64,000 nucleotides of DNA, from contig CAIKMZ010000086.1 in the NCBI GenBank assembly GCA_903828665.1, forward strand, positions 1 to 64,000, read 5' to 3'. Of the stretch, positions 1 to 64,000 are shown one piece after another; the first letter of the stretch is position 1, and each line of letters starts with the position of its first letter. This stretch comes from an uncultured beta proteobacterium (lineage in GTDB: Bacteria > Pseudomonadota > Gammaproteobacteria > Burkholderiales > Burkholderiaceae_C). The notes under the pieces are model-generated. The model saw only the letters and a program-made list of their open reading frames with translations, was not told the origin of the DNA and made no database searches. Made by a program: the position numbers and the translations under genes.

Positions 1-481
1 ATGCCGGTACCGCGGTCGCTCCAGCGGCCGGTGTCGTCACGACCATGTAGCTGACCCAACGGCTGGGTGCCTTGGTCGTGGCATTGGCTGGGATCAGCTT
101 GGCGATGGCGAAGCCGAAATTGGGATAGGCACCGCTGGCGTCCTTCTGGGCCAGACCGGTGACCGGCGTGCCGCTGGCATCCGTGATCTTGAATTGAACG
201 ACAGGCGGGCTGTTGATGGTGACTTGCGTAACCGAGCCCTGGAGTGACAAGGCACCCCATTGGGCCGAGCTCAGCGTCGATACATTGAGAGTGGGAACCG
301 CATTGGCACCCGTGGCACCCGTGGCACCGGTCGCACCGGTGGCGCCGGTCGCACCGACTGGGCCCGCAGCACCATCGCTGCCGCCGCAACCTGCCAAGGC
401 GGCTGCAAGCAAGCCCGCCGCAGCGAACTTGGTCCAAGTTGGAATTGGTCGAGACTTGCTCGACAGGTTAAATTGCTTCAA
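1..481 (-). CDS. OmcA/MtrC-family multiheme cytochrome lipoprotein, N-terminal part
   Basis: The 160 residues seen start at a TTG (481-479) preceded by a perfect AGGAGG five bases away; the rest lies beyond the left edge. A short basic N-terminus, a hydrophobic stretch and a lipobox ending LAGC (Cys32) mark an exported lipoprotein. A collagen-like run of GAT triplets follows (about residues 42-58), then a domain with the motifs VQFKITDASG, YPNFGFAIAKL and RWVSYMV. From memory, this layout is typical of the N-terminus of OmcA/MtrC-family decaheme cytochromes in Rhodoferax-like bacteria, which pass electrons to outside acceptors such as iron minerals. No CXXCH heme motif falls in the visible part, so the assignment rests on the N-terminal domain alone. 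Confidence 0.68.
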   Translation of the reverse strand, partial: MKQFNLSSKSRPIPTWTKFAAAGLLAAALAGCGGSDGAAGPVGATGATGATGATGATGANAVPTLNVSTLSSAQWGALSLQGSVTQVTINSPPVVQFKITDASGTPVTGLAQKDASGAYPNFGFAIAKLIPANATTKAPSRWVSYMVVTTPAAGATAVPA

Positions 482-797
482 TTCAGCCTCCTACGGCGGT
501 TAGAGCCAAACACAAGAGAAACATCGGAACGCCGGCGAACTTTACAGCACGTTTACGAAGAAATCCAGCCGGCTCTTGAACACTCAATCGGCATAAGTTG
601 CTTTAGATCAATTGCCAACGCGATAGCAGGACAAAGGACTCGCACAAGCAATTAATCGCTCGGGTGTTGAGAAAACGCAAACCCTGCAGAAATTCGAACC
701 GTCGGGGCGTCGGGCAGGTCTTCCCCCAAAGTAGGCAAGTGCGCCTTACGTCGAATAGTCGAACACTGCCGGGACAACTTTGGAGCCGGTACCGGGG
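482..797. other. intergenic region, no gene seen
   Basis: This 316-bp stretch lies between the divergent-facing 5' end of the cytochrome gene and the 3' end of the DUF2007 gene. Both genes are on the minus strand. It must carry the cytochrome promoter and the AGGAGG at 486-491. I see no convincing reading frame, strong hairpin with a T-run, or clear -35/-10 pair. Confidence 0.5.
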
Positions 798-1142
798 TCA
801 AGGCGCGTCACCCTCATTGGGCATGGGCCTGATCCCTGTTTCTTCGGGCATCATCTGCCCGCAGTTCCAGCACTGTTCGAACCCGCCTTCGACCCGTTCA
901 CCGCAAACACAATGCCAGCGCCGCTGGCGCGGACGTCGCAGCAAATTCAGGAGTTCACGGGCCCGCGCTTCCTGCAGCGGATCGTCTATCCACACTTCGG
1001 GCAGACATTGATCGGGAGGCAACTCGCCGGCTGCGCTCCGGAGATACTCGCGCTGGACGCTGGCATCGATGCCTTCGGCCCGGAGCCAGTCCGCCCACAG
1101 CGTCGCCAGGACCAGATTGGGTGCTTGAATCAGACGCAGCAT
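798..1142 (-). CDS. DUF2007 family protein with C-terminal zinc ribbon
   Basis: A 114-residue cytoplasmic protein. The N-terminal 70 residues (MLRLIQAPNLVLATLWADW, then ELPPDQCLPEVWIDD) match the small DUF2007 'putative signal transducing' fold, a ferredoxin-like domain of unknown role. The C-terminal part has two CxC/CxxC pairs (CVCGERV and CWNCG), which look like a zinc ribbon; this is common in the betaproteobacterial version. The open frame extends further upstream, but the chosen ATG fits the family start and avoids running into the divergent gene at 1282. No good ribosome site is visible before it, so the start is uncertain. Confidence 0.72.
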   Translation of the reverse strand: MLRLIQAPNLVLATLWADWLRAEGIDASVQREYLRSAAGELPPDQCLPEVWIDDPLQEARARELLNLLRRPRQRRWHCVCGERVEGGFEQCWNCGQMMPEETGIRPMPNEGDAP

Positions 1143-1281
1143 GGTCGGAGCATAGCGCTGATGAGGGCACAAGAAGCCTTCGATGATCCGGAATTGCCCA
1201 TGCGTTTTGTCAAGAAAGACCTGAGGGCGAAAGGGCATACTATTGCAGTGCCTAATGCAGGCAGACTTCTGGAGCGCTCCG

Positions 1282-1686
1282 ATGAAAAAACTTGTGGCAA
1301 CGGCACTGTGCACTTTGGCCTTGGCGCCGGTTCTGGCACAGACCAGCGTCGGGGTTTCCATCGGCATCAACCAGCCTGGCGTGTATGGCCGCATCGACAT
1401 CGGCAACTTTCCACCGCCGCGCCTGGTCTACCCGCAACCGGTCGTGATCGTGCCTTCACCCGTGGCCGTCCACCAGCGGCCCATCTACTTGTACGTACCC
1501 CCGGGACACCAGAAGAACTGGGCCAAGCATTGCGCTCGCTACAACGCCTGCGGTCAGCCCGTCTACTTTGTGCAGGAGGAATGGGTGCGCGAACGCTACA
1601 AAGAACACCGCGGTCACCGCGACGAGGGCAACCATGGCAAGGGCCACGGCAAGGGCAAGAAGGACAAGGGCGGACACAAGGACTGA
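1282..1686 (+). CDS. periplasmic protein of unknown function, His/Lys/Gly-rich tail
   Basis: A 134-residue product with a clear signal peptide (MKKLVATALCTLALAPVLA-Q). The start is the ATG after a GGAG at 1271, not the one 39 bp upstream. The mature part begins GVSIGINQPGVYGRIDIG and contains YLYVPPGHQKNWAKHCARY, a pattern I associate with a conserved exported protein family of Burkholderiales with no assigned function. The last 30 residues are rich in His, Gly and Lys (HGKGHGKGKKDKGGHKD), which could bind metal or anions, but this is only inference. It is transcribed away from the DUF2007 gene. Confidence 0.7.
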   Translation: MKKLVATALCTLALAPVLAQTSVGVSIGINQPGVYGRIDIGNFPPPRLVYPQPVVIVPSPVAVHQRPIYLYVPPGHQKNWAKHCARYNACGQPVYFVQEEWVRERYKEHRGHRDEGNHGKGHGKGKKDKGGHKD

Positions 1687-1866
1687 GCGGATCGGCCGCG
1701 CATCCGCCAACCGGCGTCGCGTGCATCTGCCCACGCTCGCCCTGTCAGAGGAATTCTCCGATCCATCGGATCGATCCGCAGACTGTCGCAATCGGGATGC
1801 AATCTGGCCCCAGGGCTTCTACATTCTCCTCAACCGGTCGCTGTGACCGGCAATTTGGGGGAATCC

Positions 1867-2052
1867 ATGAACACCAGCCGTACAACCCGCCTCGCCGGCC
1901 TGCTGGGCGCCATTCTGATGACGGTCAGCGTCAACATGGCCCTGCTATGGAAATTCGACACAGTGGCGCAGCAGGGCCTGGTCGCCGCGAACCCGCAGGC
2001 CCCGGCCAGCGCGACGCTTGCCGCCACCGCGACTGCAGCCCGGCGCTCCTGA
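1867..2052 (+). CDS. small single-span membrane protein, unknown function
   Basis: 61 residues starting at the ATG after a GGGGGA ribosome site (1856-1861). One hydrophobic segment lies at about residues 9-29 (LAGLLGAILMTVSVNMALLW), followed by an Ala/Pro/Thr-rich periplasmic or cytoplasmic tail. The next small membrane protein starts four bases after its stop, so the two are probably translated from one message. I do not recognise the family. Coding potential is supported by the ribosome site and the tight linkage. Confidence 0.55.
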   Translation: MNTSRTTRLAGLLGAILMTVSVNMALLWKFDTVAQQGLVAANPQAPASATLAATATAARRS

Positions 2053-2056
2053 AGCC

Positions 2057-2260
2057 ATGAACACGCTGCTCGCCCTCGTCGGTTGGCTCATCCTGTTCGT
2101 GCTGTGCTGGCCACTGGCTTTGCTGGCGTTGCTGGTCTGGCCGATTGTCTGGCTCCTTTCAATCCCGCTGAAACTGATCGGCATCGGCCTGGGCGCCGTG
2201 CTGGCGCTGCTCAAAGCCATCCTGTTGCTGCCGGCCCGGATGCTGGGTCAGCGTCCCTGA
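2057..2260 (+). CDS. small hydrophobic membrane protein, unknown function
   Basis: 67 residues, almost entirely hydrophobic. There are two or three potential membrane spans with three tryptophans (GWLILF, CWPLAL, VWPIVWLLSIPLKLIG). It begins four bases after the stop of the preceding 61-residue ORF. This Leu/Trp/Pro pattern recurs in short conserved membrane proteins of proteobacteria with no known role. The start ATG was preferred over one 39 bp upstream because the upstream stretch overlaps the previous gene and is not hydrophobic. Confidence 0.6.
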   Translation: MNTLLALVGWLILFVLCWPLALLALLVWPIVWLLSIPLKLIGIGLGAVLALLKAILLLPARMLGQRP

Positions 2261-2378
2261 CCGACGCATTGGCCTGGCGTCGAAGCCAGCCGCGCGGCTG
2301 CCGTTGCCGACGCTGCAGATTGCCGGGTACGATGGAGCCTGCACCATCGGATTTCATCTTTAGCTTCAAGGAATTACC

Positions 2379-3071
2379 GTGTCTGAACTCGTTTCCTACC
2401 AATGCGAGGATGGCGTTGCCCTCCTGACGCTCTGCAACGGCAAGGCCAATGCCATTTCGCCCGATGTGATCGCCGCTTTCAACAGCGCGCTGGACCGCGC
2501 CGAGCAGGACACCGCAGTCGTCATCATCACAGGGCAACCCGGCATGCTGTCGGGCGGCTACGACCTCAAGGTCATGCTGTCTTCTCCGGAAAACGCAATT
2601 GCTCTGGTCGCCAAAGGCAGTGCCCTGGCGCGACGCATGCTCGCCCACCCGTACCCGATCATCGTCGCCTGCCCGGGTCATGCCGTGGCGAAAGGGGCGT
2701 TCCTGCTGCTGTCCGCCGATTACCGCATTGGCGTTGAGGGCCCGTTCACGATCGGACTCAACGAAGTCCGGATCGGCATGACCATGCACCTGGTCGGCAT
2801 CGCGCTGGCGCGCGACCGGCTGCGCAAGTCAGCATTCCAACGCGCCGTCATCAACGCCGAAATGTTCAACCCGCAGACCGCCATGGATGCCGGCTTTCTC
2901 GATGAAGTCGTTCCTGCCGAATCCTTGATGACAGCGGCCAATGCCATGGCGCAACAATTGAAGAAGATCAATCTGCGCGCGCACGGCAGGACCAAGCTGA
3001 AGGTCAGGAAGGAACTGCTGGAAGCGCTCGACCGCTCGATCGAACTGGACAAGTCGACCGGGCTGGCTTGA
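2379..3071 (+). CDS. crotonase/enoyl-CoA hydratase-isomerase family protein
   Basis: 230 residues from a GTG start with AAGGA seven bases upstream. It has the crotonase fold: an N-terminal beta strand region, the first oxyanion-hole segment (GQPGMLSGGYDLKVM) and the second (GHAVAKGAFLLLSADYRIG). The C-terminal helical part ends LLEALDRSIELD. Members act on acyl-CoA thioesters in fatty-acid or amino-acid breakdown. Where the usual enzymes carry the two catalytic glutamates, this one shows less typical residues (ADYRIGVEGPFTIGLNEV), so the exact reaction cannot be read. It is about 30 residues shorter than enoyl-CoA hydratase. The next gene follows after 31 bp in the same direction. Confidence 0.85.
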   Translation: MSELVSYQCEDGVALLTLCNGKANAISPDVIAAFNSALDRAEQDTAVVIITGQPGMLSGGYDLKVMLSSPENAIALVAKGSALARRMLAHPYPIIVACPGHAVAKGAFLLLSADYRIGVEGPFTIGLNEVRIGMTMHLVGIALARDRLRKSAFQRAVINAEMFNPQTAMDAGFLDEVVPAESLMTAANAMAQQLKKINLRAHGRTKLKVRKELLEALDRSIELDKSTGLA

Positions 3072-3102
3072 CGGCGCCAAACTTGCTGCACAGGAGACCA
3101 TC

Positions 3103-3729
3103 ATGCACGTGCGCCATCCGCTGACCAGCCTTGCCTTCATTCTTGCCGCGCACTCGGCCCAGGCGGGGAACATTGTCGAATTGTGGGACCAGGTCAAGGC
3201 GCCACCCGCGCCCAAGCTCGCAGCGCCAGCGGTCAAGGCCACCGAGACCGCCCTGCTCCTGCTCGACATCGAGGAGGCCACCTGCAATGAAGCACAACGT
3301 CCGCGCTGCGTGGCCGCCGTGCCGGCGATGGCCGCCTTCCTTGGAAAAGCGCGCACGGCCCGCATGGCGGTCTTCTACAGCCACACTAGCCGTGGATCGC
3401 GCGCCACCATCCTGCCTGGCGTCACGCCGCGTGATGAAGAACAGATCGTCACGTCAGGCGTCAACAAATTCTTCGGCACGCAACTCGACGCCCTGCTCAA
3501 AGCCCGCGGCATCAAGACGGTGATCATCTGCGGCACAGCAGCCTCAGGCGCAGCACTGCACACGGCAACCGGTGCCGCACAGAATGGCTACCAGATCGTG
3601 CTGCCCGTGGACTGCGTGACGGGCTCAAGCCTGTACGAGGAACAATCCGCGGTCTGGAGTCTTCTCAACGGTCCCGGCACCGCGCGCGTGTCGACCGCCA
3701 CCACGCTGGGTGCGATCACGATCGAATAG
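3103..3729 (+). CDS. exported isochorismatase-like (cysteine hydrolase fold) protein lacking the catalytic Cys
   Basis: 208 residues starting with a signal peptide (MHVRHPLTSLAFILAAHSAQA). The isochorismatase fold is visible: LLLLDIEEATC carries the first catalytic Asp, and GVNKFFGT carries the conserved Lys. The segment ICGTAASGAALHTATGAA lines up with the usual nucleophile loop GVxTxxCVxxT, but alanine stands where the cysteine should be. A related Cys-less group exists in proteobacteria (from memory), so this is probably a natural subfamily and not a damaged enzyme. Export to the periplasm is also unusual for this fold. Substrate unknown. It follows the crotonase gene closely. Confidence 0.75.
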   Translation: MHVRHPLTSLAFILAAHSAQAGNIVELWDQVKAPPAPKLAAPAVKATETALLLLDIEEATCNEAQRPRCVAAVPAMAAFLGKARTARMAVFYSHTSRGSRATILPGVTPRDEEQIVTSGVNKFFGTQLDALLKARGIKTVIICGTAASGAALHTATGAAQNGYQIVLPVDCVTGSSLYEEQSAVWSLLNGPGTARVSTATTLGAITIE

Positions 3730-3744
3730 GCGGGCGGCCCGGTC

Positions 3745-3966
3745 TCAGCCTTTGCGGCTGCCCAGCAGCAGGAGCAGGCCGCCGGCGACGATGGCCCCGA
3801 CGCCAACCCAGATCGGAATGTTGACGGTCTTGTCTTCCTTCACCGAGAGTTCAATGGGCCCGACCTTGACGGCGGTCGTGTCCTTGGTATAGCTGAACCC
3901 GCCATACAGCAAGCCCAGTAAACCCGCGACGATGAGCGCGACCGATACAAGCTTGACTGGATTCAT
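3745..3966 (-). CDS. DUF3185-like small membrane protein
   Basis: 73 residues with two membrane spans (residues 6-24, VSVALIVAGLLGLLYGGFS, and 51-68, IWVGVGAIVAGGLLLLLG) linked by a short polar loop, KVGPIELSVKEDKTVNIP. This two-span pattern fits the DUF3185 family of inner-membrane proteins, function unknown. It converges on the isochorismatase-like gene with a 15-bp gap. The ATG at 3966 follows AGGAAGACC on the minus strand. Confidence 0.7.
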   Translation of the reverse strand: MNPVKLVSVALIVAGLLGLLYGGFSYTKDTTAVKVGPIELSVKEDKTVNIPIWVGVGAIVAGGLLLLLGSRKG

Positions 3967-4088
3967 GGTCTTCCTTTACTGAACAGGCTCCGGCATCTGC
4001 GGTCCGGCGGAATGGAGGTGGGAGCCTGCAGGCTCATTTGAGCATCAACGATGCTGATTTCTCGGTGCGCTGACGCACGCAGTCCGGC

Positions 4089-4721
4089 TCAGGCCGCGTA
4101 GCCTAGCACCGCGAAATAGTGGCAGGCGGTGCCGGCCGCGACGAAACCGTGCCAGATCGTGTGCGAGTAGCGCAGGCGCGAGTCGAGCATGAAGAACACG
4201 ACGCCGCCCGTGTAGGCGAGACCGCCGGCCACCAGCAAGGCCAGACCGGGCGCGGCGACCCGTTCCACCAGCGGCACAATGGCGACCAACACAAGCCAGC
4301 CCATCGCGAGGTACAAGCCGGTGGACAGCCACGGATGCGACAGGCGGTCAAAGGCCTTGAGCACAACGCCAAGCGCCGCCAGCAACCACACGAGCGCGAA
4401 CAGCGACCACCCCCAGGGACCGCGCAAGACCCCGAGGGTGAAAGGCGTGTAGCTGCCCGCAATCAACAGATAGATGGCGCCGTGGTCGAGTTTCTTGAAC
4501 AGGTGCTTGGCGCCGCCCGGCGGCAAGGCGTGGTAGACCGTCGAGGCGAGGTACAGCAACACCATGGTTGCGGCAAACACCGCAGCGGCAATCACGTTGA
4601 TGGTTGCCAGCCGACGCGCTGCGGCCAGCAGGAACGGGACGGCCACGAGCGAGCACAGCAACGCAAGGCCATGGCTCAGGCTGTTGGCGATTTCCTCGCC
4701 CGGACTCTGCGGACGATGCAT
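4089..4721 (-). CDS. hemolysin III / TrhA (YqfA) family membrane protein
   Basis: 210 residues with seven predicted membrane spans. Family hallmarks are SPGEEIANSLSHGLALL near the N-terminus, STVYHALP, KKLDHGAIYLLIAGSYTPF in the middle and TIWHGFVAAGTACHYFAVL at the C-terminus. Ser, Asp and His residues placed this way form the putative metal site of the CREST/PAQR-like superfamily. In E. coli the homologue is linked to membrane-fluidity homeostasis; the hemolysin name is historical. The frame stays open far upstream, but MHRPQSPGEE is the normal family start. Confidence 0.9.
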   Translation of the reverse strand: MHRPQSPGEEIANSLSHGLALLCSLVAVPFLLAAARRLATINVIAAAVFAATMVLLYLASTVYHALPPGGAKHLFKKLDHGAIYLLIAGSYTPFTLGVLRGPWGWSLFALVWLLAALGVVLKAFDRLSHPWLSTGLYLAMGWLVLVAIVPLVERVAAPGLALLVAGGLAYTGGVVFFMLDSRLRYSHTIWHGFVAAGTACHYFAVLGYAA

Positions 4722-4815
4722 GATTGGCAGGCTTGTCAAGACGGGAAGTATGAGGCAAAGTCGGTCGCTTGTACCTGCCCATGCGAAAGCCAGCGCACCG
4801 GCAAGGGGCTTGACG

Positions 4816-5370
4816 GTGCGCCAGGCCCGCGACGCGACCGAAGCCGCCAATCGCGCGCTGCAGCGCGCCAACGTCGAACTTGCCAGAATCGCCACCACCG
4901 ATCCCATGACGGGCGTCGCGAACCGGCGGCATTTTGAACAGGTTGCCAATGCCGCGCGCGAACGCGCACAGCGTTACCACGAACCGCTGTCGCTCCTGCT
5001 GTTCGACGTGGATTTCTTCAAGGCGGTCAACGATCGCCATGGCCGCCAGACTGGCGACCGGGTGCTGATCGAACTCACCCGGCGCCTCGAGGGCGCGCTG
5101 CGCAGCGTGGACGTTCTGGCGCGCTGGGGTGGTGAGGAATTCGTGATCATCATGTCGCATTGCGGTGCCGCGCAGGCCTTGCTGCTGCCGGAAAAGCTGC
5201 GAGCCTTGGTGGCCGAGCACCCGTTCGCCGGAGTCGGCACCGTCACAGCGAGTTTCGGTTTCGCCGAGTTCCATGCCGGGGAGTCGCTCGATCAATGGTT
5301 CAAGCGCGTCGACCTCGCCATCTATCGGGCCAAATCAGACGGCCGCAACACGGTGCGCCTTGCCGCGTGA
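4816..5370 (+). CDS. minimal GGDEF-domain diguanylate cyclase without a sensor domain
   Basis: The GGDEF core is complete: TDPMTGVANRRHFEQ, LLFDVDFFKAVND, the signature WGGEEF and FGFAEF. Five residues before the signature sits RSVD, an intact RxxD inhibitory site. It should make cyclic di-GMP in the cytoplasm. I chose the GTG at 4816 because AAGGGG lies seven bases upstream; it gives 184 residues with a short coiled-coil lead-in (TEAANRALQRANVELARIAT). That lead-in usually links a HAMP, PAS or membrane sensor to GGDEF, but none remains. An ATG at 4720 or 4750 would only add a low-complexity stretch abutting the divergent hemolysin III gene. Confidence 0.78.
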   Translation: MRQARDATEAANRALQRANVELARIATTDPMTGVANRRHFEQVANAARERAQRYHEPLSLLLFDVDFFKAVNDRHGRQTGDRVLIELTRRLEGALRSVDVLARWGGEEFVIIMSHCGAAQALLLPEKLRALVAEHPFAGVGTVTASFGFAEFHAGESLDQWFKRVDLAIYRAKSDGRNTVRLAA

Positions 5371-5383
5371 GTGCAGTCCGGGG

Positions 5384-7060
5384 CTAGAACAATCCGGAAA
5401 TCCGTCCTTCGTCATCGATGTCGATGCGCGCCGAGGCCGGCTCCTTGGGCAAGCCCGGCATGGTCATGATGTCGCCGCAGATCATTACGACGAACTCGGC
5501 ACCGGCTGCCAGTCGAACCTCGCGGATGTTGACCATGTGACCGCTCGGTGCGCCGCGCAGCAGCGGGTCGGTGGAAAACGAGTACTGCGTCTTGGCCACG
5601 CACACCGGGTAGTGGCCAAAGCCGTCTTTCTGCAATTGCGCAATCTTGTTGCGCACCGCCGAGTCGGCCGAGATGTCGGAGGCGCCGTAGATCCGGGTGG
5701 CGATCGCCTTCATCTTGTCCCACAGGCTGTCTTCGTCCTGGTAGACAAAACGCATGTGGGCCGTGCCCGATTCGGCCATCCTGACCACCGCATGCGCCAG
5801 TTCTTCGGCGCCGGCCGAACCGTCGGCCCAGTGCCGGCAGATCACGACCTGCACGCCCTGGCGGTCCATGTGCCGGCGCAGCACGGCCAGCTCGGCTTCG
5901 GTGTCCGCCGTGAAGTGGTTGAGCGCGACGATGCACGGCAGTCCATAGCGATGGCGGATATTCTCGACGTGCCGCTCCAGATTGACCAGGCCTTTTTCGA
6001 CCGCTGCCACATTGGGCACCGAGAACTCCGCCGGAGCCACACCGCCATGGGCCTTGAGCGCGCGCAGCGTGGCCACGATGACAGCGACGTCCGGACGCAG
6101 GCCCGACTTGCGGCACTTGATGTCGATGAACTTCTCGGCCCCGAGATCGGCGCCGAAGCCGGCTTCGGTCACCACGTAGTCACCGAGCTTCAAAGCCGCC
6201 TGCGTGGCGGTGACCGAGTTGCAGCCGTGCGCGATGTTGGCAAACGGTCCACCATGGATGATGGCCGGGTTGTTCTCCAGCGTCTGCACGAGGTTCGGCT
6301 TGATCGCGTCCTTGAGCAGCGCCGCCATCGCGCCCTGAGCCTGCAGGTCGCTGGCGCGGATCGGTGTCAGGTCGCGCCGGTAGCCGACGATGATGTTGGC
6401 CAGGCGCGCCTTCAAGTCCTTGCGCGAGGTCGCCAAACAAAAGATCGCCATGACCTCGGATGCCACGACGATGTCGAAGCCGTCTTCGCGAGGAAAGCCG
6501 TTGCTCGATCCGCCCAGCGAAATCACGGTCGAACGCAGCGCGCGGTCGTTCATGTCCATGACGCGGCGCCAGACGATGCGGCGCGAATCGAAGCGCAGCG
6601 TGTTGCCGTGGTGGATGTGGTTGTCAATCAGGGCCGCAAGCAGGTTGTGCGCCAGCGCGATCGCGCTGAAGTCGCCCGTGAAATGCAGGTTGATGTCTTC
6701 CATCGGCACGACCTGCGCATAGCCGCCGCCGGCAGCCCCGCCCTTCATGCCAAACACCGGACCGAGCGAGGGTTCGCGCAGCGCAATCACACAGCGCTTG
6801 CCGATGCGGTTGAGCGCGTCGCCGAGCCCAACCACGGTCGTGGTCTTGCCTTCGCCGGCCGCCGTGGGACTGATCGCCGTGACCAGCACCAGCTTGCCGT
6901 TCGGGCCGGTCTGCCGGTTCAGCCAGGCCAGATCGATCTTGGCCTTGAAGTGACCGTAGGGTTCGAGCGCCGTCGCGGGTATGCCCAGGCGCTCCTGCGC
7001 CATCTGCAGGATCGGCTGCAGTCGCGCCGCCTGGGCGATTTCGATGTCGGAGTGAGTCAT
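5384..7060 (-). CDS. fhs: formate-tetrahydrofolate ligase
   Basis: 558 residues, the normal length for the family. It joins formate to tetrahydrofolate with ATP, giving 10-formyl-THF for one-carbon metabolism. The ATP-binding P-loop [15 protein letters not shown] is at residues 61-75, followed by the strongly conserved [19 protein letters not shown] (about residues 95-113) and [15 protein letters not shown]. The minus-strand ribosome site GGAAGGAC lies just before the ATG. It is followed upstream, in the same direction, by an aspartoacylase-family gene. No riboswitch-like leader is apparent. Confidence 0.97.
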
Positions 7061-7124
7061 GCTGGTGTCCTTCCTTTCTGTCGGTGTTGGCGCCCGCAGG
7101 TCGGCGCGGTCGGCGACGGTCAGC

Positions 7125-8057
7125 TCAGGTCATGGGCCGCGTCAGATAAACACCTTCCCGACCCACGACGGCTTCGCGCGCCGGCATGAATACCGTGCAG
7201 TCATCGCATGGAGCGCGGATCTCGTCGTCGCCATCAGTGGCAATCAGTTCGTCTTTGGCAAAGGTCTCGAAACCGATCAGCTTGCGCGTGAAGGCGAAAG
7301 CCGGCGTGCGGATGACATAGGTCTGCAGCAGCTCGAAGCGGCGCTGCGGCGCGGCTGTTGCGCGCACGCCGTCGAGCAGTCCGAAGTGAACCAGCAGGTC
7401 CTGCACCACGGCCTTCGCCAGATCGGCACTGGCCTGCTTGAAATGCTGGCCGCACTCCACCACCATGGCGGCGCCCGGGCCATTCGGGCCGGCGTGCAAG
7501 CCATGCTCGATCAAGGGCACACCCGAGCCCAGGCCGCGCGGCATGACCAGGTGCACGCCGGGTCGCGGCAGCGCCATGGCGACCGAGGCATTGCGCTCGT
7601 AATCGGGATAGACCCAGAACGGCACCACGTCCTGCGATGTCGAGTGAATGTCCAGAATATGCTGCGCCGCCAGCACCGCCGGGCGCATGGCGCGGGCGCG
7701 GCGCAACTCCACGCTGTCCTCTCTGCCGTCAAGCATCTGCGACGACCAGACCCGGTTCAGGTTGTGCGTGATCTGGCGGCTGGCAAACGGATTGGCGGCG
7801 TCAAAAGTCTCATAGGCGTCGACGTTGGCAAAGCTCAAGGTGAGCGTGCCGGCCTTTGGTCGCACGCCGCGCTCCAGCAGGTCGCACACGGCCACCATGC
7901 CGCAGAACTCGTTGCCATGCGTGAGCGCATTGATCAGCACATGCGCGCCGGGCTTGCCCGATTCGAAACGGTGCACATAGTCGATTCCGGTGTTGCCGGT
8001 CTTGTAGGCCGACAGGTCGCGTGGCAGGACTTCAAAGGGATGTGAAATGGTTGCCAT
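7125..8057 (-). CDS. succinylglutamate desuccinylase/aspartoacylase family zinc hydrolase
   Basis: 310 residues with the M14-like AstE/AspA fold. [13 protein letters not shown] contains the HxxE zinc-binding pair, followed by [11 protein letters not shown], a conserved Arg region (HNLNRVWS) and [15 protein letters not shown], which supplies the third zinc-binding His. Such enzymes hydrolyse an acyl-amino acid or a similar amide in the cytoplasm; the substrate is not readable from sequence. It lies between fhs and the FAD oxidoreductase in the same orientation, with gaps of 64 and 54 bp. Confidence 0.88.
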
Positions 8058-8111
8058 GGTGCCGTGCGTTGATGGGATGCCGGCCAGTCTAATCGACCTG
8101 GAGTCGGTGCA

Positions 8112-9386
8112 TCAGGCGCCGGACTGCTGCAAACCCAGATGCCGCAACACGCCCTGCCCGGCCCGGTAGCCGCTGGCCATGCACGCCGTCAGCAGGTAGC
8201 CACCGGTGGGCGCTTCCCAGTCGAGCATCTCGCCGGCGCAGAAGACGCCGGGCCACTTCGAGAGCATCAGGTTCCTGTCCATCGCCTCGAAGCGCACGCC
8301 GCCGGCGCTACTGATGGCTTCATCGAGCGGACGCGCGGCCGCGAGCGTGATCGGCACGGCCTTGATGGCGGAGGCCAGCGTCGCAGGGTCATGCATCTGA
8401 TCCTTGCCCAACCGTTCATGCAGGATGGCGGCCTTGATGCCGTCGAGGTGCAAACGGCCCTTGAGATGGCTCGACAGGGAGCGCGAGCCGCGCGGATGAC
8501 TGACTTCGGCCAGCACGCGATCAAAGCTCATGTCGGGTAACAGGTCCAGTTCGAAAGTGGCTGCACCGTGCGCCAGAATCTCGTCGCGCAGCAGGCTCGA
8601 CGAGGCGTAGATCAGGCTGCCCTCGACGCCGCTGTCCGTTAGCACGAATTCGCCCTTGCGCCCAAAACTGTGGCCATCCGAGGTGCGGACGCGAATCGCC
8701 ACCGACTTAAACGGCTGACCCGCAAAACGCTGAGTGAAATGCTCGCTCCAGCCGCCCTGCACATCGAAGCCGCAGTTCGACGCCAGCAGCGGCGCCACCG
8801 CGACGCCATGCGCGTCAAGCCAAGGCACCCAGGCGCCGTCCGAACCCAGGCGGGCCCAGCTGCCGCCACCGAGCGCCAGCAGCACGGCATCGGCCTGCGC
8901 CTGCACCTCGCCGTGCGGCGTGTCGAAGCGCAGGGCCATCCCCGGTTCATCGGCAGCGCCAGCCGCGCTCCAGCCGTTCCAGCGGTGCCGCATGTGAAAC
9001 TGCACCGCCGGCCCCTTGGCCGGATGACGCAGGCGCTGCAGCCAGGCGCGCAGCAGCGGCGCGGCCTTCATGTCCGCCGGAAAGACCCGGCCCGAGGTGC
9101 CGACGAAGGTATCGACGCCAAGCCCCTTGGCCCAGGCGCGCAGCGCGCTAGCATCGAAGTCCTGCAACAGGTCGGCGATCGTCTCGCGCCGCGCGCCGTA
9201 GCGCGAGACGAAGAGATCAGCCGGCTCCGCGTGCGTGAGGTTGAGCCCGCCCTTGCCCGCGAGCAGGAACTTGCGTCCGACCGAAGGCATGGCATCAAAG
9301 ACATGAACCTCCACGCCAGCGCCGCTGAGCACCTCGGCTGCCATCAACCCCGCCGGCCCTGCGCCGACGATCATCACTTTTTTCAT
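8112..9386 (-). CDS. HI0933/TIGR03862-type NAD(P)/FAD-dependent oxidoreductase
   Basis: 424 residues. The dinucleotide-binding motif VGAGPAGLMAAEVLSGAG begins at residue 7, and the family signature SVGRKFLLAGKGGLNLTHAEP follows. A second flavin-binding segment (GVRFEAMDRNLMLSKWPGVFCAGEMLDWEA, split by position) and the end motif PTGGYLLTACMASGYRAG complete the pattern. The family is a cytoplasmic flavoprotein of unclear substrate. Its ATG overlaps the stop of the upstream AddA-like helicase gene by four bases (ATGA), so the two are translationally coupled. Confidence 0.9.
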   Translation of the reverse strand: MKKVMIVGAGPAGLMAAEVLSGAGVEVHVFDAMPSVGRKFLLAGKGGLNLTHAEPADLFVSRYGARRETIADLLQDFDASALRAWAKGLGVDTFVGTSGRVFPADMKAAPLLRAWLQRLRHPAKGPAVQFHMRHRWNGWSAAGAADEPGMALRFDTPHGEVQAQADAVLLALGGGSWARLGSDGAWVPWLDAHGVAVAPLLASNCGFDVQGGWSEHFTQRFAGQPFKSVAIRVRTSDGHSFGRKGEFVLTDSGVEGSLIYASSSLLRDEILAHGAATFELDLLPDMSFDRVLAEVSHPRGSRSLSSHLKGRLHLDGIKAAILHERLGKDQMHDPATLASAIKAVPITLAAARPLDEAISSAGGVRFEAMDRNLMLSKWPGVFCAGEMLDWEAPTGGYLLTACMASGYRAGQGVLRHLGLQQSGA

Positions 9387-12300
9387 TCCATGTCCTTTTG
9401 TTCCACCACAGCACCCTGCGCCGTCAAAAAGGCGGCCCGCACCACCTGGTCCGGGTAGATCGCCTGCACCGCATCGCGGTAGTCACGCAGTTGCGCGCGC
9501 AGCTCGATTTGCGCCTGCGGCGCCGCAGCGGTCTTGTAATCCAGCACCCACCACTGCCCGGCGTGTGGGCCATCGCGGCGCCGCACCAGGCGGTCGATCT
9601 GCCGGTATTGGCCGCGACACTGGATGCCGACCTCGTTGCCGGCCCAGTCGATCACATCCGAGTCCCAGGCCCAGGCTCCCGCCCCTTGCAGGATGCAGCG
9701 GGCCAAGCTGGCGGCGCGCCGGGCAAGCGCCGGGTTCAGACCGAATTCATGCGCCGCCGCCGCCGTCGACTGCTCCGAGATCGCGCCCCATTCAAGCAGG
9801 CGGTGCATGGCCTTGCCGATGCGCGCCTCAAGCGAATCCGCGTCGAGCACCGTCAGGGCTGATGCGGCGGCGGGCGCAGCCGGTGGCAATTCCTTCAGAT
9901 AGAACGTCTGCGCTGCCGCCGCGCTTGCGCTGGCCGGCAACGCCGCCAAGGCCGCTGCGCCAAGCAGGCCGGTCTGCGTCAGGCGCTGCCACCAGCTGCG
10001 CGGCGCGGCGCGGTAGGGGACGATGCTCGAAATGGCCAGCGTCTGGCGCGCACGCGTCAGTGCGACGTAGAGCGCATTGAGTTCCTCGCGCTGGCGTTCC
10101 TGCCGCTCGGCTGCCAGCAAGGCAACAGCGCTGGCCGGCGGTTGGCCCTCGCTGGCCAGAAAGACGAACGACTGCGGAGCGGCCGCTTCACCGGGCCAGT
10201 CCACCAGCACGGTCATGCTGTCGGCGTTGCGCGGCGGCGTGTCGGTGTCGAGCAGCAGCACGCTGTGCGCCTCCAGCCCTTTGGCGCCATGGACGGTGAG
10301 CAGGCGCACCGCCTGCGGGTTGACGGCCGCCGGCGCCCGCACACCGCCGGCCTTGAGCGCGCGCACCAGCGCATACGGCGTGGCGAAGCGCCCGCCGCCG
10401 ATTTGCAGCGCCGCGCCGAGCAAGGCGCGCAGATTGGCCAGCACGGTCTCGCGCTGGTGCCCGGGAGCGGCCGCGGCAAAGCGCGCGAGCACGTCGCCGT
10501 CGCTGTAAATCGCCTGCAGCGCATCGTGCGGCGGCAAGGCATCGAGCCAGGCCTTCCAGCGCAGCAGACAGGTCGCGACCGGACGCTGGTCGGGCGTGTC
10601 CATGTTCCCCGTCTGCAGCAACTCGAACCAGGACGCCGACCCCTGCCCCTTCAACAAGGCCAACTGCACCAGCGCCTGATCATCCAGTGCGAACAGCGGC
10701 GACTTGAGCACGCGCGCCAGCGACAAGTCGTGCCGGGTCGAGACCAGCACGTCGAGCAGGGCCACCATGTCCTGCACCTCGCAGCATTCGATCAGCTCGG
10801 TGTTGTCGCCGATCTGAGCCGCAATCTGCAGGCGTCGCAATTCGTCCTGCAAGGGCAACAAGGCCGAGCGCTTGCGCGCGAGCACCATGATCTCCTGCGG
10901 CTGCAGCGCTGCGCCGTCAGTCGGAGCAAGCTGCTGCGCGATCCAGTGCGCCGCCTGGCGCGCCTCCAGCACATGCAGCGTCTCTTCGGGCAGCTCGCGC
11001 GGCACCAGCAAACTGTCACGCCATACAGCAGATGGCGCCGCGCCATCGCCGGCATCGCCGCCGACCGGTCGTGCAATCGGATCCAGCTGGCACAAGCGAC
11101 CGGCCAGCGCCGAACTGGTGGTGTGCGTCCGGTAGCCTTCATAGGCGTCGGACTGCACGGCGTCCATCATCACCGAGTTCACGGTGTCGATCACCGCGCC
11201 GGCGTTGCGCCGCGTGTGATCGCAGCTCAGCAGGTCGCCCTGCAGTGCGTCGCGCACAAACGCCTGCGCCGCCCTGAACACCTGCGGCTCGGCACGGCGG
11301 AAGCGGTAGATGCTTTGCTTGGGGTCGCCGACGATGAAGACGCTCGGTGCCTTGCCGCCAGCGCCGGCGTAGCCGCTGAGCCAGGAGCGCAGCGCCTGCC
11401 ACTGCAGCGGATTGGTGTCCTGGAATTCATCGATCAGCAACTGGCGCACGCGCACGTCGAGCCGCTCCTGCACCCAGCCTGAGAGCACCGGATCGTCAAG
11501 CATCAGCAGCGCGGCGCGCTCGACGTCATTCATGTCGATCCAGCCGCGCTCGCGCTTGAGCGCTGCATAGGCCTGCAGCAGCACGCGGCTCAGGCGCGTC
11601 ATGCGTTGCTGGTAGCGCCAGGCGGCTTGCTGCGCTCGCGCCGCCAGCACCTGCAGCACGAGGTCCTGCGCCACGCGCACCTGCTCGATGCCGATGATCT
11701 TTTCGCCAAACTTGCGCGGCGTGCCAGCCTGGGTCAGCAGGGCGTCGAACGCCGCATCGAGATCATCGCGGCCCAGCGCCGCCTCCAGCTCGACGCCCTT
11801 GGCGGAAAACGTTTTCGCATCGGCGCGTCCAAGCACGCGCGCGGCATCGAGCAAGGCCTGCCAATGCTGCGGCTGCGCACGCAGAAAATCCTCGGGTGTG
11901 GTCAGGCCGGTAAAGCCCTCGCACTGGCCGCTGAAGTCGGGCACCGACGCGGCCAGCACACCCTGCGCGTCGGCCAGGGCAAATTCGGTGCGCTTGTCCA
12001 GCGCCGCCTGCAAGGCTTTTTCCGTTTGCGAACGGCCGTAGTCGAAGACCACCGCCTCGAAGTCGGCATGCAGCCCGGCATCGAGCAACAGCGCCGCATA
12101 AAAGCGCCGCCACACCAGTTCCTTCGGTTTGGCGTCGTCCTCCAGCAATTCGTAGTCAGCCGGCAGCTCCATCTGCTGCAGCAGCGCCAGCGGAGCACTG
12201 CGCAGCAAAGCGGCGAACCAGCTGTGGAACGTGCGCACCTGCACTTGGCGTGCGCTGGCGAGCATCTGCTGGTACAGGTCTGACAACTGCTCGGGCAGGA

Positions 12301-12631
12301 CGGAAGGCGACTGCGGCGTGTCCTCAATCCGCACGCCGCGATCGCGCAGCGCCTGCAGCAGCGTCGCGCGATCCGCCGCAGCAAACTCGGCCAGCCACTG
12401 GTAGAGACGCTCGCGCATCTCGCCGGCGGCGCGCCGCGTGAAGGTGATGGCCAGGATCTCCTGCGGCGCCACGCCCTCGAGCAGGGCACGCACGATGCGC
12501 GAGACCAGCATCCAGGTCTTGCCGGCGCCGGCGCAGGCCTCGACCGCGACACTGCGCCGCGGGTCGCAGGCGACGGCGTAAAAGTCTTCGGCGCTGACGC
12601 GCTGGCCATTGCGTTCGTAGGCCGCGTTCAT
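9383..12631 (-). CDS. addA: AddA-like UvrD-type helicase/nuclease, double-strand break repair
   Basis: 1082 residues. The Walker A motif CAGAGKTWML is near residues 33-42, the SF1 motif II is LLIDEFQDTNPLQW, and motifs GDPKQSIYRFRRAE and LTVHGAKGLEAHSVLLLD follow. A C-terminal PD-(D/E)XK nuclease with RQIDRLV and VLDYKT is intact. Together with the upstream gene it should form a RecBCD-like machine that resects broken DNA ends. I chose the ATG that overlaps the stop of the upstream gene (ATGA); an earlier in-frame codon at 12658 is less likely. It is also coupled by ATGA to the oxidoreductase downstream. Confidence 0.9.
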   Translation of the reverse strand: MNAAYERNGQRVSAEDFYAVACDPRRSVAVEACAGAGKTWMLVSRIVRALLEGVAPQEILAITFTRRAAGEMRERLYQWLAEFAAADRATLLQALRDRGVRIEDTPQSPSVLPEQLSDLYQQMLASARQVQVRTFHSWFAALLRSAPLALLQQMELPADYELLEDDAKPKELVWRRFYAALLLDAGLHADFEAVVFDYGRSQTEKALQAALDKRTEFALADAQGVLAASVPDFSGQCEGFTGLTTPEDFLRAQPQHWQALLDAARVLGRADAKTFSAKGVELEAALGRDDLDAAFDALLTQAGTPRKFGEKIIGIEQVRVAQDLVLQVLAARAQQAAWRYQQRMTRLSRVLLQAYAALKRERGWIDMNDVERAALLMLDDPVLSGWVQERLDVRVRQLLIDEFQDTNPLQWQALRSWLSGYAGAGGKAPSVFIVGDPKQSIYRFRRAEPQVFRAAQAFVRDALQGDLLSCDHTRRNAGAVIDTVNSVMMDAVQSDAYEGYRTHTTSSALAGRLCQLDPIARPVGGDAGDGAAPSAVWRDSLLVPRELPEETLHVLEARQAAHWIAQQLAPTDGAALQPQEIMVLARKRSALLPLQDELRRLQIAAQIGDNTELIECCEVQDMVALLDVLVSTRHDLSLARVLKSPLFALDDQALVQLALLKGQGSASWFELLQTGNMDTPDQRPVATCLLRWKAWLDALPPHDALQAIYSDGDVLARFAAAAPGHQRETVLANLRALLGAALQIGGGRFATPYALVRALKAGGVRAPAAVNPQAVRLLTVHGAKGLEAHSVLLLDTDTPPRNADSMTVLVDWPGEAAAPQSFVFLASEGQPPASAVALLAAERQERQREELNALYVALTRARQTLAISSIVPYRAAPRSWWQRLTQTGLLGAAALAALPASASAAAAQTFYLKELPPAAPAAASALTVLDADSLEARIGKAMHRLLEWGAISEQSTAAAAHEFGLNPALARRAASLARCILQGAGAWAWDSDVIDWAGNEVGIQCRGQYRQIDRLVRRRDGPHAGQWWVLDYKTAAAPQAQIELRAQLRDYRDAVQAIYPDQVVRAAFLTAQGAVVEQKDME

Positions 12632-15153
12632 GACGGGCTCCAGAAGTCCTTGCGGCACAGGCCGCGCGCGTCGCAGAATTCGCAGGCCTTGCCCTCACCC
12701 AGAGCCGGCAGCGGCGCACCGGCGGCGATGCGCTGCACGTCGTTCACAATGCCGGCCAGCAGCTGGTCGCGCAAGTCGACGATGTGTTCCTGCGCATAGT
12801 CGCGCGTGCCCTCTTTCTCACCCACATTGACATAGGCTGCGGCCAGCGTGTCGTCGGCGAGCAGGGCCGCGTAGAACGCGAGCTGCGTGTCTTCCAGCGG
12901 CGCTTTGAGGCGCTGCGCGGTGATCCCGGGCGCCTCGGTCTTGTAATCGATGACCAGCGCACTGCCGTCGGGCAAGAGGTCGATGCGGTCGATCTTGCCG
13001 ACCAGGGTCAGGCCGCCCAGCGCCATCTCCTTCCAGGCCTCGGCCTCGACAAACTCGGCGCCGCCGGCTTCGTGCTTGGCAAGCCACTGCAGATAGCCGG
13101 CGCGCACGCGCGGCCAGGCGGCGGCAAACGGCAGGAACTCGCTGCGCGACAACGCGAGCTCCGCGCTGGCCTGCGTGGCGGCGCCGTCGAGCAGGCCTTC
13201 CCGCTCTGCCGCTTCGGACACCGGCGCGCGCTGCAAGGCCTCGTGAAAGCGCCGCAGCACCAGGTGCAGCCAGTTGCCGAAGTCACGCTTGTCGAGCGTC
13301 AGATCGAGTTCGTCCGCGACTTGCAGCTTGAGCTGGCGCAGGGCGAAGAAACGGTAGGGGCAGCGGCGCAAGTCCTCGTACGCGCTGCCCGACAGCCGCA
13401 GCACGGGCAGGTCTGTTGCGGTCGGCGTCGGCATGGCGCCGGGCCGGGGCTCCAGCCTGCGCAGCGGACGCGGGTCCGGCGCGAGCGCGAGCATGTGCTG
13501 CAGGCGCAGCTGCTGCACGAAGCCGCTGGCCATCAGGTGCTCACCGCCCTCACTCAGGCGCCACAGGATATCGACATGGGGAAACTGCAAGGCGTAGTGC
13601 CACGCGGCGCTGGCGGCGGCGGCAAGGTCGGCGCGCAGCGGCAGGCCCAGCAGCGTGCACTGCGCCGGCGTCCACCACGGCGGCGGCTCCGGCGACATCG
13701 GCAGGCGCGCCTCATCGCAACCGGGCAGCACCACGGCCGCCAGCGGCCGACCGAGCAACTGGCTCAGCGGCAGGATCAAGACTTGCGCATTGGCGGCATG
13801 GGTCGGCACGAAGCTCTGGTCTTCAAGGGTCTGGCTGACCCAGGCCCGAAACTCGCCGGCCGCCATGCGAGCGCCGACGGCGGCGAACTCGATTGCCGCA
13901 TCTTCGCGCAGGCGCAGGGCGTCGAGCACGGCCGCGCCGGCCTCGTCCTGCTCCAGCGCCGGCCACTGGCCGGCGTCCTGCAGCACCGTGCGCAGATCCT
14001 GCAGCCAGCGCTGCAAGGGCCGGCTCGCCTGCAGGCGCTCGCGCAGGGCCTGCGCCTGCTGCACCAGCGCCTCATCGGGCGGCACGGCGCGCCATTCGCG
14101 CACACCGGCGCGGCGCCAGTCGATCTCGGCCTGCGCCAACTGCTGCGCATCGAACGCCGGTGCGTTCTTGAGCCAGTCCAGCACAGCATCGGTGGAAGCG
14201 TCCCATGCCAGCGCGCGCAGCAGGCTCATCAGCGAGGCGGCAGCGCGCGTGGTGGAGAGCTTCCAGCCGGTCTCGTCGCTCAGCGTGACGCCGGTCTGGC
14301 CGAGCATGGCATGGACGCGGCGCGTCAGCACGCGGTCCTGCGCGACCAGGGCCACCGGGCGTCGCCCGGCCGCCAGATGCGCCAGCACGCAGGCGGCCGC
14401 GCGCTGCGCTTCATCTTCGGCATCCGCTGACGGGTGCAGCGCGAGCGCACCCGGTAACACGGTGCATGGCGTTGCATCCGTCGCCGGCGTCAGCGTCAGC
14501 AGCAGCACCTTCTCGCCCAGTCGCTGCTGCAGGACCTGCGTCAGCGGTTCGCTCTGAAATCCCTGCAGCAGCACCAGCAAGTCGGGCGCGGCGCCGAACA
14601 CCGGGTCCGACGCGTACGCTGAACTGGCGGCCCAGGCCAGCGCAATGCGCGCCGTGGCGGCCTCCAGCGCCAGCAGCGGAGAATCGAGCGCCGCCGCCAG
14701 CGTGGCGCCGATCTGCGCGCCCCAGGCTGCACGGTGCTCAGGCGGCACGGCAGCGGCAACGCGGGCCAGGCTCCAGGTGCAAGCCATCAGTCGCGCGGCC
14801 AGCACGCCGCTGTGCGCACCAAGTCCGGTGCGCGCCAGCAATGAGCCTGCGGTCAGCAAATCGCGCGCCGCGTCGAGGTGCAGGTCGTCGGCGCCCGGTG
14901 CAATGCCGCCCAGGCTGCGCGCCCAGCTCAAGGTGGTTTCGAAGCGCGGCAGAAATTGCGCCGGTGCAGCCGACCGTTCGCAGGCGCGCATCCAGGCCTG
15001 ACGCGCCTGCGGTATCAATTGCGCATAGGGCAACAGCAACACGGTGCGCGCGGGATCGGCCTGCTGCTGGCGCATGCGCTCGCGCAGCTGGGCCATAACA
15101 CGGTCCCAGGCCTGATCGACATGATGTTTTTTAACTATCTCATACATAGGCAC
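12628..15153 (-). CDS. addB: AddB-like PD-(D/E)XK nuclease with iron-sulfur cluster cysteines
   Basis: About 841 residues. The N-terminal two thirds resemble a degenerate helicase with no Walker A motif seen, as in AddB. The nuclease site is [12 protein letters not shown]...[10 protein letters not shown] near residues 735-765. One Cys at LRRCPYRFF (about residue 605) plus three near the C-terminus ([10 protein letters not shown]) make the four-Cys pattern that holds the 4Fe-4S cluster of AddB nucleases. The start is uncertain: [11 protein letters not shown] at 15153 or the ATG two codons later. It is divergent from trxA, 140 bp away. Confidence 0.86.
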
Positions 15154-15293
15154 GTGGCAATCGATCCGGGGGCTTGGTTTCTGTCACAATTTCCCCACTT
15201 TACCTTTATCGACATCCAGACCGAAACTTTGCGGACCACACCGCTCGTCCACCAAGCCACCCGGCTCTGCCCCAAACCCCACAAGGAGAAATC

Positions 15294-15623
15294 ATGGCCA
15301 GCGAATTGATCAAACATGTGTCCGACGCGTCTTTTGAAGCCGATGTGCTGAAGTCTTCGGTACCCGTCTTGGTGGACTACTGGGCTGAATGGTGCGGCCC
15401 GTGCAAGATGATCGCGCCGATTCTGGACGAAGTGTCCGCCAGCTATGAAGGCAAGTTGCAGATCGCCAAGATGAACGTCGACGAGAACCGCGAGATCCCG
15501 GCCAAGTTCGGCATTCGCGGCATCCCGACGCTGATGGTGTTCAAGGACGGCCAGCTGGCAGCCACCAAGGTCGGCGCCATGAGCAAGGCGCAGTTGACTG
15601 CGTTCATCGACCAGCAGCTCTGA
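15294..15623 (+). CDS. trxA: thioredoxin 1
   Basis: 109 residues, the standard size. The active site WCGPC is at residues 33-37 and the cis-proline segment [12 protein letters not shown] follows. It reduces disulfides in cytoplasmic proteins such as ribonucleotide reductase. The ATG at 15294 follows AAGGAG by five bases; the open frame upstream is not family-like. Gene order trxA-rho-rpmE is common in Burkholderiales. Confidence 0.97.
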
Positions 15624-15632
15624 CCCGCTTAC

Positions 15633-15760
15633 TGTCATGACGGACCTGATCCCCAGTCCGTGATGCGCAAGGCTTGGATCCCGGATCAAGTCCGGGATGG
15701 CACCCGGAGCCGGGATGACAAACCTGACTTGTCATAGCGGACCTGATCCGCAATCCGCGA
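15633..15760. repeat. pair of 31-bp direct repeats with palindromes between trxA and rho
   Basis: The 300-bp gap 15624-15923 holds two near-identical 31-bp units, at 15633-15663 and 15730-15760 (5 mismatches), both starting TGTCAT and sharing CGGACCTGATCC. Between them lie a perfect hairpin (ATCCCGGA 15678-15685 / TCCGGGAT 15691-15698, loop TCAAG) and a shorter one (CCCGG/CCGGG, 15703-15714). A third TGTCAT-like start occurs near 15787. The sequences resemble the dispersed palindromic repeats found between genes in many proteobacteria. No T-run follows, so they are not classic terminators. The rest of the gap is the rho leader; I see no gene in it. Confidence 0.75.
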
Positions 15761-15923
15761 ATATCAAAAAGCCGCTTTCATTTCCTGTCATAATCCCCCC
15801 AGCTCACCGGCTCCCACCCCGAGTCGGTTCGAATTCCCGGTTTGATACCTTGAGGCGCGGGCCAGCAGCCCGCCTCATCCTGAACTCCCCCGTATTCCGT
15901 TCAACTCCGTAGTTAGACACTCC

Positions 15924-17186
15924 ATGCACTTAAACGAACTCAAGGCACTGCACGTGTCGGAAGTCCTCAAGCAAGCCGAAGAGCTTGAGATTGAAAACAC
16001 CGGCCGCATGCGCAAGCAGGAGCTGATGTTCGCCATCATCAAGAAGCGCGCCCGCACCGGCGAGCAGATCATTGCCGACGGGGTGCTGGAGATCCTGCCC
16101 GACGGCTTTGGCTTCCTGCGCAGCCCCGACACCAGCTACACCGCCTCGACCGACGACATCTACATCAGTCCGAGCCAGGTGCGCCGCTTCAACCTGCACA
16201 CCGGCGACATGATCGAAGGCGAAGTGCGCACGCCCAAGGATGGCGAGCGCTACTTCGCGCTCAACAAGCTTGACCGCGTCAACGGCGGCGGGCCGGAAGA
16301 CAACAAGCACAAGGTGATGTTCGAGAATCTGACGCCGCTGTTCCCCAAGGTGCAGATGAAGCTGGAACAGGACATCAAGACCGACGAGAACATCACCGGG
16401 CGCATCATCGACATCATCGCCCCGATCGGCAAGGGCCAGCGCGCCCTGCTGGTGGCGCCGCCCAAGAGCGGCAAGACGGTGATGATGCAGCACATCGCCC
16501 ACGCCATCAGCGCCAATTACCCGGAAATCCACATGATGGTGCTGCTGGTCGACGAGCGGCCGGAAGAAGTGACCGAAATGCAGCGCACCGTCAAGGGCGA
16601 GGTGATCGCCTCCACCTTCGACGAACCGGCGGCGCGCCATGTGCACGTGGCTGAGATGGTGATCGAGCGCGCCAAGCGCCTGGTCGAACTCAAGAAAGAC
16701 GTGGTCATCCTGCTGGACTCGATCACGCGTCTGGCACGCGCCTACAACAATGTCGTGCCGTCCTCCGGCAAGGTCCTGACCGGCGGCGTCGACTCCAATG
16801 CCCTGCAGCGGCCCAAGCGCTTTCTGGGCGCGGCGCGCAACGTGGAAGAAGGCGGCTCGCTGACCATCATCGCCACGGCGCTGGTCGATACCGGCAGCCG
16901 CATGGACGAAGTGATCTTTGAAGAATTCAAGGGCACGGGCAACTCGGAAATCCACCTTGACCGCCGCCTTTACGAAAAACGCGTGTTTCCGTCGATCCAG
17001 CTCAACCGCAGCGGCACGCGGCGCGAGGAGCTGCTGCTGGCGCCGGAAATCCTGCAAAAGACCCGCATCCTGCGCCAGTTCCTCTACAACATGGACGAAA
17101 TCGAATCCATGGAGATGGTGCTCAAGCAAATGCGCGCCACCAAGAACAACAGCGAGTTCTTCGACATGATGCGTCGGGGCGGCTAG
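15924..17186 (+). CDS. rho: transcription termination factor Rho
   Basis: 420 residues, the usual length. The N-terminal Rho domain ([18 protein letters not shown]), the RNA-binding cold-shock-like domain with GFGFLRSP, the Walker A motif APPKSGKT and the Walker B region [16 protein letters not shown] are all present. The C-terminal Q/R-loop region ([19 protein letters not shown]) is also complete. It is a hexameric RNA helicase that ends transcription. The 300-bp leader upstream contains repeats and may take part in autoregulation, as known for rho in other bacteria. Confidence 0.98.
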
Positions 17187-17286
17187 GCTATAATTTACGG
17201 TTTTACGCGACAAGTACACCGGGCTTTGAATTGCGCAATGGTTTGCACAAGGGCTTGATGCGGCTGGCGCAACTGATGGAGAAGAC

Positions 17287-17544
17287 ATGAAAGAAGGCAT
17301 TCACCCCAATTACCGCGACATTTGTTTCCAGGACTTGTCCAATGGTTTCAAATTCGTGACGCGCTCGTGCGCGAACGCCAAAGAGATGATCACGATGGAA
17401 GACGGCCGCGAACTGCCGCTGTACAAACTTGATACCTCGAGCGAATCGCATCCGTTCTACACCGGCACGCAAAAATCCGTGGACAACATGGGCGGCCGCG
17501 TCGAGCGCTTCCGCAACCGTTTCGGCAAGACCGCCGCCAAGTAA
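17287..17544 (+). CDS. rpmE2: 50S ribosomal protein L31 type B
   Basis: 85 residues. MKEGIHPNYRDICFQDLSNG and the C-terminal HPFYTGTQKSVDNMGGRVERF are typical of L31. The CxxC zinc pairs of type A L31 are missing, so this is the zinc-free type B form, normally favoured when zinc is scarce. It lies 100 bp after rho. That gap has a TATAAT at 17189-17194 but no good -35, so it may have its own promoter. GGAG stands eight bases before the ATG. Confidence 0.95.
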   Translation: MKEGIHPNYRDICFQDLSNGFKFVTRSCANAKEMITMEDGRELPLYKLDTSSESHPFYTGTQKSVDNMGGRVERFRNRFGKTAAK

Positions 17545-17566
17545 ATACTGGCAAACGCTTCGCGCG

Positions 17567-17599
17567 AAAGGCAGCCCGGTTTACCGCGCTGCCTTTTTT
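17567..17599 (+). terminator. intrinsic terminator after rpmE2
   Basis: AAAGGCAGC (17567-17575) pairs with GCTGCC (17588-17593) around a 12-base loop that itself can pair CGG/CCG. A run of six T follows directly. Placed 23 bp after the rpmE2 stop. Confidence 0.85.
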
Positions 17600-17620
17600 C
17601 ATAGCGATTAACATCAGCGC

Positions 17621-19321
17621 GTGAACTCAACCACTCCCGCCATCGTTGCCCAGGGCGCCGTGCGCCGCTTGCCGCGCGTGGCACTGCTGCTGCTTTGCAT
17701 CGCCTACGTGCTGCCGGGGTTTTTTGGCCGCGACCCCTGGAAAGGCGCGGACATTGCGGCCTTCGGCTACATGGCCGAACTCTCGCGTGGTGCCAGCGAC
17801 TGGATGGCGCCGCATTTGCTCGGCATGCCGCCCGAGGTTGATGCGCTGCTGCCCTACTGGCTTGGCGCCTGGGCCATGCAAATCGCGCCGGCCTGGATCG
17901 CCACCGACTTTGCCGCGCGCATCCCGTTCGGCCTGCTGCTGGCGCTGGCACTGGCAGCCACCTGGTACGGCACCTACTACCTGGCGCGCAACACGGATGC
18001 CCAGCCCGTCGCCTTTGCCTTTGGCGGCGAGGCCCTGCCACCCGACTATGCCTGCGCCATGGCGGACGGGGGCCTGCTGGCCTTCATCGCCTGCCTGGGC
18101 CTGGCGCAGCTGTCGCACGAAACAACTCCGGCCATGGCGCAACTGTGCTTTGCCGCGCTGTCCTTTTTCGCCCTAGCCGCCCTGCCCTACCGCACGGTCA
18201 TGCCGGTGCTTGCGGGCGTGCTGGGGCTCGTCGGTCTGACCCTGTCGGGCGCACCCACGGTTGCGCTGCTGCTGGGCAGTGGCGGGGCCCTGATTCACGG
18301 ACTGGACCGCAGCCCCGGACGCAAGGCCGCTTCGCAACAGATCTGGTGGGCTGCGGGCATTGCGCTCATCACGGCGCTGGTGGCCTGGCTCGCGCTGCGG
18401 CTCGATCTGTGGCGCTGGCGCATCGAGCTGCCCGAGGCCAACTGGACCGAGTGGCGCAGTCTCGGACGATTGCTGCTGTGGTTCACCTGGCCGGCCTGGC
18501 CGCTTGCGCTGTGGACCGTGTGGCGCTGGCGGCACCAGTTGATTCGTCGCGCCATGCCGAGCCGGCATCTGGCCGTGCCGCTGTGGCTGGCCGGCATCGC
18601 CATCGGCGCGACGCTCACCACCGGATCAGCCGATCGCTCGCTGCTGCTGGCCCTGCCCGCGCTGGCGGCGCTGGCCGCGTTTTCCCTGCCAACGCTCAAA
18701 CGCAGCGTTTCCGCGCTGGTGGACTGGTTCACATTGCTGTTCTTCACGGGCTGGGCCGTTGTCATCTGGGTTATCTGGATCGCCCTGCAGACTGGCGTGC
18801 CGCAACAACCGGCGGCCAACGTGGCGCGGCTGGCACCCGGTTTCCAGCACAGCTTTTCACTGCTTCCCTTCCTGATTGCCGCCGTCGCCACGCTGGCCTG
18901 GGCTTGGCTGGTGAAGTGGCGGGTGGGACGCCACCGCAGTGCGATTTGGAAGAGCCTGGTCCTGCCCGCCGGCGGCGCAACGCTGTGCTGGCTGCTGCTA
19001 ATGACGCTATGGCTGCCGCTGCTTGATTTTGCGCGCAGCTACGCGCCTTTGGTTCACCGCGCCATGGTGATCATGCCGCGCGCCACTTGCATCGAGACGC
19101 ATGGCCTGAGCCGTGGCCAGATCGCAGCCTTCCAGTTGCACGGCCACGTGCGCGTCAACATCATCGACGCTCAAGGCAGCTGCCCCTGGCTCGTCGTGCA
19201 CAAGGATGCCTTGAACACGCTGTCGAAAAGTGTGGATCTGGCCAACTGGAAACTGCAGGGCAACATCCGCCACCCGATCGACCGCGACGAGGACCTGCTG
19301 ATTTACCGCCGCGTCAACTGA
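17621..19321 (+). CDS. large polytopic membrane protein, ArnT/GT39-like
   Basis: 566 residues from a GTG start. About ten or more hydrophobic segments run through the protein, with a periplasmic C-terminal domain (ARATCIETHGLSRGQIAAFQ; SCPWLVVHKDAL; DEDLLIYRRVN). The first loop FFGRDPWKGADIAAFGYMAE has the acidic residues found in the first periplasmic loop of lipid-linked sugar transferases of the ArnT/PMT type. From memory, a similar protein follows rpmE in many Burkholderiales. A role in modifying cell-envelope glycans is inference. Its end overlaps the convergent phoR gene by eight bases. Confidence 0.62.
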   Translation: MNSTTPAIVAQGAVRRLPRVALLLLCIAYVLPGFFGRDPWKGADIAAFGYMAELSRGASDWMAPHLLGMPPEVDALLPYWLGAWAMQIAPAWIATDFAARIPFGLLLALALAATWYGTYYLARNTDAQPVAFAFGGEALPPDYACAMADGGLLAFIACLGLAQLSHETTPAMAQLCFAALSFFALAALPYRTVMPVLAGVLGLVGLTLSGAPTVALLLGSGGALIHGLDRSPGRKAASQQIWWAAGIALITALVAWLALRLDLWRWRIELPEANWTEWRSLGRLLLWFTWPAWPLALWTVWRWRHQLIRRAMPSRHLAVPLWLAGIAIGATLTTGSADRSLLLALPALAALAAFSLPTLKRSVSALVDWFTLLFFTGWAVVIWVIWIALQTGVPQQPAANVARLAPGFQHSFSLLPFLIAAVATLAWAWLVKWRVGRHRSAIWKSLVLPAGGATLCWLLLMTLWLPLLDFARSYAPLVHRAMVIMPRATCIETHGLSRGQIAAFQLHGHVRVNIIDAQGSCPWLVVHKDALNTLSKSVDLANWKLQGNIRHPIDRDEDLLIYRRVN

Positions 19322-20675
19322 TCGCAGGCAACTGCTGCGCCCTGCAGCGACCGGCCGGAAAGATGATCGAAAAGACCGAGCCCTTGCCCGGTGTGCTCTG
19401 AATGCCAAGCTCCGCACCATGACGCTGCGCCACGTGCTTGACGATGGCCAGACCGAGGCCGGTGCCACCGGTGTCGCGCGAGCGGCTGTGGTCCACGCGG
19501 TAGAAGCGCTCGGTCAGGCGCGGAAGATGTTCCGGCGCAATGCCGGGACCGGTGTCCGTAACGGAAAACTCGGCCCGACCGTCAGACAAGGGCAGCCAGC
19601 GCACCACGATGTCGCCACCGGCCGGTGTGTAGCGAATGGCATTGCCGACCAGATTACTCATGGCACTGAACAGTTCGTTGCCGGCCCCTGCAATCTCGCC
19701 GCCAGCTTGGTAATCAAACACCAGCGCATGCACGCGCTGCGCTGCCGGATTGAGGGCGGCGGACAAGGCCCTGGCGTCCTGCTCGATCTGCTGCATCAAG
19801 GCCGGCACGGCGATCCAGTCCGACAGACCGGGCGGCGGACTTCCCTCCAGTCGGGACAGGGTCAGCAGGTCGCTCACCAGGATCTGCATGCGATCGGCCT
19901 GCTGCGCCATCAGGGCCAGATAGCGTTCCCGCTCCGGCTCGGTCAATGCGCAGGTCTGCAGGGTCTCGACAAAGCCGCTGAGCACGGTGAGCGGTGTGCG
20001 GATTTCATGCGAGACATTGGCCACGAAGTCGCGCCGCATCGCGTCCGCTTGCTCCAGGGCCGTGACATCGCGCGACAGCAGCAGCAGACGGCCGCGGCCA
20101 TAGGGATAGAGGTGGACCGAGAGCCGGACCGGCCGCGCCGACGTGTTCTCGCGCCCCGGCATGAGCAGTTCGTCGCGGTAGTCGTGCCCGGCAAAATAAC
20201 GCACGAAGCCAGGCTCGCGCACCAGATTGCCGATGTGCTGCAGCATGTCTCGCTGCGCGTCCAGACCGAAGTGCGTGGCAGCGGTCTCGTTGAACCACTC
20301 GATGCTGCCCTGTGCGTCGAGCAGCATGACACCATTGGGCGAGGCCTGGAACGCGAGCAGAAAGTCCTGCAGCCGGTTCTGGCTGTCGCGCAGTTGGCGC
20401 TCCCGGCCCAACACCAGGCGACGCGTCCGCGCCGACACCTCGCCCCACAGTCCGGTGCTGATCGCCACTTCCGAAACATCGCCGGCACGCAACCAGCGCA
20501 ACACGCGCGACGCACGCGACCAGTCGATCAGAAACCAGACCAGGCCGCCGAACAGGATGCCTACCGCCAGCCCTTCCCACTCGGTCGCTGCGATGCCGCT
20601 TCGCAATGCGGCAAACCAGCCAGCCGATCCACCGGCTAGCAAACAGGCAACAAAGAAAAGAACGCGCCAGAACAT
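19314..20675 (-). CDS. phoR: phosphate regulon sensor histidine kinase PhoR
   Basis: 453 residues. Two N-terminal membrane segments (about 1-55) with almost no periplasmic loop are followed by a linker and a PAS domain (LQDFLLAFQASPNGVMLLDAQG). The dimerisation/phospho-acceptor motif FVANVSHEIRTPLTVLSGF has the catalytic His. The ATPase carries NLVGNAIRYTP, DTGPGI and GTGLGLAIVKH. PhoR senses phosphate status through the Pst transporter and PhoU, then phosphorylates PhoB. It is the last gene of the leftward pst-pho run, 49 bp after phoB. Confidence 0.96.
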   Translation of the reverse strand: MFWRVLFFVACLLAGGSAGWFAALRSGIAATEWEGLAVGILFGGLVWFLIDWSRASRVLRWLRAGDVSEVAISTGLWGEVSARTRRLVLGRERQLRDSQNRLQDFLLAFQASPNGVMLLDAQGSIEWFNETAATHFGLDAQRDMLQHIGNLVREPGFVRYFAGHDYRDELLMPGRENTSARPVRLSVHLYPYGRGRLLLLSRDVTALEQADAMRRDFVANVSHEIRTPLTVLSGFVETLQTCALTEPERERYLALMAQQADRMQILVSDLLTLSRLEGSPPPGLSDWIAVPALMQQIEQDARALSAALNPAAQRVHALVFDYQAGGEIAGAGNELFSAMSNLVGNAIRYTPAGGDIVVRWLPLSDGRAEFSVTDTGPGIAPEHLPRLTERFYRVDHSRSRDTGGTGLGLAIVKHVAQRHGAELGIQSTPGKGSVFSIIFPAGRCRAQQLPAIS

Positions 20676-20724
20676 GGTCAGAACGGCTAACCCGTGCTTT
20701 TCTGGTCAATGCAAATGGAAATTG

Positions 20725-21441
20725 TCATTGCGCAGATGACGCTGCCTGCACGACGTGCGCCGTCAGCCGGTAACCGGCACCGCGCACGGTCTCGATCATT
20801 TGCCCCGCGCTGGCACCAAGCGCCTCGCGAAGGCGCTTGACATGGACGTCGACGGTCCGCTCCTCGATGAACACATGATCGCCCCACACCTTGTCCAGCA
20901 ACTGGGAGCGGCTGTGCACGCGTTCGGCGTGGGTCATCAGGTAGTGCAGCAGCTTGAACTCGGTCGGACCGAGCTTGAGCATCTGGTCGTTGAAGGCGAC
21001 GCGGTAGGTCGACGAATCCAGCGACAAGGCGCCCACCGCCACCACGCCACCGACCTGCTCGGGCGCGCGCCGGCGCAGCACGGCGCGCACTCGGGCCAGC
21101 AATTCCTTGGTGGAGAACGGCTTGACGATGTAGTCGTCCGCGCCGGCGTCGAGCCCGGACACGCGGTCGCTCTCATCGCTGCGTGCTGTCAGCATGATGA
21201 TGGGAACCGCCTTGGTGCGCGGGTTGGCGCGCCAGCGCTTGGCCAGCGTCAAACCACTCTCGCCAGGCAGCATCCAATCGAGCAGGATCACATCGGGCAG
21301 CACGTCGTCGAGTTCGCGCTGGGCCGAGGCACTGTCCATGGCCCAGGTCGGGCGAAAACCGTTGTGGCGCAGGTTGACGGCGATCAGTTCGGCGATGGCC
21401 GGTTCGTCTTCGACAATCAGCACGCCCGGTTGCTGCCTCAT
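20725..21441 (-). CDS. phoB: phosphate regulon response regulator PhoB
   Basis: 238 residues. The receiver domain shows IVEDEP, the phospho-acceptor region DVILLDWMLPGESG and the KPFS lysine. The C-terminal winged-helix DNA-binding domain has LLDKVWG...EERTVDVHVKRLRE. It binds paired 7-bp Pho repeats and recruits sigma-70 polymerase. Several such sites are visible across the next 30 kb. Its ATG overlaps the phoU stop by four bases (ATGA). Confidence 0.97.
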   Translation of the reverse strand: MRQQPGVLIVEDEPAIAELIAVNLRHNGFRPTWAMDSASAQRELDDVLPDVILLDWMLPGESGLTLAKRWRANPRTKAVPIIMLTARSDESDRVSGLDAGADDYIVKPFSTKELLARVRAVLRRRAPEQVGGVVAVGALSLDSSTYRVAFNDQMLKLGPTEFKLLHYLMTHAERVHSRSQLLDKVWGDHVFIEERTVDVHVKRLREALGASAGQMIETVRGAGYRLTAHVVQAASSAQ

Positions 21442-22139
21442 TTCAACACCGACTCGATCTCTTCCATCGAGGTGTGTCGGATGTCGGCACCCTTGACGAC
21501 GTAGATGATGAACTCCGCAATGTTCTTCGCATGGTCGCCGATGCGCTCGATGGCCTTGGCCAGAAAGAGCAGGTCCAGGCTTGGCGAGATCATGCGCGGG
21601 TCTTCCATCATGTAGGTGATGAGCTTGCGCACAAAGCCGTTGAACTCCTGGTCGATCTGGTCGTCTTCTTTCAGGATCGACACCGCGGCTGCCGTATCGA
21701 GCCGGGCAAAGGCATCAAGCGCCTTGCGCAGCAACCCCGAAGCCATGTCCGCTGCCACCCGCAACTCAAGCGCCGGCAAGGAACGCGGCGAGCCGCTGTC
21801 GATAATGGAGCGCACCATGCGCGCCATCTTCTCGGCCTCGTCGCCGACCCGCTCCAGGTTCGCCGTGGTCTTGGAGATCGCGATCAACAGGCGCAGGTCG
21901 CGCGCGGTCGGCTGGCGCCGGGCAATGATGCTCGAGAGTTCGCGGTCGATGTCGACCTCCATGGCATTGACGCGGGCTTCGGTTGCCGTCACCGCGTTCG
22001 CCGCCTCGACGTCGAATTGGGACAGCGCGTAGATGGCCTGGCGGATCTGCGATTCCACCAGGCCGCCGAGTTCCATGACCCGGGTCGAGACCGCGCTGAG
22101 TTCGCTGTCGAACTGCGTTGAGAGATGTTTTTCAGGCAT
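21438..22139 (-). CDS. phoU: phosphate signalling protein PhoU
   Basis: 233 residues with the two tandem three-helix PhoU repeats. Metal-binding ExxxD-type motifs are visible (for example NLERVGDEAEKMAR and IERIGDHAKNIAEFIIY). It links the PstSCAB transporter with PhoR, keeping PhoB off when phosphate is plentiful. AAGGGG lies before the ATG. pstB ends ten bases upstream, and phoB overlaps its stop. Confidence 0.97.
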   Translation of the reverse strand: MPEKHLSTQFDSELSAVSTRVMELGGLVESQIRQAIYALSQFDVEAANAVTATEARVNAMEVDIDRELSSIIARRQPTARDLRLLIAISKTTANLERVGDEAEKMARMVRSIIDSGSPRSLPALELRVAADMASGLLRKALDAFARLDTAAAVSILKEDDQIDQEFNGFVRKLITYMMEDPRMISPSLDLLFLAKAIERIGDHAKNIAEFIIYVVKGADIRHTSMEEIESVLK

Positions 22140-22148
22140 GATTTCCCC

Positions 22149-22928
22149 TTATCCGAACCGACCGGTAATGTAGTCTTCCGTTTCCTTGCGCGTGGGCTTG
22201 AAGAATATCTGCTCGGTCGAACCAAACTCGATCAAATCACCCAGGTACATGTAGGCCGTGTAGTCGCTGCAGCGCGCCGCCTGCTGCATATTGTGGGTCA
22301 CGATCACGACGGTGTAGTCGCGCTTGAGTTCGGTGATCAGTTCCTCGACCTTGGCCGTCGAGATCGGATCGAGCGCTGAGCACGGCTCGTCGAGCAGCAG
22401 CACTTCAGGCCTGATGGCGATGCCGCGCGCAATGCACAGGCGCTGCTGTTGGCCACCCGACAGGCTGGAGCCGCTTTGGCCGAGCTTGTCTTTGACCTCG
22501 CCCCACAAGGCGGCCTTGCGCAGCGCCCACTCGACACGCTCTTCCATGTCGGTCGTGCTCAGCGATTCGAACAGCTTGACGCCGAAGGCCACGTTATCGT
22601 AGATCGACATCGGAAACGGCGTCGGTTTCTGGAACACCATGCCGACCTTGGCACGCAACAGCGCCACATCCTGCTTGCTGGTCAACAGGTTCTCGCCATC
22701 GAGCAGCACCTCGCCCTGCGCGCGCTGCTCGGGATAGAGCTCGAACATGCGGTTGAAGACGCGCAGCAGGGTTGACTTGCCGCAGCCCGAAGGCCCGATG
22801 AAAGCGGTCACCTTGTTTTCCGGAATTTCCAGGTTGATGCCCTTGAGCGCGTGAAACTTTCCGTAGAAAAAATTCAGATCCTTGACGGCAATCTTGGTCG
22901 TCTCGCGGGTGGCTACAGCGGCAGTCAT
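22149..22928 (-). CDS. pstB: phosphate ABC transporter ATP-binding protein
   Basis: 259 residues. Walker [11 protein letters not shown]-loop [16 protein letters not shown], signature [14 protein letters not shown] and Walker [12 protein letters not shown] are all intact. It powers high-affinity phosphate import with PstA, PstC and PstS. The gap to pstA is 38 bp. Confidence 0.98.
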
Positions 22929-22966
22929 GTTGGTACCTTGTTTCGTATCGTTGGCAAGCCTGGATC

Positions 22967-23851
22967 TCAGGACTTGTTGCGGGTGACAACCCGCGCCAGG
23001 ATGTTGAGCGCCAGCACGGCAATCGTGATGATGAACACGCCAGCCCAGGCCAGTTTCTGCCAGTTTTCGTAGGGACTCATGGCGAACTTGAAGATGGTCA
23101 CCGGCAGACTTGCCATCGGCTCGCTCAGGCTTGAAGTCCAGAACTGGTTGCTCAGCGCGGTGAACAGCAGGGGTGCCGTTTCACCCGCGATGCGCGCGAC
23201 GGCCAGCAGGATGCCGGTGATGATGCCGGCACGGGCCGACTTCATGGTGATGCTGATGATCACTTTCCACTTCGGCGCCCCCAGGGCATAGGCCGCCTCG
23301 CGCAAACCGGGCGGCACCAGCTGCAACATGTTCTCGGTGGTGCGGATCACCACCGGAATGGCGATCAGGGCCAGCGCCATGATGCCGGCATAGCCGGAGA
23401 ATGATTTGAAGCGGGTGACCACCACCGCGTAGACAAAGAGGCCGATCACGATGGACGGCGCCGACAGCAGGATATCGTTGACGAAGCGCGTCGTCTGCGC
23501 CAAGGCACCCTTGGTATCGAATTCGGCGAGGTAGATGCCGGCCATGATGCCGATCGGCGTGCCGACAAAGGTCGCCAGCAGGACCATCAGGAACGACCCA
23601 TAAATGGCGTTCGCCAGGCCGCCCGCATCATTCGGCGGTGGCGTCATTTGTGTCAGCGTGTCGAGGGTGAGGCCACCGATGCCGAGGCGAATGGTCTCGA
23701 ACAGGATCCAGAACAGCCAGAACAGGCCAAAGGCCATGGCCAGCAGCGACAGCGTCAGGGCAACGCGGTTGATGCGCTTGCGCTGCGCGTAGCGCGTCTG
23801 ACGCATCTGATTCAAATCGGCCGCTTGCAGCAGGCGTTGCCCGGTTCTCAT
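22967..23851 (-). CDS. pstA: phosphate ABC transporter permease PstA
   Basis: 294 residues with six membrane spans. The N-terminus holds basic residues before the first span ([19 protein letters not shown]). The permease motif is in [20 protein letters not shown] (EAA loop). It forms the membrane channel with PstC. Its start overlaps the pstC stop by four bases. Confidence 0.97.
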
Positions 23852-24813
23852 GTCTTGGCCCCTTCGCCCTTGCGCAATTGGGCCAGCAGTACTTTGGACA
23901 AGGTCAATATCACAAACGTGATGAAGAACAAGACCAGACCCAGGTACATCAGCGCAGCCTGGTGCAGGCCGGCACCGGCCTCGGCGAATTCATTGGCCAG
24001 CGCCGACGTGATGCTGTTGGCGGCCTGGAACAGGCTGAGCGAATCGAGCTGATTGAAGTTGCCGATGACAAAGGTCACGGCCATGGTCTCGCCGATGGCA
24101 CGACCCAGACCCAGCATGATGCCGCCGATGACACCCGCCTTGGTGTAGGGAAGCACCACCGTGGAGACCACCTCCCACGTGGTAGCGCCCAGGCCGTAGG
24201 CCGACTCCTTGAGCAGGGTGGGCGTGACCTCGAAGACATCGCGCATGACCGAGGCGATGAACGGAATGATCATGATCGCCAGTATGATGCCGGCCGACAG
24301 GATACCGATACCGACCGGCGGGCCGGAAAAGAACGCACCCAGGTAGGGCACGTCGGAAAAAACAGCCTGCAGCGGCTGCTGCACATAGGTCGCCAGCAGC
24401 GGGCCGAACACGAGCAGACCCCACATACCATAGACGATGGACGGAATCGCAGCCAGCAGTTCAATCGCCGTGCCCAGGGGACGCTTGAGCCAGGCCGGAG
24501 AGAGCTCGGTCAGGAACAGGGCGATGCCGAAACTCACCGGCACCGCGATCAACAAAGCAATCAGCGAAGTCATCAGCGTGCCGTAAATCATGACCAGACC
24601 ACCGAACTCTTCCTTGACGGGGTCCCAGGTGGTGCTGGCGAGAAAGCTGAACCCATACTTGCTGATGGCCGGCCAGGCGCTGACCGTGAGCGAGACCAGA
24701 ATGGCCAGCAGCATTCCAAGCGTCAACCAGGCCGCACCCTTGGCCAGCCAGCCAAAGATGCGGTCGGCTAGAGGCCCGGAGCGGTTTGCCTTTGCTGGAG
24801 GAGGATTTGTCAT
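23848..24813 (-). CDS. pstC: phosphate ABC transporter permease PstC
   Basis: 321 residues from the ATG at 24813. The protein has six spans and the EAA loop [21 protein letters not shown]. The frame is open back to a GTG at 24879 that would add 22 residues ([18 protein letters not shown]) and has a GGGGCGGG stretch upstream, so that longer form is possible. A 96-bp gap separates it from pstS. Confidence 0.95.
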
Positions 24814-24909
24814 GGCGCGCCCGGAAAGCCTTGCAGATGGATGAACAGGCAACTGATTCGCCGGAAGTGTAGTTGACACAGACCCGCCCCTGGAAAAAGT
24901 CGCGCTGCC

Positions 24910-25953
24910 TTACTTCAAAGCAACCGGCTTGCCAGACGCATCAGTGGTATGCGACCAGGCCTTCTCGATCGAAGCAATCACATTGGCCGGCATCGGAACG
25001 TAGTCCAGATCGGTTGCACTCTTGCCACCGTTCTTGTAGGCCCAGGAAAAGAACTTAAATGCTTCCGTGGCATTGGCCGGCTTGTCCTGCTTCGTGTGCA
25101 TCAGGATGAAGGTAGCGGTCGAAATCGGCCAGGCGTTCTTGCCGGGCTGGTCGGTGATGAGCTGATAGAACGACTTGTTCCAGTCGGCACCGGCAGCGGC
25201 GGCCTTGAATGCATCTTCATCAGGCGCGACGAACACGCCGTCCCGGTTCTTGAGCAAGGTGTAGGTCATCTTGTTCTGCTTGACATAGGAATACTCGACG
25301 TAGCCGATCGAATTGGGCAGACGATTGACGAAGGCGGCGACGCCCTCATTGCCTTTGCCACCGGCGCCGACCGGCCAGTTCACCGCTGTGCCCTCACCCA
25401 CCTTGGCCTTCCACTCGGCATGCACACGGCTCAGGTAGTTCGTGAAATTGAAGGTCGTACCGGACCCGTCGGCACGGCGCACCGGGGCAATGGCCGCATC
25501 GGGCAGTGCCAGCGTGGGGTTCAGTGCCTTGATGGCGGCGTCGTTCCATTTGGTAATCTTGCCGAGGTAAATGTCGCCGAGTACCTGGCCGTCGAGCTTC
25601 ATCTGACCCGGTGCGATGCCTTTGATGTTGATCACCGGAACGGTGCCACCGATGACGGTGGGAAACTGGAACTGGCCCTTGGCCTTGAGCACCTCATCGG
25701 TTTGCGGCATGTCAGACGCGCCGAAATCGACCGTCTTGGCATCAATCTGCTTGATGCCTGCACCGGAGCCGACCGACTGGTAATTGACCTTGACGCCGGT
25801 TGCCTTGTTGTATTCGGCCGCCCACTTTGCGTACAGCGGAGCCGGAAAGCTGGCACCGGCACCAGTGATTTCCTGCGCGGCCGCCAAGTTAAGGTAGGAC
25901 ATGGCAAGCACGCCCGCCACACTGATCAGGGAAATTTTGAAACTGGTCTTCAT
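24910..25953 (-). CDS. pstS: periplasmic phosphate-binding protein PstS
   Basis: 347 residues with a signal peptide (MKTSFKISLISVAGVLAMSYLNLAAA-Q). Phosphate-binding loops are visible: GAGASFPAPLY, VGSGAGIKQ, GASDMPQT and RRADGSGTTFNFTNYL. It captures phosphate in the periplasm and delivers it to PstCA. It heads the leftward pstSCAB-phoU-phoB-phoR run, and a very good Pho box lies 65 bp before its ATG. Confidence 0.98.
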   Translation of the reverse strand: MKTSFKISLISVAGVLAMSYLNLAAAQEITGAGASFPAPLYAKWAAEYNKATGVKVNYQSVGSGAGIKQIDAKTVDFGASDMPQTDEVLKAKGQFQFPTVIGGTVPVINIKGIAPGQMKLDGQVLGDIYLGKITKWNDAAIKALNPTLALPDAAIAPVRRADGSGTTFNFTNYLSRVHAEWKAKVGEGTAVNWPVGAGGKGNEGVAAFVNRLPNSIGYVEYSYVKQNKMTYTLLKNRDGVFVAPDEDAFKAAAAGADWNKSFYQLITDQPGKNAWPISTATFILMHTKQDKPANATEAFKFFSWAYKNGGKSATDLDYVPMPANVIASIEKAWSHTTDASGKPVALK

Positions 25954-26001
25954 GGGAATACCTTTGCGTTGAATTGGGGATAACTCTGCGGTAACGGGGC
26001 A

Positions 26002-26035
26002 ACTATAAGAAGGTTATATGACAGTGATGTGACAT
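26002..26035 (-). promoter_or_regulatory. Pho box and -10 for the pst-pho operon
   Basis: Read on the minus strand: ATGTCAC-ATCA-CTGTCAT (26035-26018), two 7-bp repeats with a 4-bp spacer, matching the PhoB consensus at 13 of 14 positions. Exactly ten bases later comes TATAGT (26007-26002), a good -10. This is the known geometry of PhoB-activated promoters, where PhoB replaces the -35. Confidence 0.92.
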
Positions 26036-26091
26036 CTTTGCGGTTTTGCAAACGGCCGATGGATCGCAAGCCCGGCCTTTCAGACATGCAG

Positions 26092-26125
26092 CTGTCACGT
26101 TTTCGTCAAAAAACGACCCTATTCT
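26092..26125 (+). promoter_or_regulatory. Pho box and -10 for ppk2
   Basis: CTGTCAC-GTTT-TCGTCAA (26092-26109): the first repeat is perfect, the second weaker. Ten bases on is TATTCT (26120-26125), a -10-like hexamer. The site lies inside an upstream extension of the ppk2 frame, so the gene must start later (TTG 26160). It is back to back with the pstS Pho box, 56 bp apart, so one PhoB-bound region may fire both ways. Confidence 0.75.
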
Positions 26126-26159
26126 TCCCCCTGTAGGAACTTCGACTCGGGGGGCAGGC

Positions 26160-27017
26160 TTGACTGCAATCAATGACGACTTGGTCCAGCGTATCCGACG
26201 CGACCTGGATGACAGCTACGACGAGGAGCTGGAACTGGAGCTGGAAGACCGAAATGTCGACGAACTCGCGCAAAGTTCGCTCGACACGGCGTCCAGGCAA
26301 TACAAGGAAAGCCGTCGCCGGTATTTTCGTGAACTGTTCCGGATGCAGGGTGAACTCGTCAAGCTGCAGGACTGGGTGGTCAAGACCGGGCACAAGGTCG
26401 TGATCCTTTTTGAAGGCCGCGACGCGGCCGGCAAAGGCGGTGTCATCAAGCGCATCACCCAGCGCCTGAATCCGCGCGTCTGTCGCGTGGCGGCCTTGCC
26501 GGCGCCGAACGCACGCGAACAAACCCAGTGGTATTTTCAGCGCTACGCAGCCCATCTGCCGGGGGCCGGTGAGATGGTGCTGTTCGACCGCAGCTGGTAC
26601 AACCGGGCCGGTGTCGAGCGGGTGATGGGCTTTTGCTCTGATGAACAATACGAGGAGTTCTTCCGAACCGTCCCCGAATTCGAAAAGATGCTGGTGCGCT
26701 CGGGCATCCAGCTCATCAAGTACTGGTTCTCCATCTCGGACGAGGAGCAGCATCTGCGCTTCATGGGCCGCATCCACGATCCGCTCAAGCAATGGAAGCT
26801 CAGCCCGATGGACATGGAGTCCAGGCGGCGCTGGGAGGAGTACACCAAGGCCAAGGAAATCATGCTGGAGCGGACCCACATTGCGCAGGCACCCTGGTGG
26901 ATGGTTCTGGCCGTGGACAAGAAGAAGGCCCGGCTCAATTGCATTCACCACCTGCTGCAACAGATTCCCTATGGCGAAATCGAACATCCGGCCATCGTGT
27001 TGCCGGAAGTCTATTGA
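26160..27017 (+). CDS. ppk2: polyphosphate kinase 2 family protein
   Basis: 285 residues. The P-loop EGRDAAGKGG and the second motif LFDRSWYNRAGVERVMGF are the PPK2 signature. A lid region (KYWFSISDEEQHLRFMGRI) follows. PPK2 of this one-domain class usually moves phosphate between polyphosphate and nucleoside diphosphates. I chose the TTG at 26160 (upstream GGCAGG) because the longer frame begins before the Pho box promoter. The acidic N-terminal stretch DDSYDEELELELEDRNVDE is unusual. It lies beside pstS, divergent, under its own Pho box. Confidence 0.93.
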   Translation: MTAINDDLVQRIRRDLDDSYDEELELELEDRNVDELAQSSLDTASRQYKESRRRYFRELFRMQGELVKLQDWVVKTGHKVVILFEGRDAAGKGGVIKRITQRLNPRVCRVAALPAPNAREQTQWYFQRYAAHLPGAGEMVLFDRSWYNRAGVERVMGFCSDEQYEEFFRTVPEFEKMLVRSGIQLIKYWFSISDEEQHLRFMGRIHDPLKQWKLSPMDMESRRRWEEYTKAKEIMLERTHIAQAPWWMVLAVDKKKARLNCIHHLLQQIPYGEIEHPAIVLPEVY

Positions 27018-27028
27018 AGGCTCGTCCA

Positions 27029-27073
27029 GGTCACCAAGCCGTCACGAAACCGTCACGAAACCTTTGTACGCTC
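27029..27073 (+). promoter_or_regulatory. triple Pho box before the fasciclin lipoprotein gene
   Basis: AGGTCAC-CAAG-CCGTCAC-GAAA-CCGTCAC (27029-27057): three repeats on an exact 11-bp step, the last two matching the consensus at 6 of 7 each. Ten bases later is TACGCT (27068-27073), a weak -10. The ATG follows 45 bp after the box. Confidence 0.85.
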
Positions 27074-27102
27074 AAAACATCATTAATCTGGAGAAGAATC
27101 TC

Positions 27103-27585
27103 ATGTTCACTCGCCGCGCCTTAGCTCTTTCCCTCGTTGCGCTTGCGCTGGCCGGTTGCGCCAGTGTGCCGGCACCGGTTTCAGTTGCCGACAGCATCGC
27201 GAAAAACCCGTCGCTGAGCACGCTGGACGGCCTGCTGGGCCAGGCTGGCCTGAACGCCACACTGCAAGGCAGCGGCCCATTCACCGTGTTCGCACCCAGC
27301 AACGAAGCCTTCAAGGCGGTGCCTGCCAAGACCATGGACGACCTGGCCAAACACCCGGACAAGCTCAAGGATCTCTTGACCTTCCACGTTGTGGCCGGAA
27401 GACTTACCGCCGCCGAAATCAAGAATTCTTCTGTCAAGACCGTCAACGGCGCCGAACTGGCGCTATCCAAGGCTGGCGAATTCGTCACGGTTGAGCAGGC
27501 TCTGGTCCAGACCGCCGATATCGCCGCCAGCAACGGCGTGATTCACATCATCGACAGCGTTCTGATCCCGCCGCCCAAGAAGTAA
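27103..27585 (+). CDS. fasciclin (FAS1) domain lipoprotein
   Basis: 160 residues. A signal sequence ends in the lipobox LAGC with Cys19. The FAS1 domain shows its two conserved blocks: FTVFAPSNEAFKAVP near residue 66 and, at the end, SNGVIHIIDSVLIP. FAS1 domains mediate surface adhesion or protein contacts. The short linker after the Cys and the absence of an Asp at +2 are compatible with outer-membrane location. It has its own strong three-repeat Pho box, so it should be made under phosphate shortage; why is unknown. Confidence 0.9.
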   Translation: MFTRRALALSLVALALAGCASVPAPVSVADSIAKNPSLSTLDGLLGQAGLNATLQGSGPFTVFAPSNEAFKAVPAKTMDDLAKHPDKLKDLLTFHVVAGRLTAAEIKNSSVKTVNGAELALSKAGEFVTVEQALVQTADIAASNGVIHIIDSVLIPPPKK

Positions 27586-27589
27586 AGCG

Positions 27590-27607
27590 CACACCCCGCC
27601 GGGTGTG
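27590..27607 (+). terminator. possible terminator hairpin after the fasciclin gene
   Basis: CACACCC pairs perfectly with GGGTGTG around the loop CGCC, starting four bases after the stop codon. No T-run follows, so termination strength is doubtful. Confidence 0.4.
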
Positions 27608-27681
27608 TCGGAGCATCACCACAACCGACGGGCTGCATGCGGATGCTATGCTGGACACTGAGACACAGGGAAACATAGCTG

Positions 27682-29187
27682 ATGCAAGATGGAACACGCT
27701 TGGCGGCTGTCGATTTGGGATCGAACAGCTTTCGCCTTGAAATTGGACGCATTGAACACGACCAGTTTTACCGCACCGAATACTTGAAGGAAGCCGTGCG
27801 CCAGGGCAGCGGCCTCGACGACGAGCGCAAGCTGACGCCCGCGGCCATGCAGCGCGGCTGGGACTGTCTGGCCCGCTTTGGCGAACGGTTGGCGGGCTTC
27901 GACAACGCCGAGGTGTCGGCCGTGGCGACGCAGACCTTGCGCGAAGCGCGCAACCGCGACGAGTTCCTGCACAAGGCCAGCGCCGTCTTGGGCTTTCCGA
28001 TCGACGTCATCTCGGGTCGTGAAGAGGCGCGCCTGATCTACCAGGGCGTTGCCCACTCGCTGCCACCGAGCGACGAGCGCCGCCTGGTCGTCGATATTGG
28101 CGGGCGCTCCACCGAACTCATTCTCGGCAAGGGATGGAAACCGAAATTGATGGAGTCCTACCGGGTCGGCAGCATTGCCTGGTCAGCCAAGTACTTTGCG
28201 GACAACCAGTTCACCCGACATGCCTTCCAGATGGCCGAGATCGCCGCCAAGGCGGTGCTCGATGAGGCTCTCAATGCCTACCGCCGCGATGACTGGGACG
28301 TGGCCTATGGTTCAGCCGGAACCGTCGGCGCTGTGGGCGACATATTGGCCGCTGCCGGCTGGCCCACCGGCAGCGTCAACCGGGAAGGACTGGACTGGCT
28401 GCAGGACAAGCTGATCAGCGCGAAAAGCGCCGATCGCGTGCGGCTGATTGGCCTCAAGGACGACCGGCGCGCCATCATCGGCGGTGGCTTGAGCGTCTTG
28501 CGCGCCGTCTTTGACCTGCTGCAGATCGATCAGATGCATCTGACGACCGGCGGTCTGCGTCATGGCCTGCTGTTCAACCTGATGGGCAGTGCCCCCGATC
28601 AGAGCGATGTGCGCGCCAAATCAGTTCAAAGGCTGGTCAGCAAGTTCGGAACCGATGCGGTGCAGGGCTTGCGCGTGGCGAAGGTGGCCCTCGAGCTGTT
28701 TGCGCAGCTGCATTCGACGCTGAAGTCAACGAACCCGAAAGACGAGCGGCAGGCCCGAAAGCTCGCCTGGGCTGCGCAGTTGCATGAGATCGGCAGCCGC
28801 ATCTCGCACAGCGACTACCACAAGCATGGCGCCTACATCCTGGACAACTCGGATGCCCTGGGCTTCTCCCTGCCCGAACTGCACCGGCTCAGCCAACTGG
28901 TATTGGGGCATCGCGGCAAGCTGCGCAAGCTCGAGGTCGACTTCGACGACGCGGAGTTCATCGCGCAGTTGCTGACCCTGCGTCTGGCCGTCATCCTGTG
29001 CCACGCCCGACGCGACCCTGAGCTGAGCGGCCTGCAGCTGATGTGCAGTGCTGACCACGACAAAACCTTTGTCATCGCGTGCCGCAGTGCCTGGGCACAG
29101 TCCTATCCGCAGTCGGCCCATCTGCTGCGCGAAGAGGTGCTGGCATGGCAGAAGACGCCATGGACGCTGGCCTTTTCTCCTGACTGA
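27682..29187 (+). CDS. ppx: exopolyphosphatase (Ppx/GppA family)
   Basis: 501 residues. The actin-like ATPase motifs are AVDLGSNSFRLEIG near the N-terminus and VVDIGGRSTELILGKG around residue 138, followed by GSAGTVGAVGDI. A C-terminal helical HD-like region has LHEIGSRISHSDYHKHGAYI. It removes terminal phosphates from polyphosphate or converts pppGpp. I see no Pho box in front of it, unlike the two kinases, which would let polyphosphate be built under starvation while breakdown stays constitutive (inference). Confidence 0.95.
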   Translation: MQDGTRLAAVDLGSNSFRLEIGRIEHDQFYRTEYLKEAVRQGSGLDDERKLTPAAMQRGWDCLARFGERLAGFDNAEVSAVATQTLREARNRDEFLHKASAVLGFPIDVISGREEARLIYQGVAHSLPPSDERRLVVDIGGRSTELILGKGWKPKLMESYRVGSIAWSAKYFADNQFTRHAFQMAEIAAKAVLDEALNAYRRDDWDVAYGSAGTVGAVGDILAAAGWPTGSVNREGLDWLQDKLISAKSADRVRLIGLKDDRRAIIGGGLSVLRAVFDLLQIDQMHLTTGGLRHGLLFNLMGSAPDQSDVRAKSVQRLVSKFGTDAVQGLRVAKVALELFAQLHSTLKSTNPKDERQARKLAWAAQLHEIGSRISHSDYHKHGAYILDNSDALGFSLPELHRLSQLVLGHRGKLRKLEVDFDDAEFIAQLLTLRLAVILCHARRDPELSGLQLMCSADHDKTFVIACRSAWAQSYPQSAHLLREEVLAWQKTPWTLAFSPD

Positions 29188-29196
29188 ACGCCGGTC

Positions 29197-29218
29197 GGCG
29201 GGCCCCGCGCGGCCCGCC
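29197..29218 (+). terminator. GC-rich hairpin after ppx
   Basis: GGCGGGCC (29197-29204) pairs perfectly with GGCCCGCC (29211-29218), loop CCGCGC, ten bases after the ppx stop. Only a short ATTTG follows, so it may be a weak terminator. Confidence 0.55.
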
Positions 29219-29240
29219 ATTTGACTGAGGAAAACATAAT

Positions 29241-29257
29241 GGTATAAACTGTATACC
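29241..29257. promoter_or_regulatory. inverted repeat, candidate operator
   Basis: GGTATA-AACTG-TATACC is a perfect 6+6 inverted repeat in an AT-rich stretch 24 bp before the ATG of the histone-like gene. The position suggests an operator overlapping the promoter. The downstream protein may itself bind here, but that is inference. Confidence 0.45.
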
Positions 29258-29280
29258 TCGTTTTTCCAAGGACAGGCAAC

Positions 29281-29814
29281 ATGGTCACGACAGCAAACGC
29301 ATTCACACCGGCGGCACCGGCAAAGACCACCGCAGCCGCTCCCGCCAAGGCGGCGGCATCTGCAAGATCACCAGCACCAGCCAGGAAACCAGCCCGCAAA
29401 GCTGTTGCGAAAAAGCTTACGAATAAACCGGCGCCGATCGCAAAACCGGCGGCAAAAAAAGTCGTCAAGGCGCTTGCCGCAAAGCCTGTCAAGGCGTCGG
29501 TTCCAGCAGCGGCCGCACCCGCTGTCAAAGCACTTGCAAAACCCGTGCTCGCGAAAGTGGTCAAGGCAAAGGCGGCAAAGCCCGTCAAGGAAAGGAAGCC
29601 CAAGCTGGTCCGTGACAGTTTCACAATGCCGAAGGTCGAATACGGGGTGCTCGCCGAGCTCAAGCAGCGCGCCGGCAAGCTTGGCAGCCCGGTCAAGAAA
29701 AGCGAGTTGCTGCGAGCCGGAACCAAGGCCCTGGCCGCCATGGCCGACAACGCATTCCTGGCTGCGCTGAAAGCCGTCCCGGCCATCAAGACCGGGCGTC
29801 CGAGCAAGGACTGA
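29281..29814 (+). CDS. histone H1-like Ala/Lys/Pro-rich protein with conserved C-terminal domain
   Basis: 177 residues in two parts. Residues 1-110 are an Ala/Lys/Pro-rich tail with repeated KPV/KAV/AAKP blocks, like the C-terminal tail of eukaryotic H1 and of bacterial H1-like proteins that bind nucleic acid or polyphosphate. Residues 111-177 form a compact domain (RDSFTMPKVEYGVLAELKQR ... KSELLRAGTKALAAM ... AIKTGRPSKD) that looks like a short helical DNA-binding or dimer domain and is conserved in Burkholderiales as I recall. It sits between ppx and the ABC operon. No SD stronger than AAGGA is seen. Confidence 0.7.
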   Translation: MVTTANAFTPAAPAKTTAAAPAKAAASARSPAPARKPARKAVAKKLTNKPAPIAKPAAKKVVKALAAKPVKASVPAAAAPAVKALAKPVLAKVVKAKAAKPVKERKPKLVRDSFTMPKVEYGVLAELKQRAGKLGSPVKKSELLRAGTKALAAMADNAFLAALKAVPAIKTGRPSKD

Positions 29815-29859
29815 GCGCCATGAAACGTAGCGTCTGCGCAAACCGGGCGCGCGGCGTTC

Positions 29860-31101
29860 TCAGTGCGAAACCAGGCCTTCGGCGATCGGGCGTTTGAAGA
29901 CCAGCCACGCCGGCAGCGTGGCGACAATGGAACCGGTGACGATTAGCCCCGCCACCAGAACCTCTTCGGTCGCGCCCAGCCGCACCGGCATCGCAAACCC
30001 GAACTGCGACTGCATCCAGTGCGAAAGCCCATTGGAACCGAGCCACCCCAACATGACACCCAGCGCGGCACCAGTCGTGATCAGCAGCACGACTTCGATC
30101 CAGACGACGCAAAAGACGTAGAGGCGGCTGGCGCCGATGGCCCGCAGCACCGAGAACTGGCGCTGGCGCGCCAGAAAACCGACCAGCAAGGCCATCAGCA
30201 CCGCAGCCACGACCAGAACCTCGGTCGTGATGGCCAGAACCGACATGAGGTCGCGCACGTTGCCCAAAGTCAGGTACAAATCGTTGAGCACTTCGGCCGG
30301 GAACAAGGCCACGCTGCGCGGCGTGCGCCACTGCGCGCGCAGGCGGTAGGCGCTGGCAACCGAGTCGGGCTTGATCGCGATGGCCGGCACACCGGACAGG
30401 TGGCCGGCGTCCCATGGCGGACCGATGCGCGATACGCCGCTGGCCGCGTGACCAATCGACAGGCCATGCACACTCCAGACGTCTTCGATTGGCACCAGAA
30501 TGGCCGTATCCCAGATGTTCTCGCGTGGCGGCAAGCGCCCCACCACCGTGTAGTGAGCCGCGTCATGCCCGGGGTCGCCGTGCGTCGCCTCGTCATCCGC
30601 AGGCAGGTGCAGTCCGTGCGCCGGGCTGAAGGTCGCGCCGATGGCGAGCGCGACACCGGCGCCAACGACGGCCTCGCCACGCCGCTGAAAGATCCGTCCC
30701 TGTGTTGGCTGCAGCGTGCCACCCCGGCTCACGAAGTCGGCGATGGTGCCGACGATGGCGTGGCCTTGCCAGTTGTCGCCAAACGCGATCGGCGCGGCAT
30801 ATTTCACGCCAGCCGCGCTGCCGGCCTTTGCCAGCAGGTCGCCGTCGAGCAAGGGAATGGCCTGGGGCCGCAGATAGACGGCGGTCAGCACCAGTTGCGT
30901 GTTGCTGCCCGGCGCGCCCACCAGCAGATCGAAATCGTCAGCGGCGCGGGCGCTGCCTTGACGCAGGGCGCGTTCCTGAGAGATCACGGCAATTCCGGTG
31001 GCCACGGAAAGGGCCATGAGCAGCACGGTCACCCATGCCAGCAACCGGTTGCGGCGCAGGTCGGCGCCAACGACCGGGAACGGGTTGAAGCGTGGCATCA
31101 T
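29860..31101 (-). CDS. FtsX/MacB-type ABC transporter permease
   Basis: 413 residues. One N-terminal span (residues 20-40, WVTVLLMALSVATGIAVI) is followed by a large periplasmic domain of about 230 residues and three C-terminal spans with the FtsX pattern (LVAAVLMALLVGFLARQRQFSVLRAIGAS). Such permeases do mechanotransmission or export, not import. The ATG overlaps the stop of the ATPase gene by four bases. It is the last gene of the phoA operon and so probably under PhoB control. Substrate unknown. Confidence 0.86.
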   Translation of the reverse strand: MMPRFNPFPVVGADLRRNRLLAWVTVLLMALSVATGIAVISQERALRQGSARAADDFDLLVGAPGSNTQLVLTAVYLRPQAIPLLDGDLLAKAGSAAGVKYAAPIAFGDNWQGHAIVGTIADFVSRGGTLQPTQGRIFQRRGEAVVGAGVALAIGATFSPAHGLHLPADDEATHGDPGHDAAHYTVVGRLPPRENIWDTAILVPIEDVWSVHGLSIGHAASGVSRIGPPWDAGHLSGVPAIAIKPDSVASAYRLRAQWRTPRSVALFPAEVLNDLYLTLGNVRDLMSVLAITTEVLVVAAVLMALLVGFLARQRQFSVLRAIGASRLYVFCVVWIEVVLLITTGAALGVMLGWLGSNGLSHWMQSQFGFAMPVRLGATEEVLVAGLIVTGSIVATLPAWLVFKRPIAEGLVSH

Positions 31102-31784
31102 GACACAGAAAATTCCTGCAGCGCGCCTTGCGCCAGACGCACGCAGCGGTCCATGCGCAGCAGCAGTTCCTGCTCGTGGGTCACCACAAGCAGCGTGGCC
31201 CCCTGGGCACGGACCAGTTCAACCAGCAGGTCGCCAATCTGCGTCCGATGGTCCGGATCCAGACTGGCGGTGGGCTCATCGGCCATGACGATGGCCGGTT
31301 GCAACAACAGGGCGCGTGCCAAGGCAACGCGCTGGCGCTCCCCGCGCGAGAGCAAGGCCGTCAACCGGTCCCATGCCGACAGCCCGACGGCCGTCAGCAG
31401 GTCGCGGGCGCGTTGCTGCAAAGCCGGCGCCAGCTTCCAGCGATCGAAACACGCGGGCAGCAGCACGTTGTCGAGCATGGAGAGACCTTCGACCAGATGG
31501 AAGTCCTGAAATACCAGTCCGAGATGGCGATGGCGCCAACGGCACAGACCATCCGCCGAAAGTGCGCCGATATCTGTGCCGCCCCATTCGATCTGACCCG
31601 ATGCGGGGCGCGCAATGCCCGCCAGGCAATGAAACAAGGTGGTCTTGCCGGCACCTGAAATACCGCTGATTCCAAGGCTGCAGCCGGACGGCAGATCAAG
31701 CGCCGCAATGCTGAAAAGCGGATGCGACTGGCCGACAAACCGGACCAGCAGATCGCGCACGTGCAAGTCACCCTTGCCACTCAC
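31098..31784 (-). CDS. ABC transporter ATP-binding protein, LolD/MacB type
   Basis: 228 residues. Walker A SGISGAGKTTL, signature LSRGERQRVALARAL and Walker B IVMADEPTASLD are intact, and the Q-loop (GLVFQDFHLVEGLS) matches MacB/LolD ATPases. The start is a GTG whose last bases form the TGA of the upstream DUF3299 gene (GTGA). A longer open frame upstream runs through that gene in another frame and is not coding. It pairs with the permease that overlaps its 3' end. Confidence 0.9.
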   Translation of the reverse strand: MSGKGDLHVRDLLVRFVGQSHPLFSIAALDLPSGCSLGISGISGAGKTTLFHCLAGIARPASGQIEWGGTDIGALSADGLCRWRHRHLGLVFQDFHLVEGLSMLDNVLLPACFDRWKLAPALQQRARDLLTAVGLSAWDRLTALLSRGERQRVALARALLLQPAIVMADEPTASLDPDHRTQIGDLLVELVRAQGATLLVVTHEQELLLRMDRCVRLAQGALQEFSVS

Positions 31785-32257
31785 AGTTTGGACACCTCGG
31801 CATCGACAATACGCACTTGGCTGACGAATCCGTTCTCCGGATCGGTCCAGGAACCCATTTCCAGTCGGCCCGCGACTTCGATGCGCTGCGAGAAATTCAC
31901 CGGACCCAGCGTCGCCTTGAGGTAGATGACCACGATGTCCGAGGGCCACTGCGCATCCGACGAGCAAAAGGGACAGACCGCCACCGGTTCGCGCGTGAGC
32001 ACGAAGAACTTGCTCTCGGGCTTGAGCGGCGGCGCAATGTAGCCGCGCATGCGGACCGTATGACCCTTGAGCAATTTGGCCCGTTCCGAATATTGGGTGC
32101 CCAGCACACCGACCGACTTGTAGAGCGAATCAAAACTCAGATGCGAGTCCAGGCTCATGTTGTCGGCGGCACGGGCGCCGCTCGCCCACAGCAACAGGGA
32201 TGAAAGCAAGAATCGCCGGCCAAGGCATTCTCTGGACTCCCGATGGATTGCGGACAT
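31781..32257 (-). CDS. DUF3299-like exported protein
   Basis: 158 residues with a signal peptide ending ASGARA-A. The mature domain has KLLKGHTVRMRGYIAPPLKPESKFFVL (split) and the pattern VCPFCSSDAQWPSDIVVIYL, as in DUF3299 proteins, which look like OB-fold binding proteins. The CPFC pair could bind a metal or form a disulfide. Its ATG overlaps the phoA stop (TAATG), and its own stop overlaps the ATPase start, so it is tightly coupled to both. It may be the periplasmic partner of the ABC exporter (inference). Confidence 0.75.
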   Translation of the reverse strand: MSAIHRESRECLGRRFLLSSLLLWASGARAADNMSLDSHLSFDSLYKSVGVLGTQYSERAKLLKGHTVRMRGYIAPPLKPESKFFVLTREPVAVCPFCSSDAQWPSDIVVIYLKATLGPVNFSQRIEVAGRLEMGSWTDPENGFVSQVRIVDAEVSKL

Positions 32258-34050
32258 TACTTCTTGCGGGGCTTGGCCGCAGCGCCAGTCTCTTGCGACG
32301 CCAGTGCCAGTGCGTCGGCCATGATGCGGAACAGTTCGGTGTTTTCCATCTGTCCATGCACCTTGTCGGCGCCCGGGCCGCTGGCCGTCAGCACCACATC
32401 GTCACCGGAATGAACACCGCTGTTCGAAGCGCGCGCACCCTTGTTTGGCAGGTTGCCTTCACGCAGCACGGCGCCCGGAACAGCCTTGTACTTTTCGTTG
32501 GCCACCATGAGGCCGTCGGCATTGCGAAGGGTCGGCACAAATTCACCGTCCATGAAGGGGCGGAAGGTGTCGTAGTGATCCGGATAGGCACCGAAGGTCA
32601 TGCGCAGGCGGCGCGACACATCCACCTTGCCCGGATAGCCCTGCGCATCGGGCGCCGGGTAATTGGGAAAGCCCGCTTCGGCATAGGTTTCAACCTTGTC
32701 GCGCATGTCAACGCCGGGTTCCTCGTCATTGACGGTTCCAATCACGCTGACCGCGTGCGAATGGTCCGAGGTCACGAGGATCAGGGTATTGTTGCCGTTC
32801 GCCTTGGCCCATTCCTTGGCCTGCTTGACTGCAACGTCGAGCATGATGGTGTCGTAGATAGCGCGCTCGGGGTCGAGCGAATGGGAGTACTTGTCGATGC
32901 GCGCGCTCTCCACCATCAGCACAAACCCTTTCTTGTTGCGCGACAAGACCTTCAGCGCCGCCGCCATCTCTTCCGGCACATCGGGCTGGTCGGGGAACTT
33001 GGAGACAGATCCCTTCTTCAGGAATTTCAGGTCGAGCGCGCCATCGACATTGCCGGTGTTGTACAGACCGAGCATGCGCGTCGTCCTGGCATCGTCGGCA
33101 GCGGCCTGCATCTCTGACTTGCTGATGGCGATCTTGTAGTCGGCCTGTCTGAACAGGTCGATGTAGTCCACATCATCGCCACGCTTGGAGCCGGCGGTCG
33201 ACTTCGGCAGGAAGTTGGGCGAGCCGCCACCCATCAGGACGTCGATCTTGCTGTCGTAGTACATCTTGACGATGTCGTTGAAGTCCGAGCGGCGCCGCGT
33301 GTGCGCCACCATCGCCGCCGGCGTGGCGTCTTCGATTTCGGAATTGGTGACCGCGCCGACGGCCATGCCGCGGCGCTTGGCCAGCGCCGTGATGGTGTCG
33401 ACTCTCGGGTGATCCAGGGTGCTGGCGGCGCGCGAGCAGTACACACCCAATGCATTGACGCAGGACTTGTGGCCTGTCGTGTAGGCATGCGCCGCATTGG
33501 CCGAGTCGGTGATGATGGAGTCCGTGCCCTGCGTAGTCAGCAGCGCCATGTACGGCATGTCATCGATCGCCAGTTTGCCGGTGAACTTGCCGCCCTCGAT
33601 GCCTTGGGACAGGATGCGCGCCGCAGTCCGGTGTGCGATGGAGAGACCGTCGCCGATGAACAGGATCACGTTCTTCGCCACCGGCTTGGCGGGGGTTGCA
33701 TAGACGCGCCAGGCCACCGTCGCACTATGCTGGCCGTCGCTGGCCTGCACGGTGTACGGACCCGGCTTGCGGATGCTGGCGTCACGCAGCAACAGGCTTG
33801 ACACCTCCTTGCCATCTTCGCGCGCCAGCAGTTGCGCCTTCTTGCCCAGCACCTTGCTGTAATCCCGTCCATTGATCGTGACCTTGATCTGGTCAGGATC
33901 GACCACGGCACCGAACTCGACCTTGAAATCAAAGTGCGAGCCCGCGAGGATGTCGGCGCGGGTCAGCGGGAAGATCGTCTGGGCGACAACGGTCGACGAG
34001 ACGAGCATGGCACAAAGGACTGGTAGCAGATACGAAGGCTTGAAGCGCAT
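32257..34050 (-). CDS. phoA: alkaline phosphatase
   Basis: 597 residues with a signal peptide (MRFKPSYLLPVLCAMLVSSTVVA-Q). About 100 residues of an immunoglobulin-like N-terminal domain come before the catalytic domain. Metal and active-site motifs: FIGDGLS (Asp134), TDSANAAHAYTTG with the Ser183 nucleophile, VESARIDKYSHSLDPERAIYD, VTSDHSHAV and SGVHSGDDV. It releases phosphate from organic esters in the periplasm. The protein is longer than E. coli PhoA and closer to the single-chain PhoA/PhoK group. A Pho box is 48 bp before the ATG. It heads the operon phoA-DUF3299-ABC ATPase-permease. Confidence 0.95.
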   Translation of the reverse strand: MRFKPSYLLPVLCAMLVSSTVVAQTIFPLTRADILAGSHFDFKVEFGAVVDPDQIKVTINGRDYSKVLGKKAQLLAREDGKEVSSLLLRDASIRKPGPYTVQASDGQHSATVAWRVYATPAKPVAKNVILFIGDGLSIAHRTAARILSQGIEGGKFTGKLAIDDMPYMALLTTQGTDSIITDSANAAHAYTTGHKSCVNALGVYCSRAASTLDHPRVDTITALAKRRGMAVGAVTNSEIEDATPAAMVAHTRRRSDFNDIVKMYYDSKIDVLMGGGSPNFLPKSTAGSKRGDDVDYIDLFRQADYKIAISKSEMQAAADDARTTRMLGLYNTGNVDGALDLKFLKKGSVSKFPDQPDVPEEMAAALKVLSRNKKGFVLMVESARIDKYSHSLDPERAIYDTIMLDVAVKQAKEWAKANGNNTLILVTSDHSHAVSVIGTVNDEEPGVDMRDKVETYAEAGFPNYPAPDAQGYPGKVDVSRRLRMTFGAYPDHYDTFRPFMDGEFVPTLRNADGLMVANEKYKAVPGAVLREGNLPNKGARASNSGVHSGDDVVLTASGPGADKVHGQMENTELFRIMADALALASQETGAAAKPRKK

Positions 34051-34082
34051 GGCACGGATCCGTGGGTTGGAACAAGCCTGTC

Positions 34083-34116
34083 AGTCTAGGCACGTCGTGT
34101 GACGGCTCAGTGACAA
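34083..34116 (-). promoter_or_regulatory. Pho box and -10 for the phoA operon
   Basis: On the minus strand TTGTCAC-TGAG-CCGTCAC (34116-34099), each repeat 6 of 7 to consensus. Ten bases later TAGACT (34088-34083) can serve as -10. Confidence 0.85.
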
Positions 34117-34158
34117 CCGGGCGCAAGCGCGAACGGTGGCCGATGGGTCGACACATTT

Positions 34159-34176
34159 CAGTCATGAAATTGACAC
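34159..34176 (+). promoter_or_regulatory. candidate Pho box before the CYTH-CHAD operon
   Basis: CAGTCAT-GAAA-TTGACAC: correct 7+4+7 spacing, 11 of 14 positions match. The hexamer ten bases on (GCCAAT) is a poor -10 and the first start codon is 126 bp away, so this site is only tentative. Confidence 0.4.
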
Positions 34177-34301
34177 ACAGCGGTGCGCCAATCAAGCAGG
34201 CCGCCCGTTGCGATAAATCAAAGGCGCGCGTTATATCCCTGCCGGCAACTTTGGGAGAACACTCCATGGGTAATACTTGCGACCTCAAGAAGGAAGGTCA
34301 T

Positions 34302-34511
34302 ATGTCAAGGCATTTGGACAACTTGAAAAGACTCTGGAAGAAGCTGCAAGCTCGCTACGGAAGCGACGATCCATTGGTGCTTGAAGTGCAGCGCGAGATC
34401 GAGGTGATCGAAGCCAGGACCAAACAGGGTTCGGTGCCGTATGGCGAGTTCATCCGTTCGCAGACCGACATCCGGCTTGAACGCAGAATGGGTGGCCGGT
34501 TGACCGCTTGA
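34302..34511 (+). CDS. short helical protein, unknown function
   Basis: 69 residues from the ATG after AAGGAAGG (an ATG at 34266 would add 12 residues but has a weaker site). The sequence MSRHLDNLKRLWKKLQARYG and VLEVQREIEVIEARTKQG predicts two amphipathic helices, charged and without Cys. It lies 11 bp before the CYTH-CHAD gene in the same direction, so it is probably cotranscribed. I do not recognise a family. Confidence 0.6.
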   Translation: MSRHLDNLKRLWKKLQARYGSDDPLVLEVQREIEVIEARTKQGSVPYGEFIRSQTDIRLERRMGGRLTA

Positions 34512-34521
34512 TCGACAATCC

Positions 34522-36021
34522 ATGGGCACCGATTCTTCGCCTGCAGAGATCGAGGAAACCGAACTCAAGCTGACGCTGCCTGGCGCCGATCCGTCACTGC
34601 TGTTGAAGCGACTCCAACGCAATCCTGCGTTGGCAAGACGCAAGCGCACAACGCTGCAGCTGCACAACGTATATTTCGACACCCCTGATTTGGCCTTGCG
34701 CCAGCAGCGCGTCGCACTGCGATTGCGACGCGTCGGCGATGCAGCCAGGCCGCAGTGGCTGCAGACACTGAAGACGGCCGATCGCTCGGACTCCGCACTG
34801 AGCCGGCGTGGCGAATGGGAAGCGCCTGTGCGCGACGCCAAGCTGTCCCTGAAAGTATTGAAGAAATCACCTTGGCCTGGCATTGATGCCAATGGCACCG
34901 TCTTTCGCGCGCTGAGGCCGATCTTTGAAACCAACTTCGAACGAAGCGTCTGGCTGGTCAGGCGACGCGATGGCAGCGTAGTTGAGGTCGCGCTCGATAT
35001 CGGTCAGATTCTGGCCGGTGAACGCAGCACGCCGCTGTGTGAACTGGAGCTCGAACTCAAGGCCGGAACCCCGACCGCCTTGTTCGACGTTGCCAAGGAG
35101 ATTGCCGGAAGCATCGCTGTTCTTCCCGCAGCGCTCAGCAAGGCGGAACGTGGGTATGCACTGGCGCAAGAGACGGCGGGAATGGCGCTGCGCGCCGCAC
35201 CGCCCGCCTTGCCGCCGGGGCTGTCCGTGATGACCGCGGCACAGCGCGTGCTGTGCGAAATGTTCTCCCAATTCACGAGCAACCTGGGCACCCTGCTCAT
35301 GACAGACGATCCTGAAGTCGTGCACCAGGCCCGCGTCGGCTGGCGCCGCTTCAAGAGTGCGCAACGATTCTTTGCACCCGTTATGGCACATGAGACCGCC
35401 CCTTCGTGGCAGCCATTGCAGGCGCTCCTGCTATGCCTGGGAAACTTGCGGGATCTTGAGGTGGCCGGCAACGAGACCTTGCCGGCTCTCGCCGATGCCT
35501 ATATTGCCGCCGACCCGCGCCGCGCCGACATCTGGCAGCACATGACGCAGAGCCTGGCGCAGGCGATCCATCTGCAGCGCAAGGCTGTCCGCTACGCACT
35601 GCAAGACCCCACCGTCGGCGTCTGCCTGTTGGCAACAACGCAATGGCTGGAAAGCCTGAGCGCGCCCGAAACACAAGCAGGCGCTGCGAGCGCAAGGCCA
35701 GCGTCGCTGCGACGCTGGACGAAGGACAGGGTCTTGCGGCTGCGTCAGCAATTGAACTTGGCGCGCAAAGCAACGCAGACGCCGCAGCAGCCGCATCGCG
35801 TCCGCATTCTCGCCAAGCGCATGCGCTACAACGTGGAGTCGCTTTTCAGCCTGTTGCCCGCAAAGCGGGCTCAACGCTGGCGCGAGCAAGCGCTCCAGTT
35901 GCAGAGCAGCCTGGGCACCTCGCGTGATGCGATGCAGGCAGCCGCCCTAGTCACCGAACTCGGATTGGACCGCGGGCTGGCGGAATTCCTGCGCGGCTTG
36001 GCCGTGGGACAGACGGCATAA
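34522..36021 (+). CDS. CYTH-CHAD domain protein, polyphosphate-linked
   Basis: 499 residues. The N-terminal CYTH tunnel domain (about 10-205) has the ExExK motif ETELKLTL and the paired Arg/Lys strands ALRLRRVGD and QTLKTAD. The C-terminal CHAD domain (about 225-495) has the conserved basic helices VHQARVGWRRFKSAQRFF and HRVRILAKRMRYNVESL, whose His, Arg and Lys residues bind polyphosphate. CYTH domains cleave triphosphates; with CHAD, they are probably targeted to polyphosphate granules. Its place between ppx and ppk1 fits this. Confidence 0.92.
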   Translation: MGTDSSPAEIEETELKLTLPGADPSLLLKRLQRNPALARRKRTTLQLHNVYFDTPDLALRQQRVALRLRRVGDAARPQWLQTLKTADRSDSALSRRGEWEAPVRDAKLSLKVLKKSPWPGIDANGTVFRALRPIFETNFERSVWLVRRRDGSVVEVALDIGQILAGERSTPLCELELELKAGTPTALFDVAKEIAGSIAVLPAALSKAERGYALAQETAGMALRAAPPALPPGLSVMTAAQRVLCEMFSQFTSNLGTLLMTDDPEVVHQARVGWRRFKSAQRFFAPVMAHETAPSWQPLQALLLCLGNLRDLEVAGNETLPALADAYIAADPRRADIWQHMTQSLAQAIHLQRKAVRYALQDPTVGVCLLATTQWLESLSAPETQAGAASARPASLRRWTKDRVLRLRQQLNLARKATQTPQQPHRVRILAKRMRYNVESLFSLLPAKRAQRWREQALQLQSSLGTSRDAMQAAALVTELGLDRGLAEFLRGLAVGQTA

Positions 36022-36073
36022 CGCGGGCCGCCTCATCGCGACCTCCCGGCAACGACGCGGCAAGCCCCATTCG

Positions 36074-36107
36074 CTGTCGTAAAAGTGTCATCTTCACCAG
36101 GTAGATT
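36074..36107 (+). promoter_or_regulatory. orphan Pho box with -10, no recognised gene downstream
   Basis: CTGTCGT-AAAA-GTGTCAT (36074-36091) matches the PhoB consensus at 12 of 14 positions. Exactly ten bases later is TAGATT (36102-36107), a fair -10. The geometry is that of the phoA promoter. It points right, into the 3' end of sixA, which is on the other strand. Confidence 0.72.
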
Positions 36108-36119
36108 AGCGCTGTTGGT

Positions 36120-36142
36120 GCCGGGGCGAGTACACCCCCGGC
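36120..36142 (+). ncRNA. possible small RNA or leader: GC-rich hairpin after the orphan Pho promoter
   Basis: GCCGGGG (36120-36126) pairs perfectly with CCCCGGC (36136-36142), loop of nine. It starts about six bases after the expected transcription start, as a 5' stem of an RNA would. Downstream, a GTG at 36158 with AGGG eight bases before it opens an 85-codon frame that runs antisense to sixA. I see no homology in it, so a regulatory or antisense RNA is as likely. Extent of the RNA is not known. Confidence 0.35.
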
Positions 36143-36255
36143 GAACAGGGCATCAGTGTGATTGACGTAATGCTACCAACGCGAAATTCCACCTTGGTCT
36201 GCGCCAAATCTCATGGCCGGTTCACGCATTGCGACAGGGCCGGTGTACTGCCTGG

Positions 36256-36717
36256 CTACAGCACTTCCGGCGACTGCACCGTTAACACGAGTGTTTGTGT
36301 GTGCGCAGCACGCTCGCGATTGCGCAGCCACCAGACCGCGCCCTTCTTCACAGAACATTCAGCCACACTCAGGCCGATCAACTGGGCAATGGTCTGGCCC
36401 AGGGTCGGCTGGTGACCGACCACCAGCACCGTGCCCTTGGCATCCGGCCACTGAACCAGCTCCAACAACTGGAGCACAGTGCAACCGGGCGCCAGTTCCG
36501 CCTTGACCTTGTACTTGCGACCCAGCGCCAGCACTGTCTGCTCGCAGCGGCGCGCTGGACTGACCAAAATGCGTGTTCCTTCCGGCAGTTGACGATCGAG
36601 CCAGTTAGCCACGCGCGTGGCCTGCTTCTCGCCGCGCGAGGTCAGCGAGCGCGCCAAATCATCGCAGCCCTCCACCCATTCCTGCGCCTCGGCATGGCGC
36701 CACAAGACCAGGTCCAT
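36256..36717 (-). CDS. sixA: phosphohistidine phosphatase SixA
   Basis: 153 residues. The histidine-phosphatase motif LWRHAEA is at residues 4-10, SPARRCEQT and VGHQPTLG supply the other conserved Arg and His. It removes phosphate from phosphohistidine proteins. AAGGAG lies in the end of ppk1, whose stop is one base away, so sixA is translated directly after ppk1 from the same Pho-controlled message. Confidence 0.93.
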   Translation of the reverse strand: MDLVLWRHAEAQEWVEGCDDLARSLTSRGEKQATRVANWLDRQLPEGTRILVSPARRCEQTVLALGRKYKVKAELAPGCTVLQLLELVQWPDAKGTVLVVGHQPTLGQTIAQLIGLSVAECSVKKGAVWWLRNRERAAHTQTLVLTVQSPEVL

Positions 36718-36718
36718 G

Positions 36719-38821
36719 TCAGTCTCCTTCGGCTTCGTCATGCCCGCCGTAGCGCGTCATCAGGGCCGTTTGTGCGCTGTGGGGTGTGCGATGGCCGATG
36801 CGCTTGACACGGGCGTAAGTCCCGTCCGGCAGCAAATCCCAGGCATCGACACCGTCGTGCAGGTAGGCAACCAGATCCTCGTCGATGATGCGCTGGCGCT
36901 GCACCGGATCGGTCACCGGCCAGGCCAGTTCGACCCGGCGCATCATGTTGCGGTTCATCCAGTCGGCGCTCGACAGGAACAGCTCTTCGACCTCTTCGCA
37001 GCGAAAATAGAAGACCCGCGAATGTTCCAGAAAGCGGCCAATGACGGAGCGCACATGGATGTTGTCGGTCAGCCCCGGCAACTGCGCCGGCAGCATGCAG
37101 GCGCCGCGCACGATTAGATCGATCTTGACGCCGCGTTGTCCGGCGCGGATCAGCGCATGGATGAGCTTCTCGTCGGTCAGCGCGTTCATCTTGGCCACAA
37201 TGCGGGTGGCACGCCCCGCAGCAGCCGCCAGGCCCAGGGCATGAACGCGCTCTACCAGTTTCGCATGCAGATAAAAGGGCGCCAGCAGCACCCGGTTCAA
37301 TTTCGGCAGGCGGCTGTGACTGGCCAGATGCACAAACACATTTTCGACGTCGGTGGTCAGCGCCACATCGGCCGTCAAATGGCTCCAGTCGGTGTACAGG
37401 CGCGCCGTGCTGGGGTTGTAGTTGCCGGTCGACAAGTGCGCGTAGCGCTTGAGCTGTTTGCCTTCGCGCCGCGTGATCAGCATCATCTTGGCGTGCGTCT
37501 TCAGGCCGACCACGCCGTACAGGACCTGGGCCCCGATGGACTCCAGCATCTCGGCCCAGTTGATGTTGGTCTCTTCATCGAAGCGGGCTTTCAACTCCAC
37601 GACCACGGTCACTTCCTTGCCGCGCCGCACGGCTTCGCGCAGCAGGTCCATCAGCTCCCGGTCGCTGCCGGTGCGGTAGATGGTCTGCTTGATCGCCAGC
37701 ACTTGCGGGTCGTGCACGGCTTCGCGCAGGAAAGCCAGCACGCCGCTGAAGCTCTCGAACGGCTGATGGATCAGCACGTCGCCGAGCTTGAGCCGCTCAA
37801 AGAACGAGGCGCCCGGCGACAACTGGGTCGGGTAGCACGATTTGTAGGATGGGAAGCAGAGGTCTGGCGCATGAACCAAATCGATCAGTTGCGTTAGGCG
37901 CACCAGATTGACCGGTCCCTGGACCCGGTACAAGGATTCTTCCGGCAAATCGAACTGCTTGAGCAGGAAATTGGACAGATGGGTTGAACACCCGGCCGAG
38001 ACCTCCAGACGGACCGCTTCGCCGAAGTGCCGGTGCTGCAAGCCCTGGCGCAAGGCGGTCCGCAAGTTCTTAACATCTTCTTCGTCCACGGCCAGATCGG
38101 AATGGCGCGTGACGCGAAATTGCGAGAATTGACTGACCTCTCGGCCCGGAAACAGATCCGCCAGATGCCCGCGTATCACACTCGACAGCGAGACGAAATA
38201 GTTGGCATGCCCGGCAACCTTCTCCGGCATGCCGATCATCCGCGGCAATACCCGCGGCACTTTCACGATGGCGATCTCGTTGGCTCTTCCGAAAGCGTCC
38301 TTGCCACCGAGACGGACGATGAAATTGAGGGATTTGTTGGCGACCTCTGGAAACGGATGCGAGGGATCGAGCCCGACCGGGATCAGGAGCGGGCGCACTT
38401 CGCGCTCGAAATACTCCTTGACCCATCGCCGCTGCGCCTCCGTCCGCTCACCGTGCGACACGATCTTGATGCCCTTCTTTTCCAGCGCGGGCATCAACTC
38501 GTCGTTGTACAGCGCATATTGGCGCGCCACCAAGACGTGCGCCGCCCGCGCCAACCGCTGGAACGACTGCACGGAATAGATCCCCTTTTCGTCCTTGCGT
38601 AGATTGGCCGCCAGATGCGGCTCGGCCCGCACCTCAAAGAACTCGTCCAGATTGGACGATACGATGCACAGATAGCGCAGACGTTCCAGCAGCGGAACAT
38701 TCTTGCGATAGGCCAAGTCCAGCACCCGCTCGTTGAATGCAAGAATGCTGTGGTCGCGGTCGAGCAGCGTCACTTCAGCGTGAGTCAGCGTCGTCTGCTG
38801 GTGCGGAGTAGAAGAAGGCAT
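36719..38821 (-). CDS. ppk1: polyphosphate kinase 1
   Basis: 700 residues, the usual length. The N-terminal domain (LLDRDHSILAFNERVLDLA) and head domain are followed by the kinase core with YRTGSDRELMDLL, the phospho-acceptor His in VGLKTHAKMMLI and YAHLSTGNYNPSTARLYTD. It builds polyphosphate from ATP at the inner membrane. A TTG at 38833 could add four residues, but ATG 38821 is preferred. A perfect Pho box lies 54 bp upstream. sixA follows at once. Confidence 0.97.
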   Translation of the reverse strand: MPSSTPHQQTTLTHAEVTLLDRDHSILAFNERVLDLAYRKNVPLLERLRYLCIVSSNLDEFFEVRAEPHLAANLRKDEKGIYSVQSFQRLARAAHVLVARQYALYNDELMPALEKKGIKIVSHGERTEAQRRWVKEYFEREVRPLLIPVGLDPSHPFPEVANKSLNFIVRLGGKDAFGRANEIAIVKVPRVLPRMIGMPEKVAGHANYFVSLSSVIRGHLADLFPGREVSQFSQFRVTRHSDLAVDEEDVKNLRTALRQGLQHRHFGEAVRLEVSAGCSTHLSNFLLKQFDLPEESLYRVQGPVNLVRLTQLIDLVHAPDLCFPSYKSCYPTQLSPGASFFERLKLGDVLIHQPFESFSGVLAFLREAVHDPQVLAIKQTIYRTGSDRELMDLLREAVRRGKEVTVVVELKARFDEETNINWAEMLESIGAQVLYGVVGLKTHAKMMLITRREGKQLKRYAHLSTGNYNPSTARLYTDWSHLTADVALTTDVENVFVHLASHSRLPKLNRVLLAPFYLHAKLVERVHALGLAAAAGRATRIVAKMNALTDEKLIHALIRAGQRGVKIDLIVRGACMLPAQLPGLTDNIHVRSVIGRFLEHSRVFYFRCEEVEELFLSSADWMNRNMMRRVELAWPVTDPVQRQRIIDEDLVAYLHDGVDAWDLLPDGTYARVKRIGHRTPHSAQTALMTRYGGHDEAEGD

Positions 38822-38858
38822 GGCATCGGGCAAGCGTCAAATTTCAAATGGATGCCCG

Positions 38859-38892
38859 ATTGTTTGGTTGCTTGATGACAGTGGTGTGACAG
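38859..38892 (-). promoter_or_regulatory. Pho box and -10 for ppk1-sixA
   Basis: On the minus strand CTGTCAC-ACCA-CTGTCAT (38892-38875), a 14 of 14 match. Ten bases later AACAAT (38864-38859) stands in the -10 place. It is the best Pho box in the window. Confidence 0.9.
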
Positions 38893-38921
38893 TCCGGTTA
38901 CGCTGGTCCGTGCATGCACCG

Positions 38922-39785
38922 CTAGGTGTTCAAGGCCAGGGCCTTGGGTTCGGTGACCGGATTCCCGTGGTCTGCCGTCATTTGCAGCAATTCAAGGCGC
39001 CCGTCGCGATGCTCGACCAGCGCGGTGCGACTCTCGACCCAGTCGCCGTCGTTGCAATACAGGGTGCCGTTGATGCTGCGCATCTCGGCACGATGGATAT
39101 GCCCGCAGACCACGCCGTCATGACCGCGCTTCTTCGCCTCGGCGGCGACCGCGACTTCGAACTCGGTGACATAGTTCAAGGCCTTCTTGACCTTGTGCTT
39201 GAGATATGCTGACAAAGACCAGTAGGGCAAGCCCAGGCGGGCACGAAAGTGATTCAGATGTCGGTTCAAACGCAGCGTGAACTCGTACAGGTTGTCACCG
39301 AGGTAGGCGAGCCACTTGGCGCACTGAATGACGCCATCGAAGTAGTCGCCATGCGTGATCCACAAGCTGCGACCGTCGGCGGTGGTGTGCACGGCGTCCT
39401 CCACCACGTCGATGCCGCCAAAGCGGTGACCGATGAAGCCGCGGGCAAACTCGTCATGGTTGCCCGGCACATAGACGATACGGCATCCCTTGCGGGCCCG
39501 GCGCAGCAGTTTCTGCACCACATCGTTATGCGACTGCGGCCAGTACCAGCGACGCCGCAATTGCCAGCCGTCCACAATGTCACCGACCAGATAAAGGTAG
39601 TCACTCGGATGGGTGCGGATGAATTCGAGCAGGGCATTGGCCTGGCAGCCTGGCGTGCCGAGGTGCAGGTCCGATATGAAGATGGCCCGGTAACGCCTGG
39701 CACCGGCATCCTCATCGACGTCGTCACCCAGGCCGGCGCCGTGACCGCTGAGGAATGGTCCCGACACATCGAAACCCAGCCTCAT
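38922..39785 (-). CDS. plcP: PlcP-like metallophosphoesterase (phospholipid-degrading family)
   Basis: 287 residues. The calcineurin-like metal motifs are ISDLHLG (about residue 38), GDIVDGW, GNHDEF and GHIHRAE. The spacing and the segment HGDYFDGVIQCAKWLAYLGDNLYEF (split) match the family annotated as UDP-2,3-diacylglucosamine diphosphatase-like, which includes Sinorhizobium PlcP. That enzyme cleaves phosphatidylcholine and phosphatidylethanolamine to diacylglycerol under phosphate shortage. True LpxH is shorter at the C-terminus. The ATG shares one base with the stop of the olsB-like gene (TGATG); a GTG one codon earlier is also possible. This coupling supports a role in lipid remodelling (inference). 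Confidence 0.8.
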   Translation of the reverse strand: MRLGFDVSGPFLSGHGAGLGDDVDEDAGARRYRAIFISDLHLGTPGCQANALLEFIRTHPSDYLYLVGDIVDGWQLRRRWYWPQSHNDVVQKLLRRARKGCRIVYVPGNHDEFARGFIGHRFGGIDVVEDAVHTTADGRSLWITHGDYFDGVIQCAKWLAYLGDNLYEFTLRLNRHLNHFRARLGLPYWSLSAYLKHKVKKALNYVTEFEVAVAAEAKKRGHDGVVCGHIHRAEMRSINGTLYCNDGDWVESRTALVEHRDGRLELLQMTADHGNPVTEPKALALNT

Positions 39786-40633
39786 CACGCGCCCAGGAAG
39801 TGCTTGCGGTAGCGCGGCGGCAAGTCGTTGATCCGCATCAGCATGGGCAGATCGGCGGTATTGAAGTCAGGATCCCAGGCCGGCGCACCCAGCACCTTGG
39901 CGCCCAGCCGCAGGTAGCCCTTGATCAGCGCTGGTGGCTCCACCAACAGACTGCCGTCGAGTCGCTCCACCGGCAGGGGCAGGCGCGGACGCACGTGGTG
40001 CTCGATAGGTGCCAGATGCGTTTGCCTGAGTTGCTGCCAGATGCTGGCAGCCACGTCGCCACTGACGACGCCGTTGTGCAGCATCGGGATGCTGGCGCAA
40101 CCGATCATGGTGTCAAGCTTGTTACGCACCATGAACTCCGCCAGCGCACCCCACAGGGCCATGATGACGCCGCCGGTGCGATAGTCCGGATGCACACAAC
40201 TGCGGCCCAGTTCCACCATGCGGTCGCGCAGACTGCGCAGACGCGTCAAGTCGAATTCGAGATCACTGTAGGTGCTGCCGACGCGCGCGGCCTGTGCCGG
40301 TGTCAACAGTCGATAGGTACCCACGACTTCATGCGTCAGCTGATCGCGCACCAGCAAGTGTTCGCAGTAGTTGTCGAACAGGTCGACGTCGTGCCCCGGC
40401 AGTTTTGTATCGAGGCGCGCACCCATCTCGCCCACGAAGACCTTGTAGCGAAGGCGTTGTGCCTGCCGGACTTCATCCACATGCTTGGCCCAGGTTACCG
40501 AGAGGCTGCTGCGCTCTGCAGGCGCTGCCGGTGGCGAACCGGGCTGCTTGAAGAAGGCCAGCGGCCGTTGCAGCAAGCCCTTTGACAGTGACAGCGGTGA
40601 CATGGGGAAAGTCGGATTGGGCAGTTCTTTCAA
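39785..40633 (-). CDS. olsB: OlsB-like ornithine N-acyltransferase (GNAT)
   Basis: 282 residues. The GNAT core shows AQRLRYKVFVGEMGA, FDNYCEHLLVRD, VVGTYRLLTP, LGRSCVHPDYRTGGVIMAL and the end motif LPMLMRINDLPPRYRKHFLG, which together fit the 3-hydroxyacyl-ACP:ornithine acyltransferase family. It makes lyso-ornithine lipid, the first step to phosphorus-free ornithine lipids. I chose the TTG start with AAGGAG six bases upstream; an ATG 14 codons earlier has no ribosome site and would overlap the putative Pho repeats. It is translated together with the PlcP-like gene. Confidence 0.85.
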   Translation of the reverse strand: MKELPNPTFPMSPLSLSKGLLQRPLAFFKQPGSPPAAPAERSSLSVTWAKHVDEVRQAQRLRYKVFVGEMGARLDTKLPGHDVDLFDNYCEHLLVRDQLTHEVVGTYRLLTPAQAARVGSTYSDLEFDLTRLRSLRDRMVELGRSCVHPDYRTGGVIMALWGALAEFMVRNKLDTMIGCASIPMLHNGVVSGDVAASIWQQLRQTHLAPIEHHVRPRLPLPVERLDGSLLVEPPALIKGYLRLGAKVLGAPAWDPDFNTADLPMLMRINDLPPRYRKHFLGA

Positions 40634-40676
40634 TTCGTTCTCCTTGTTTTGGATGAACGAATGTTCGCGCGCCATG

Positions 40677-40705
40677 ATGACGACTTGATGGCGGAAAGAT
40701 GGCAG
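40677..40705 (-). promoter_or_regulatory. degenerate triple Pho box before olsB-plcP
   Basis: On the minus strand CTGCCAT-CTTT-CCGCCAT-CAAG-TCGTCAT: three 7-bp units on an exact 11-bp step (6, 5 and 5 of 7 to consensus), 44 bp before the TTG start. No convincing -10 hexamer stands ten bases after the last unit, so it is weaker evidence than the other boxes. Confidence 0.5.
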
Positions 40706-40726
40706 TTTGATGAAACGACGATTGCG

Positions 40727-42154
40727 TCAACGCGAGGCGCGCAGCGGCGCCGCGATTGGCTGGCAGCGGCTCTTCGAGCCGTGGATCGCGCACTGGATGA
40801 CCGGCAGGCCGTCAATCGTGTATTCGGTCAGCATCCAGCCACCGCCGGCTGCCGGATCGAGACGGTCCAGCGTTGCGAAGCCGTAGTCGGCGCGCCCGGC
40901 ATAGTCATCGACTTCTGCGCCGGGGTATAGTTGCGACCCCGCAGGCAAGGTTTGTGGCAGCAGACCTTCGTTGGCCGAGCCCGAGTTGCCCAGCACCAAG
41001 GAGAGCGGATGCGCGCTCTTGAAGCTAATTGACTCGAACAGATGCACGTGGCCATGCAGCGCCACTGTGACGCCGTCGGGAAACAGGCGCTGCGGGTACA
41101 AAGCGCCAAAGACCGACTGAAGTCCCTCGTTGCCGCCCAGCTTGAACCTGCTCGTGTCCCTGACCGGCGCCAGCGCCAGTAGCGGGTGATGGCTCATGAA
41201 GAAACTGTTGGTCTTTTGCTGCGCTAGTTGCGCCACCAACCGCATCTGCTCTGCGTACTTGCCGTAGGCGCGGTCGGTTGTGGCAAAAGGCTGGCCGTTG
41301 GTCTTTGAAGAATCGAAAACAATCAGCTGCGTATCGGCGGCGACGGTGACGGCATAGGGCATCGAGTAGTCGGCATCGACATCGAGCGCCGGATCGTTGC
41401 AGGAGCGCTCCTCGCGCCAGGCCTGCGCATCGAGGAATCGGAACCACCCCTGTCCGGCGCGAAAGCACGACTCGTGGTTGCCGCGCACAAACACCCAGGG
41501 TGCTGCTGCCAGCAAGGGTCTGGCAGGGTTGAAGAAATCAGCCTGCCAGGCATCAAAGCCGTAACCCCACAAGCTGTCGGCGCAACCGGCGTTGCCTTGT
41601 GGACAGGGGCTTTCCCGGTAGTGGACATCTCCGATATGAATGACCAGATCGGGTTTCAGCGCCGCAGCACTTTGCGCCACCTTGGCAAACGGCCATTTGA
41701 CCGCATCGTTGCAGGGCTGAAACGCATTCTCGGAAGCTTTCATGCGGCAGCCGGTATCGGCAATGATGACGATGCGTTGGATCGCGCCTGCAGGCGCAGG
41801 AATGGCGAGCCCCGCGACACGTGCGCCGCGAACACCCGCGGGCCATATCGCCTCGCACGTCAGCACATCGAACACTGCCGGCTTGCCGTCCTTTTGCGCA
41901 CTGTCGGCCCGCGCGCCGATGGTTGCCGGACTGGCCCGCACCGTCATCGGTTGCGCGCCCTGCCCGTCCCATTCGACATCCGGGCAAACCGCGGCGCGCG
42001 TCAAGGCACGCACCACCGCGCGCTGGCCTTCGCCTTGCACCGTGAAGGCGGCATCAGGCTGAACCTCGGAAGCCGTCCGGGCAAGACAGACGGGCGTGAT
42101 AAAACATGCGGCCAGAACCGGCCACGCCAGTCCGGAGAAATTGCACCAACGCAT
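40727..42154 (-). CDS. exported metallophosphoesterase, purple acid phosphatase-like
   Basis: 475 residues with a signal peptide (MRWCNFSGLAWPVLAACFITPVCLA). Metal-site motifs are IADTGCRM, IHIGDVHY, VRGNHESC, SHHPLLAL and ALHGHVHLFE. This set matches the calcineurin/purple acid phosphatase superfamily, with D-T-G in place of the usual DxH in the first motif. An N-terminal domain of about 125 residues has no clear match. It probably cleaves phosphate esters outside the cytoplasm. It lies behind the TonB receptor gene (minus strand, a hairpin and 85 bp between). No Pho box is seen directly in front of it. Confidence 0.82.
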   Translation of the reverse strand: MRWCNFSGLAWPVLAACFITPVCLARTASEVQPDAAFTVQGEGQRAVVRALTRAAVCPDVEWDGQGAQPMTVRASPATIGARADSAQKDGKPAVFDVLTCEAIWPAGVRGARVAGLAIPAPAGAIQRIVIIADTGCRMKASENAFQPCNDAVKWPFAKVAQSAAALKPDLVIHIGDVHYRESPCPQGNAGCADSLWGYGFDAWQADFFNPARPLLAAAPWVFVRGNHESCFRAGQGWFRFLDAQAWREERSCNDPALDVDADYSMPYAVTVAADTQLIVFDSSKTNGQPFATTDRAYGKYAEQMRLVAQLAQQKTNSFFMSHHPLLALAPVRDTSRFKLGGNEGLQSVFGALYPQRLFPDGVTVALHGHVHLFESISFKSAHPLSLVLGNSGSANEGLLPQTLPAGSQLYPGAEVDDYAGRADYGFATLDRLDPAAGGGWMLTEYTIDGLPVIQCAIHGSKSRCQPIAAPLRASR

Positions 42155-42184
42155 GACTTTGACCTCTCACTGAATACGGTGAAA

Positions 42185-42212
42185 GGCTTCCATCCGAACA
42201 CGGATGAAAGCC
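42185..42212 (-). terminator. hairpin between the TonB receptor and phosphatase genes
   Basis: A 12-bp stem (42185-42196 with 42201-42212, one G-T wobble on the minus strand) with the loop TGTT, followed by a short TTT. It could end or attenuate transcription from the receptor gene into the phosphatase. Confidence 0.55.
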
Positions 42213-42239
42213 TGCCATTGCTCACGCACACGCGGCGGA

Positions 42240-44450
42240 TCAGAAGTCCAGCGTCGCTGTCAGTGAAACATTGCGACCCGGCGTGACGGTCAACAAATCT
42301 TTGGCCGACGGTGCCGCGCTGGAACTGCCAGCGGTGGCCGAAGCAATGCCGACGATGGCATGGCTGTCGAACAGGTTGTTGACGCCGAATTGAAGTTTGA
42401 GCTGCTTGGCGAAGTCTGCCGGCTTCTTGATCGTGTAATTGACATACAGGTTGGCCACCGTCACGGGATCAATCACGAAGGCTTCATGCGTTCCGTCCTT
42501 GGCGTCGTTGTAGAGGCGCCCAACCCGATTCGCCGACAGGCTGGCGGCCCAGCCGTTGCGCTCATAGTTCAGGGCTAAGGCTTGTGTGGTGTTAGGCGCG
42601 CCGGCCACCCATTGCCCGTTCTCGTATTTCAGGCTGCCTATCGTCACATTCGCGTACAGGCTGAAGCCTGCGCCAAGCACAAAGTTGGCTTCAGCTTCAA
42701 TCCCCTGGTTCACTTCGGTGCCGCTGAGAACGTAGCCGACGTTGCCGGCACTGTCCGGTGGCAGGGCCGTGTAGGCGCCATCGAGCTTGGTGTGGTAGAC
42801 GTCTGCGGCCAGCGTCAGGTCAGCCGCATTCCAGACCGTGCCGACTTGTGTCGTCGTCGCCTTGGTCGCCTTGGGCGCCGGCGATACCAGCGCGTTCTTC
42901 ACGTCAAAGACGCTGGTGCTCGGAATCTGGTCGCCGATCGCATATTGTCCGTAGACACTCCAGTTCGGACGGATGTTGTAGTGCACATCGAGAGAGGGCA
43001 TCACATCCGTGTAGGTAATGGAGTTGACTAGGCTGGGCGCGCCGCCTGTGATGGTGCCGGTGGCGGCGTTATATACGCCGCCGAGCGTGCCAACAGCGCC
43101 GCCGTTGTCCTGAAGATGGACAAAGTCCTGCTTGTAGGACGCGTACTTGACGCCAGGCGTTACCTTCAGGTCCTTGCCGACTTTGACCTCGTATTCCAGG
43201 TAGGGCTGGACCGTCGTCGTCTGGTAGGTCTCGGTGAAGTTCGGCGCCGGCGTGTCAACCCAGGTCCGGGGATCCGAGGGAATCTGGTAGCGACGACTGT
43301 CCGCCCGCTCCAGCCACAGGCCGGTGCGCAAAGTGCCAATGTCGGTTTCATTGCTCAGGCGCAGCAGGTTGCCGAAGGTCGTGTAGGAGTTGAGCTTGTC
43401 GATGGCACTGGTCGTGGTGATGACGGTTGCGCTGTTGTTGTAGTTCTGCTTGTTCCAGTAGCGGTAGGTGTAAACCTTGTCTTCGAGTTTCCAGCCGCCA
43501 CCGAGCATGGTGGAAATGCCGGCATAGACAAAATCGGTCGAAATATCGTAGAAGTTGTAGCCGTAATAGTTAGGCTTGGTCGGGTCGCCACTGAGCAGCG
43601 TGATGTAGTCGCCCGCGGTGTAGCTGGAACGAGCAATGCCCTTGATGGACGGCGTGTTGTTCTTCAGGTTCAGGTAGGAGGCGAATACCGTGAAGGTCGA
43701 ACCACCCGTGTTCTCATACTGGTACTTGCCCGAGACCGCCTTGCGATCCTGCAGGTTGAAGGTCTGGTAACCATCCGATTTCATTTCATGCACGTTGAAA
43801 AGCAGGTTCGACTTGCCGTCCGGGCCAATCTGGCCGGTTTCATGCTCAAGGCCGATCAGCCTGGTATTCCAGGAACCACTCGACAGTTCGACACTGGTAC
43901 GCGGCTCGGCTTCGAGCACGCGCGAGCGGAAGTCGACACTGCCGCCAAAAGTGGCTTGCCCGAAGGTCGATGCACCGCCAGGGCTGCGGTCCACCACGGC
44001 ACCACCAATGAACTGGCTCGGGAAAAAGACTCAGGAGTGGTGGCTGACGCCATTCGTGTCGTTGAACGGAATGCCGTCGAAACTGAAAACGGTGTTACTG
44101 TCTGAGAGGCCACGGATGGTGACCTTGGCGTCGCCCAGACCAACGCCGTTGGGCGACGAGCTAAAGACACCGGGCGTCATAGAAATAGTCTGCGTGTAGT
44201 CGGCGACCGGCGAGGTGTAGTTGCGGATGAACTGGTCCGACACGACCGACTGCGCGGAGCGCGCCGCAAGCGAATTCATCGAGGGCGCAGTCTCGGCCGA
44301 AGCGGCCTGCCCGGTGATGACAACGGCGCTCAGATTGACGGTGGATTCCGACTGCGCAAAACAGGGTGCGGCGGCGAAGAGAATGGCCACGGCACGCGAA
44401 ACGTTCAGGACATTGGACTTGAGACGGGGCTTTTGGATAGTTTTGGACAT
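42240..44450 (-). pseudogene. TonB-dependent outer-membrane receptor, interrupted by one in-frame TGA
   Basis: The 736-codon gene has a signal peptide (...AVAILFAAAPCFA-Q), a plug domain (VSDQFIRNYTSPVADYTQTI, TPGVFSSSPNGVGLGDAKV, TIRGLSDSNTVFSFDGIPFN) and a complete beta-barrel ending in ...NVSLTATLDF. A TGA at 44033-44031 splits it after residue 139 in the motif NGVSHHS*VFFPSQFIGG. Frame is kept on both sides. One base change would restore TGG (Trp), the residue expected in related receptors. So this is a recent nonsense mutation, a sequencing error or a readthrough. Related receptors import metal or organic-phosphate compounds; its place next to a phosphatase suggests the latter (inference). 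Confidence 0.85.
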
Positions 44451-44509
44451 GATGTGTTAAATGAGAAATCTGTCAAATTTGACTGACCACTCGATCTTCA
44501 TTTCCAAAT

Positions 44510-44527
44510 ATGACGAAGCCGTGAAAA
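44510..44527 (-). promoter_or_regulatory. candidate weak Pho box before the TonB receptor
   Basis: On the minus strand TTTTCAC-GGCT-TCGTCAT: correct 7+4+7 spacing, 10 of 14 positions match, 60 bp before the start codon. No clear -10 ten bases on. Low confidence. Confidence 0.3.
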
Positions 44528-44541
44528 ACGTAACGTGTTGT

Positions 44542-44559
44542 TTTTCATCGTCTCGTCAC
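44542..44559 (+). promoter_or_regulatory. candidate weak Pho box before the cytochrome b561 operon
   Basis: TTTTCAT-CGTC-TCGTCAC: correct spacing, 10 of 14 positions match, but only 23 bp before the ATG and without a -10 at the expected place. It matters because the operon ends in dgkA and a glycosyltransferase. Low confidence. Confidence 0.3.
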
Positions 44560-44582
44560 ATCAATGAATCAAGCTCCATCGA

Positions 44583-45164
44583 ATGCATGAATCCAATCTC
44601 ACGGCGCAGGCGCTCGCCGGTCGTTACGACGCAACAACCATCTTTCTGCACTGGCTGAGCGCCGCCTTGGTAATCGGGTTGTGGATTGCCGGCCAAAGCA
44701 TCGGTTTCTTCCCGCGCGGCGCGCCCCGCTTGACGGCCCGCAGCTCGCACATCACGGCGGGCGCGGTGCTCGGTGTTGTCCTGTTGATTCGGCTGGTCTG
44801 GCGCCACGCCGGCGGCACCCAATTGCCACGGACAGATGTTGGCATTCTGGGACGGGCTGCAGCGGGCATGCATCATCTTCTCTACGCAACACTGATCGCC
44901 ATCATCGTGATCGGCCTTGCCTGCGTCTGGATTCGTGGCGACACTGTTTTCAACTGGTTCACCGTTCCGGCATTCGATCCGGGCAACAAGGCGCTGCGAC
45001 ACAACGCGGTCGAATTGCACAGCCTAGTCGCCAACCTCTTGCTCAGCCTTGCCGGCATTCATGCGATCGCCGCAGCATGGCACTACCGCGTCTTGAAAGA
45101 TGGTGTCTTGCAGCGCATGCTGCCGCGATTGGCGGCGCCGACGAGGAAAAAGTCATCAAACTGA
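44583..45164 (+). CDS. cytochrome b561-type membrane protein
   Basis: 193 residues with four predicted spans. The pattern YDATTIFLHWLSAALVIGLW, SSHITAGAVLGVVLLIRLVWR, MHHLLYATLIAIIVIGLA and HSLVANLLLSLAGIHAIAAAWHY places the four heme-binding His residues in spans 1, 2, 3 and 4. It passes electrons between the membrane quinone pool and a partner, or quenches superoxide; the partner is not evident. First gene of a rightward run with a zinc-ribbon protein, dgkA and a glycosyltransferase. Confidence 0.88.
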   Translation: MHESNLTAQALAGRYDATTIFLHWLSAALVIGLWIAGQSIGFFPRGAPRLTARSSHITAGAVLGVVLLIRLVWRHAGGTQLPRTDVGILGRAAAGMHHLLYATLIAIIVIGLACVWIRGDTVFNWFTVPAFDPGNKALRHNAVELHSLVANLLLSLAGIHAIAAAWHYRVLKDGVLQRMLPRLAAPTRKKSSN

Positions 45165-45212
45165 AATCTTGGCCCGCAAGAATCAGATCTTTGATATCAC
45201 GTGTGCCCGGCC

Positions 45213-45431
45213 ATGTACAAATCTGAAGACACCAGGATCGCCGCAAGTGGCTTGCGCTATACGACGAAGGAGAGCGGATCTCCCTTTCAGGGCATGGGTG
45301 GCTCTGGCGAGACGCTGAGCTGCATCCAGTGCGGCCGGCACCGGCTGCGGCGCAACGGCTCATTCCGGCGCTACCTGCAGGCCTTGTGGTTCTATTGCGT
45401 CGACTGCAAGCCACGTCAGGCGGCGCAATGA
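45213..45431 (+). CDS. small zinc-ribbon protein
   Basis: 72 residues. Two CxxC pairs (CIQCGRHR near residue 37 and CVDCKP at the end) make a likely zinc ribbon; the intervening RRNGSFRRYLQALWFY is basic. The N-terminal half seems disordered. Function unknown. Its stop overlaps the dgkA start by four bases (ATGA), which supports real translation. Confidence 0.65.
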   Translation: MYKSEDTRIAASGLRYTTKESGSPFQGMGGSGETLSCIQCGRHRLRRNGSFRRYLQALWFYCVDCKPRQAAQ

Positions 45432-45829
45432 GCAAGACCAAGCTCATGCAATCAACCAGCATCGAAAGTCCGCACAAGGGAAAAAGAGGCATCCGGCGAC
45501 TGCTCAATGCTTTCGGCTACTCGTGTTCCGGACTGCAGGAAGCCTTTCGCAACGAAGATGCTTTCCGCCAGGAGGTGCTGCTCGCAGGTGTGCTGATTCC
45601 GTTGGCGTTTCTGATCGAGCAGCACATGCTCGGCCGCGCACTGATGATCGCCTGCGTGCTGTTGCTACTCATCGTCGAGTTGATCAATTCGGCCATCGAA
45701 GCGACGGTGGACCGGATCTCGCTGGACGACCACCGCCTGGCCAAGCGTGCCAAGGACATCGGCAGCGCAGCCGTGCTGATCAGCCTGCTCAATCTCCTAG
45801 TCGTCTGGGTGCTGGTGCTGCTGAACTGA
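45428..45829 (+). CDS. dgkA: diacylglycerol kinase
   Basis: 133 residues with three membrane spans. The DgkA signatures are SGLQEAFRNEDAFRQEV and ELINSAIEATVDRISLDDH, with the catalytic Glu and Asn in place. It phosphorylates diacylglycerol to phosphatidic acid at the inner membrane. The N-terminus is about 15 residues longer than in E. coli. Next to a glycosyltransferase that may use diacylglycerol and 6 kb from a PlcP-like diacylglycerol producer, it would compete for or recycle the same substrate (inference). Confidence 0.94.
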   Translation: MSKTKLMQSTSIESPHKGKRGIRRLLNAFGYSCSGLQEAFRNEDAFRQEVLLAGVLIPLAFLIEQHMLGRALMIACVLLLLIVELINSAIEATVDRISLDDHRLAKRAKDIGSAAVLISLLNLLVVWVLVLLN

Positions 45830-45884
45830 ATCAGCCAGGCCCGCCCAATCCGTTCACCAAACCAAGCAAAGCGGACCCATCACC

Positions 45885-47093
45885 ATGAAGATCCTGTTTG
45901 TCTCTGACGTCTATTTCCCGCGGGTCAACGGCGTCTCCACATCGATCGAGACCTTCCGACGTAACCTGCGCGCACTCGGACATACCGTCCACCTGATTGC
46001 GCCGGACTACGCCGCGCAGAGCGCCGATGAATCGGACATCGTGCGAGTGCCGGCGCGGCAGGTGCCGCTGGACCCGGAAGACCGGTTCATGCGCTACGGT
46101 TGGGTCATGCGGCAGCTCGACCGATTGCGCGACGAGCAGTACGACATCATCCACGTGCAGACCCCTTTCGTCGCGCACTACCTGGGCCTGCGACTGTCCC
46201 ACCTGCTGGGGATCCCGTGCGTCGAGACCTATCACACGTTTTTTGAAGAGTACCTGTACCACTACATTCCCCTTGTTCCGAAGCGCCTGATGCGCTATCT
46301 CGCCAAGCTCTTTTCGCGTCATCAGGGCAACAGTCTGGACGGCATGGTGGTGCCGTCAAAACCGATGTTGCGCGTCTTGAAGAGTTACGGCATCACGACC
46401 CGGGCCGAGGTCATCCCGACCGGCATCGAGCCGCAGAGTTTCGTGTTCGGAAGCCGGTCCGTCTTCCGGGAGAAGTTCGGCATTGCGCCGGACCGACCGA
46501 TGCTGCTGTTTGTCGGACGGGTGGCGCACGAGAAGAACATCAGCTTTCTTCTCAGGGTCGTCGAACAGGTCAAGAGCGCAATCCCCGACGTCCTCTTGGT
46601 CATCGCTGGCGAGGGGCCGGCCCGCTCCGGCTTGGAACAGGATGCGAAGAAGCTCGGCCTTGGCGAGACCGTGCGGTTCATCGGCTACCTGGATCGCGAC
46701 ACCGAACTCAACAGCTGCTATCGCGCCGCCGATGTATTCATATTTTCTTCGCGAACGGAAACGCAGGGACTGGTGCTGCTCGAAGCGATGGCGCAGGGCG
46801 TGCCGCTGGTGTCGATCGCCGAGATGGGGACGCGCGATGTGTTGAAGGATGGCCTTGGCGTCTGGATTGCTCGCGAGGAGGTGAGCGACTTTTCTGTCAA
46901 GGTCGTCACGCTGCTGAGCAACGCGCAAATGCGCCGGGAACTGGGTGATGCAGGCCGCGACTATGCGAACGAATGGTCTGCAGCCAAGCAGGCGCAGCGG
47001 ATGCTGGCCTTCTACGGGCGTGTTCTTGGTCTTGCCAACGAAGGTCAGGCAACGCAGCACACCGATCAGGCGGTTCCTGAAACCGGGTTCTGA
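45885..47093 (+). CDS. GT4 glycosyltransferase, candidate diacylglycerol glycosyltransferase
   Basis: 402 residues. The N-terminal Rossmann half starts MKILFVSDVYFPRVNGVSTSIETF, typical of GT4 enzymes that transfer sugar to lipid acceptors. The second half has LLFVGRVAHEKNISFLL (nucleotide-sugar site) and the EX7E motif ETQGLVLLE. Related GT4 enzymes make mono-glycosyl-diacylglycerol, including those induced by phosphate shortage in Agrobacterium. Position downstream of dgkA and near plcP supports this; mannosyl transfer to another lipid is the main alternative. Its last 28 bases overlap the convergent RHH gene. Confidence 0.78.
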   Translation: MKILFVSDVYFPRVNGVSTSIETFRRNLRALGHTVHLIAPDYAAQSADESDIVRVPARQVPLDPEDRFMRYGWVMRQLDRLRDEQYDIIHVQTPFVAHYLGLRLSHLLGIPCVETYHTFFEEYLYHYIPLVPKRLMRYLAKLFSRHQGNSLDGMVVPSKPMLRVLKSYGITTRAEVIPTGIEPQSFVFGSRSVFREKFGIAPDRPMLLFVGRVAHEKNISFLLRVVEQVKSAIPDVLLVIAGEGPARSGLEQDAKKLGLGETVRFIGYLDRDTELNSCYRAADVFIFSSRTETQGLVLLEAMAQGVPLVSIAEMGTRDVLKDGLGVWIAREEVSDFSVKVVTLLSNAQMRRELGDAGRDYANEWSAAKQAQRMLAFYGRVLGLANEGQATQHTDQAVPETGF

Positions 47094-47461
47094 ATACTGC
47101 TGGCGTGGGCGTCCACCAGGTTGGGTCGCAGTCCGCGCAAGACAGCCGTCGCATTGAGCGAGCGTATCGGGATACTCAAGTCGCCGGGAATCCGCTGCTC
47201 CACTTGCAGTGCCAGGTAACGCAGGCCGCAGACACGCAGGAAACTTGAAAAGTTGGGGATGTCACCACGATGCTCAAGCAACTCGTCGTAGAGTTTGGAG
47301 AGCAACTGCGGAACCGTCATGCCATCGCGGGCGCCGATTTCTTCCAGCGTGTCCCAGAACAGGTTTTCCAGCCGGATACTGGTCACCACTCCGTGCAGAC
47401 GAATGCTGCGCGTGGTGGCTTCATAGCTTTGCGGATTGGCGCGAACAAAAATTTGACACAT
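47066..47461 (-). CDS. ribbon-helix-helix domain protein
   Basis: 131 residues from the ATG after AAGGAG on the minus strand; the frame extends upstream without a good site. MCQIFVRANPQSYEATTRSI and SIRLENLFWDTLEEIGARDGMTVPQLLSKLYDEL match a family with a conserved short RHH region, also seen beside regulatory genes. The last part (RPNLVDAHASSIQNP) has no clear role. Possible DNA-binding regulator; target unknown. Convergent overlap of 28 bp with the GT4 gene. Confidence 0.75.
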   Translation of the reverse strand: MCQIFVRANPQSYEATTRSIRLHGVVTSIRLENLFWDTLEEIGARDGMTVPQLLSKLYDELLEHRGDIPNFSSFLRVCGLRYLALQVEQRIPGDLSIPIRSLNATAVLRGLRPNLVDAHASSIQNPVSGTA

Positions 47462-47619
47462 TCCACAGTCTCCTTCGCATTGGCGGCATCGTAGCCCCAA
47501 AGCTGTCGCTCCGGGGCATTTGTTGGCGAGCCAATCTTCCGACGGGCCGCCACCGAGGAAGAAGAGCCCCCCTGTGAGCAGGAATCCACACGCAATGGGC
47601 GACCGTAGGGGCAAGCATC

Positions 47620-48201
47620 CTAGTGAGAAATCTTTGTCCCCAATAGGGCCATGAACTGGGACAGCCAGGCCGGATGGGCGGGCCAGGCCGGTGCCGTGAC
47701 GTATTGACCATCGGTCACGGCGGCGTCGATGGCGATCGCGGCAAAGATCGCGCCTGCCAGTTCAACTTCGGGTTGGCAAGCCGGATACGCACTGATGCGC
47801 TTGCCGCGGATGATGCCCGGCACGGCGGCAAGTACTTGCGCACCATGGCAGACAGCAGCGATCGGCTTGCCGGCATCGGCGAATTCCTTGGTGATCGCCA
47901 GCACGCGCGCGTTGAGGCGCAAATACTCAGGCCCCCGACCACCCGGAATCAGCAGGGCATCGTAGTTCGCGGTATTGACATCGGAGAAATTGGCGTTGAG
48001 CGTAAAGCGGTGCCCGGGCTTTTCGCTGTAGGTCTGCGCCCCTTCAAAATCATGGATCGCAGTCATCACATAGTCGCCGGCTTTTTTGTCGGGACACACC
48101 GCGTGCACGGTGTAACCCACGGCAAGCAGGGTTTGAAATGGGACCATGGTTTCATAGTCTTCACAATAGTCGCCGCACAGCATCAAGATCTTCTTGCTCA
48201 T
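47620..48201 (-). CDS. DJ-1/PfpI family protein
   Basis: 193 residues from [17 protein letters not shown], with CAGGAG before the ATG. The nucleophile elbow is [11 protein letters not shown] (Cys and His side by side), with the conserved Glu in DYCEDYE. The fold is that of class I glutamine amidotransferase-like proteins such as DJ-1, YhbO and PfpI, which act in protein repair or as glyoxalase-like enzymes. The start used here is 16 codons later than the first ATG because it has the ribosome site. Confidence 0.9.
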
Positions 48202-48321
48202 CGCACGCTCCTGAAAAGTTGGGAAAACCAGTTTGCGACGCTCATCCATGGTTTGGGTAACAAGGAATTACTACAGCGCTAAGTGTTTACCCGAGGCTCG
48301 GCCACACCACCGATTAAGACT

Positions 48322-48771
48322 TCAGTTCGCCCTAGGTGCGAAGGTCCCGCTCCAGCCGCGCGTGGCGATGCGCAGCCGTTCTGAACCCACGGCCGTCAGC
48401 GTGAACTTGCTCGCGCTTCCTGCGAGATTGCGCAAAATCCAATTGGCCGCCGGCCCAAAACGGAGCTGCTCGTGATCAAAGCGGATTTCCAGATCGGCAC
48501 CCGCCCTGCAGACGGTGCCACTTCCTTCAGCCCAGAGGCCCTCTCCGGTCTTGATGAATTCCAACGCAAGCGCTCCCGGTTTCTCGACAATCGATACCAC
48601 TAAGGGCTTGCCATCGTCCATCGTGGTCTCGACCCACTGCAGGGATTCGCGCTGGTCCCCGAGCATGATCTTGAGTCCGTTGATCGTCGTTGCACAGTCC
48701 GACGCCGCCGATACGCCATCATTGAACAATGACAGTAGCAGCATCAAAACAAGAAGCAAAGGGGTTCGCAT
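48322..48771 (-). CDS. exported protein of unknown function
   Basis: 149 residues with a signal peptide (MRTPLLLVLMLLLSLFNDGVSA-A). The mature part has two Cys (DCATTI near residue 26 and GTVCRAGADLEIRF) that could form a disulfide. It is predicted to be mainly beta-strand. No family recognised. It follows the M14 peptidase gene with an 11-bp gap in the same direction. Confidence 0.65.
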   Translation of the reverse strand: MRTPLLLVLMLLLSLFNDGVSAASDCATTINGLKIMLGDQRESLQWVETTMDDGKPLVVSIVEKPGALALEFIKTGEGLWAEGSGTVCRAGADLEIRFDHEQLRFGPAANWILRNLAGSASKFTLTAVGSERLRIATRGWSGTFAPRAN

Positions 48772-48782
48772 GTTGAAGCGGA

Positions 48783-49796
48783 TCAATACCAGTGCTGCAG
48801 GGCTTGCCCGTGCTGTTGTACGCGCGCGTCCGACCCCGGCAGCCAGAGCTGATGGCCGCAGGCGGCGCGCGACAGAAAGTCCAGCAGCAATTGGTGCTGG
48901 CGCAGGACGCGCTGCTGACGGTGCTCGATCAGCGGGTTGAAGATGCCATGGCGCGAAAACAATTGGCGCGGGTTCTTCTTGACCCAGAGCCAAGAACCCA
49001 TCTCCAGCGTCAGTGGTAGGAAAACGCCTTGCGCTTGTTCGCACGACTTCAAGTACAAGTGGTCCCACAAGTCACCGTGCGTCAGGTACTGTGCGCTTTG
49101 CGGCTCGATGATGTAGCGGTGATGACTATTCGACTGAACAAAGATGTTCTTGAGCGCGTGCATCTCGGCCAGGTGGGCAATCGGTTCGCGCTTGTAGGCA
49201 AACGGAAACCAGATGCGATCACTGCTGCCAAAGCCGGAATGGCAATCCACGCTCAGGCTGAAATCGCGGTTGAGGAGCTCGGTGTTGACTACATCGCAGA
49301 CGGCCTGATTCTCGATTTCCATCGCGCCATTACGTGGGCCGCGGTACCACGGCAGTCCGGCGCTGATGCGTTGACCGCCGACGAGAAATGGCACCGACTC
49401 CTGCGCCTGTACCGGCGCGTTGCGCATCAGGTCCACACCATGGGGGTTGGCCCGGGTGCCCAGCGCCATGCCGCCGGGGTTGACCAGGGGCATGAAAACC
49501 AGCCGCACCGATTCAAGCTGCCTGTGCAGCGCGCTGTCCCATTGCAGGCGCATGACGAGACTTTGCAGATAGGCAATCACGACACCCGAGCCGATGCGCT
49601 CCAGCCCATGCACGCCGCCAAAATAGCCGACCGCCGGCACCTCGAGCGACGGGTTGCCCAGTGTGATGACATGAACCGGATAGCTGGCGCCGCCGGGCAG
49701 ATCGACCTGGCACACAACACGCGATTCAAGCCGGCCCGCCCCCAACTCAATAATGCGCTGCACGGCCTGCAGTTCAGGTAATGGGGCATGGCTCAT
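48783..49796 (-). CDS. M14 family zinc carboxypeptidase
   Basis: 337 residues without a signal peptide. The metal-binding HxxE pair is in GGVHGLERIG, the third ligand is in SVDCHSGFGSSD, and MPLVNPGGMALGTRANPHGVDL (split) fits the M14 succinylglutamate desuccinylase-like subgroup. The late Glu in TLEMGSWLW may be the catalytic one. It is likely a cytoplasmic peptidase or amidase; the substrate is unknown. Confidence 0.85.
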   Translation of the reverse strand: MSHAPLPELQAVQRIIELGAGRLESRVVCQVDLPGGASYPVHVITLGNPSLEVPAVGYFGGVHGLERIGSGVVIAYLQSLVMRLQWDSALHRQLESVRLVFMPLVNPGGMALGTRANPHGVDLMRNAPVQAQESVPFLVGGQRISAGLPWYRGPRNGAMEIENQAVCDVVNTELLNRDFSLSVDCHSGFGSSDRIWFPFAYKREPIAHLAEMHALKNIFVQSNSHHRYIIEPQSAQYLTHGDLWDHLYLKSCEQAQGVFLPLTLEMGSWLWVKKNPRQLFSRHGIFNPLIEHRQQRVLRQHQLLLDFLSRAACGHQLWLPGSDARVQQHGQALQHWY

Positions 49797-49865
49797 GGCG
49801 GCCTAGCATAGCGGCGCAAAGGCCGATCCGACAAGCTGCGAATCGTGCCGCGTCGTAATTCGGCA

Positions 49866-49883
49866 CTGACACGGCGCTGTCAC
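49866..49883 (+). promoter_or_regulatory. Pho box before the 38-residue ORF and olsA
   Basis: CTGACAC-GGCG-CTGTCAC, 13 of 14 positions match. The hexamer ten bases on is TAACTT, a weak -10. The ATG of the small ORF follows 53 bp after the box. Confidence 0.8.
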
Positions 49884-49936
49884 ACAGCGCGTGTAACTTG
49901 TGGTGCAAGCAACCGGAACAAACACCCTCGCTCATC

Positions 49937-50053
49937 ATGCCAAATCAAACCACCTACTTTCGCATCGTAGCCATCCCGGCCTGCATGATCTGGGGCCTGC
50001 TCGAGTTCTTCGCCCTGCAGCGCGCACGCTTTCAAATCCGTCGCACGCAATAG
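49937..50053 (+). CDS. 38-residue membrane ORF upstream of olsA
   Basis: ATG to TAG encodes 38 residues with one hydrophobic segment (FRIVAIPACMIWGLLEFFAL) and a basic tail (QRARFQIRRTQ). It sits directly after a Pho box and ends four bases before the olsA ATG, so the two are likely coupled. Similar short ORFs with WGLxEFxALQ in front of acyltransferases occur in relatives as I recall. No strong ribosome site is visible. Function unknown; it could anchor or regulate OlsA. Confidence 0.6.
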   Translation: MPNQTTYFRIVAIPACMIWGLLEFFALQRARFQIRRTQ

Positions 50054-50057
50054 AACG

Positions 50058-51116
50058 ATGCGAGTCATGCTTAACCAACCCATAGCGCCAAGCACGACAA
50101 GCGCAACCGTACGCGTCGCTGGTCGCAGCTTCCAACTCGTCAAACTGCTGCGTTTGGCGATCGAGTTCATCCGTGGCGGGTTTCTGCTGCGCCGGCAATT
50201 TCCGCAACTACAACAGGATAAAAGGCTCGAGGCGATACAAGGCTGGGCCCGAAGGGTACTGCAGGTCCTGGAAGTTGAAGTCGTGTGCAACAAACTGGCG
50301 CCCGCGAACTTTGCCGGCCTTGTGGTTGCCAATCACGTTTCATGGCTTGACGTGCTCGTCATTCAGTCACTGATGCCCGGCATCTTCGTTGCCAAGTCCG
50401 AGGTCCGGCGCTGGCCACTGATTGGCGCCATGGCACAGGCCTGCCAGACCATCTTTGTCGACCGCGCCTCGGCACGGTCGGCCCATGCCATGGTCGACAG
50501 CACCGTGGACGCCTTCGGGCAGGGAACCACCGTAGTCGCGTTTCCCGAGGGCACCAGCAGCGACGGCGCTGAGGTGGGCAGCTTTCACGCCAACATCTTT
50601 GAAGGCGCCATCCGCTCGCGCACCGATGTCCAGCCATTGACCTTGCGCTATCTCGACGCCGATACCGGCATGCCTGCCACGGCCGCCATCTTCACTGGCG
50701 ACATGTCGCTGTTGTCGTCGCTGCGGCAAGTGCTGGCCACATCGACGATCAGAACCCAGGTGCATATGGGAAATCTGATCGCTGCGCACGGGCACAGCCG
50801 CAAATCACTTTCGCAGCAGGCCCATCGATCGATCCAGTCGCGTTTGCCACCCTCAAGCACGAAAGGTGAAGGCGTCCTAATGCCGCAGCAAGGCGGCCCG
50901 CAGTTGCGGCAGCGCGGCGCGCATCGCGGCCCGGCCCGCTTCGATGGCGCTGCGGCGCGCGCCAAAATCTGCGCTGGAAACACCGAGCAGTGCCGGGCGA
51001 ACCACGACGTCGGCTTCGCGCAACTCGAAGGTGTTGATGCTCTTGCTCATGATGGAAAACGTCTGCAGCAGGATCTGCAGCGTGTCGCTGGCCGCGTTGC
51101 TCTCCGGTGCGTCTGA
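50058..51116 (+). CDS. olsA: OlsA/PlsC-like acyltransferase with a read-on C-terminal tail
   Basis: 352 codons. Residues 1-265 are a normal 1-acyl-glycerol-3-phosphate/lyso-ornithine-lipid acyltransferase: NHVSWLDVLVI (catalytic HxxxxD), FVDRASARSA, FPEGTSSDGAEVGSFH and QPLTLRYLD. A Pho box upstream and an olsB-like gene 10 kb away favour the OlsA role, which adds the second acyl chain of ornithine lipids. The family normally ends near SQQAHRSIQSRL. Here no stop is met until 51116, adding about 80 low-quality residues and overlapping the convergent patatin gene by 240 bp. A frameshift or a lost stop is likely. A TAA in the next frame lies at 50878. Confidence 0.82.
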   Translation: MRVMLNQPIAPSTTSATVRVAGRSFQLVKLLRLAIEFIRGGFLLRRQFPQLQQDKRLEAIQGWARRVLQVLEVEVVCNKLAPANFAGLVVANHVSWLDVLVIQSLMPGIFVAKSEVRRWPLIGAMAQACQTIFVDRASARSAHAMVDSTVDAFGQGTTVVAFPEGTSSDGAEVGSFHANIFEGAIRSRTDVQPLTLRYLDADTGMPATAAIFTGDMSLLSSLRQVLATSTIRTQVHMGNLIAAHGHSRKSLSQQAHRSIQSRLPPSSTKGEGVLMPQQGGPQLRQRGAHRGPARFDGAAARAKICAGNTEQCRANHDVGFAQLEGVDALAHDGKRLQQDLQRVAGRVALRCV

Positions 51117-51794
51117 AATGTCCACGGCGATGATCAGTTCGGCGCCCATCTGGCGCGCGTAGCGCACGGGCACCGGTGACACCAGGCCGCCGTCCACATA
51201 GTCGCGTCCGGCAATCCGGACGGGCTGAAAGATGGCCGGCACGGCACTCGAAGCGCGCACGGCGGTGGCCGTGTCGCCGCGCTGGAACAGCATGCCCTGG
51301 CCGCTGTTCAGATCGGTCGCCACGATGCCCAGCGGCAAGGGCATGCTCTCGATCAGACGCCCGTTGACCTGCGCGCTGATGTAGCGCGCCAGCGCCGCGC
51401 CGCGCAGCATGCCGCGACTGAAGATGGGCAGCGTCCAGTCGGTGAAAGCGGCCTCGTCCATGGCCTCGGCCACCTGCTGTAATTGCGCGCCGCTCTTGCC
51501 GCTGGCATAGAGCGCGGCCACCACACTGCCAGCCGAGGTGCCGACGACAAGACCGGGACGGATGCCCGCTTCTTCGAGCATCTGGATCACGCCAATGTGG
51601 GCAAAACCACGCGCGGCGCCGCCTCCCAGCGCCAAGCCGATCCGGGGTGGCTTTTTCGGGATCGGCGTAACGACTGGTGCCGGCTCGGGCACAGGCGCCG
51701 ACGTTGGCGCCACGGCGCAGGCCGCGAGAAGCAGGCAGAGCGCCAGCGCGAAACCGGCTGCCAGCGCCGAGGCAAGGGAGCGCGGTGACTTCAA
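50877..51794 (-). CDS. patatin-like phospholipase lipoprotein (RssA-like)
   Basis: 305 residues from a TTG just after the clpA stop; the lipobox LLAAC (Cys26) then falls at the right place, which decides the start. The phospholipase motifs are GGGAARGFAHIG (oxyanion), GTSAGS (nucleophile Ser) and DGGLVSPVP (Asp of the dyad). It is probably an outer- or inner-membrane lipid hydrolase. Its 3' end is overlapped by the extended olsA frame. Confidence 0.85.
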   Translation of the reverse strand: MKSPRSLASALAAGFALALCLLLAACAVAPTSAPVPEPAPVVTPIPKKPPRIGLALGGGAARGFAHIGVIQMLEEAGIRPGLVVGTSAGSVVAALYASGKSGAQLQQVAEAMDEAAFTDWTLPIFSRGMLRGAALARYISAQVNGRLIESMPLPLGIVATDLNSGQGMLFQRGDTATAVRASSAVPAIFQPVRIAGRDYVDGGLVSPVPVRYARQMGAELIIAVDISDAPESNAASDTLQILLQTFSIMSKSINTFELREADVVVRPALLGVSSADFGARRSAIEAGRAAMRAALPQLRAALLRH

Positions 51795-51801
51795 ACCAGG
51801 C

Positions 51802-54129
51802 TCAACCAGCCGCAACCTCTTGTGATTCCGGTTTGGCCTTGCCTTCCTTCTTCGGCAGGGGCTGGATGTCGAGCAGGATTTCAGTCTTGCTCTCATCCGC
51901 GTCGTCGACATCGACCGTCAAGCGGCCGCCGTCGGTGAGGCGTCCGAACAGCAGTTCATCGGCCAGCGCGCGCCGGATCGTGTCCTGGATCAGGCGCTGC
52001 ATCGGACGTGCGCCCATGAGCGGGTCGAAGCCCTTCTTGGCCAGATGCTTGCGCAGCTTGTCGGTGAAGGTGACGTCGACTTTCTTGTCGGCCAGCTGCG
52101 CTTCGAGTTGCAGCAGGAACTTGTCGACCACGCGCATGATGACGACTTCATCGAGCGCCTTGAAGCTGACGATGGCATCGAGCCGGTTGCGGAACTCGGG
52201 CGTGAACAGGCGTTTGATGTCCGCCATCTCGTCGCCGACCTGGCGCTCGTTGGTGAAGCCCATGACGGACTTGTTCAATGCCTCGGCGCCGGCGTTGGTC
52301 GTCATGATGATGATGACGTTGCGGAAGTCGGCCTTGCGCCCGTTGTTGTCGGTGAGCGCACCGTGGTCCATCACCTGCAGCAGCACGTTGAAGATGTCCG
52401 GGTGCGCCTTCTCGATTTCATCGAGCAGCAGCACACAGTGCGGCTTCTTGGTCACGGCTTCGGTCAGCAGGCCGCCTTGGTCAAAACCGACGTAGCCCGG
52501 CGGCGCGCCGATCAGGCGGCTCACGGCATGGCGCTCCATGTACTCGCTCATGTCGAAGCGGATCAGATCGATGCCCATGATGTAGGCCAGCTGCTTGGCG
52601 GCCTCGGTCTTGCCGACGCCGGTGGGGCCGCTGAACAGGAAGGAGCCGATCGGCTTGTCGCCCTTGCCCAGGCCGGAGCGCGCCATCTTGACGGCCGAAG
52701 CCAGCATGTCGATCGCCTTGTCCTGCCCGAATACCACGTTTTTGAGGTCGCGGTCCAGCGTCTTGAGCTTGCCGCGATCGTCATTCGAGACATTGGCGGG
52801 CGGGATGCGGGCGATCTTGGCCACGATGTCCTCGACCTCGGACTTGCTGATGATCTTCTTGCGCTTAGATGGCGGCAGGATTCTCTGCGCTGCGCCGGCT
52901 TCGTCGATGACATCGATCGCCTTGTCGGGCAAATGCCGGTCGTTGATGTACTTGGCGCTCAGTTCGGCAGCCGCCTGCAGTGCTGCCACCGCGTACTTGA
53001 CGTTGTGGTGCTCTTCGAAGCGGGACTTCAGGCCCTTGAGGATCTCGACCGTCTGCTCGATCGTCGGCTCGACGACGTCCACCTTCTGGAAGCGCCTGGA
53101 GAGCGCAGCATCCTTCTCGAAGATGCCCCGGTACTCGGTGAAGGTCGTGGCGCCGATGCACTTGAGCGCACCGGAGCTCAGGCCTGGCTTGAGCAAATTC
53201 GACGCGTCCAGCGTGCCGCCCGACGCCGCGCCGGCGCCGATCAGCGTATGGATTTCGTCGATGAACAGGATGGCATGGGGCTTGTCCTTGAGGGACTTGA
53301 GCACGCCCTTGAGGCGCTGTTCGAAATCGCCGCGGTATTTCGTGCCGGCGAGCAAGGCCCCCATGTCGAGCGAATAGACGATCGCTTCGGCCAGGATCTC
53401 GGGCACGTCCTTTTGCGTGATGCGCCAGGCCAGGCCCTCGGCGATGGCGGTCTTGCCGACACCGGCCTCACCCACCAGAAGCGGGTTGTTCTTGCGCCGG
53501 CGGCACAGGATCTGGATCACGCGCTCGACTTCGTACTCACGTCCGATCAAGGGGTCGATCTTGCCTTCCTTGGCGAGCTGGTTCAGGTTCTGCGTATACT
53601 GCTCGAGCGGCGACTGCTTCTCGTTCTTTTCGCCACCCGATTCGTCACTTTCGACCGGCGCTTCGCTGGGCTTTCCGGCATCCGTCGGATCGCTTTTCTT
53701 GATGCCGTGGGCAATGAAATTGACGACGTCGAGCCGGGTCACCCCCTGCTGATGCAGGTAATAGACCGCATGGGAATCCTTTTCGCCGAAGATCGCGACC
53801 AGCACATTGGCCCCGGTCACTTCCTTCTTGCCGCTGCCGGTGGACTGCACATGCATGATGGCGCGCTGGATCACGCGCTGAAAACCCAGCGTCGGTTGCG
53901 TATCGACATCGTCGGTCCCGGCGACCTGCGGCGTGTTGTCCTTGATGAAGTTCGATAGGGACTTGCGCAGATCGTCAATATTGGCGGAACAGGCGCGCAG
54001 CACCTCGGCAGCGCTCGGGTTGTCCAGCAGGGCGAGCAGCAAATGCTCGACCGTGATGAACTCGTGACGCTGTTGGCGCGCCTCGACAAAAGCCATGTGT
54101 AGGCTGACTTCCAATTCCTGGGCAATCAT
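51802..54129 (-). CDS. clpA: ATP-dependent Clp protease ATP-binding subunit ClpA
   Basis: 775 residues with two AAA+ modules. The N-domain is [17 protein letters not shown], Walker A motifs are [13 protein letters not shown] and [14 protein letters not shown], and the second Walker B is [15 protein letters not shown]. It unfolds proteins and feeds them to ClpP. The IGL/IGF-like loop for ClpP contact is in VMGFTNER and near. clpS lies 132 bp upstream. Confidence 0.97.
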
Positions 54130-54261
54130 GTGATTTCCTTTTCTTCCCTAGCTTCGATGTTTAACTGTAATCCGATTTCAATATCACTTGCGCAGCGCCG
54201 TGAAATCCCTTGACCAGCGCACTTGCCCGCATGCGCCGCCCGGATGGCTTCACGGCAGACT

Positions 54262-54624
54262 TCACAACTCGGCTGGTTCGCTGATGCACTGCAGCGGGTG
54301 CCCCGCCTTGGCCGCCGCATCGAGAACCTGATCCACCTTGGTCGCGGCCACATCCCTGGAATAGACGCCGCAAACACCTTTTCCGTCCACGTGGATCTTG
54401 AGCATGATCTGCGTCGCCGCTTCAAGATCCTTGCCGAAGAATTCCTGGATCACCACGACGACAAACTCCATCGGCGTGTAGTCGTCATTGAGCATCACGA
54501 CCTGGTACATCTGCGGCGGCTGAACCTTCTGCGTTCGCCGCTCCAGCACCACTGAGCCGCCCTCATCCCGATCGGGTGTTTGAACCGGTGGAACAGGAGG
54601 GGTCACAGGAGTTTTGGTTGCCAT
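54262..54624 (-). CDS. clpS: ClpS adaptor protein
   Basis: 120 residues. The N-end rule binding core shows [21 protein letters not shown] (split) with the DD and the [16 protein letters not shown] strand. It delivers proteins with bulky N-terminal residues to ClpAP. The first 35 residues are Pro/Glu-rich and disordered. It lies next to clpA in the same direction, the usual order. Confidence 0.96.
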
Positions 54625-54706
54625 GCTTTCATTCTATCGGGGGCGCCAAAACAGGATGCCTGGAACGGGATTTGGTGCCGTTTATCCCGGATTCAAGCGC
54701 CAGAAG

Positions 54707-54740
54707 CAAAAAACCGCCCAAGACCAAGGCTTGGGCGGTT
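54707..54740 (-). terminator. intrinsic terminator after icd
   Basis: An 11-bp perfect stem (54712-54722 with 54730-54740) on the minus strand is followed by a run of six T. It lies 46 bp after the icd stop. Confidence 0.9.
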
Positions 54741-54786
54741 GCGGAGTTCACAGAACGGGCCCTGGCCCGCCGCTGCCAACGGGCCT

Positions 54787-56040
<1,254 letters not shown>

Positions 56041-56258
56041 AGGTCGGATCTCCATAAGTGAGTTCAGAATTGCGCGCCTTTTTGCTGCCGATTCGACAGA
56101 AAAATGGCCGCATCACCTTGATTTGAAGCTGTCGGCGAATTTTAGTGCGACTTTTTTGTCCCTTTCTGTCAACCGGCGGCGAACCAGCCCCGTTATGGAG
56201 CGACCTCTCATGCATGGGGGGACTTTCTGAAATAACGTTATCTCAAGGAATACTGAAA

Positions 56259-56570
56259 ATGAACAAACTTCTCGCCGTCTTGGTTGCTGGTCTCTTCGCC
56301 GCTGGCGCGTTTGCCCAAGCTGCCGCTCCCGCTGCTGCACCCGCCAAGGCTGCTGCTCCCGCTGCTGCTGCTGCTCCCGCTGCTGCTGCTCCTGCTGCTG
56401 CTCCGGCCGCCAAGGAAGCTGCTGCTCCGGCTGCCAAGGCTGATGCCAAGGCCGCCAAGGCTGAAAAGGCTGCCGCCGCCAAGGCTGCAAAGGCTGAAAA
56501 GGCTGCTGCCAAGAAGGCTGCAAAGGCTGAAAAAGCTGCCAAGAAGCCCGCTGCTGCTGCTTCGAAGTAA
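56259..56570 (+). CDS. exported Ala/Lys/Pro-rich low-complexity protein
   Basis: 103 residues. A signal peptide (MNKLLAVLVAGLFAAGAFA-Q) precedes a mature chain of Ala, Pro, Lys and Glu only, with repeats such as AAKAEKAAAKKA. It may form a helical, basic envelope protein; no enzyme motif. Known in many Burkholderiales as an abundant small exported protein. AAGGAA precedes the start. The ORF in the next frame over the same bases reads as Pro/Leu repeats and is only a shadow. Confidence 0.72.
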   Translation: MNKLLAVLVAGLFAAGAFAQAAAPAAAPAKAAAPAAAAAPAAAAPAAAPAAKEAAAPAAKADAKAAKAEKAAAAKAAKAEKAAAKKAAKAEKAAKKPAAAASK

Positions 56571-56578
56571 TAGTCAAT

Positions 56579-56634
56579 CCAGAAGCCCTGCTTCTGGACC
56601 TGACCAAAAGGCCCGCGCAAGCGGGCTTTTTTTT
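56579..56634 (+). terminator. two hairpins with T-run after the Ala/Lys-rich gene
   Basis: CCAGAAG/CTTCTGG (56579-56597) is followed by GCCCGC-GCAA-GCGGGC (56611-56626) and eight T. The second is a strong intrinsic terminator. Confidence 0.9.
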
Positions 56635-56680
56635 GTTTGCGCCAGACTGATCCCTCATTCACTTGCAGCAAAATGACGCC

Positions 56681-57133
56681 ATGAAACAAACAGCCATCGC
56701 ATTGATCGCCTGCATCATGGCACTGGGCAACCTGGCCCATGCCCAAAATGCGCCACAAATGGATCTGCCCCGCATCAAGATTTCCGCAGGCATGCATCTG
56801 ATCGACACCCAGGTTGCCAGCACGGAACAACAGCGCGCGACCGGGCTCATGTTTCGCAAGGACCTGCCGCAAACCGAAGGCATGCTGTTCGTATTCGAAC
56901 AAGCCAGCCAGCAGTGTTTCTGGATGAAAAATACCCTGGTGCCACTGACGGCCGCCTTCGTCGCCGATGACGGGACCATCGTCAATCTAGCCGACATGAA
57001 GCCGCAGTCCACCGACTCCCACTGCTCGAGCCAGCCGGTTCGCTATGTGCTCGAAATGAACCAGGGCTGGTTCGGCAAGAAGGGCATCAAGGCCGGTTTC
57101 AAGCTCGGCGGTGCGCCGTTCAAGAGCCACTAG
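56681..57133 (+). CDS. DUF192 family exported protein
   Basis: 150 residues with a signal peptide ending LAHA-Q. The DUF192 core runs from TEQQRATGLMFRKDLPQTEG to the motif FWMKNTLVPLTAAFVADDG and YVLEMNQGWFGKKGIKAG. The WMKNTLxPLD-type loop is the family signature; here Asp is replaced by Thr. Function unknown, periplasmic. Convergent with sodB across a shared terminator. Confidence 0.9.
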   Translation: MKQTAIALIACIMALGNLAHAQNAPQMDLPRIKISAGMHLIDTQVASTEQQRATGLMFRKDLPQTEGMLFVFEQASQQCFWMKNTLVPLTAAFVADDGTIVNLADMKPQSTDSHCSSQPVRYVLEMNQGWFGKKGIKAGFKLGGAPFKSH

Positions 57134-57142
57134 GGCCGTTGC

Positions 57143-57170
57143 CAAAAAAAAGCCACCGCTGGCGGTGGCC
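57143..57170 (-). terminator. intrinsic terminator after sodB
   Basis: GCCACCG (57152-57158) pairs with CGGTGGC (57163-57169); on the minus strand eight T follow. It may also serve DUF192 from the other side. Confidence 0.88.
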
Positions 57171-57192
57171 TGTCTTTGACGGATGCTGCCGA

Positions 57193-57774
57193 TCAGGCGA
57201 AGTTGGCTTCGGCAAAGCTCCAGTTCGCCAGTTTGTCGAGGAAGGTCTCAACAAACTTGGGACGCATATTGCGGTAATCGATGTAGTACGCGTGTTCCCA
57301 GACGTCCACGGTGAGCAGCGCCTTGTCGGCCGTCGTCAGTGGCGTCCCGGCGGGGCCCATGTTGACGATATCCACAGAACCATCGGGCTTCTTCACCAGC
57401 CAAGTCCAGCCGGAGCCGAAATTGCCGACGGCCGATTTGACAAAGGCTTCACGGAACGCTGCATAGGTGCCCCACTTGGCGTTGATGGCAGCGGCCAGCG
57501 CGCCTGAGGGTTCGCCACCACCGGCGGGCTTCATGCAATTCCAGAAGAATGTGTGGTTCCAGATCTGCGCCGAATTGTTGTAGACACCACCGCTGGACTT
57601 CTTGATGATCTCTTCCAGCGACATGCTTTCGAACTCGGTCCCCTTTTGCAGGTTGTTGAGATTCACGACATACGCGTTGTGGTGCTTGCCATGGTGGTAT
57701 TCGAGGGCTTCTTTCGAATAATGCGGCGCCAGCGCGTCGATCGCGAATGGCAGGGGGGGCAAAGTGTGTTCCAT
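57193..57774 (-). CDS. sodB: superoxide dismutase, iron type
   Basis: 193 residues. Metal-binding and active-site motifs are EYHHGKHHNAYVVNLN, WNHTFFWNCM, FGSGWTWL and the end block DVWEHAYYIDYRN. The Gln/Gly pattern around FGSGW matches FeSOD. It destroys superoxide in the cytoplasm. The start was chosen at MEHTLPPLPF, the family N-terminus, with a GAGG nearby. Confidence 0.96.
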   Translation of the reverse strand: MEHTLPPLPFAIDALAPHYSKEALEYHHGKHHNAYVVNLNNLQKGTEFESMSLEEIIKKSSGGVYNNSAQIWNHTFFWNCMKPAGGGEPSGALAAAINAKWGTYAAFREAFVKSAVGNFGSGWTWLVKKPDGSVDIVNMGPAGTPLTTADKALLTVDVWEHAYYIDYRNMRPKFVETFLDKLANWSFAEANFA

Positions 57775-57822
57775 GAGATCCTCGTGGGTTGGTGAGCGAA
57801 GGGGCGATTGTAGAAACATTGT

Positions 57823-59169
57823 TTAACTTAGGGCGGTTACGGTTAAATCAAGCTCACCGTCGGCAAGGGTAGCCCTCAGTGCCTGACCGACACCCGTCTG
57901 ACCGACACCGGTGATGGTTCCGCCCTGCGTATTGGTCAGCCAGGCATAACCCCGCTGCAGGACCAGGGACGGGTCGAGCAGGCCGAGCTGGAGTTCGGCC
58001 CGCTGCAGTCGTTCGGCGCTGCGGCTCAGTCCGCGCTGCACGGCTTGCGGCAACGACGCCTGCATTTGCTGCACGGACTGCCGTCTTTGTCGCAGCAGTT
58101 GTTCTGACAGGAATTGCAGGCGCTGCGCAGTGGCGGCCAGCCGCAGGCGCTGTTGTCCGACGCGGGCCGACGGACGCCCCAGGCGTGAGGCCGTCAAGTC
58201 AAGCTGCTGGTTGTGCTGATCAAGGCGCCGGTACGCCGCGTCCTGCAGACGACGCGCCAACGCATCGAGCGCACCGAGCCAGGCCTCGCGCGGCTGTGCC
58301 ACCAGCTCGGCGGCGGCCGTTGGCGTGGGCGCCCGCACGTCCGCCACAAAATCCGCCAGCGTGAAGTCGGTTTCATGCCCCACGCCGCAGACCACCGGAA
58401 CCGGGCTTTGCGCCAGCGTGCGCACGAGTTGCTCGTCATTGAAGGCCCACAGATCCTCCATCGAGCCGCCGCCGCGCACCAGCAGGATGACATCGATGAC
58501 CGGGCCTGCCGGCGCCGGATGCGTCGCCGAGTCGCGGCTCGCAACTGGCCGCTGGTCGCGTCCGTCCTGTGTGAGCAAATAGAGACTCGACAGCGCGGCC
58601 GCCAATTCCTGCGGCGCGTTGCTGCCCTGAACGGAAGCCGGCGCCAGCAGCACCGGGATATGGGGCACACGCCGTTGCAGGGTCGTCACAACATCATGAA
58701 GCGCGGCGGCGCCGCGCGACGTCACCACGCCGATGCCCCTGGGCATTATCGGCAGCGGGCGCTTGTGGGCGGGGTCGAACAAACCCTGTGCTTCCAGCTT
58801 GGCCTTGAGCTTGAGGAACTGCTCGAACAAGGCGCCTGCACCGGCGCGGCTCATGCTTTCGACAATCAGTTGCAAGTCGCCGCGCGGCTCGTAAACGCCC
58901 AGACGCCCCCGCAACTCGACCATTTCACCGTCACGGGGTGAAAAGTCCAGCAGGCTGGCAGCCCGGCGAAACATGGCGCAGCGAATCTGTCCCGTTTCGT
59001 CCTTGATGGAGAAATAGCAGTGTCCGCTCGTCGCCCGGGAAAATCCCGAGATTTCCCCGCGCACGGCCAGGGGATTGAATCTTGCGTCGAGTGCATCGGC
59101 AACGGCGCGACACAGGGCTCCGACCTGCCAGATCCTGGGCGCAGACTCAGCTTGATTGATTTCTGCCAT
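57823..59169 (-). CDS. xseA: exodeoxyribonuclease VII large subunit
   Basis: 448 residues. The N-terminal OB-fold (VRGEISGFSRATSGHCYFSIKDE, split) is followed by the catalytic block PRGIGVVTSRGAAALHDV, the conserved LLVRGGGSMEDLWAFND and VGHETDFTLADFVADVRAPTP (split). It degrades single-stranded DNA with XseB. It is divergent from exbB across 346 bp. Confidence 0.97.
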   Translation of the reverse strand: MAEINQAESAPRIWQVGALCRAVADALDARFNPLAVRGEISGFSRATSGHCYFSIKDETGQIRCAMFRRAASLLDFSPRDGEMVELRGRLGVYEPRGDLQLIVESMSRAGAGALFEQFLKLKAKLEAQGLFDPAHKRPLPIMPRGIGVVTSRGAAALHDVVTTLQRRVPHIPVLLAPASVQGSNAPQELAAALSSLYLLTQDGRDQRPVASRDSATHPAPAGPVIDVILLVRGGGSMEDLWAFNDEQLVRTLAQSPVPVVCGVGHETDFTLADFVADVRAPTPTAAAELVAQPREAWLGALDALARRLQDAAYRRLDQHNQQLDLTASRLGRPSARVGQQRLRLAATAQRLQFLSEQLLRQRRQSVQQMQASLPQAVQRGLSRSAERLQRAELQLGLLDPSLVLQRGYAWLTNTQGGTITGVGQTGVGQALRATLADGELDLTVTALS

Positions 59170-59383
59170 GGCTCAATTCAGCTTGTCGTGCGGGTCTGCA
59201 CCCGCGAATGCTCCACCACCAACCGGCTTCCTGGCAAGCCGGGCAAGACCCCGTCCAAAGCCAGACGTTACGTTGCAAGTATTTGATTTCGTTTGATATT
59301 TTGCTGCTTGATTTGTCATCAAAGTGTCAAACGCCACAGCCCATGCGACTTGGACAGGGTTCCCGGTCCAGTTCTTCACAAAC

Positions 59384-59392
59384 TTATCCACA
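59384..59392 (+). promoter_or_regulatory. DnaA box
   Basis: TTATCCACA, a perfect consensus DnaA-binding 9-mer, in an AT-rich context (cttatccacagtttttgt). Only one copy was noticed here, so it is a candidate regulatory or titration site, not an origin. Confidence 0.6.
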
Positions 59393-59455
59393 GTTTTTGT
59401 GGGTTTAACTGAACACGAAGCGCAGCACATTGCGCCCGCAGTTCGGCGAACAGCA

Positions 59456-59483
59456 CTGAAAAAACAGCCGTGTGGGACATAAT
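59456..59483 (+). promoter_or_regulatory. candidate exbB promoter
   Basis: CTGAAA (59456-59461) and CATAAT (59478-59483) with a 16-bp spacer, 33 bp before the exbB TTG. The match is moderate. Confidence 0.35.
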
Positions 59484-59515
59484 CGCAAGGCCTTTCATGT
59501 GCGTGGAGATTTCAT

Positions 59516-60145
59516 TTGTTTTCAATCATACAAGCGGCCGGCTGGCCGATCTGGCCGCTCATGGGTTGTTCGATCCTCGCACTGGCGTTGGTCATCGAAC
59601 GCTTCGTCAGCCTCAGAACCGCCAAGATCGCCCCGCCCCGGCTGCTCGAAGAGGTGCTGAACGTCTCGCGCACGGCGGTGCCGGCGCCCGAGGTGATCAC
59701 GCAACTGGCGCAGAACTCGGCGCTCGGCGAGGTGCTGGCCAGTGGCTTGCGCATGCTTAGCCTCAACCCGCGCTGCAGCGAAGATGATCTTCGCTCCGGC
59801 ATGGAAGGAACCGGGCGCGTGGTCGCGCACCGGCTCGAGCGCTACCTCAGCGCCCTGGCGACGATTGCGTCGGCGGCCCCGCTGATGGGCTTGTTCGGCA
59901 CTGTGGTCGGCATGATCGAGATCTTCGGTTCACAGACCTCGGCCGGCGGGGCCACCGGTGGCAACCCGGCGCAGTTGGCGCACGGCATTTCGGTGGCGCT
60001 GTACAACACGGCTTTTGGCCTGATCATTGCGATTCCGTCCTTGATCTTCTGGCGCTACTTCCGGGCTACGGTGGACGCCTACCTCCTGACCCTGGAACTC
60101 GCTTCGGAACGGCTGGCGCGCCACCTCAACACGCTGCGCAAGTAG
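59516..60145 (+). CDS. exbB: ExbB/TolQ-family proton channel protein
   Basis: 209 residues from a TTG with GGAG eight bases upstream. Three membrane spans are seen: an N-terminal one (GWPIWPLMGCSILALALVIE) and two later ones, with the proton-path motifs ASAAPLMGLFGTVVGMIEIF (split) and ALYNTAFGLIIAIPSLIF. With ExbD it uses the proton gradient to drive TonB. The paired exbD starts seven bases after. A TolQ role is possible. Confidence 0.92.
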   Translation: MFSIIQAAGWPIWPLMGCSILALALVIERFVSLRTAKIAPPRLLEEVLNVSRTAVPAPEVITQLAQNSALGEVLASGLRMLSLNPRCSEDDLRSGMEGTGRVVAHRLERYLSALATIASAAPLMGLFGTVVGMIEIFGSQTSAGGATGGNPAQLAHGISVALYNTAFGLIIAIPSLIFWRYFRATVDAYLLTLELASERLARHLNTLRK

Positions 60146-60151
60146 GGCACC

Positions 60152-60580
60152 ATGAACTTTCGCTCCCGTACCCGCGAAGAGCCCGAGATCAACCTGATCC
60201 CGTTCATCGACGTGCTGCTGGTCGTGCTGATCTTTCTGATGCTGTCCACCACCTACAGCAAGTTCACGGAACTGCAACTCAAGCTTCCGGTTGCCGATGC
60301 CACGGCGCAGCGCGACTATCCGAAAGAAGTGCTGGTCGGCGTGAGCAGCGACGGCGCTTACTCGGTCAACAAGGTTCCTCTGGTGGAGCGCAATGTTGAC
60401 GCGTTGGCGCGCGCCCTGCTCGACGGTGCCAAGGCCGGCAAGGACTCGGTCGTGATCATCAGCGCCGATGCCAATGCGACACACCAATCCGTGGTCACCG
60501 TCATGGAGGCGGCGCGCCGTTCCGGCCTGATCCAGATCACCTTTGCCACCCAGTCTTCGGCCCAGGCGGGCTCCCGTTAG
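60152..60580 (+). CDS. exbD: ExbD/TolR-family biopolymer transport protein
   Basis: 142 residues. One membrane span with the conserved Asp in NLIPFIDVLLVVLIFLML (residues 14-31) and a periplasmic domain ending MEAARRSGLIQITFATQ. It is the partner of ExbB. No tonB gene is visible in the window. Confidence 0.93.
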   Translation: MNFRSRTREEPEINLIPFIDVLLVVLIFLMLSTTYSKFTELQLKLPVADATAQRDYPKEVLVGVSSDGAYSVNKVPLVERNVDALARALLDGAKAGKDSVVIISADANATHQSVVTVMEAARRSGLIQITFATQSSAQAGSR

Positions 60581-60583
60581 CCC

Positions 60584-61642
60584 ATGCAGCAGCCGGCGCA
60601 ACGTATGACGTTGCAGCGCTGCCTGACCAGCGCCTGGACCCATCGCGGACCGCTGAGCTGGCTGCTGTGGCCGATCTCGCTTTTGTTTGGCTCGCTGGCC
60701 GCCCTGCGCCGTGGCCTGTACTGGATCGGCTGGCTGCGCTCGGAGCGCGTTCCCGTCCCGGTGATCGTGGTGGGCAATGTGGTCGCCGGTGGATCGGGCA
60801 AGACACCGGTCGTGATCGCCCTGGTGCGGCACCTGCAGGCACGTGGTTTGCGCGTCGGGGTGATCTCGCGCGGCTATGGCCGCGCGTCCCGCGATTGCCA
60901 GGAAGTGCTTCAAGACAGCGTGACCGGAGACGTCGGCGACGAACCGGCGCTGATCCAGCGCAGCACCGGCGCGCCGGTATTCGTCGCCTGCCGGCGCATC
61001 GAAGCAGCCCGCGCCCTGCTGGCGCGCCGTGCGCAAACCCAGGTCATCATCTGTGATGACGGTCTGCAGCATCTGGCTCTGCAGCGCGATCTGGATATCT
61101 GTGTCTTTGACGATCGCGGCGTCGGCAACGGCCTGTTGCTGCCAGCCGGCCCGCTGCGTGAAACCTGGCCACGCCCGGTGGACCTGATTCTGCATAGCGG
61201 CACCCAGCCGGCATTCGCCGGTTTCACGGCGCCGCGTGCCCTCGCCCCCTATGCCGTGCGCGCAGACCAGAGCCAAGTCGCGCTGGAACAGTTGACACAA
61301 CGCGGGGCGAGTCCCTTGCTGGCCGTCGCCGCCATCGCCAAGCCGGAGGATTTCTTTGCGATGCTGCGCGCGCAGGGGCTGGTCCTGGATCAGACCATCG
61401 CCTTGCCGGATCACGATGACTTTGCCGGCTGGGTGGCCGCGGACCACAAGCACTGGACGGTGCTTTGCACCGAAAAGGACGCCGTCAAGCTGTGGCACAG
61501 GCAGCCCGACGCGCTGGCTGTCCCCCTGATCGTCACGCCGGAAGCGGGCTTCCTGGCAGAACTTGACGCCCGGCTGGCACCTCTGCTCGCGGCACCGTCG
61601 CAGCCGACGCTATCATCTGGCCATGGACACAAGACTTCTTGA
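60584..61642 (+). CDS. lpxK: tetraacyldisaccharide 4'-kinase
   Basis: 352 residues. An N-terminal membrane helix is followed by the P-loop [17 protein letters not shown] and the conserved [15 protein letters not shown] and [12 protein letters not shown]. It phosphorylates lipid A disaccharide. Four bases after exbD; its end overlaps the Trm112 gene by 20 bp. Confidence 0.95.
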
Positions 61643-61805
61643 ACTACTGGTTTGCCCCGTCACCAAGGGGCCTCTCGAATACAACCGAGACAAGCAGGAG
61701 CTGACTTCACGCAGCGCGCGCCTGGCCTATCCCGTGCGTGACGGCATTCCTATCCTGCTGGAAGGTGAAGCCCGGCCCCTTAGCGACGAGGAACTCGGCC
61801 TTTGA
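61623..61805 (+). CDS. Trm112 family protein
   Basis: 60 residues. [20 protein letters not shown] and [18 protein letters not shown] are the family pattern (YcaR-like). The family's second Cys pair is not complete here. It normally lies between lpxK and kdsB, as here. In bacteria the function is unclear, perhaps helping methyltransferases. Its stop overlaps the kdsB TTG start. Confidence 0.93.
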
Positions 61806-62557
61806 GTTTTACCGTTCTCATTCCGGCGCGCCTGGCATCGACGCGCCTGCCGAACAAGCCGCTGGCCGACATCGGCGGGATGCCGATGGTGGTGCGTGTA
61901 GCGCAGCGCGTAGCGACACTGACGACGGCAAACGGCAAGGTCCGCGTCGTCGTCGCCGCAGACAGCCCTGCGATCGTTTCGGCCTGTCAGCCCCATGGCA
62001 TCGAAGCGATATTGACCCGTACCGACCATCCGTCGGGCAGTGACCGCCTGGCCGAGGCCTGCCATTTGCTGGGGCTGGCCGAGCACGAGATCGTCATCAA
62101 CGTGCAGGGTGATGAGCCGTTGATCGACCCCGCGCTGGTGGGCAGCGTCGCCCAACTGCTCATCGAACAGCCGCAGGCCAGCATGAGCACGGCGGCCCAC
62201 GCCATCGACAACCTGGCGGAGTTCAGCAACCCCAATGTGGTGAAGGTGGTGCTCGACGCCCAGGGCATGGCGCTCTACTTCAGCCGAGCAACCATCCCTT
62301 ACTGGCGCGATCAGCCCGACCGCCTGCCAAGCCCGGCGCCGCTGCGCCACATCGGCATCTACGGTTACCGCGTCGGCTTCCTGCGCCAGTTTCCGAATCT
62401 GCCGCAAGCGCCGATGGAGATGACCGAAGCGCTGGAGCAATTGCGCGCACTGTGGCATGGCCACCGCATCGCAGTCCATGTCGCCGCGCAGGCACCCGGC
62501 CCCGGGGTCGACACACCAGAAGACCTGGAACGGGTGCGCCGGCTGTTCAACGCGTGA
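61802..62557 (+). CDS. kdsB: 3-deoxy-manno-octulosonate cytidylyltransferase
   Basis: 251 residues from a TTG (overlap TTGA with the previous stop). [33 protein letters not shown]-like [21 protein letters not shown] and [13 protein letters not shown] identify KdsB. It activates KDO as CMP-KDO for lipopolysaccharide. Confidence 0.97.
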
Positions 62558-62573
62558 GGGAGCGTGCGTGTAA

Positions 62574-63326
<753 letters not shown>

Positions 63327-64000
63327 TCACACCATCAAACTCAGCATCAAAGCGACCCTGGCTTTCACGGGCGAGAGTCCCTGAGAGTCGGGAAACGGCG
63401 CGTCGGCCCTGGCCAAGACGCGTCCGCTGGCACAGCGGGTTGCCAGCACCACAGTAACGCCCGCCAACTGCGCCCGGCGCAGAGCGGCTTCCAGGTCCTG
63501 GTGCACGGTGCCATTGCCGGTCGCGGCGACAACCAGACCACGCACCGCTGTGCCGGCATGCGGGTCCCTGCCATGGGTTACCGCGCCTGCATTCAAGACC
63601 AGCGCATCGACGATAGCGCCCGTCGCACCCGCGTAATTCATCACGATCTCGACGCGCGGCCATTGGCTCGCCTGTGCAACTCTGTTGATCAAACCGGCGG
63701 CCATCCCGGCCGCGGCGCCGGGCCAGCTTCGCACCCGGCGAACCTGCGATTCCTCGACATAGCCGACAGCGCCGGCGTCACCCGAGTTGAAAGCGTCAAG
63801 CCGATACGGATGGATCTTTTGCACATCCACCGCGCCATGAATCACGCCGGCACAGACGACCATCACGCCACACGCGCCTGCGTTGCCCGCGACCGCCAGG
63901 GCGTCGAGCAGGTTCTGAGGCCCGTCAGGCGCTGCGCTGGAGGCCGGACGCATGGCGCAGGTCAACACCACGGGTTTGGCGGACAGCAGCGCGGCCGGCA
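63327..64000 (-). CDS. asparaginase, C-terminal part (N-terminus beyond the window)
   Basis: The visible 224 codons read through the right edge. Motifs KPVVLTCAMRPASSAAPDGP, the Lys in VDVQKIHPYRLDAFNSG and GLVVAATGNGTVH match bacterial L-asparaginase (AnsA/AnsB). The first catalytic Thr lies off the edge. It hydrolyses asparagine to aspartate and ammonia. The stop is next to the adk stop (convergent). Confidence 0.9.
   Translation of the reverse strand, partial: PAALLSAKPVVLTCAMRPASSAAPDGPQNLLDALAVAGNAGACGVMVVCAGVIHGAVDVQKIHPYRLDAFNSGDAGAVGYVEESQVRRVRSWPGAAAGMAAGLINRVAQASQWPRVEIVMNYAGATGAIVDALVLNAGAVTHGRDPHAGTAVRGLVVAATGNGTVHQDLEAALRRAQLAGVTVVLATRCASGRVLARADAPFPDSQGLSPVKARVALMLSLMV

Follow-up and report, generated by a model that had tools for sequence, protein, structure and literature searches.

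A Probable, Locally Concentrated PhoB Regulon with Predicted Lipid-Switch Genes and a Candidate Structured RNA in a Rhodoferax-Type Bacterium

Results

Phosphate, Polyphosphate and Phosphatase Genes

The window, i.e., the whole stretch of 64,000 nucleotides analyzed, belongs to a Rhodoferax-type (Comamonadaceae) bacterium. The operon pstS-pstC-pstA-pstB-phoU-phoB-phoR lies at 19314..25953 on the minus strand, reading from pstS to phoR, and PstS, PstC, PstA, PstB, PhoU, PhoB, and PhoR each passed at least one NCBIfam cut-off. Its PhoB box (26018..26035, minus strand, 26.9 bits) is found 64 nt before pstS. On the plus strand, two overlapping PhoB-type sites (26081..26109, 8.6 and 8.0 bits) stand 50 and 61 nt before ppk2 (26160..27017, Pfam PPK2). 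Another plus-strand site (27039..27056, 8.8 bits) precedes a fasciclin-domain lipoprotein-like gene (27103..27585, Pfam) by 46 nt. It is followed on the same strand by ppx/gppA (27682..29187), whose product scored just below one NCBIfam cut-off (305.8 vs. 307). The ppk1 and sixA genes (36256..38833, minus strand) have a box at 38875..38892 (minus strand, 24.8 bits), 41 nt before ppk1; PPK1 passed its NCBIfam cut-off and the SixA-type His_Phos_1 domain its Pfam cut-off.

The phoA unit (29860..34050, minus strand; NCBIfam, Pfam) contains phoA and the genes of a 158-aa exported-looking protein, an ABC ATPase, and an FtsX permease, in neighboring reading frames that touch or overlap. The alkaline phosphatase, FtsX, and ABC_tran domains passed their Pfam cut-offs. 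Two PhoB-type sites are located upstream of phoA, at 34099-34116 (minus strand, 9.9 bits, 48 nt from the start) and 34159-34176 (plus strand, 14.5 bits). The CYTH-CHAD protein is encoded at 34522..36021 on the plus strand and passed the Pfam cut-offs for both domains. The original prediction had named pstSCAB-phoU-phoB-phoR, ppk2, ppk1-sixA, phoA with an ABC exporter, and CYTH-CHAD, and these assignments hold at the NCBIfam and Pfam cut-offs. A second exported metallophosphatase (Pfam Metallophos) lies at 40727..42154 on the minus strand.

Non-phosphate genes break up the island. They include a TonB receptor gene at 42240-44450 that an in-frame stop interrupts, a gene for cytochrome b561 with a PhoB-type site 12 nt before its start, and four genes between the GT4 and olsA genes (RHH, PfpI, a 149-aa ORF, and an M14 peptidase). 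All were absent from the earlier gene list.

Lipid Genes

The olsB gene is located at 39785..40633 on the minus strand. Its longest frame extends to 40675, but by reading, the likely start is a TTG at 40633, which places the box 65 nt upstream. This site before olsB-plcP (40699..40716, minus strand) is weak in the window (5.8 bits); those of the orthologues often score higher. OlsB passed Pfam Acetyltransf_5, and OlsA (50058..51116, plus strand) passed Pfam Acyltransferase. The best NCBIfam models were OlsB and OlsA, respectively, both below cut-off (166.4 vs. 350 and 122.3 vs. 300). A 38-aa membrane-peptide-like ORF (49937..50053, plus strand; 10 aligned sequences) stands before olsA. The PhoB box of this pair (49866..49883, plus strand, 13.6 bits) is 53 nt from the small ORF and also lies upstream of the divergent M14 gene.

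A further operon is opened by znr (45213..45431, plus strand), encoding a 72-aa CxxC...CxxC zinc-ribbon protein with four Cys residues invariant in 12 sequences; its structure model gave a pLDDT of 72 and a pTM of 0.46. The site of the operon (45150..45167, plus strand, 8.4 bits) stands 45 nt before znr, and dgkA (45428..45829, Pfam DAGK) and a GT4 glycosyltransferase gene (45885..47093, Pfam GT4 domains) follow on the same strand. The best NCBIfam model for the GT4 protein was alpha-monoglucosyldiacylglycerol synthase, below cut-off (156.9 bits vs. 400). Thus, the lipid genes that had been proposed stand at the level of the Pfam domains for olsB, olsA, dgkA, and GT4, whereas OlsB, OlsA, and GT4 stayed under the specific NCBIfam cut-offs. 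We regard the GT4 protein as a candidate glycolipid maker.

The PlcP-like metallophosphoesterase (38922..39788, minus strand, Pfam Metallophos) raises the question of whether it and the GT4 protein do other jobs, e.g., lipid A or polysaccharide steps, and yield no phosphorus-free glycolipid. Its weak LpxH-type similarity (44.6 bits) points in that direction, as does its only solved relative, an LpxH chain (E = 0.006). The GT4 protein is also matched by models for other acceptors. Moreover, it is not orthologous to the plcP-adjacent GT4 of most relatives (~30% identity). However, the LpxH-type scores of 44.6 and 36.2 bits are far under the cut-offs of 134 and 190, plcP overlaps olsB here, and across the relatives it is found near olsB and ppk1. 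On balance, such other roles are unlikely. A search for an LpxH paralogue with the PlcP-like protein as the query recovered the query alone; this is hardly informative, since the distance to LpxH may be too great.

PhoB Boxes in the Window

The PhoB matrix was seeded with a consensus sequence and trained exclusively on the pstS promoters of other genomes: 56 upstream regions were collected and 53 were used, after dropping the own genome, one identical genome, and one without upstream sequence. The consensus is also printed in the consulted part of PMC8528852. The window contains 16 sites of at least 8 bits, as compared with a mean of 4.8 and a maximum of 14 in the shuffles, so the 7+4+7 boxes of the original prediction correspond to an above-chance signal. 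Eleven of them fall in the 9.7% of the window directly upstream of island genes. The remaining five have no island gene downstream (36074; 59313; 40110, inside olsB; 7054; 17345). A strict PhoB pattern occurred 10 times genome-wide, with three occurrences in the island; the reversed control gave 0. Boxes had been expected before many island genes. This applies to several of them, but the matrix scan of the window found no own site for ppx, CYTH-CHAD, plcP, phoB, or GT4. The gene calls and the above-chance sites confirm the phosphate-scarcity island at 19314-51116.

Conservation and Clustering in Relatives

Orthologues were counted in two ways: strictly, with a forward-strand site 10–120 nt upstream, and more loosely, with the best-scoring site on either strand. 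Forward sites were conserved in 62/79 orthologues of ppk1 and, at 8 bits or more, in 49/112 of olsB, both within 10–120 nt. Five operon-internal control genes gave 0/212. The small ORF before olsA kept its box in all 10 orthologues, and pstS had a site in 40/40, a score that is not independent because pstS is the training gene of the matrix. Hence, scanning the relatives bore out the expected conservation: boxes recur at pstS, ppk1, olsB, and small ORF-olsA far above the controls. The evidence is thinner for znr-dgkA-GT4 (5/9 orthologues). For ppk2, a site on either strand was found in 4/9. For ppx, the figure was 37/60 on either strand, mostly owing to the divergent pst box; forward and near sites were present in 5/60.

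Of 64 long olsB loci, 54 have ppk1 at a distance of up to about 10 kb; the corresponding numbers are 42 for plcP and 32 for pstS. The layout is therefore a family habit and not peculiar to the organism of the window. The usual core order among the relatives is olsB-plcP-GT4-ppk1-sixA-ppx-pstSCAB-phoUBR. The pst-pho and olsB genes share one contig in the window, in G028, and in L114; in G010, a congener assembled as one contig, a distance of 1.3 Mb separates the pst-pho from the ols genes. The proposed lipid switch beside the phosphate genes is partly supported, as the layout and the conserved PhoB sites stand at the sequence level.

A Three-Way-Junction RNA Element

One PhoB box (36074..36091, plus strand, 13.7 bits) has no protein gene behind it; neither this box nor the RNA that follows it was part of the original prediction. 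A three-way-junction RNA element begins 19 nt downstream (36111..36186, plus strand; model R1, 86.9 bits), between CYTH-CHAD and sixA. It is carried by 28/89 genomes of the same genus, and a sample of 399 family genomes revealed it in eight from other genera; its range so far is Rhodoferax plus three further genera of the family. The alignment comprised 33 rows, without the copies of G022, G680, G716, G783, and G841; also left out were G017, which has an internal deletion, and G032 (28 nt outside the core). Weak R1 matches in the genus (G018 and G067, ~30 bits) were unused, and those at the order level (26–35 bits, four genomes) were not counted. The best order-level match falls in a repetitive stretch, judged coding by eye.

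Could this stretch be conserved promoter or operator DNA without an RNA function? A promoter immediately precedes it, the folding advantage of individual copies over shuffles is modest (z between −0.3 and −1.6), and two tests of further pair types stayed within the shuffle range (231/500 and 53/500). Nevertheless, the alignment contained 64 double-changed cells vs. a shuffle mean of 17.1 (reached by 0/500 shuffles), and slid controls gave 3–13. G–U variants occur, and variable loops surround a constant junction. These compensatory base changes mark a structured RNA and render the pure DNA reading very improbable. A small-protein reading was rejected, as the frame starts inside the PhoB box and the loop lengths vary by 1–3 nt and more.

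Like the Rfam 15 RNAs, the element is short, structured, and bacterial, with a conserved junction; unlike them, it matches no Rfam 15 family at E up to 10. The sole match at gathering score among 14 relative loci was a sucA motif elsewhere in L260. The consulted part of PMC4035088, on small RNAs of B. thailandensis, held no match to the element. In relatives, the leader between the element and tonB contains a string resembling part of a B12 riboswitch. A cobalamin riboswitch was rejected, as no Rfam cobalamin match appeared in L205 (E up to 10) or in the 14 loci (gathering score). By eye, a ribosome-binding site plus a short ORF that overlaps tonB is the better reading of the string.

Within 300 nt downstream, 22/38 copies have an identified gene on the same strand (dipeptidase 10, TonB 7, SixA 3, PhoD-like 1, CYTH-CHAD 1). 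This context argues for a cis-acting leader, riboswitch-like or an attenuator, with the window copy as an orphan after loss of a tonB-receptor operon. The RNA-to-tonB spacing is constant (86–87 nt in 6/7), and in G073 a terminator-like hairpin separates the RNA from the phoD-like gene. By reading, a truncated tonB is kept in G028 and none in the window. The extension of P3 by a long helix with the junction retained (G783, G841) is aptamer-like. However, the downstream genes are very diverse, with none identified for 16/38, and the window copy, which has no same-strand gene, retains the box, the −10, and every helix. We rate the odds of a leader as about even.

In G638 and G590a, a terminator follows the core immediately, which is also compatible with a free small RNA that takes part in the phosphate response and acts on other transcripts. 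The own promoter in 31/33 copies, with a −10-like hexamer 4–9 nt before P1, and the retention of the window copy between two convergent genes fit this possibility. Nonetheless, a same-strand gene lies close downstream in most identified contexts, and we hold the free small RNA to be plausible at somewhat lower odds. Whether leader or small RNA, 36111-36186 probably represents an undescribed structured-RNA class that, in Rhodoferax, is transcribed mostly from PhoB-box promoters as a noncoding arm of the Pho response. Such an arm would act beside tonB-receptor, phoD-like, sixA, CYTH-CHAD, and D-Ala-D-Ala dipeptidase genes, in a regulon that would also include the conserved 38-aa membrane-peptide-like ORF.

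Discussion

A Pho box before olsB in betaproteobacteria is of an already known kind. The consulted part of PMC7814305 reports predicted boxes for Burkholderia sensu lato, in 21/43 genomes and, with a new matrix, in 43/43 (data not shown there). The window resembles that case, as far as the part consulted describes it, in its betaproteobacterial host, olsB homologue, and predicted box. In contrast to it, the window olsB adjoins plcP and ppk1, and olsA is separate, preceded by a 38-aa ORF that has a box to itself. The parts consulted on PlcP-Agt remodeling in marine bacteria (PMC4796936) and Pseudomonas aeruginosa (PMC8528852) share with the window a metallophosphoesterase (PlcP-like here), a GT4-type glycosyltransferase, predicted Pho boxes, and a low-phosphate logic that is likewise predicted here. 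Unlike those systems as described there, the window adds ornithine-lipid, polyphosphate, and pst-pho genes, and its GT4 lies away from plcP, after dgkA and the zinc-ribbon ORF. Among the matches listed in the open-access literature, none reported such a cluster in this family.

The best overall explanation, to which we assign a probability of roughly 0.8, is that the stretch is a locally concentrated PhoB regulon, lipid switch and structured RNA included. At low phosphate, PhoR-PhoB would bind the predicted boxes and induce the operon that encodes it together with the Pst transporter. Its further targets would be the polyphosphate kinases, PhoA and the co-transcribed ABC/FtsX unit, and the lipid switch. 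The PlcP-like enzyme would remove headgroups, leaving diacylglycerol, which DgkA and the GT4 enzyme would recycle or glycosylate, and OlsB and OlsA would supply ornithine lipid. The embedded, unannotated structured RNA would have its own promoter with a PhoB box. This chemistry, like the predicted induction, is read from the genes and boxes.

In the relatives, genes for phosphate uptake, for polyphosphate metabolism, and for phosphorus-free lipids form a single neighborhood, which predicts coordinated membrane remodeling. The 38-aa and 72-aa ORFs are additional candidate members of the PhoB regulon, and the RNA element, with its covariance model and predicted 5′ end, is a candidate RNA layer of the Pho response, available in many natural contexts.

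Gene content and clustering of the island

The assembly carrying the window measures 3.74 Mb, with a completeness of 98.5%, and its relatives belong to Rhodoferax, a genus of the Comamonadaceae. NCBIfam and Pfam matches bore out the gene list of the original prediction. They confirmed pstSCAB-phoU-phoB-phoR, ppk2, a fasciclin protein (fas1), ppx, CYTH-CHAD and ppk1-sixA, phoA with an ABC/FtsX unit, a second metallophosphatase and olsB with a PlcP-like metallophosphoesterase, as well as olsA and dgkA with a GT4 enzyme. Because the models specific for OlsB, OlsA, GT4 and Ppx scored under their cut-offs (166, 122, 157 and 306 bits against 350, 300, 400 and 307), the product specificity of these four proteins is putative. 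The olsA frame (50058-51116 (+)) extended about 80 codons past its ends in the relatives G007, G030 and G001 and overlaps an opposite-strand patatin gene.

Clustering across relatives was assessed in the best 80 of at least 583 confirmed olsB stretches, which gave 64 loci longer than 15 kb. In these long loci, ppk1 and sixA each lay near olsB in 54 cases, ppx in 46, plcP in 42 and pstS in 32. A recurrent order was olsB-plcP-GT4-ppk1-sixA-(lysine/alanine-rich protein)-ppx-pstSCAB-phoU-phoB-phoR, often ended early by the 10-kb flank. The GT4 adjoining plcP in relatives was approximately 30% identical to that of the window; close orthologues of the latter (71-79%) occurred in G007, G030 and locus L114. 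Among 14 loci from other genera of the order, 8 had plcP, ppk1, ppx, pst-pho or dgkA near olsB, 5 others had an OlsA-like acyltransferase but no gene of that set, and one had neither. The arrangement differs within the genus: in the window, in G028 and in L114 the pst-pho genes share a locus with olsB, and in G010 the two are separated by 1.3 Mb. The predicted placement of the lipid-switch genes beside the phosphate genes was supported at the level of sequence for the window and recurred among the long loci.

A 177-aa lysine/alanine/proline-rich protein beside ppx (29281-29814 (+)), histone-H1-like by eye, had no match in Pfam or NCBIfam. Proteins of this type lay near olsB in 33 of the 64 long loci.

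Predicted PhoB boxes and their conservation

The PhoB-matrix scan proposed with the original prediction, trained on 53 pstS upstreams from other genomes, found 16 sites of at least 8 bits in the 64-kb window, whereas 100 dinucleotide shuffles averaged 4.8 and never exceeded 14. The strongest site preceded pstS (26.9 bits), followed by those of ppk1 (24.8 and 8.6), phoA (14.5 and 9.9), an RNA element (site at 36074-36091, 13.7) and the 38-aa ORF before olsA (13.6). Further sites belonged to cytochrome b561 (10.3), fas1 (8.8), ppk2 (8.6 and 8.0) and znr, the zinc-ribbon ORF (8.4); one lay within olsB (10.0). The others were at 59313-59330 (+), beyond the island and close to a gene that occupies 57823-59169 (-) (12.4), and at positions 7054 (9.0) and 17345 (8.1). 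Eleven of the 16 fell inside the 200-nt upstreams of island genes, which make up 9.7% of the window. A strict PhoB pattern matched 10 times genome-wide, three of them in the island, and the reversed control pattern gave 0.

The cytochrome b561 gene is separated by a PhoB-type site from a split TonB-dependent receptor gene (42240-44450 (-)), where an in-frame stop parts plug from barrel. This frame was uninterrupted in all three relatives compared (G007, G030 and G001).

Conservation was counted in two ways. The wide count took the best site of at least 8 bits in the 250 nt upstream, whichever its strand, with the window among the loci and four duplicate records left out. Boxes were present upstream of ppk1 in 69/79, olsB in 71/112, fas1 in 9/9, znr in 5/9 and olsA in 12/13 loci; shuffled upstreams of these genes had a site in 1-6%. 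The controls gave 3/59 for plcP, 3/71 for sixA, 0/33 for pstA, 0/36 for pstC, 2/26 for pstB, 1/16 for phoU, 0/13 for phoB and 1/8 for phoR. Sites between divergent genes enter the counts of both genes, and the counts there are not independent. The strict count, restricted to forward best sites 10-120 nt upstream, yielded 37/40 for pstS, 62/79 for ppk1 and 49/112 for olsB; the controls plcP, sixA, pstA, pstC and phoB together gave 0/212. Since ppx fell from 37/60 in the wide count to 5/60 in the strict one, the pst box on the divergent side accounts for most of its wide-count sites. In 10/10 orthologues of the 38-aa ORF a forward box lay 38-62 nt before the gene. The boxes of ppk1, olsB and the 38-aa ORF recurred in relatives well above the controls, and ppx and plcP mostly had none of their own.

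A structured RNA element between CYTH-CHAD and sixA

CYTH-CHAD and sixA converge on an intergenic stretch that contains the site at 36074-36091, a box with no protein gene behind it. With this box, a -10-like hexamer and an RNA element that forms a three-way junction and is conserved make up 36074-36186 (+). The intergenic stretch had DNA matches in 20 of the 88 other genomes of the genus, and 18 of these copies were aligned structure-free with those of the window and G022. They fold with P1 as GUUGGU/ACCAAC, P2 of about 7 pairs and P3 as GCAU/AUGC plus two pairs. In total, 97.6% of the cells were paired. Double-changed cells numbered 24 against a shuffle mean of 7.0, with 0/500 shuffles reaching this value and slid controls giving 0-4; further pair types were not above shuffles (231/500). 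Aligning 33 copies to R1, the covariance model built on the element, gave 95.6% pairing and 64 double-changed cells (10 pairs; shuffle mean 17.1, 0/500; slid controls 3-13), with further pair types matched in 53/500 shuffles; this alignment is biased towards the model, and the kinship of the sequences makes beating shuffles easier. G-U pairs were present among the variants. The G783 and G841 copies (L284 4656-4783 (-) and L285 4741-4869 (-)) keep the junction unchanged and extend P3 by a long additional helix of nearly perfect pairing. The element had no Rfam 15 match, and the sole gathering-score match in the relatives' loci was a sucA motif located elsewhere. It may be new as a class.

With E no higher than 0.01, R1 matched 30 of the 89 genomes in the genus; two matches were weak, leaving 28 strong ones, the own genome included. 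G034 holds a second copy. Matches were found in at least 5/200 genomes of a family sample, at least 10/399 of a larger one (the own genome, its congener G084 and 8 that belong to three other genera) and at least 5/399 of an order sample (the own genome and four weak ones left out of the count). The large-sample values are lower bounds, because few candidates per genome get scored.

A TANNNT-type hexamer ended 4-9 nt before P1 in 31/33 copies (shuffles 19%). With the PhoB box scored in place, 17-23 nt upstream, 17/33 copies reached 8 bits (shuffles 0.06%) and 24/33 reached 0 bits (0.9%); the box was clearly absent from 8/33 and degraded in G030. At the 0-bit level, 23 of the 28 genus copies had the box, as compared with one of nine from other genera (G638), four of the nine being judged by eye. 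From these positions and counts, transcription should start at about P1, and the predicted PhoB control goes with the Rhodoferax copies rather than with the RNA class.

A same-strand gene was identified within 300 nt downstream in 22/38 copies: D-Ala-D-Ala dipeptidase in 10 (above the model cut-off), TonB in 7, SixA in 3, and PhoD-like (below the cut-off) and CYTH-CHAD in one each. In L202, the tonB gene has a TonB_C match and is followed by a TonB-dependent receptor. We give a cis leader a probability of about 0.5. No such gene was identified in the other 16 copies, including that of the window. Read from the sequence, tonB is truncated in G028 and missing in the window, where the copy still has box, -10 and helices. 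A free small RNA is a rival of somewhat lower probability than the cis leader. A phosphate-set gene, with znr and the 38-aa ORF counted in, lay within 3 kb of 17/38 copies, many contigs being short.

The 38-aa ORF (49937-50053 (+)) resembles a membrane peptide. C, G and E are invariant in its 10 sequences, which share an LQR.R motif and all have a PhoB box. In the window olsA comes next; in G071 and G076 the ORF precedes the RNA element. The 72-aa znr protein (45213-45431 (+)), first in the dgkA-GT4 operon, has four invariant cysteines (CxxC...CxxC) in 12 sequences; in G002, G020 and G022, the RNA element and sixA stand directly behind a homologue (the G002 and G022 contigs are near-identical). 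In G680, the element is followed by a candidate TPP riboswitch, judged by eye (L282, downstream of 4671-4745 (-)).

Relation to known systems

PlcP/glycosyltransferase lipid remodelling, with Pho boxes and several gene neighbourhoods, is described in PMC4796936 and PMC8528852, and Pho boxes before olsB in Burkholderia in PMC7814305. In the open-access literature searched, neither the Comamonadaceae cluster nor the RNA element was reported. The island is a variation on an already known type of system; what may be new here is the RNA element, as a class.
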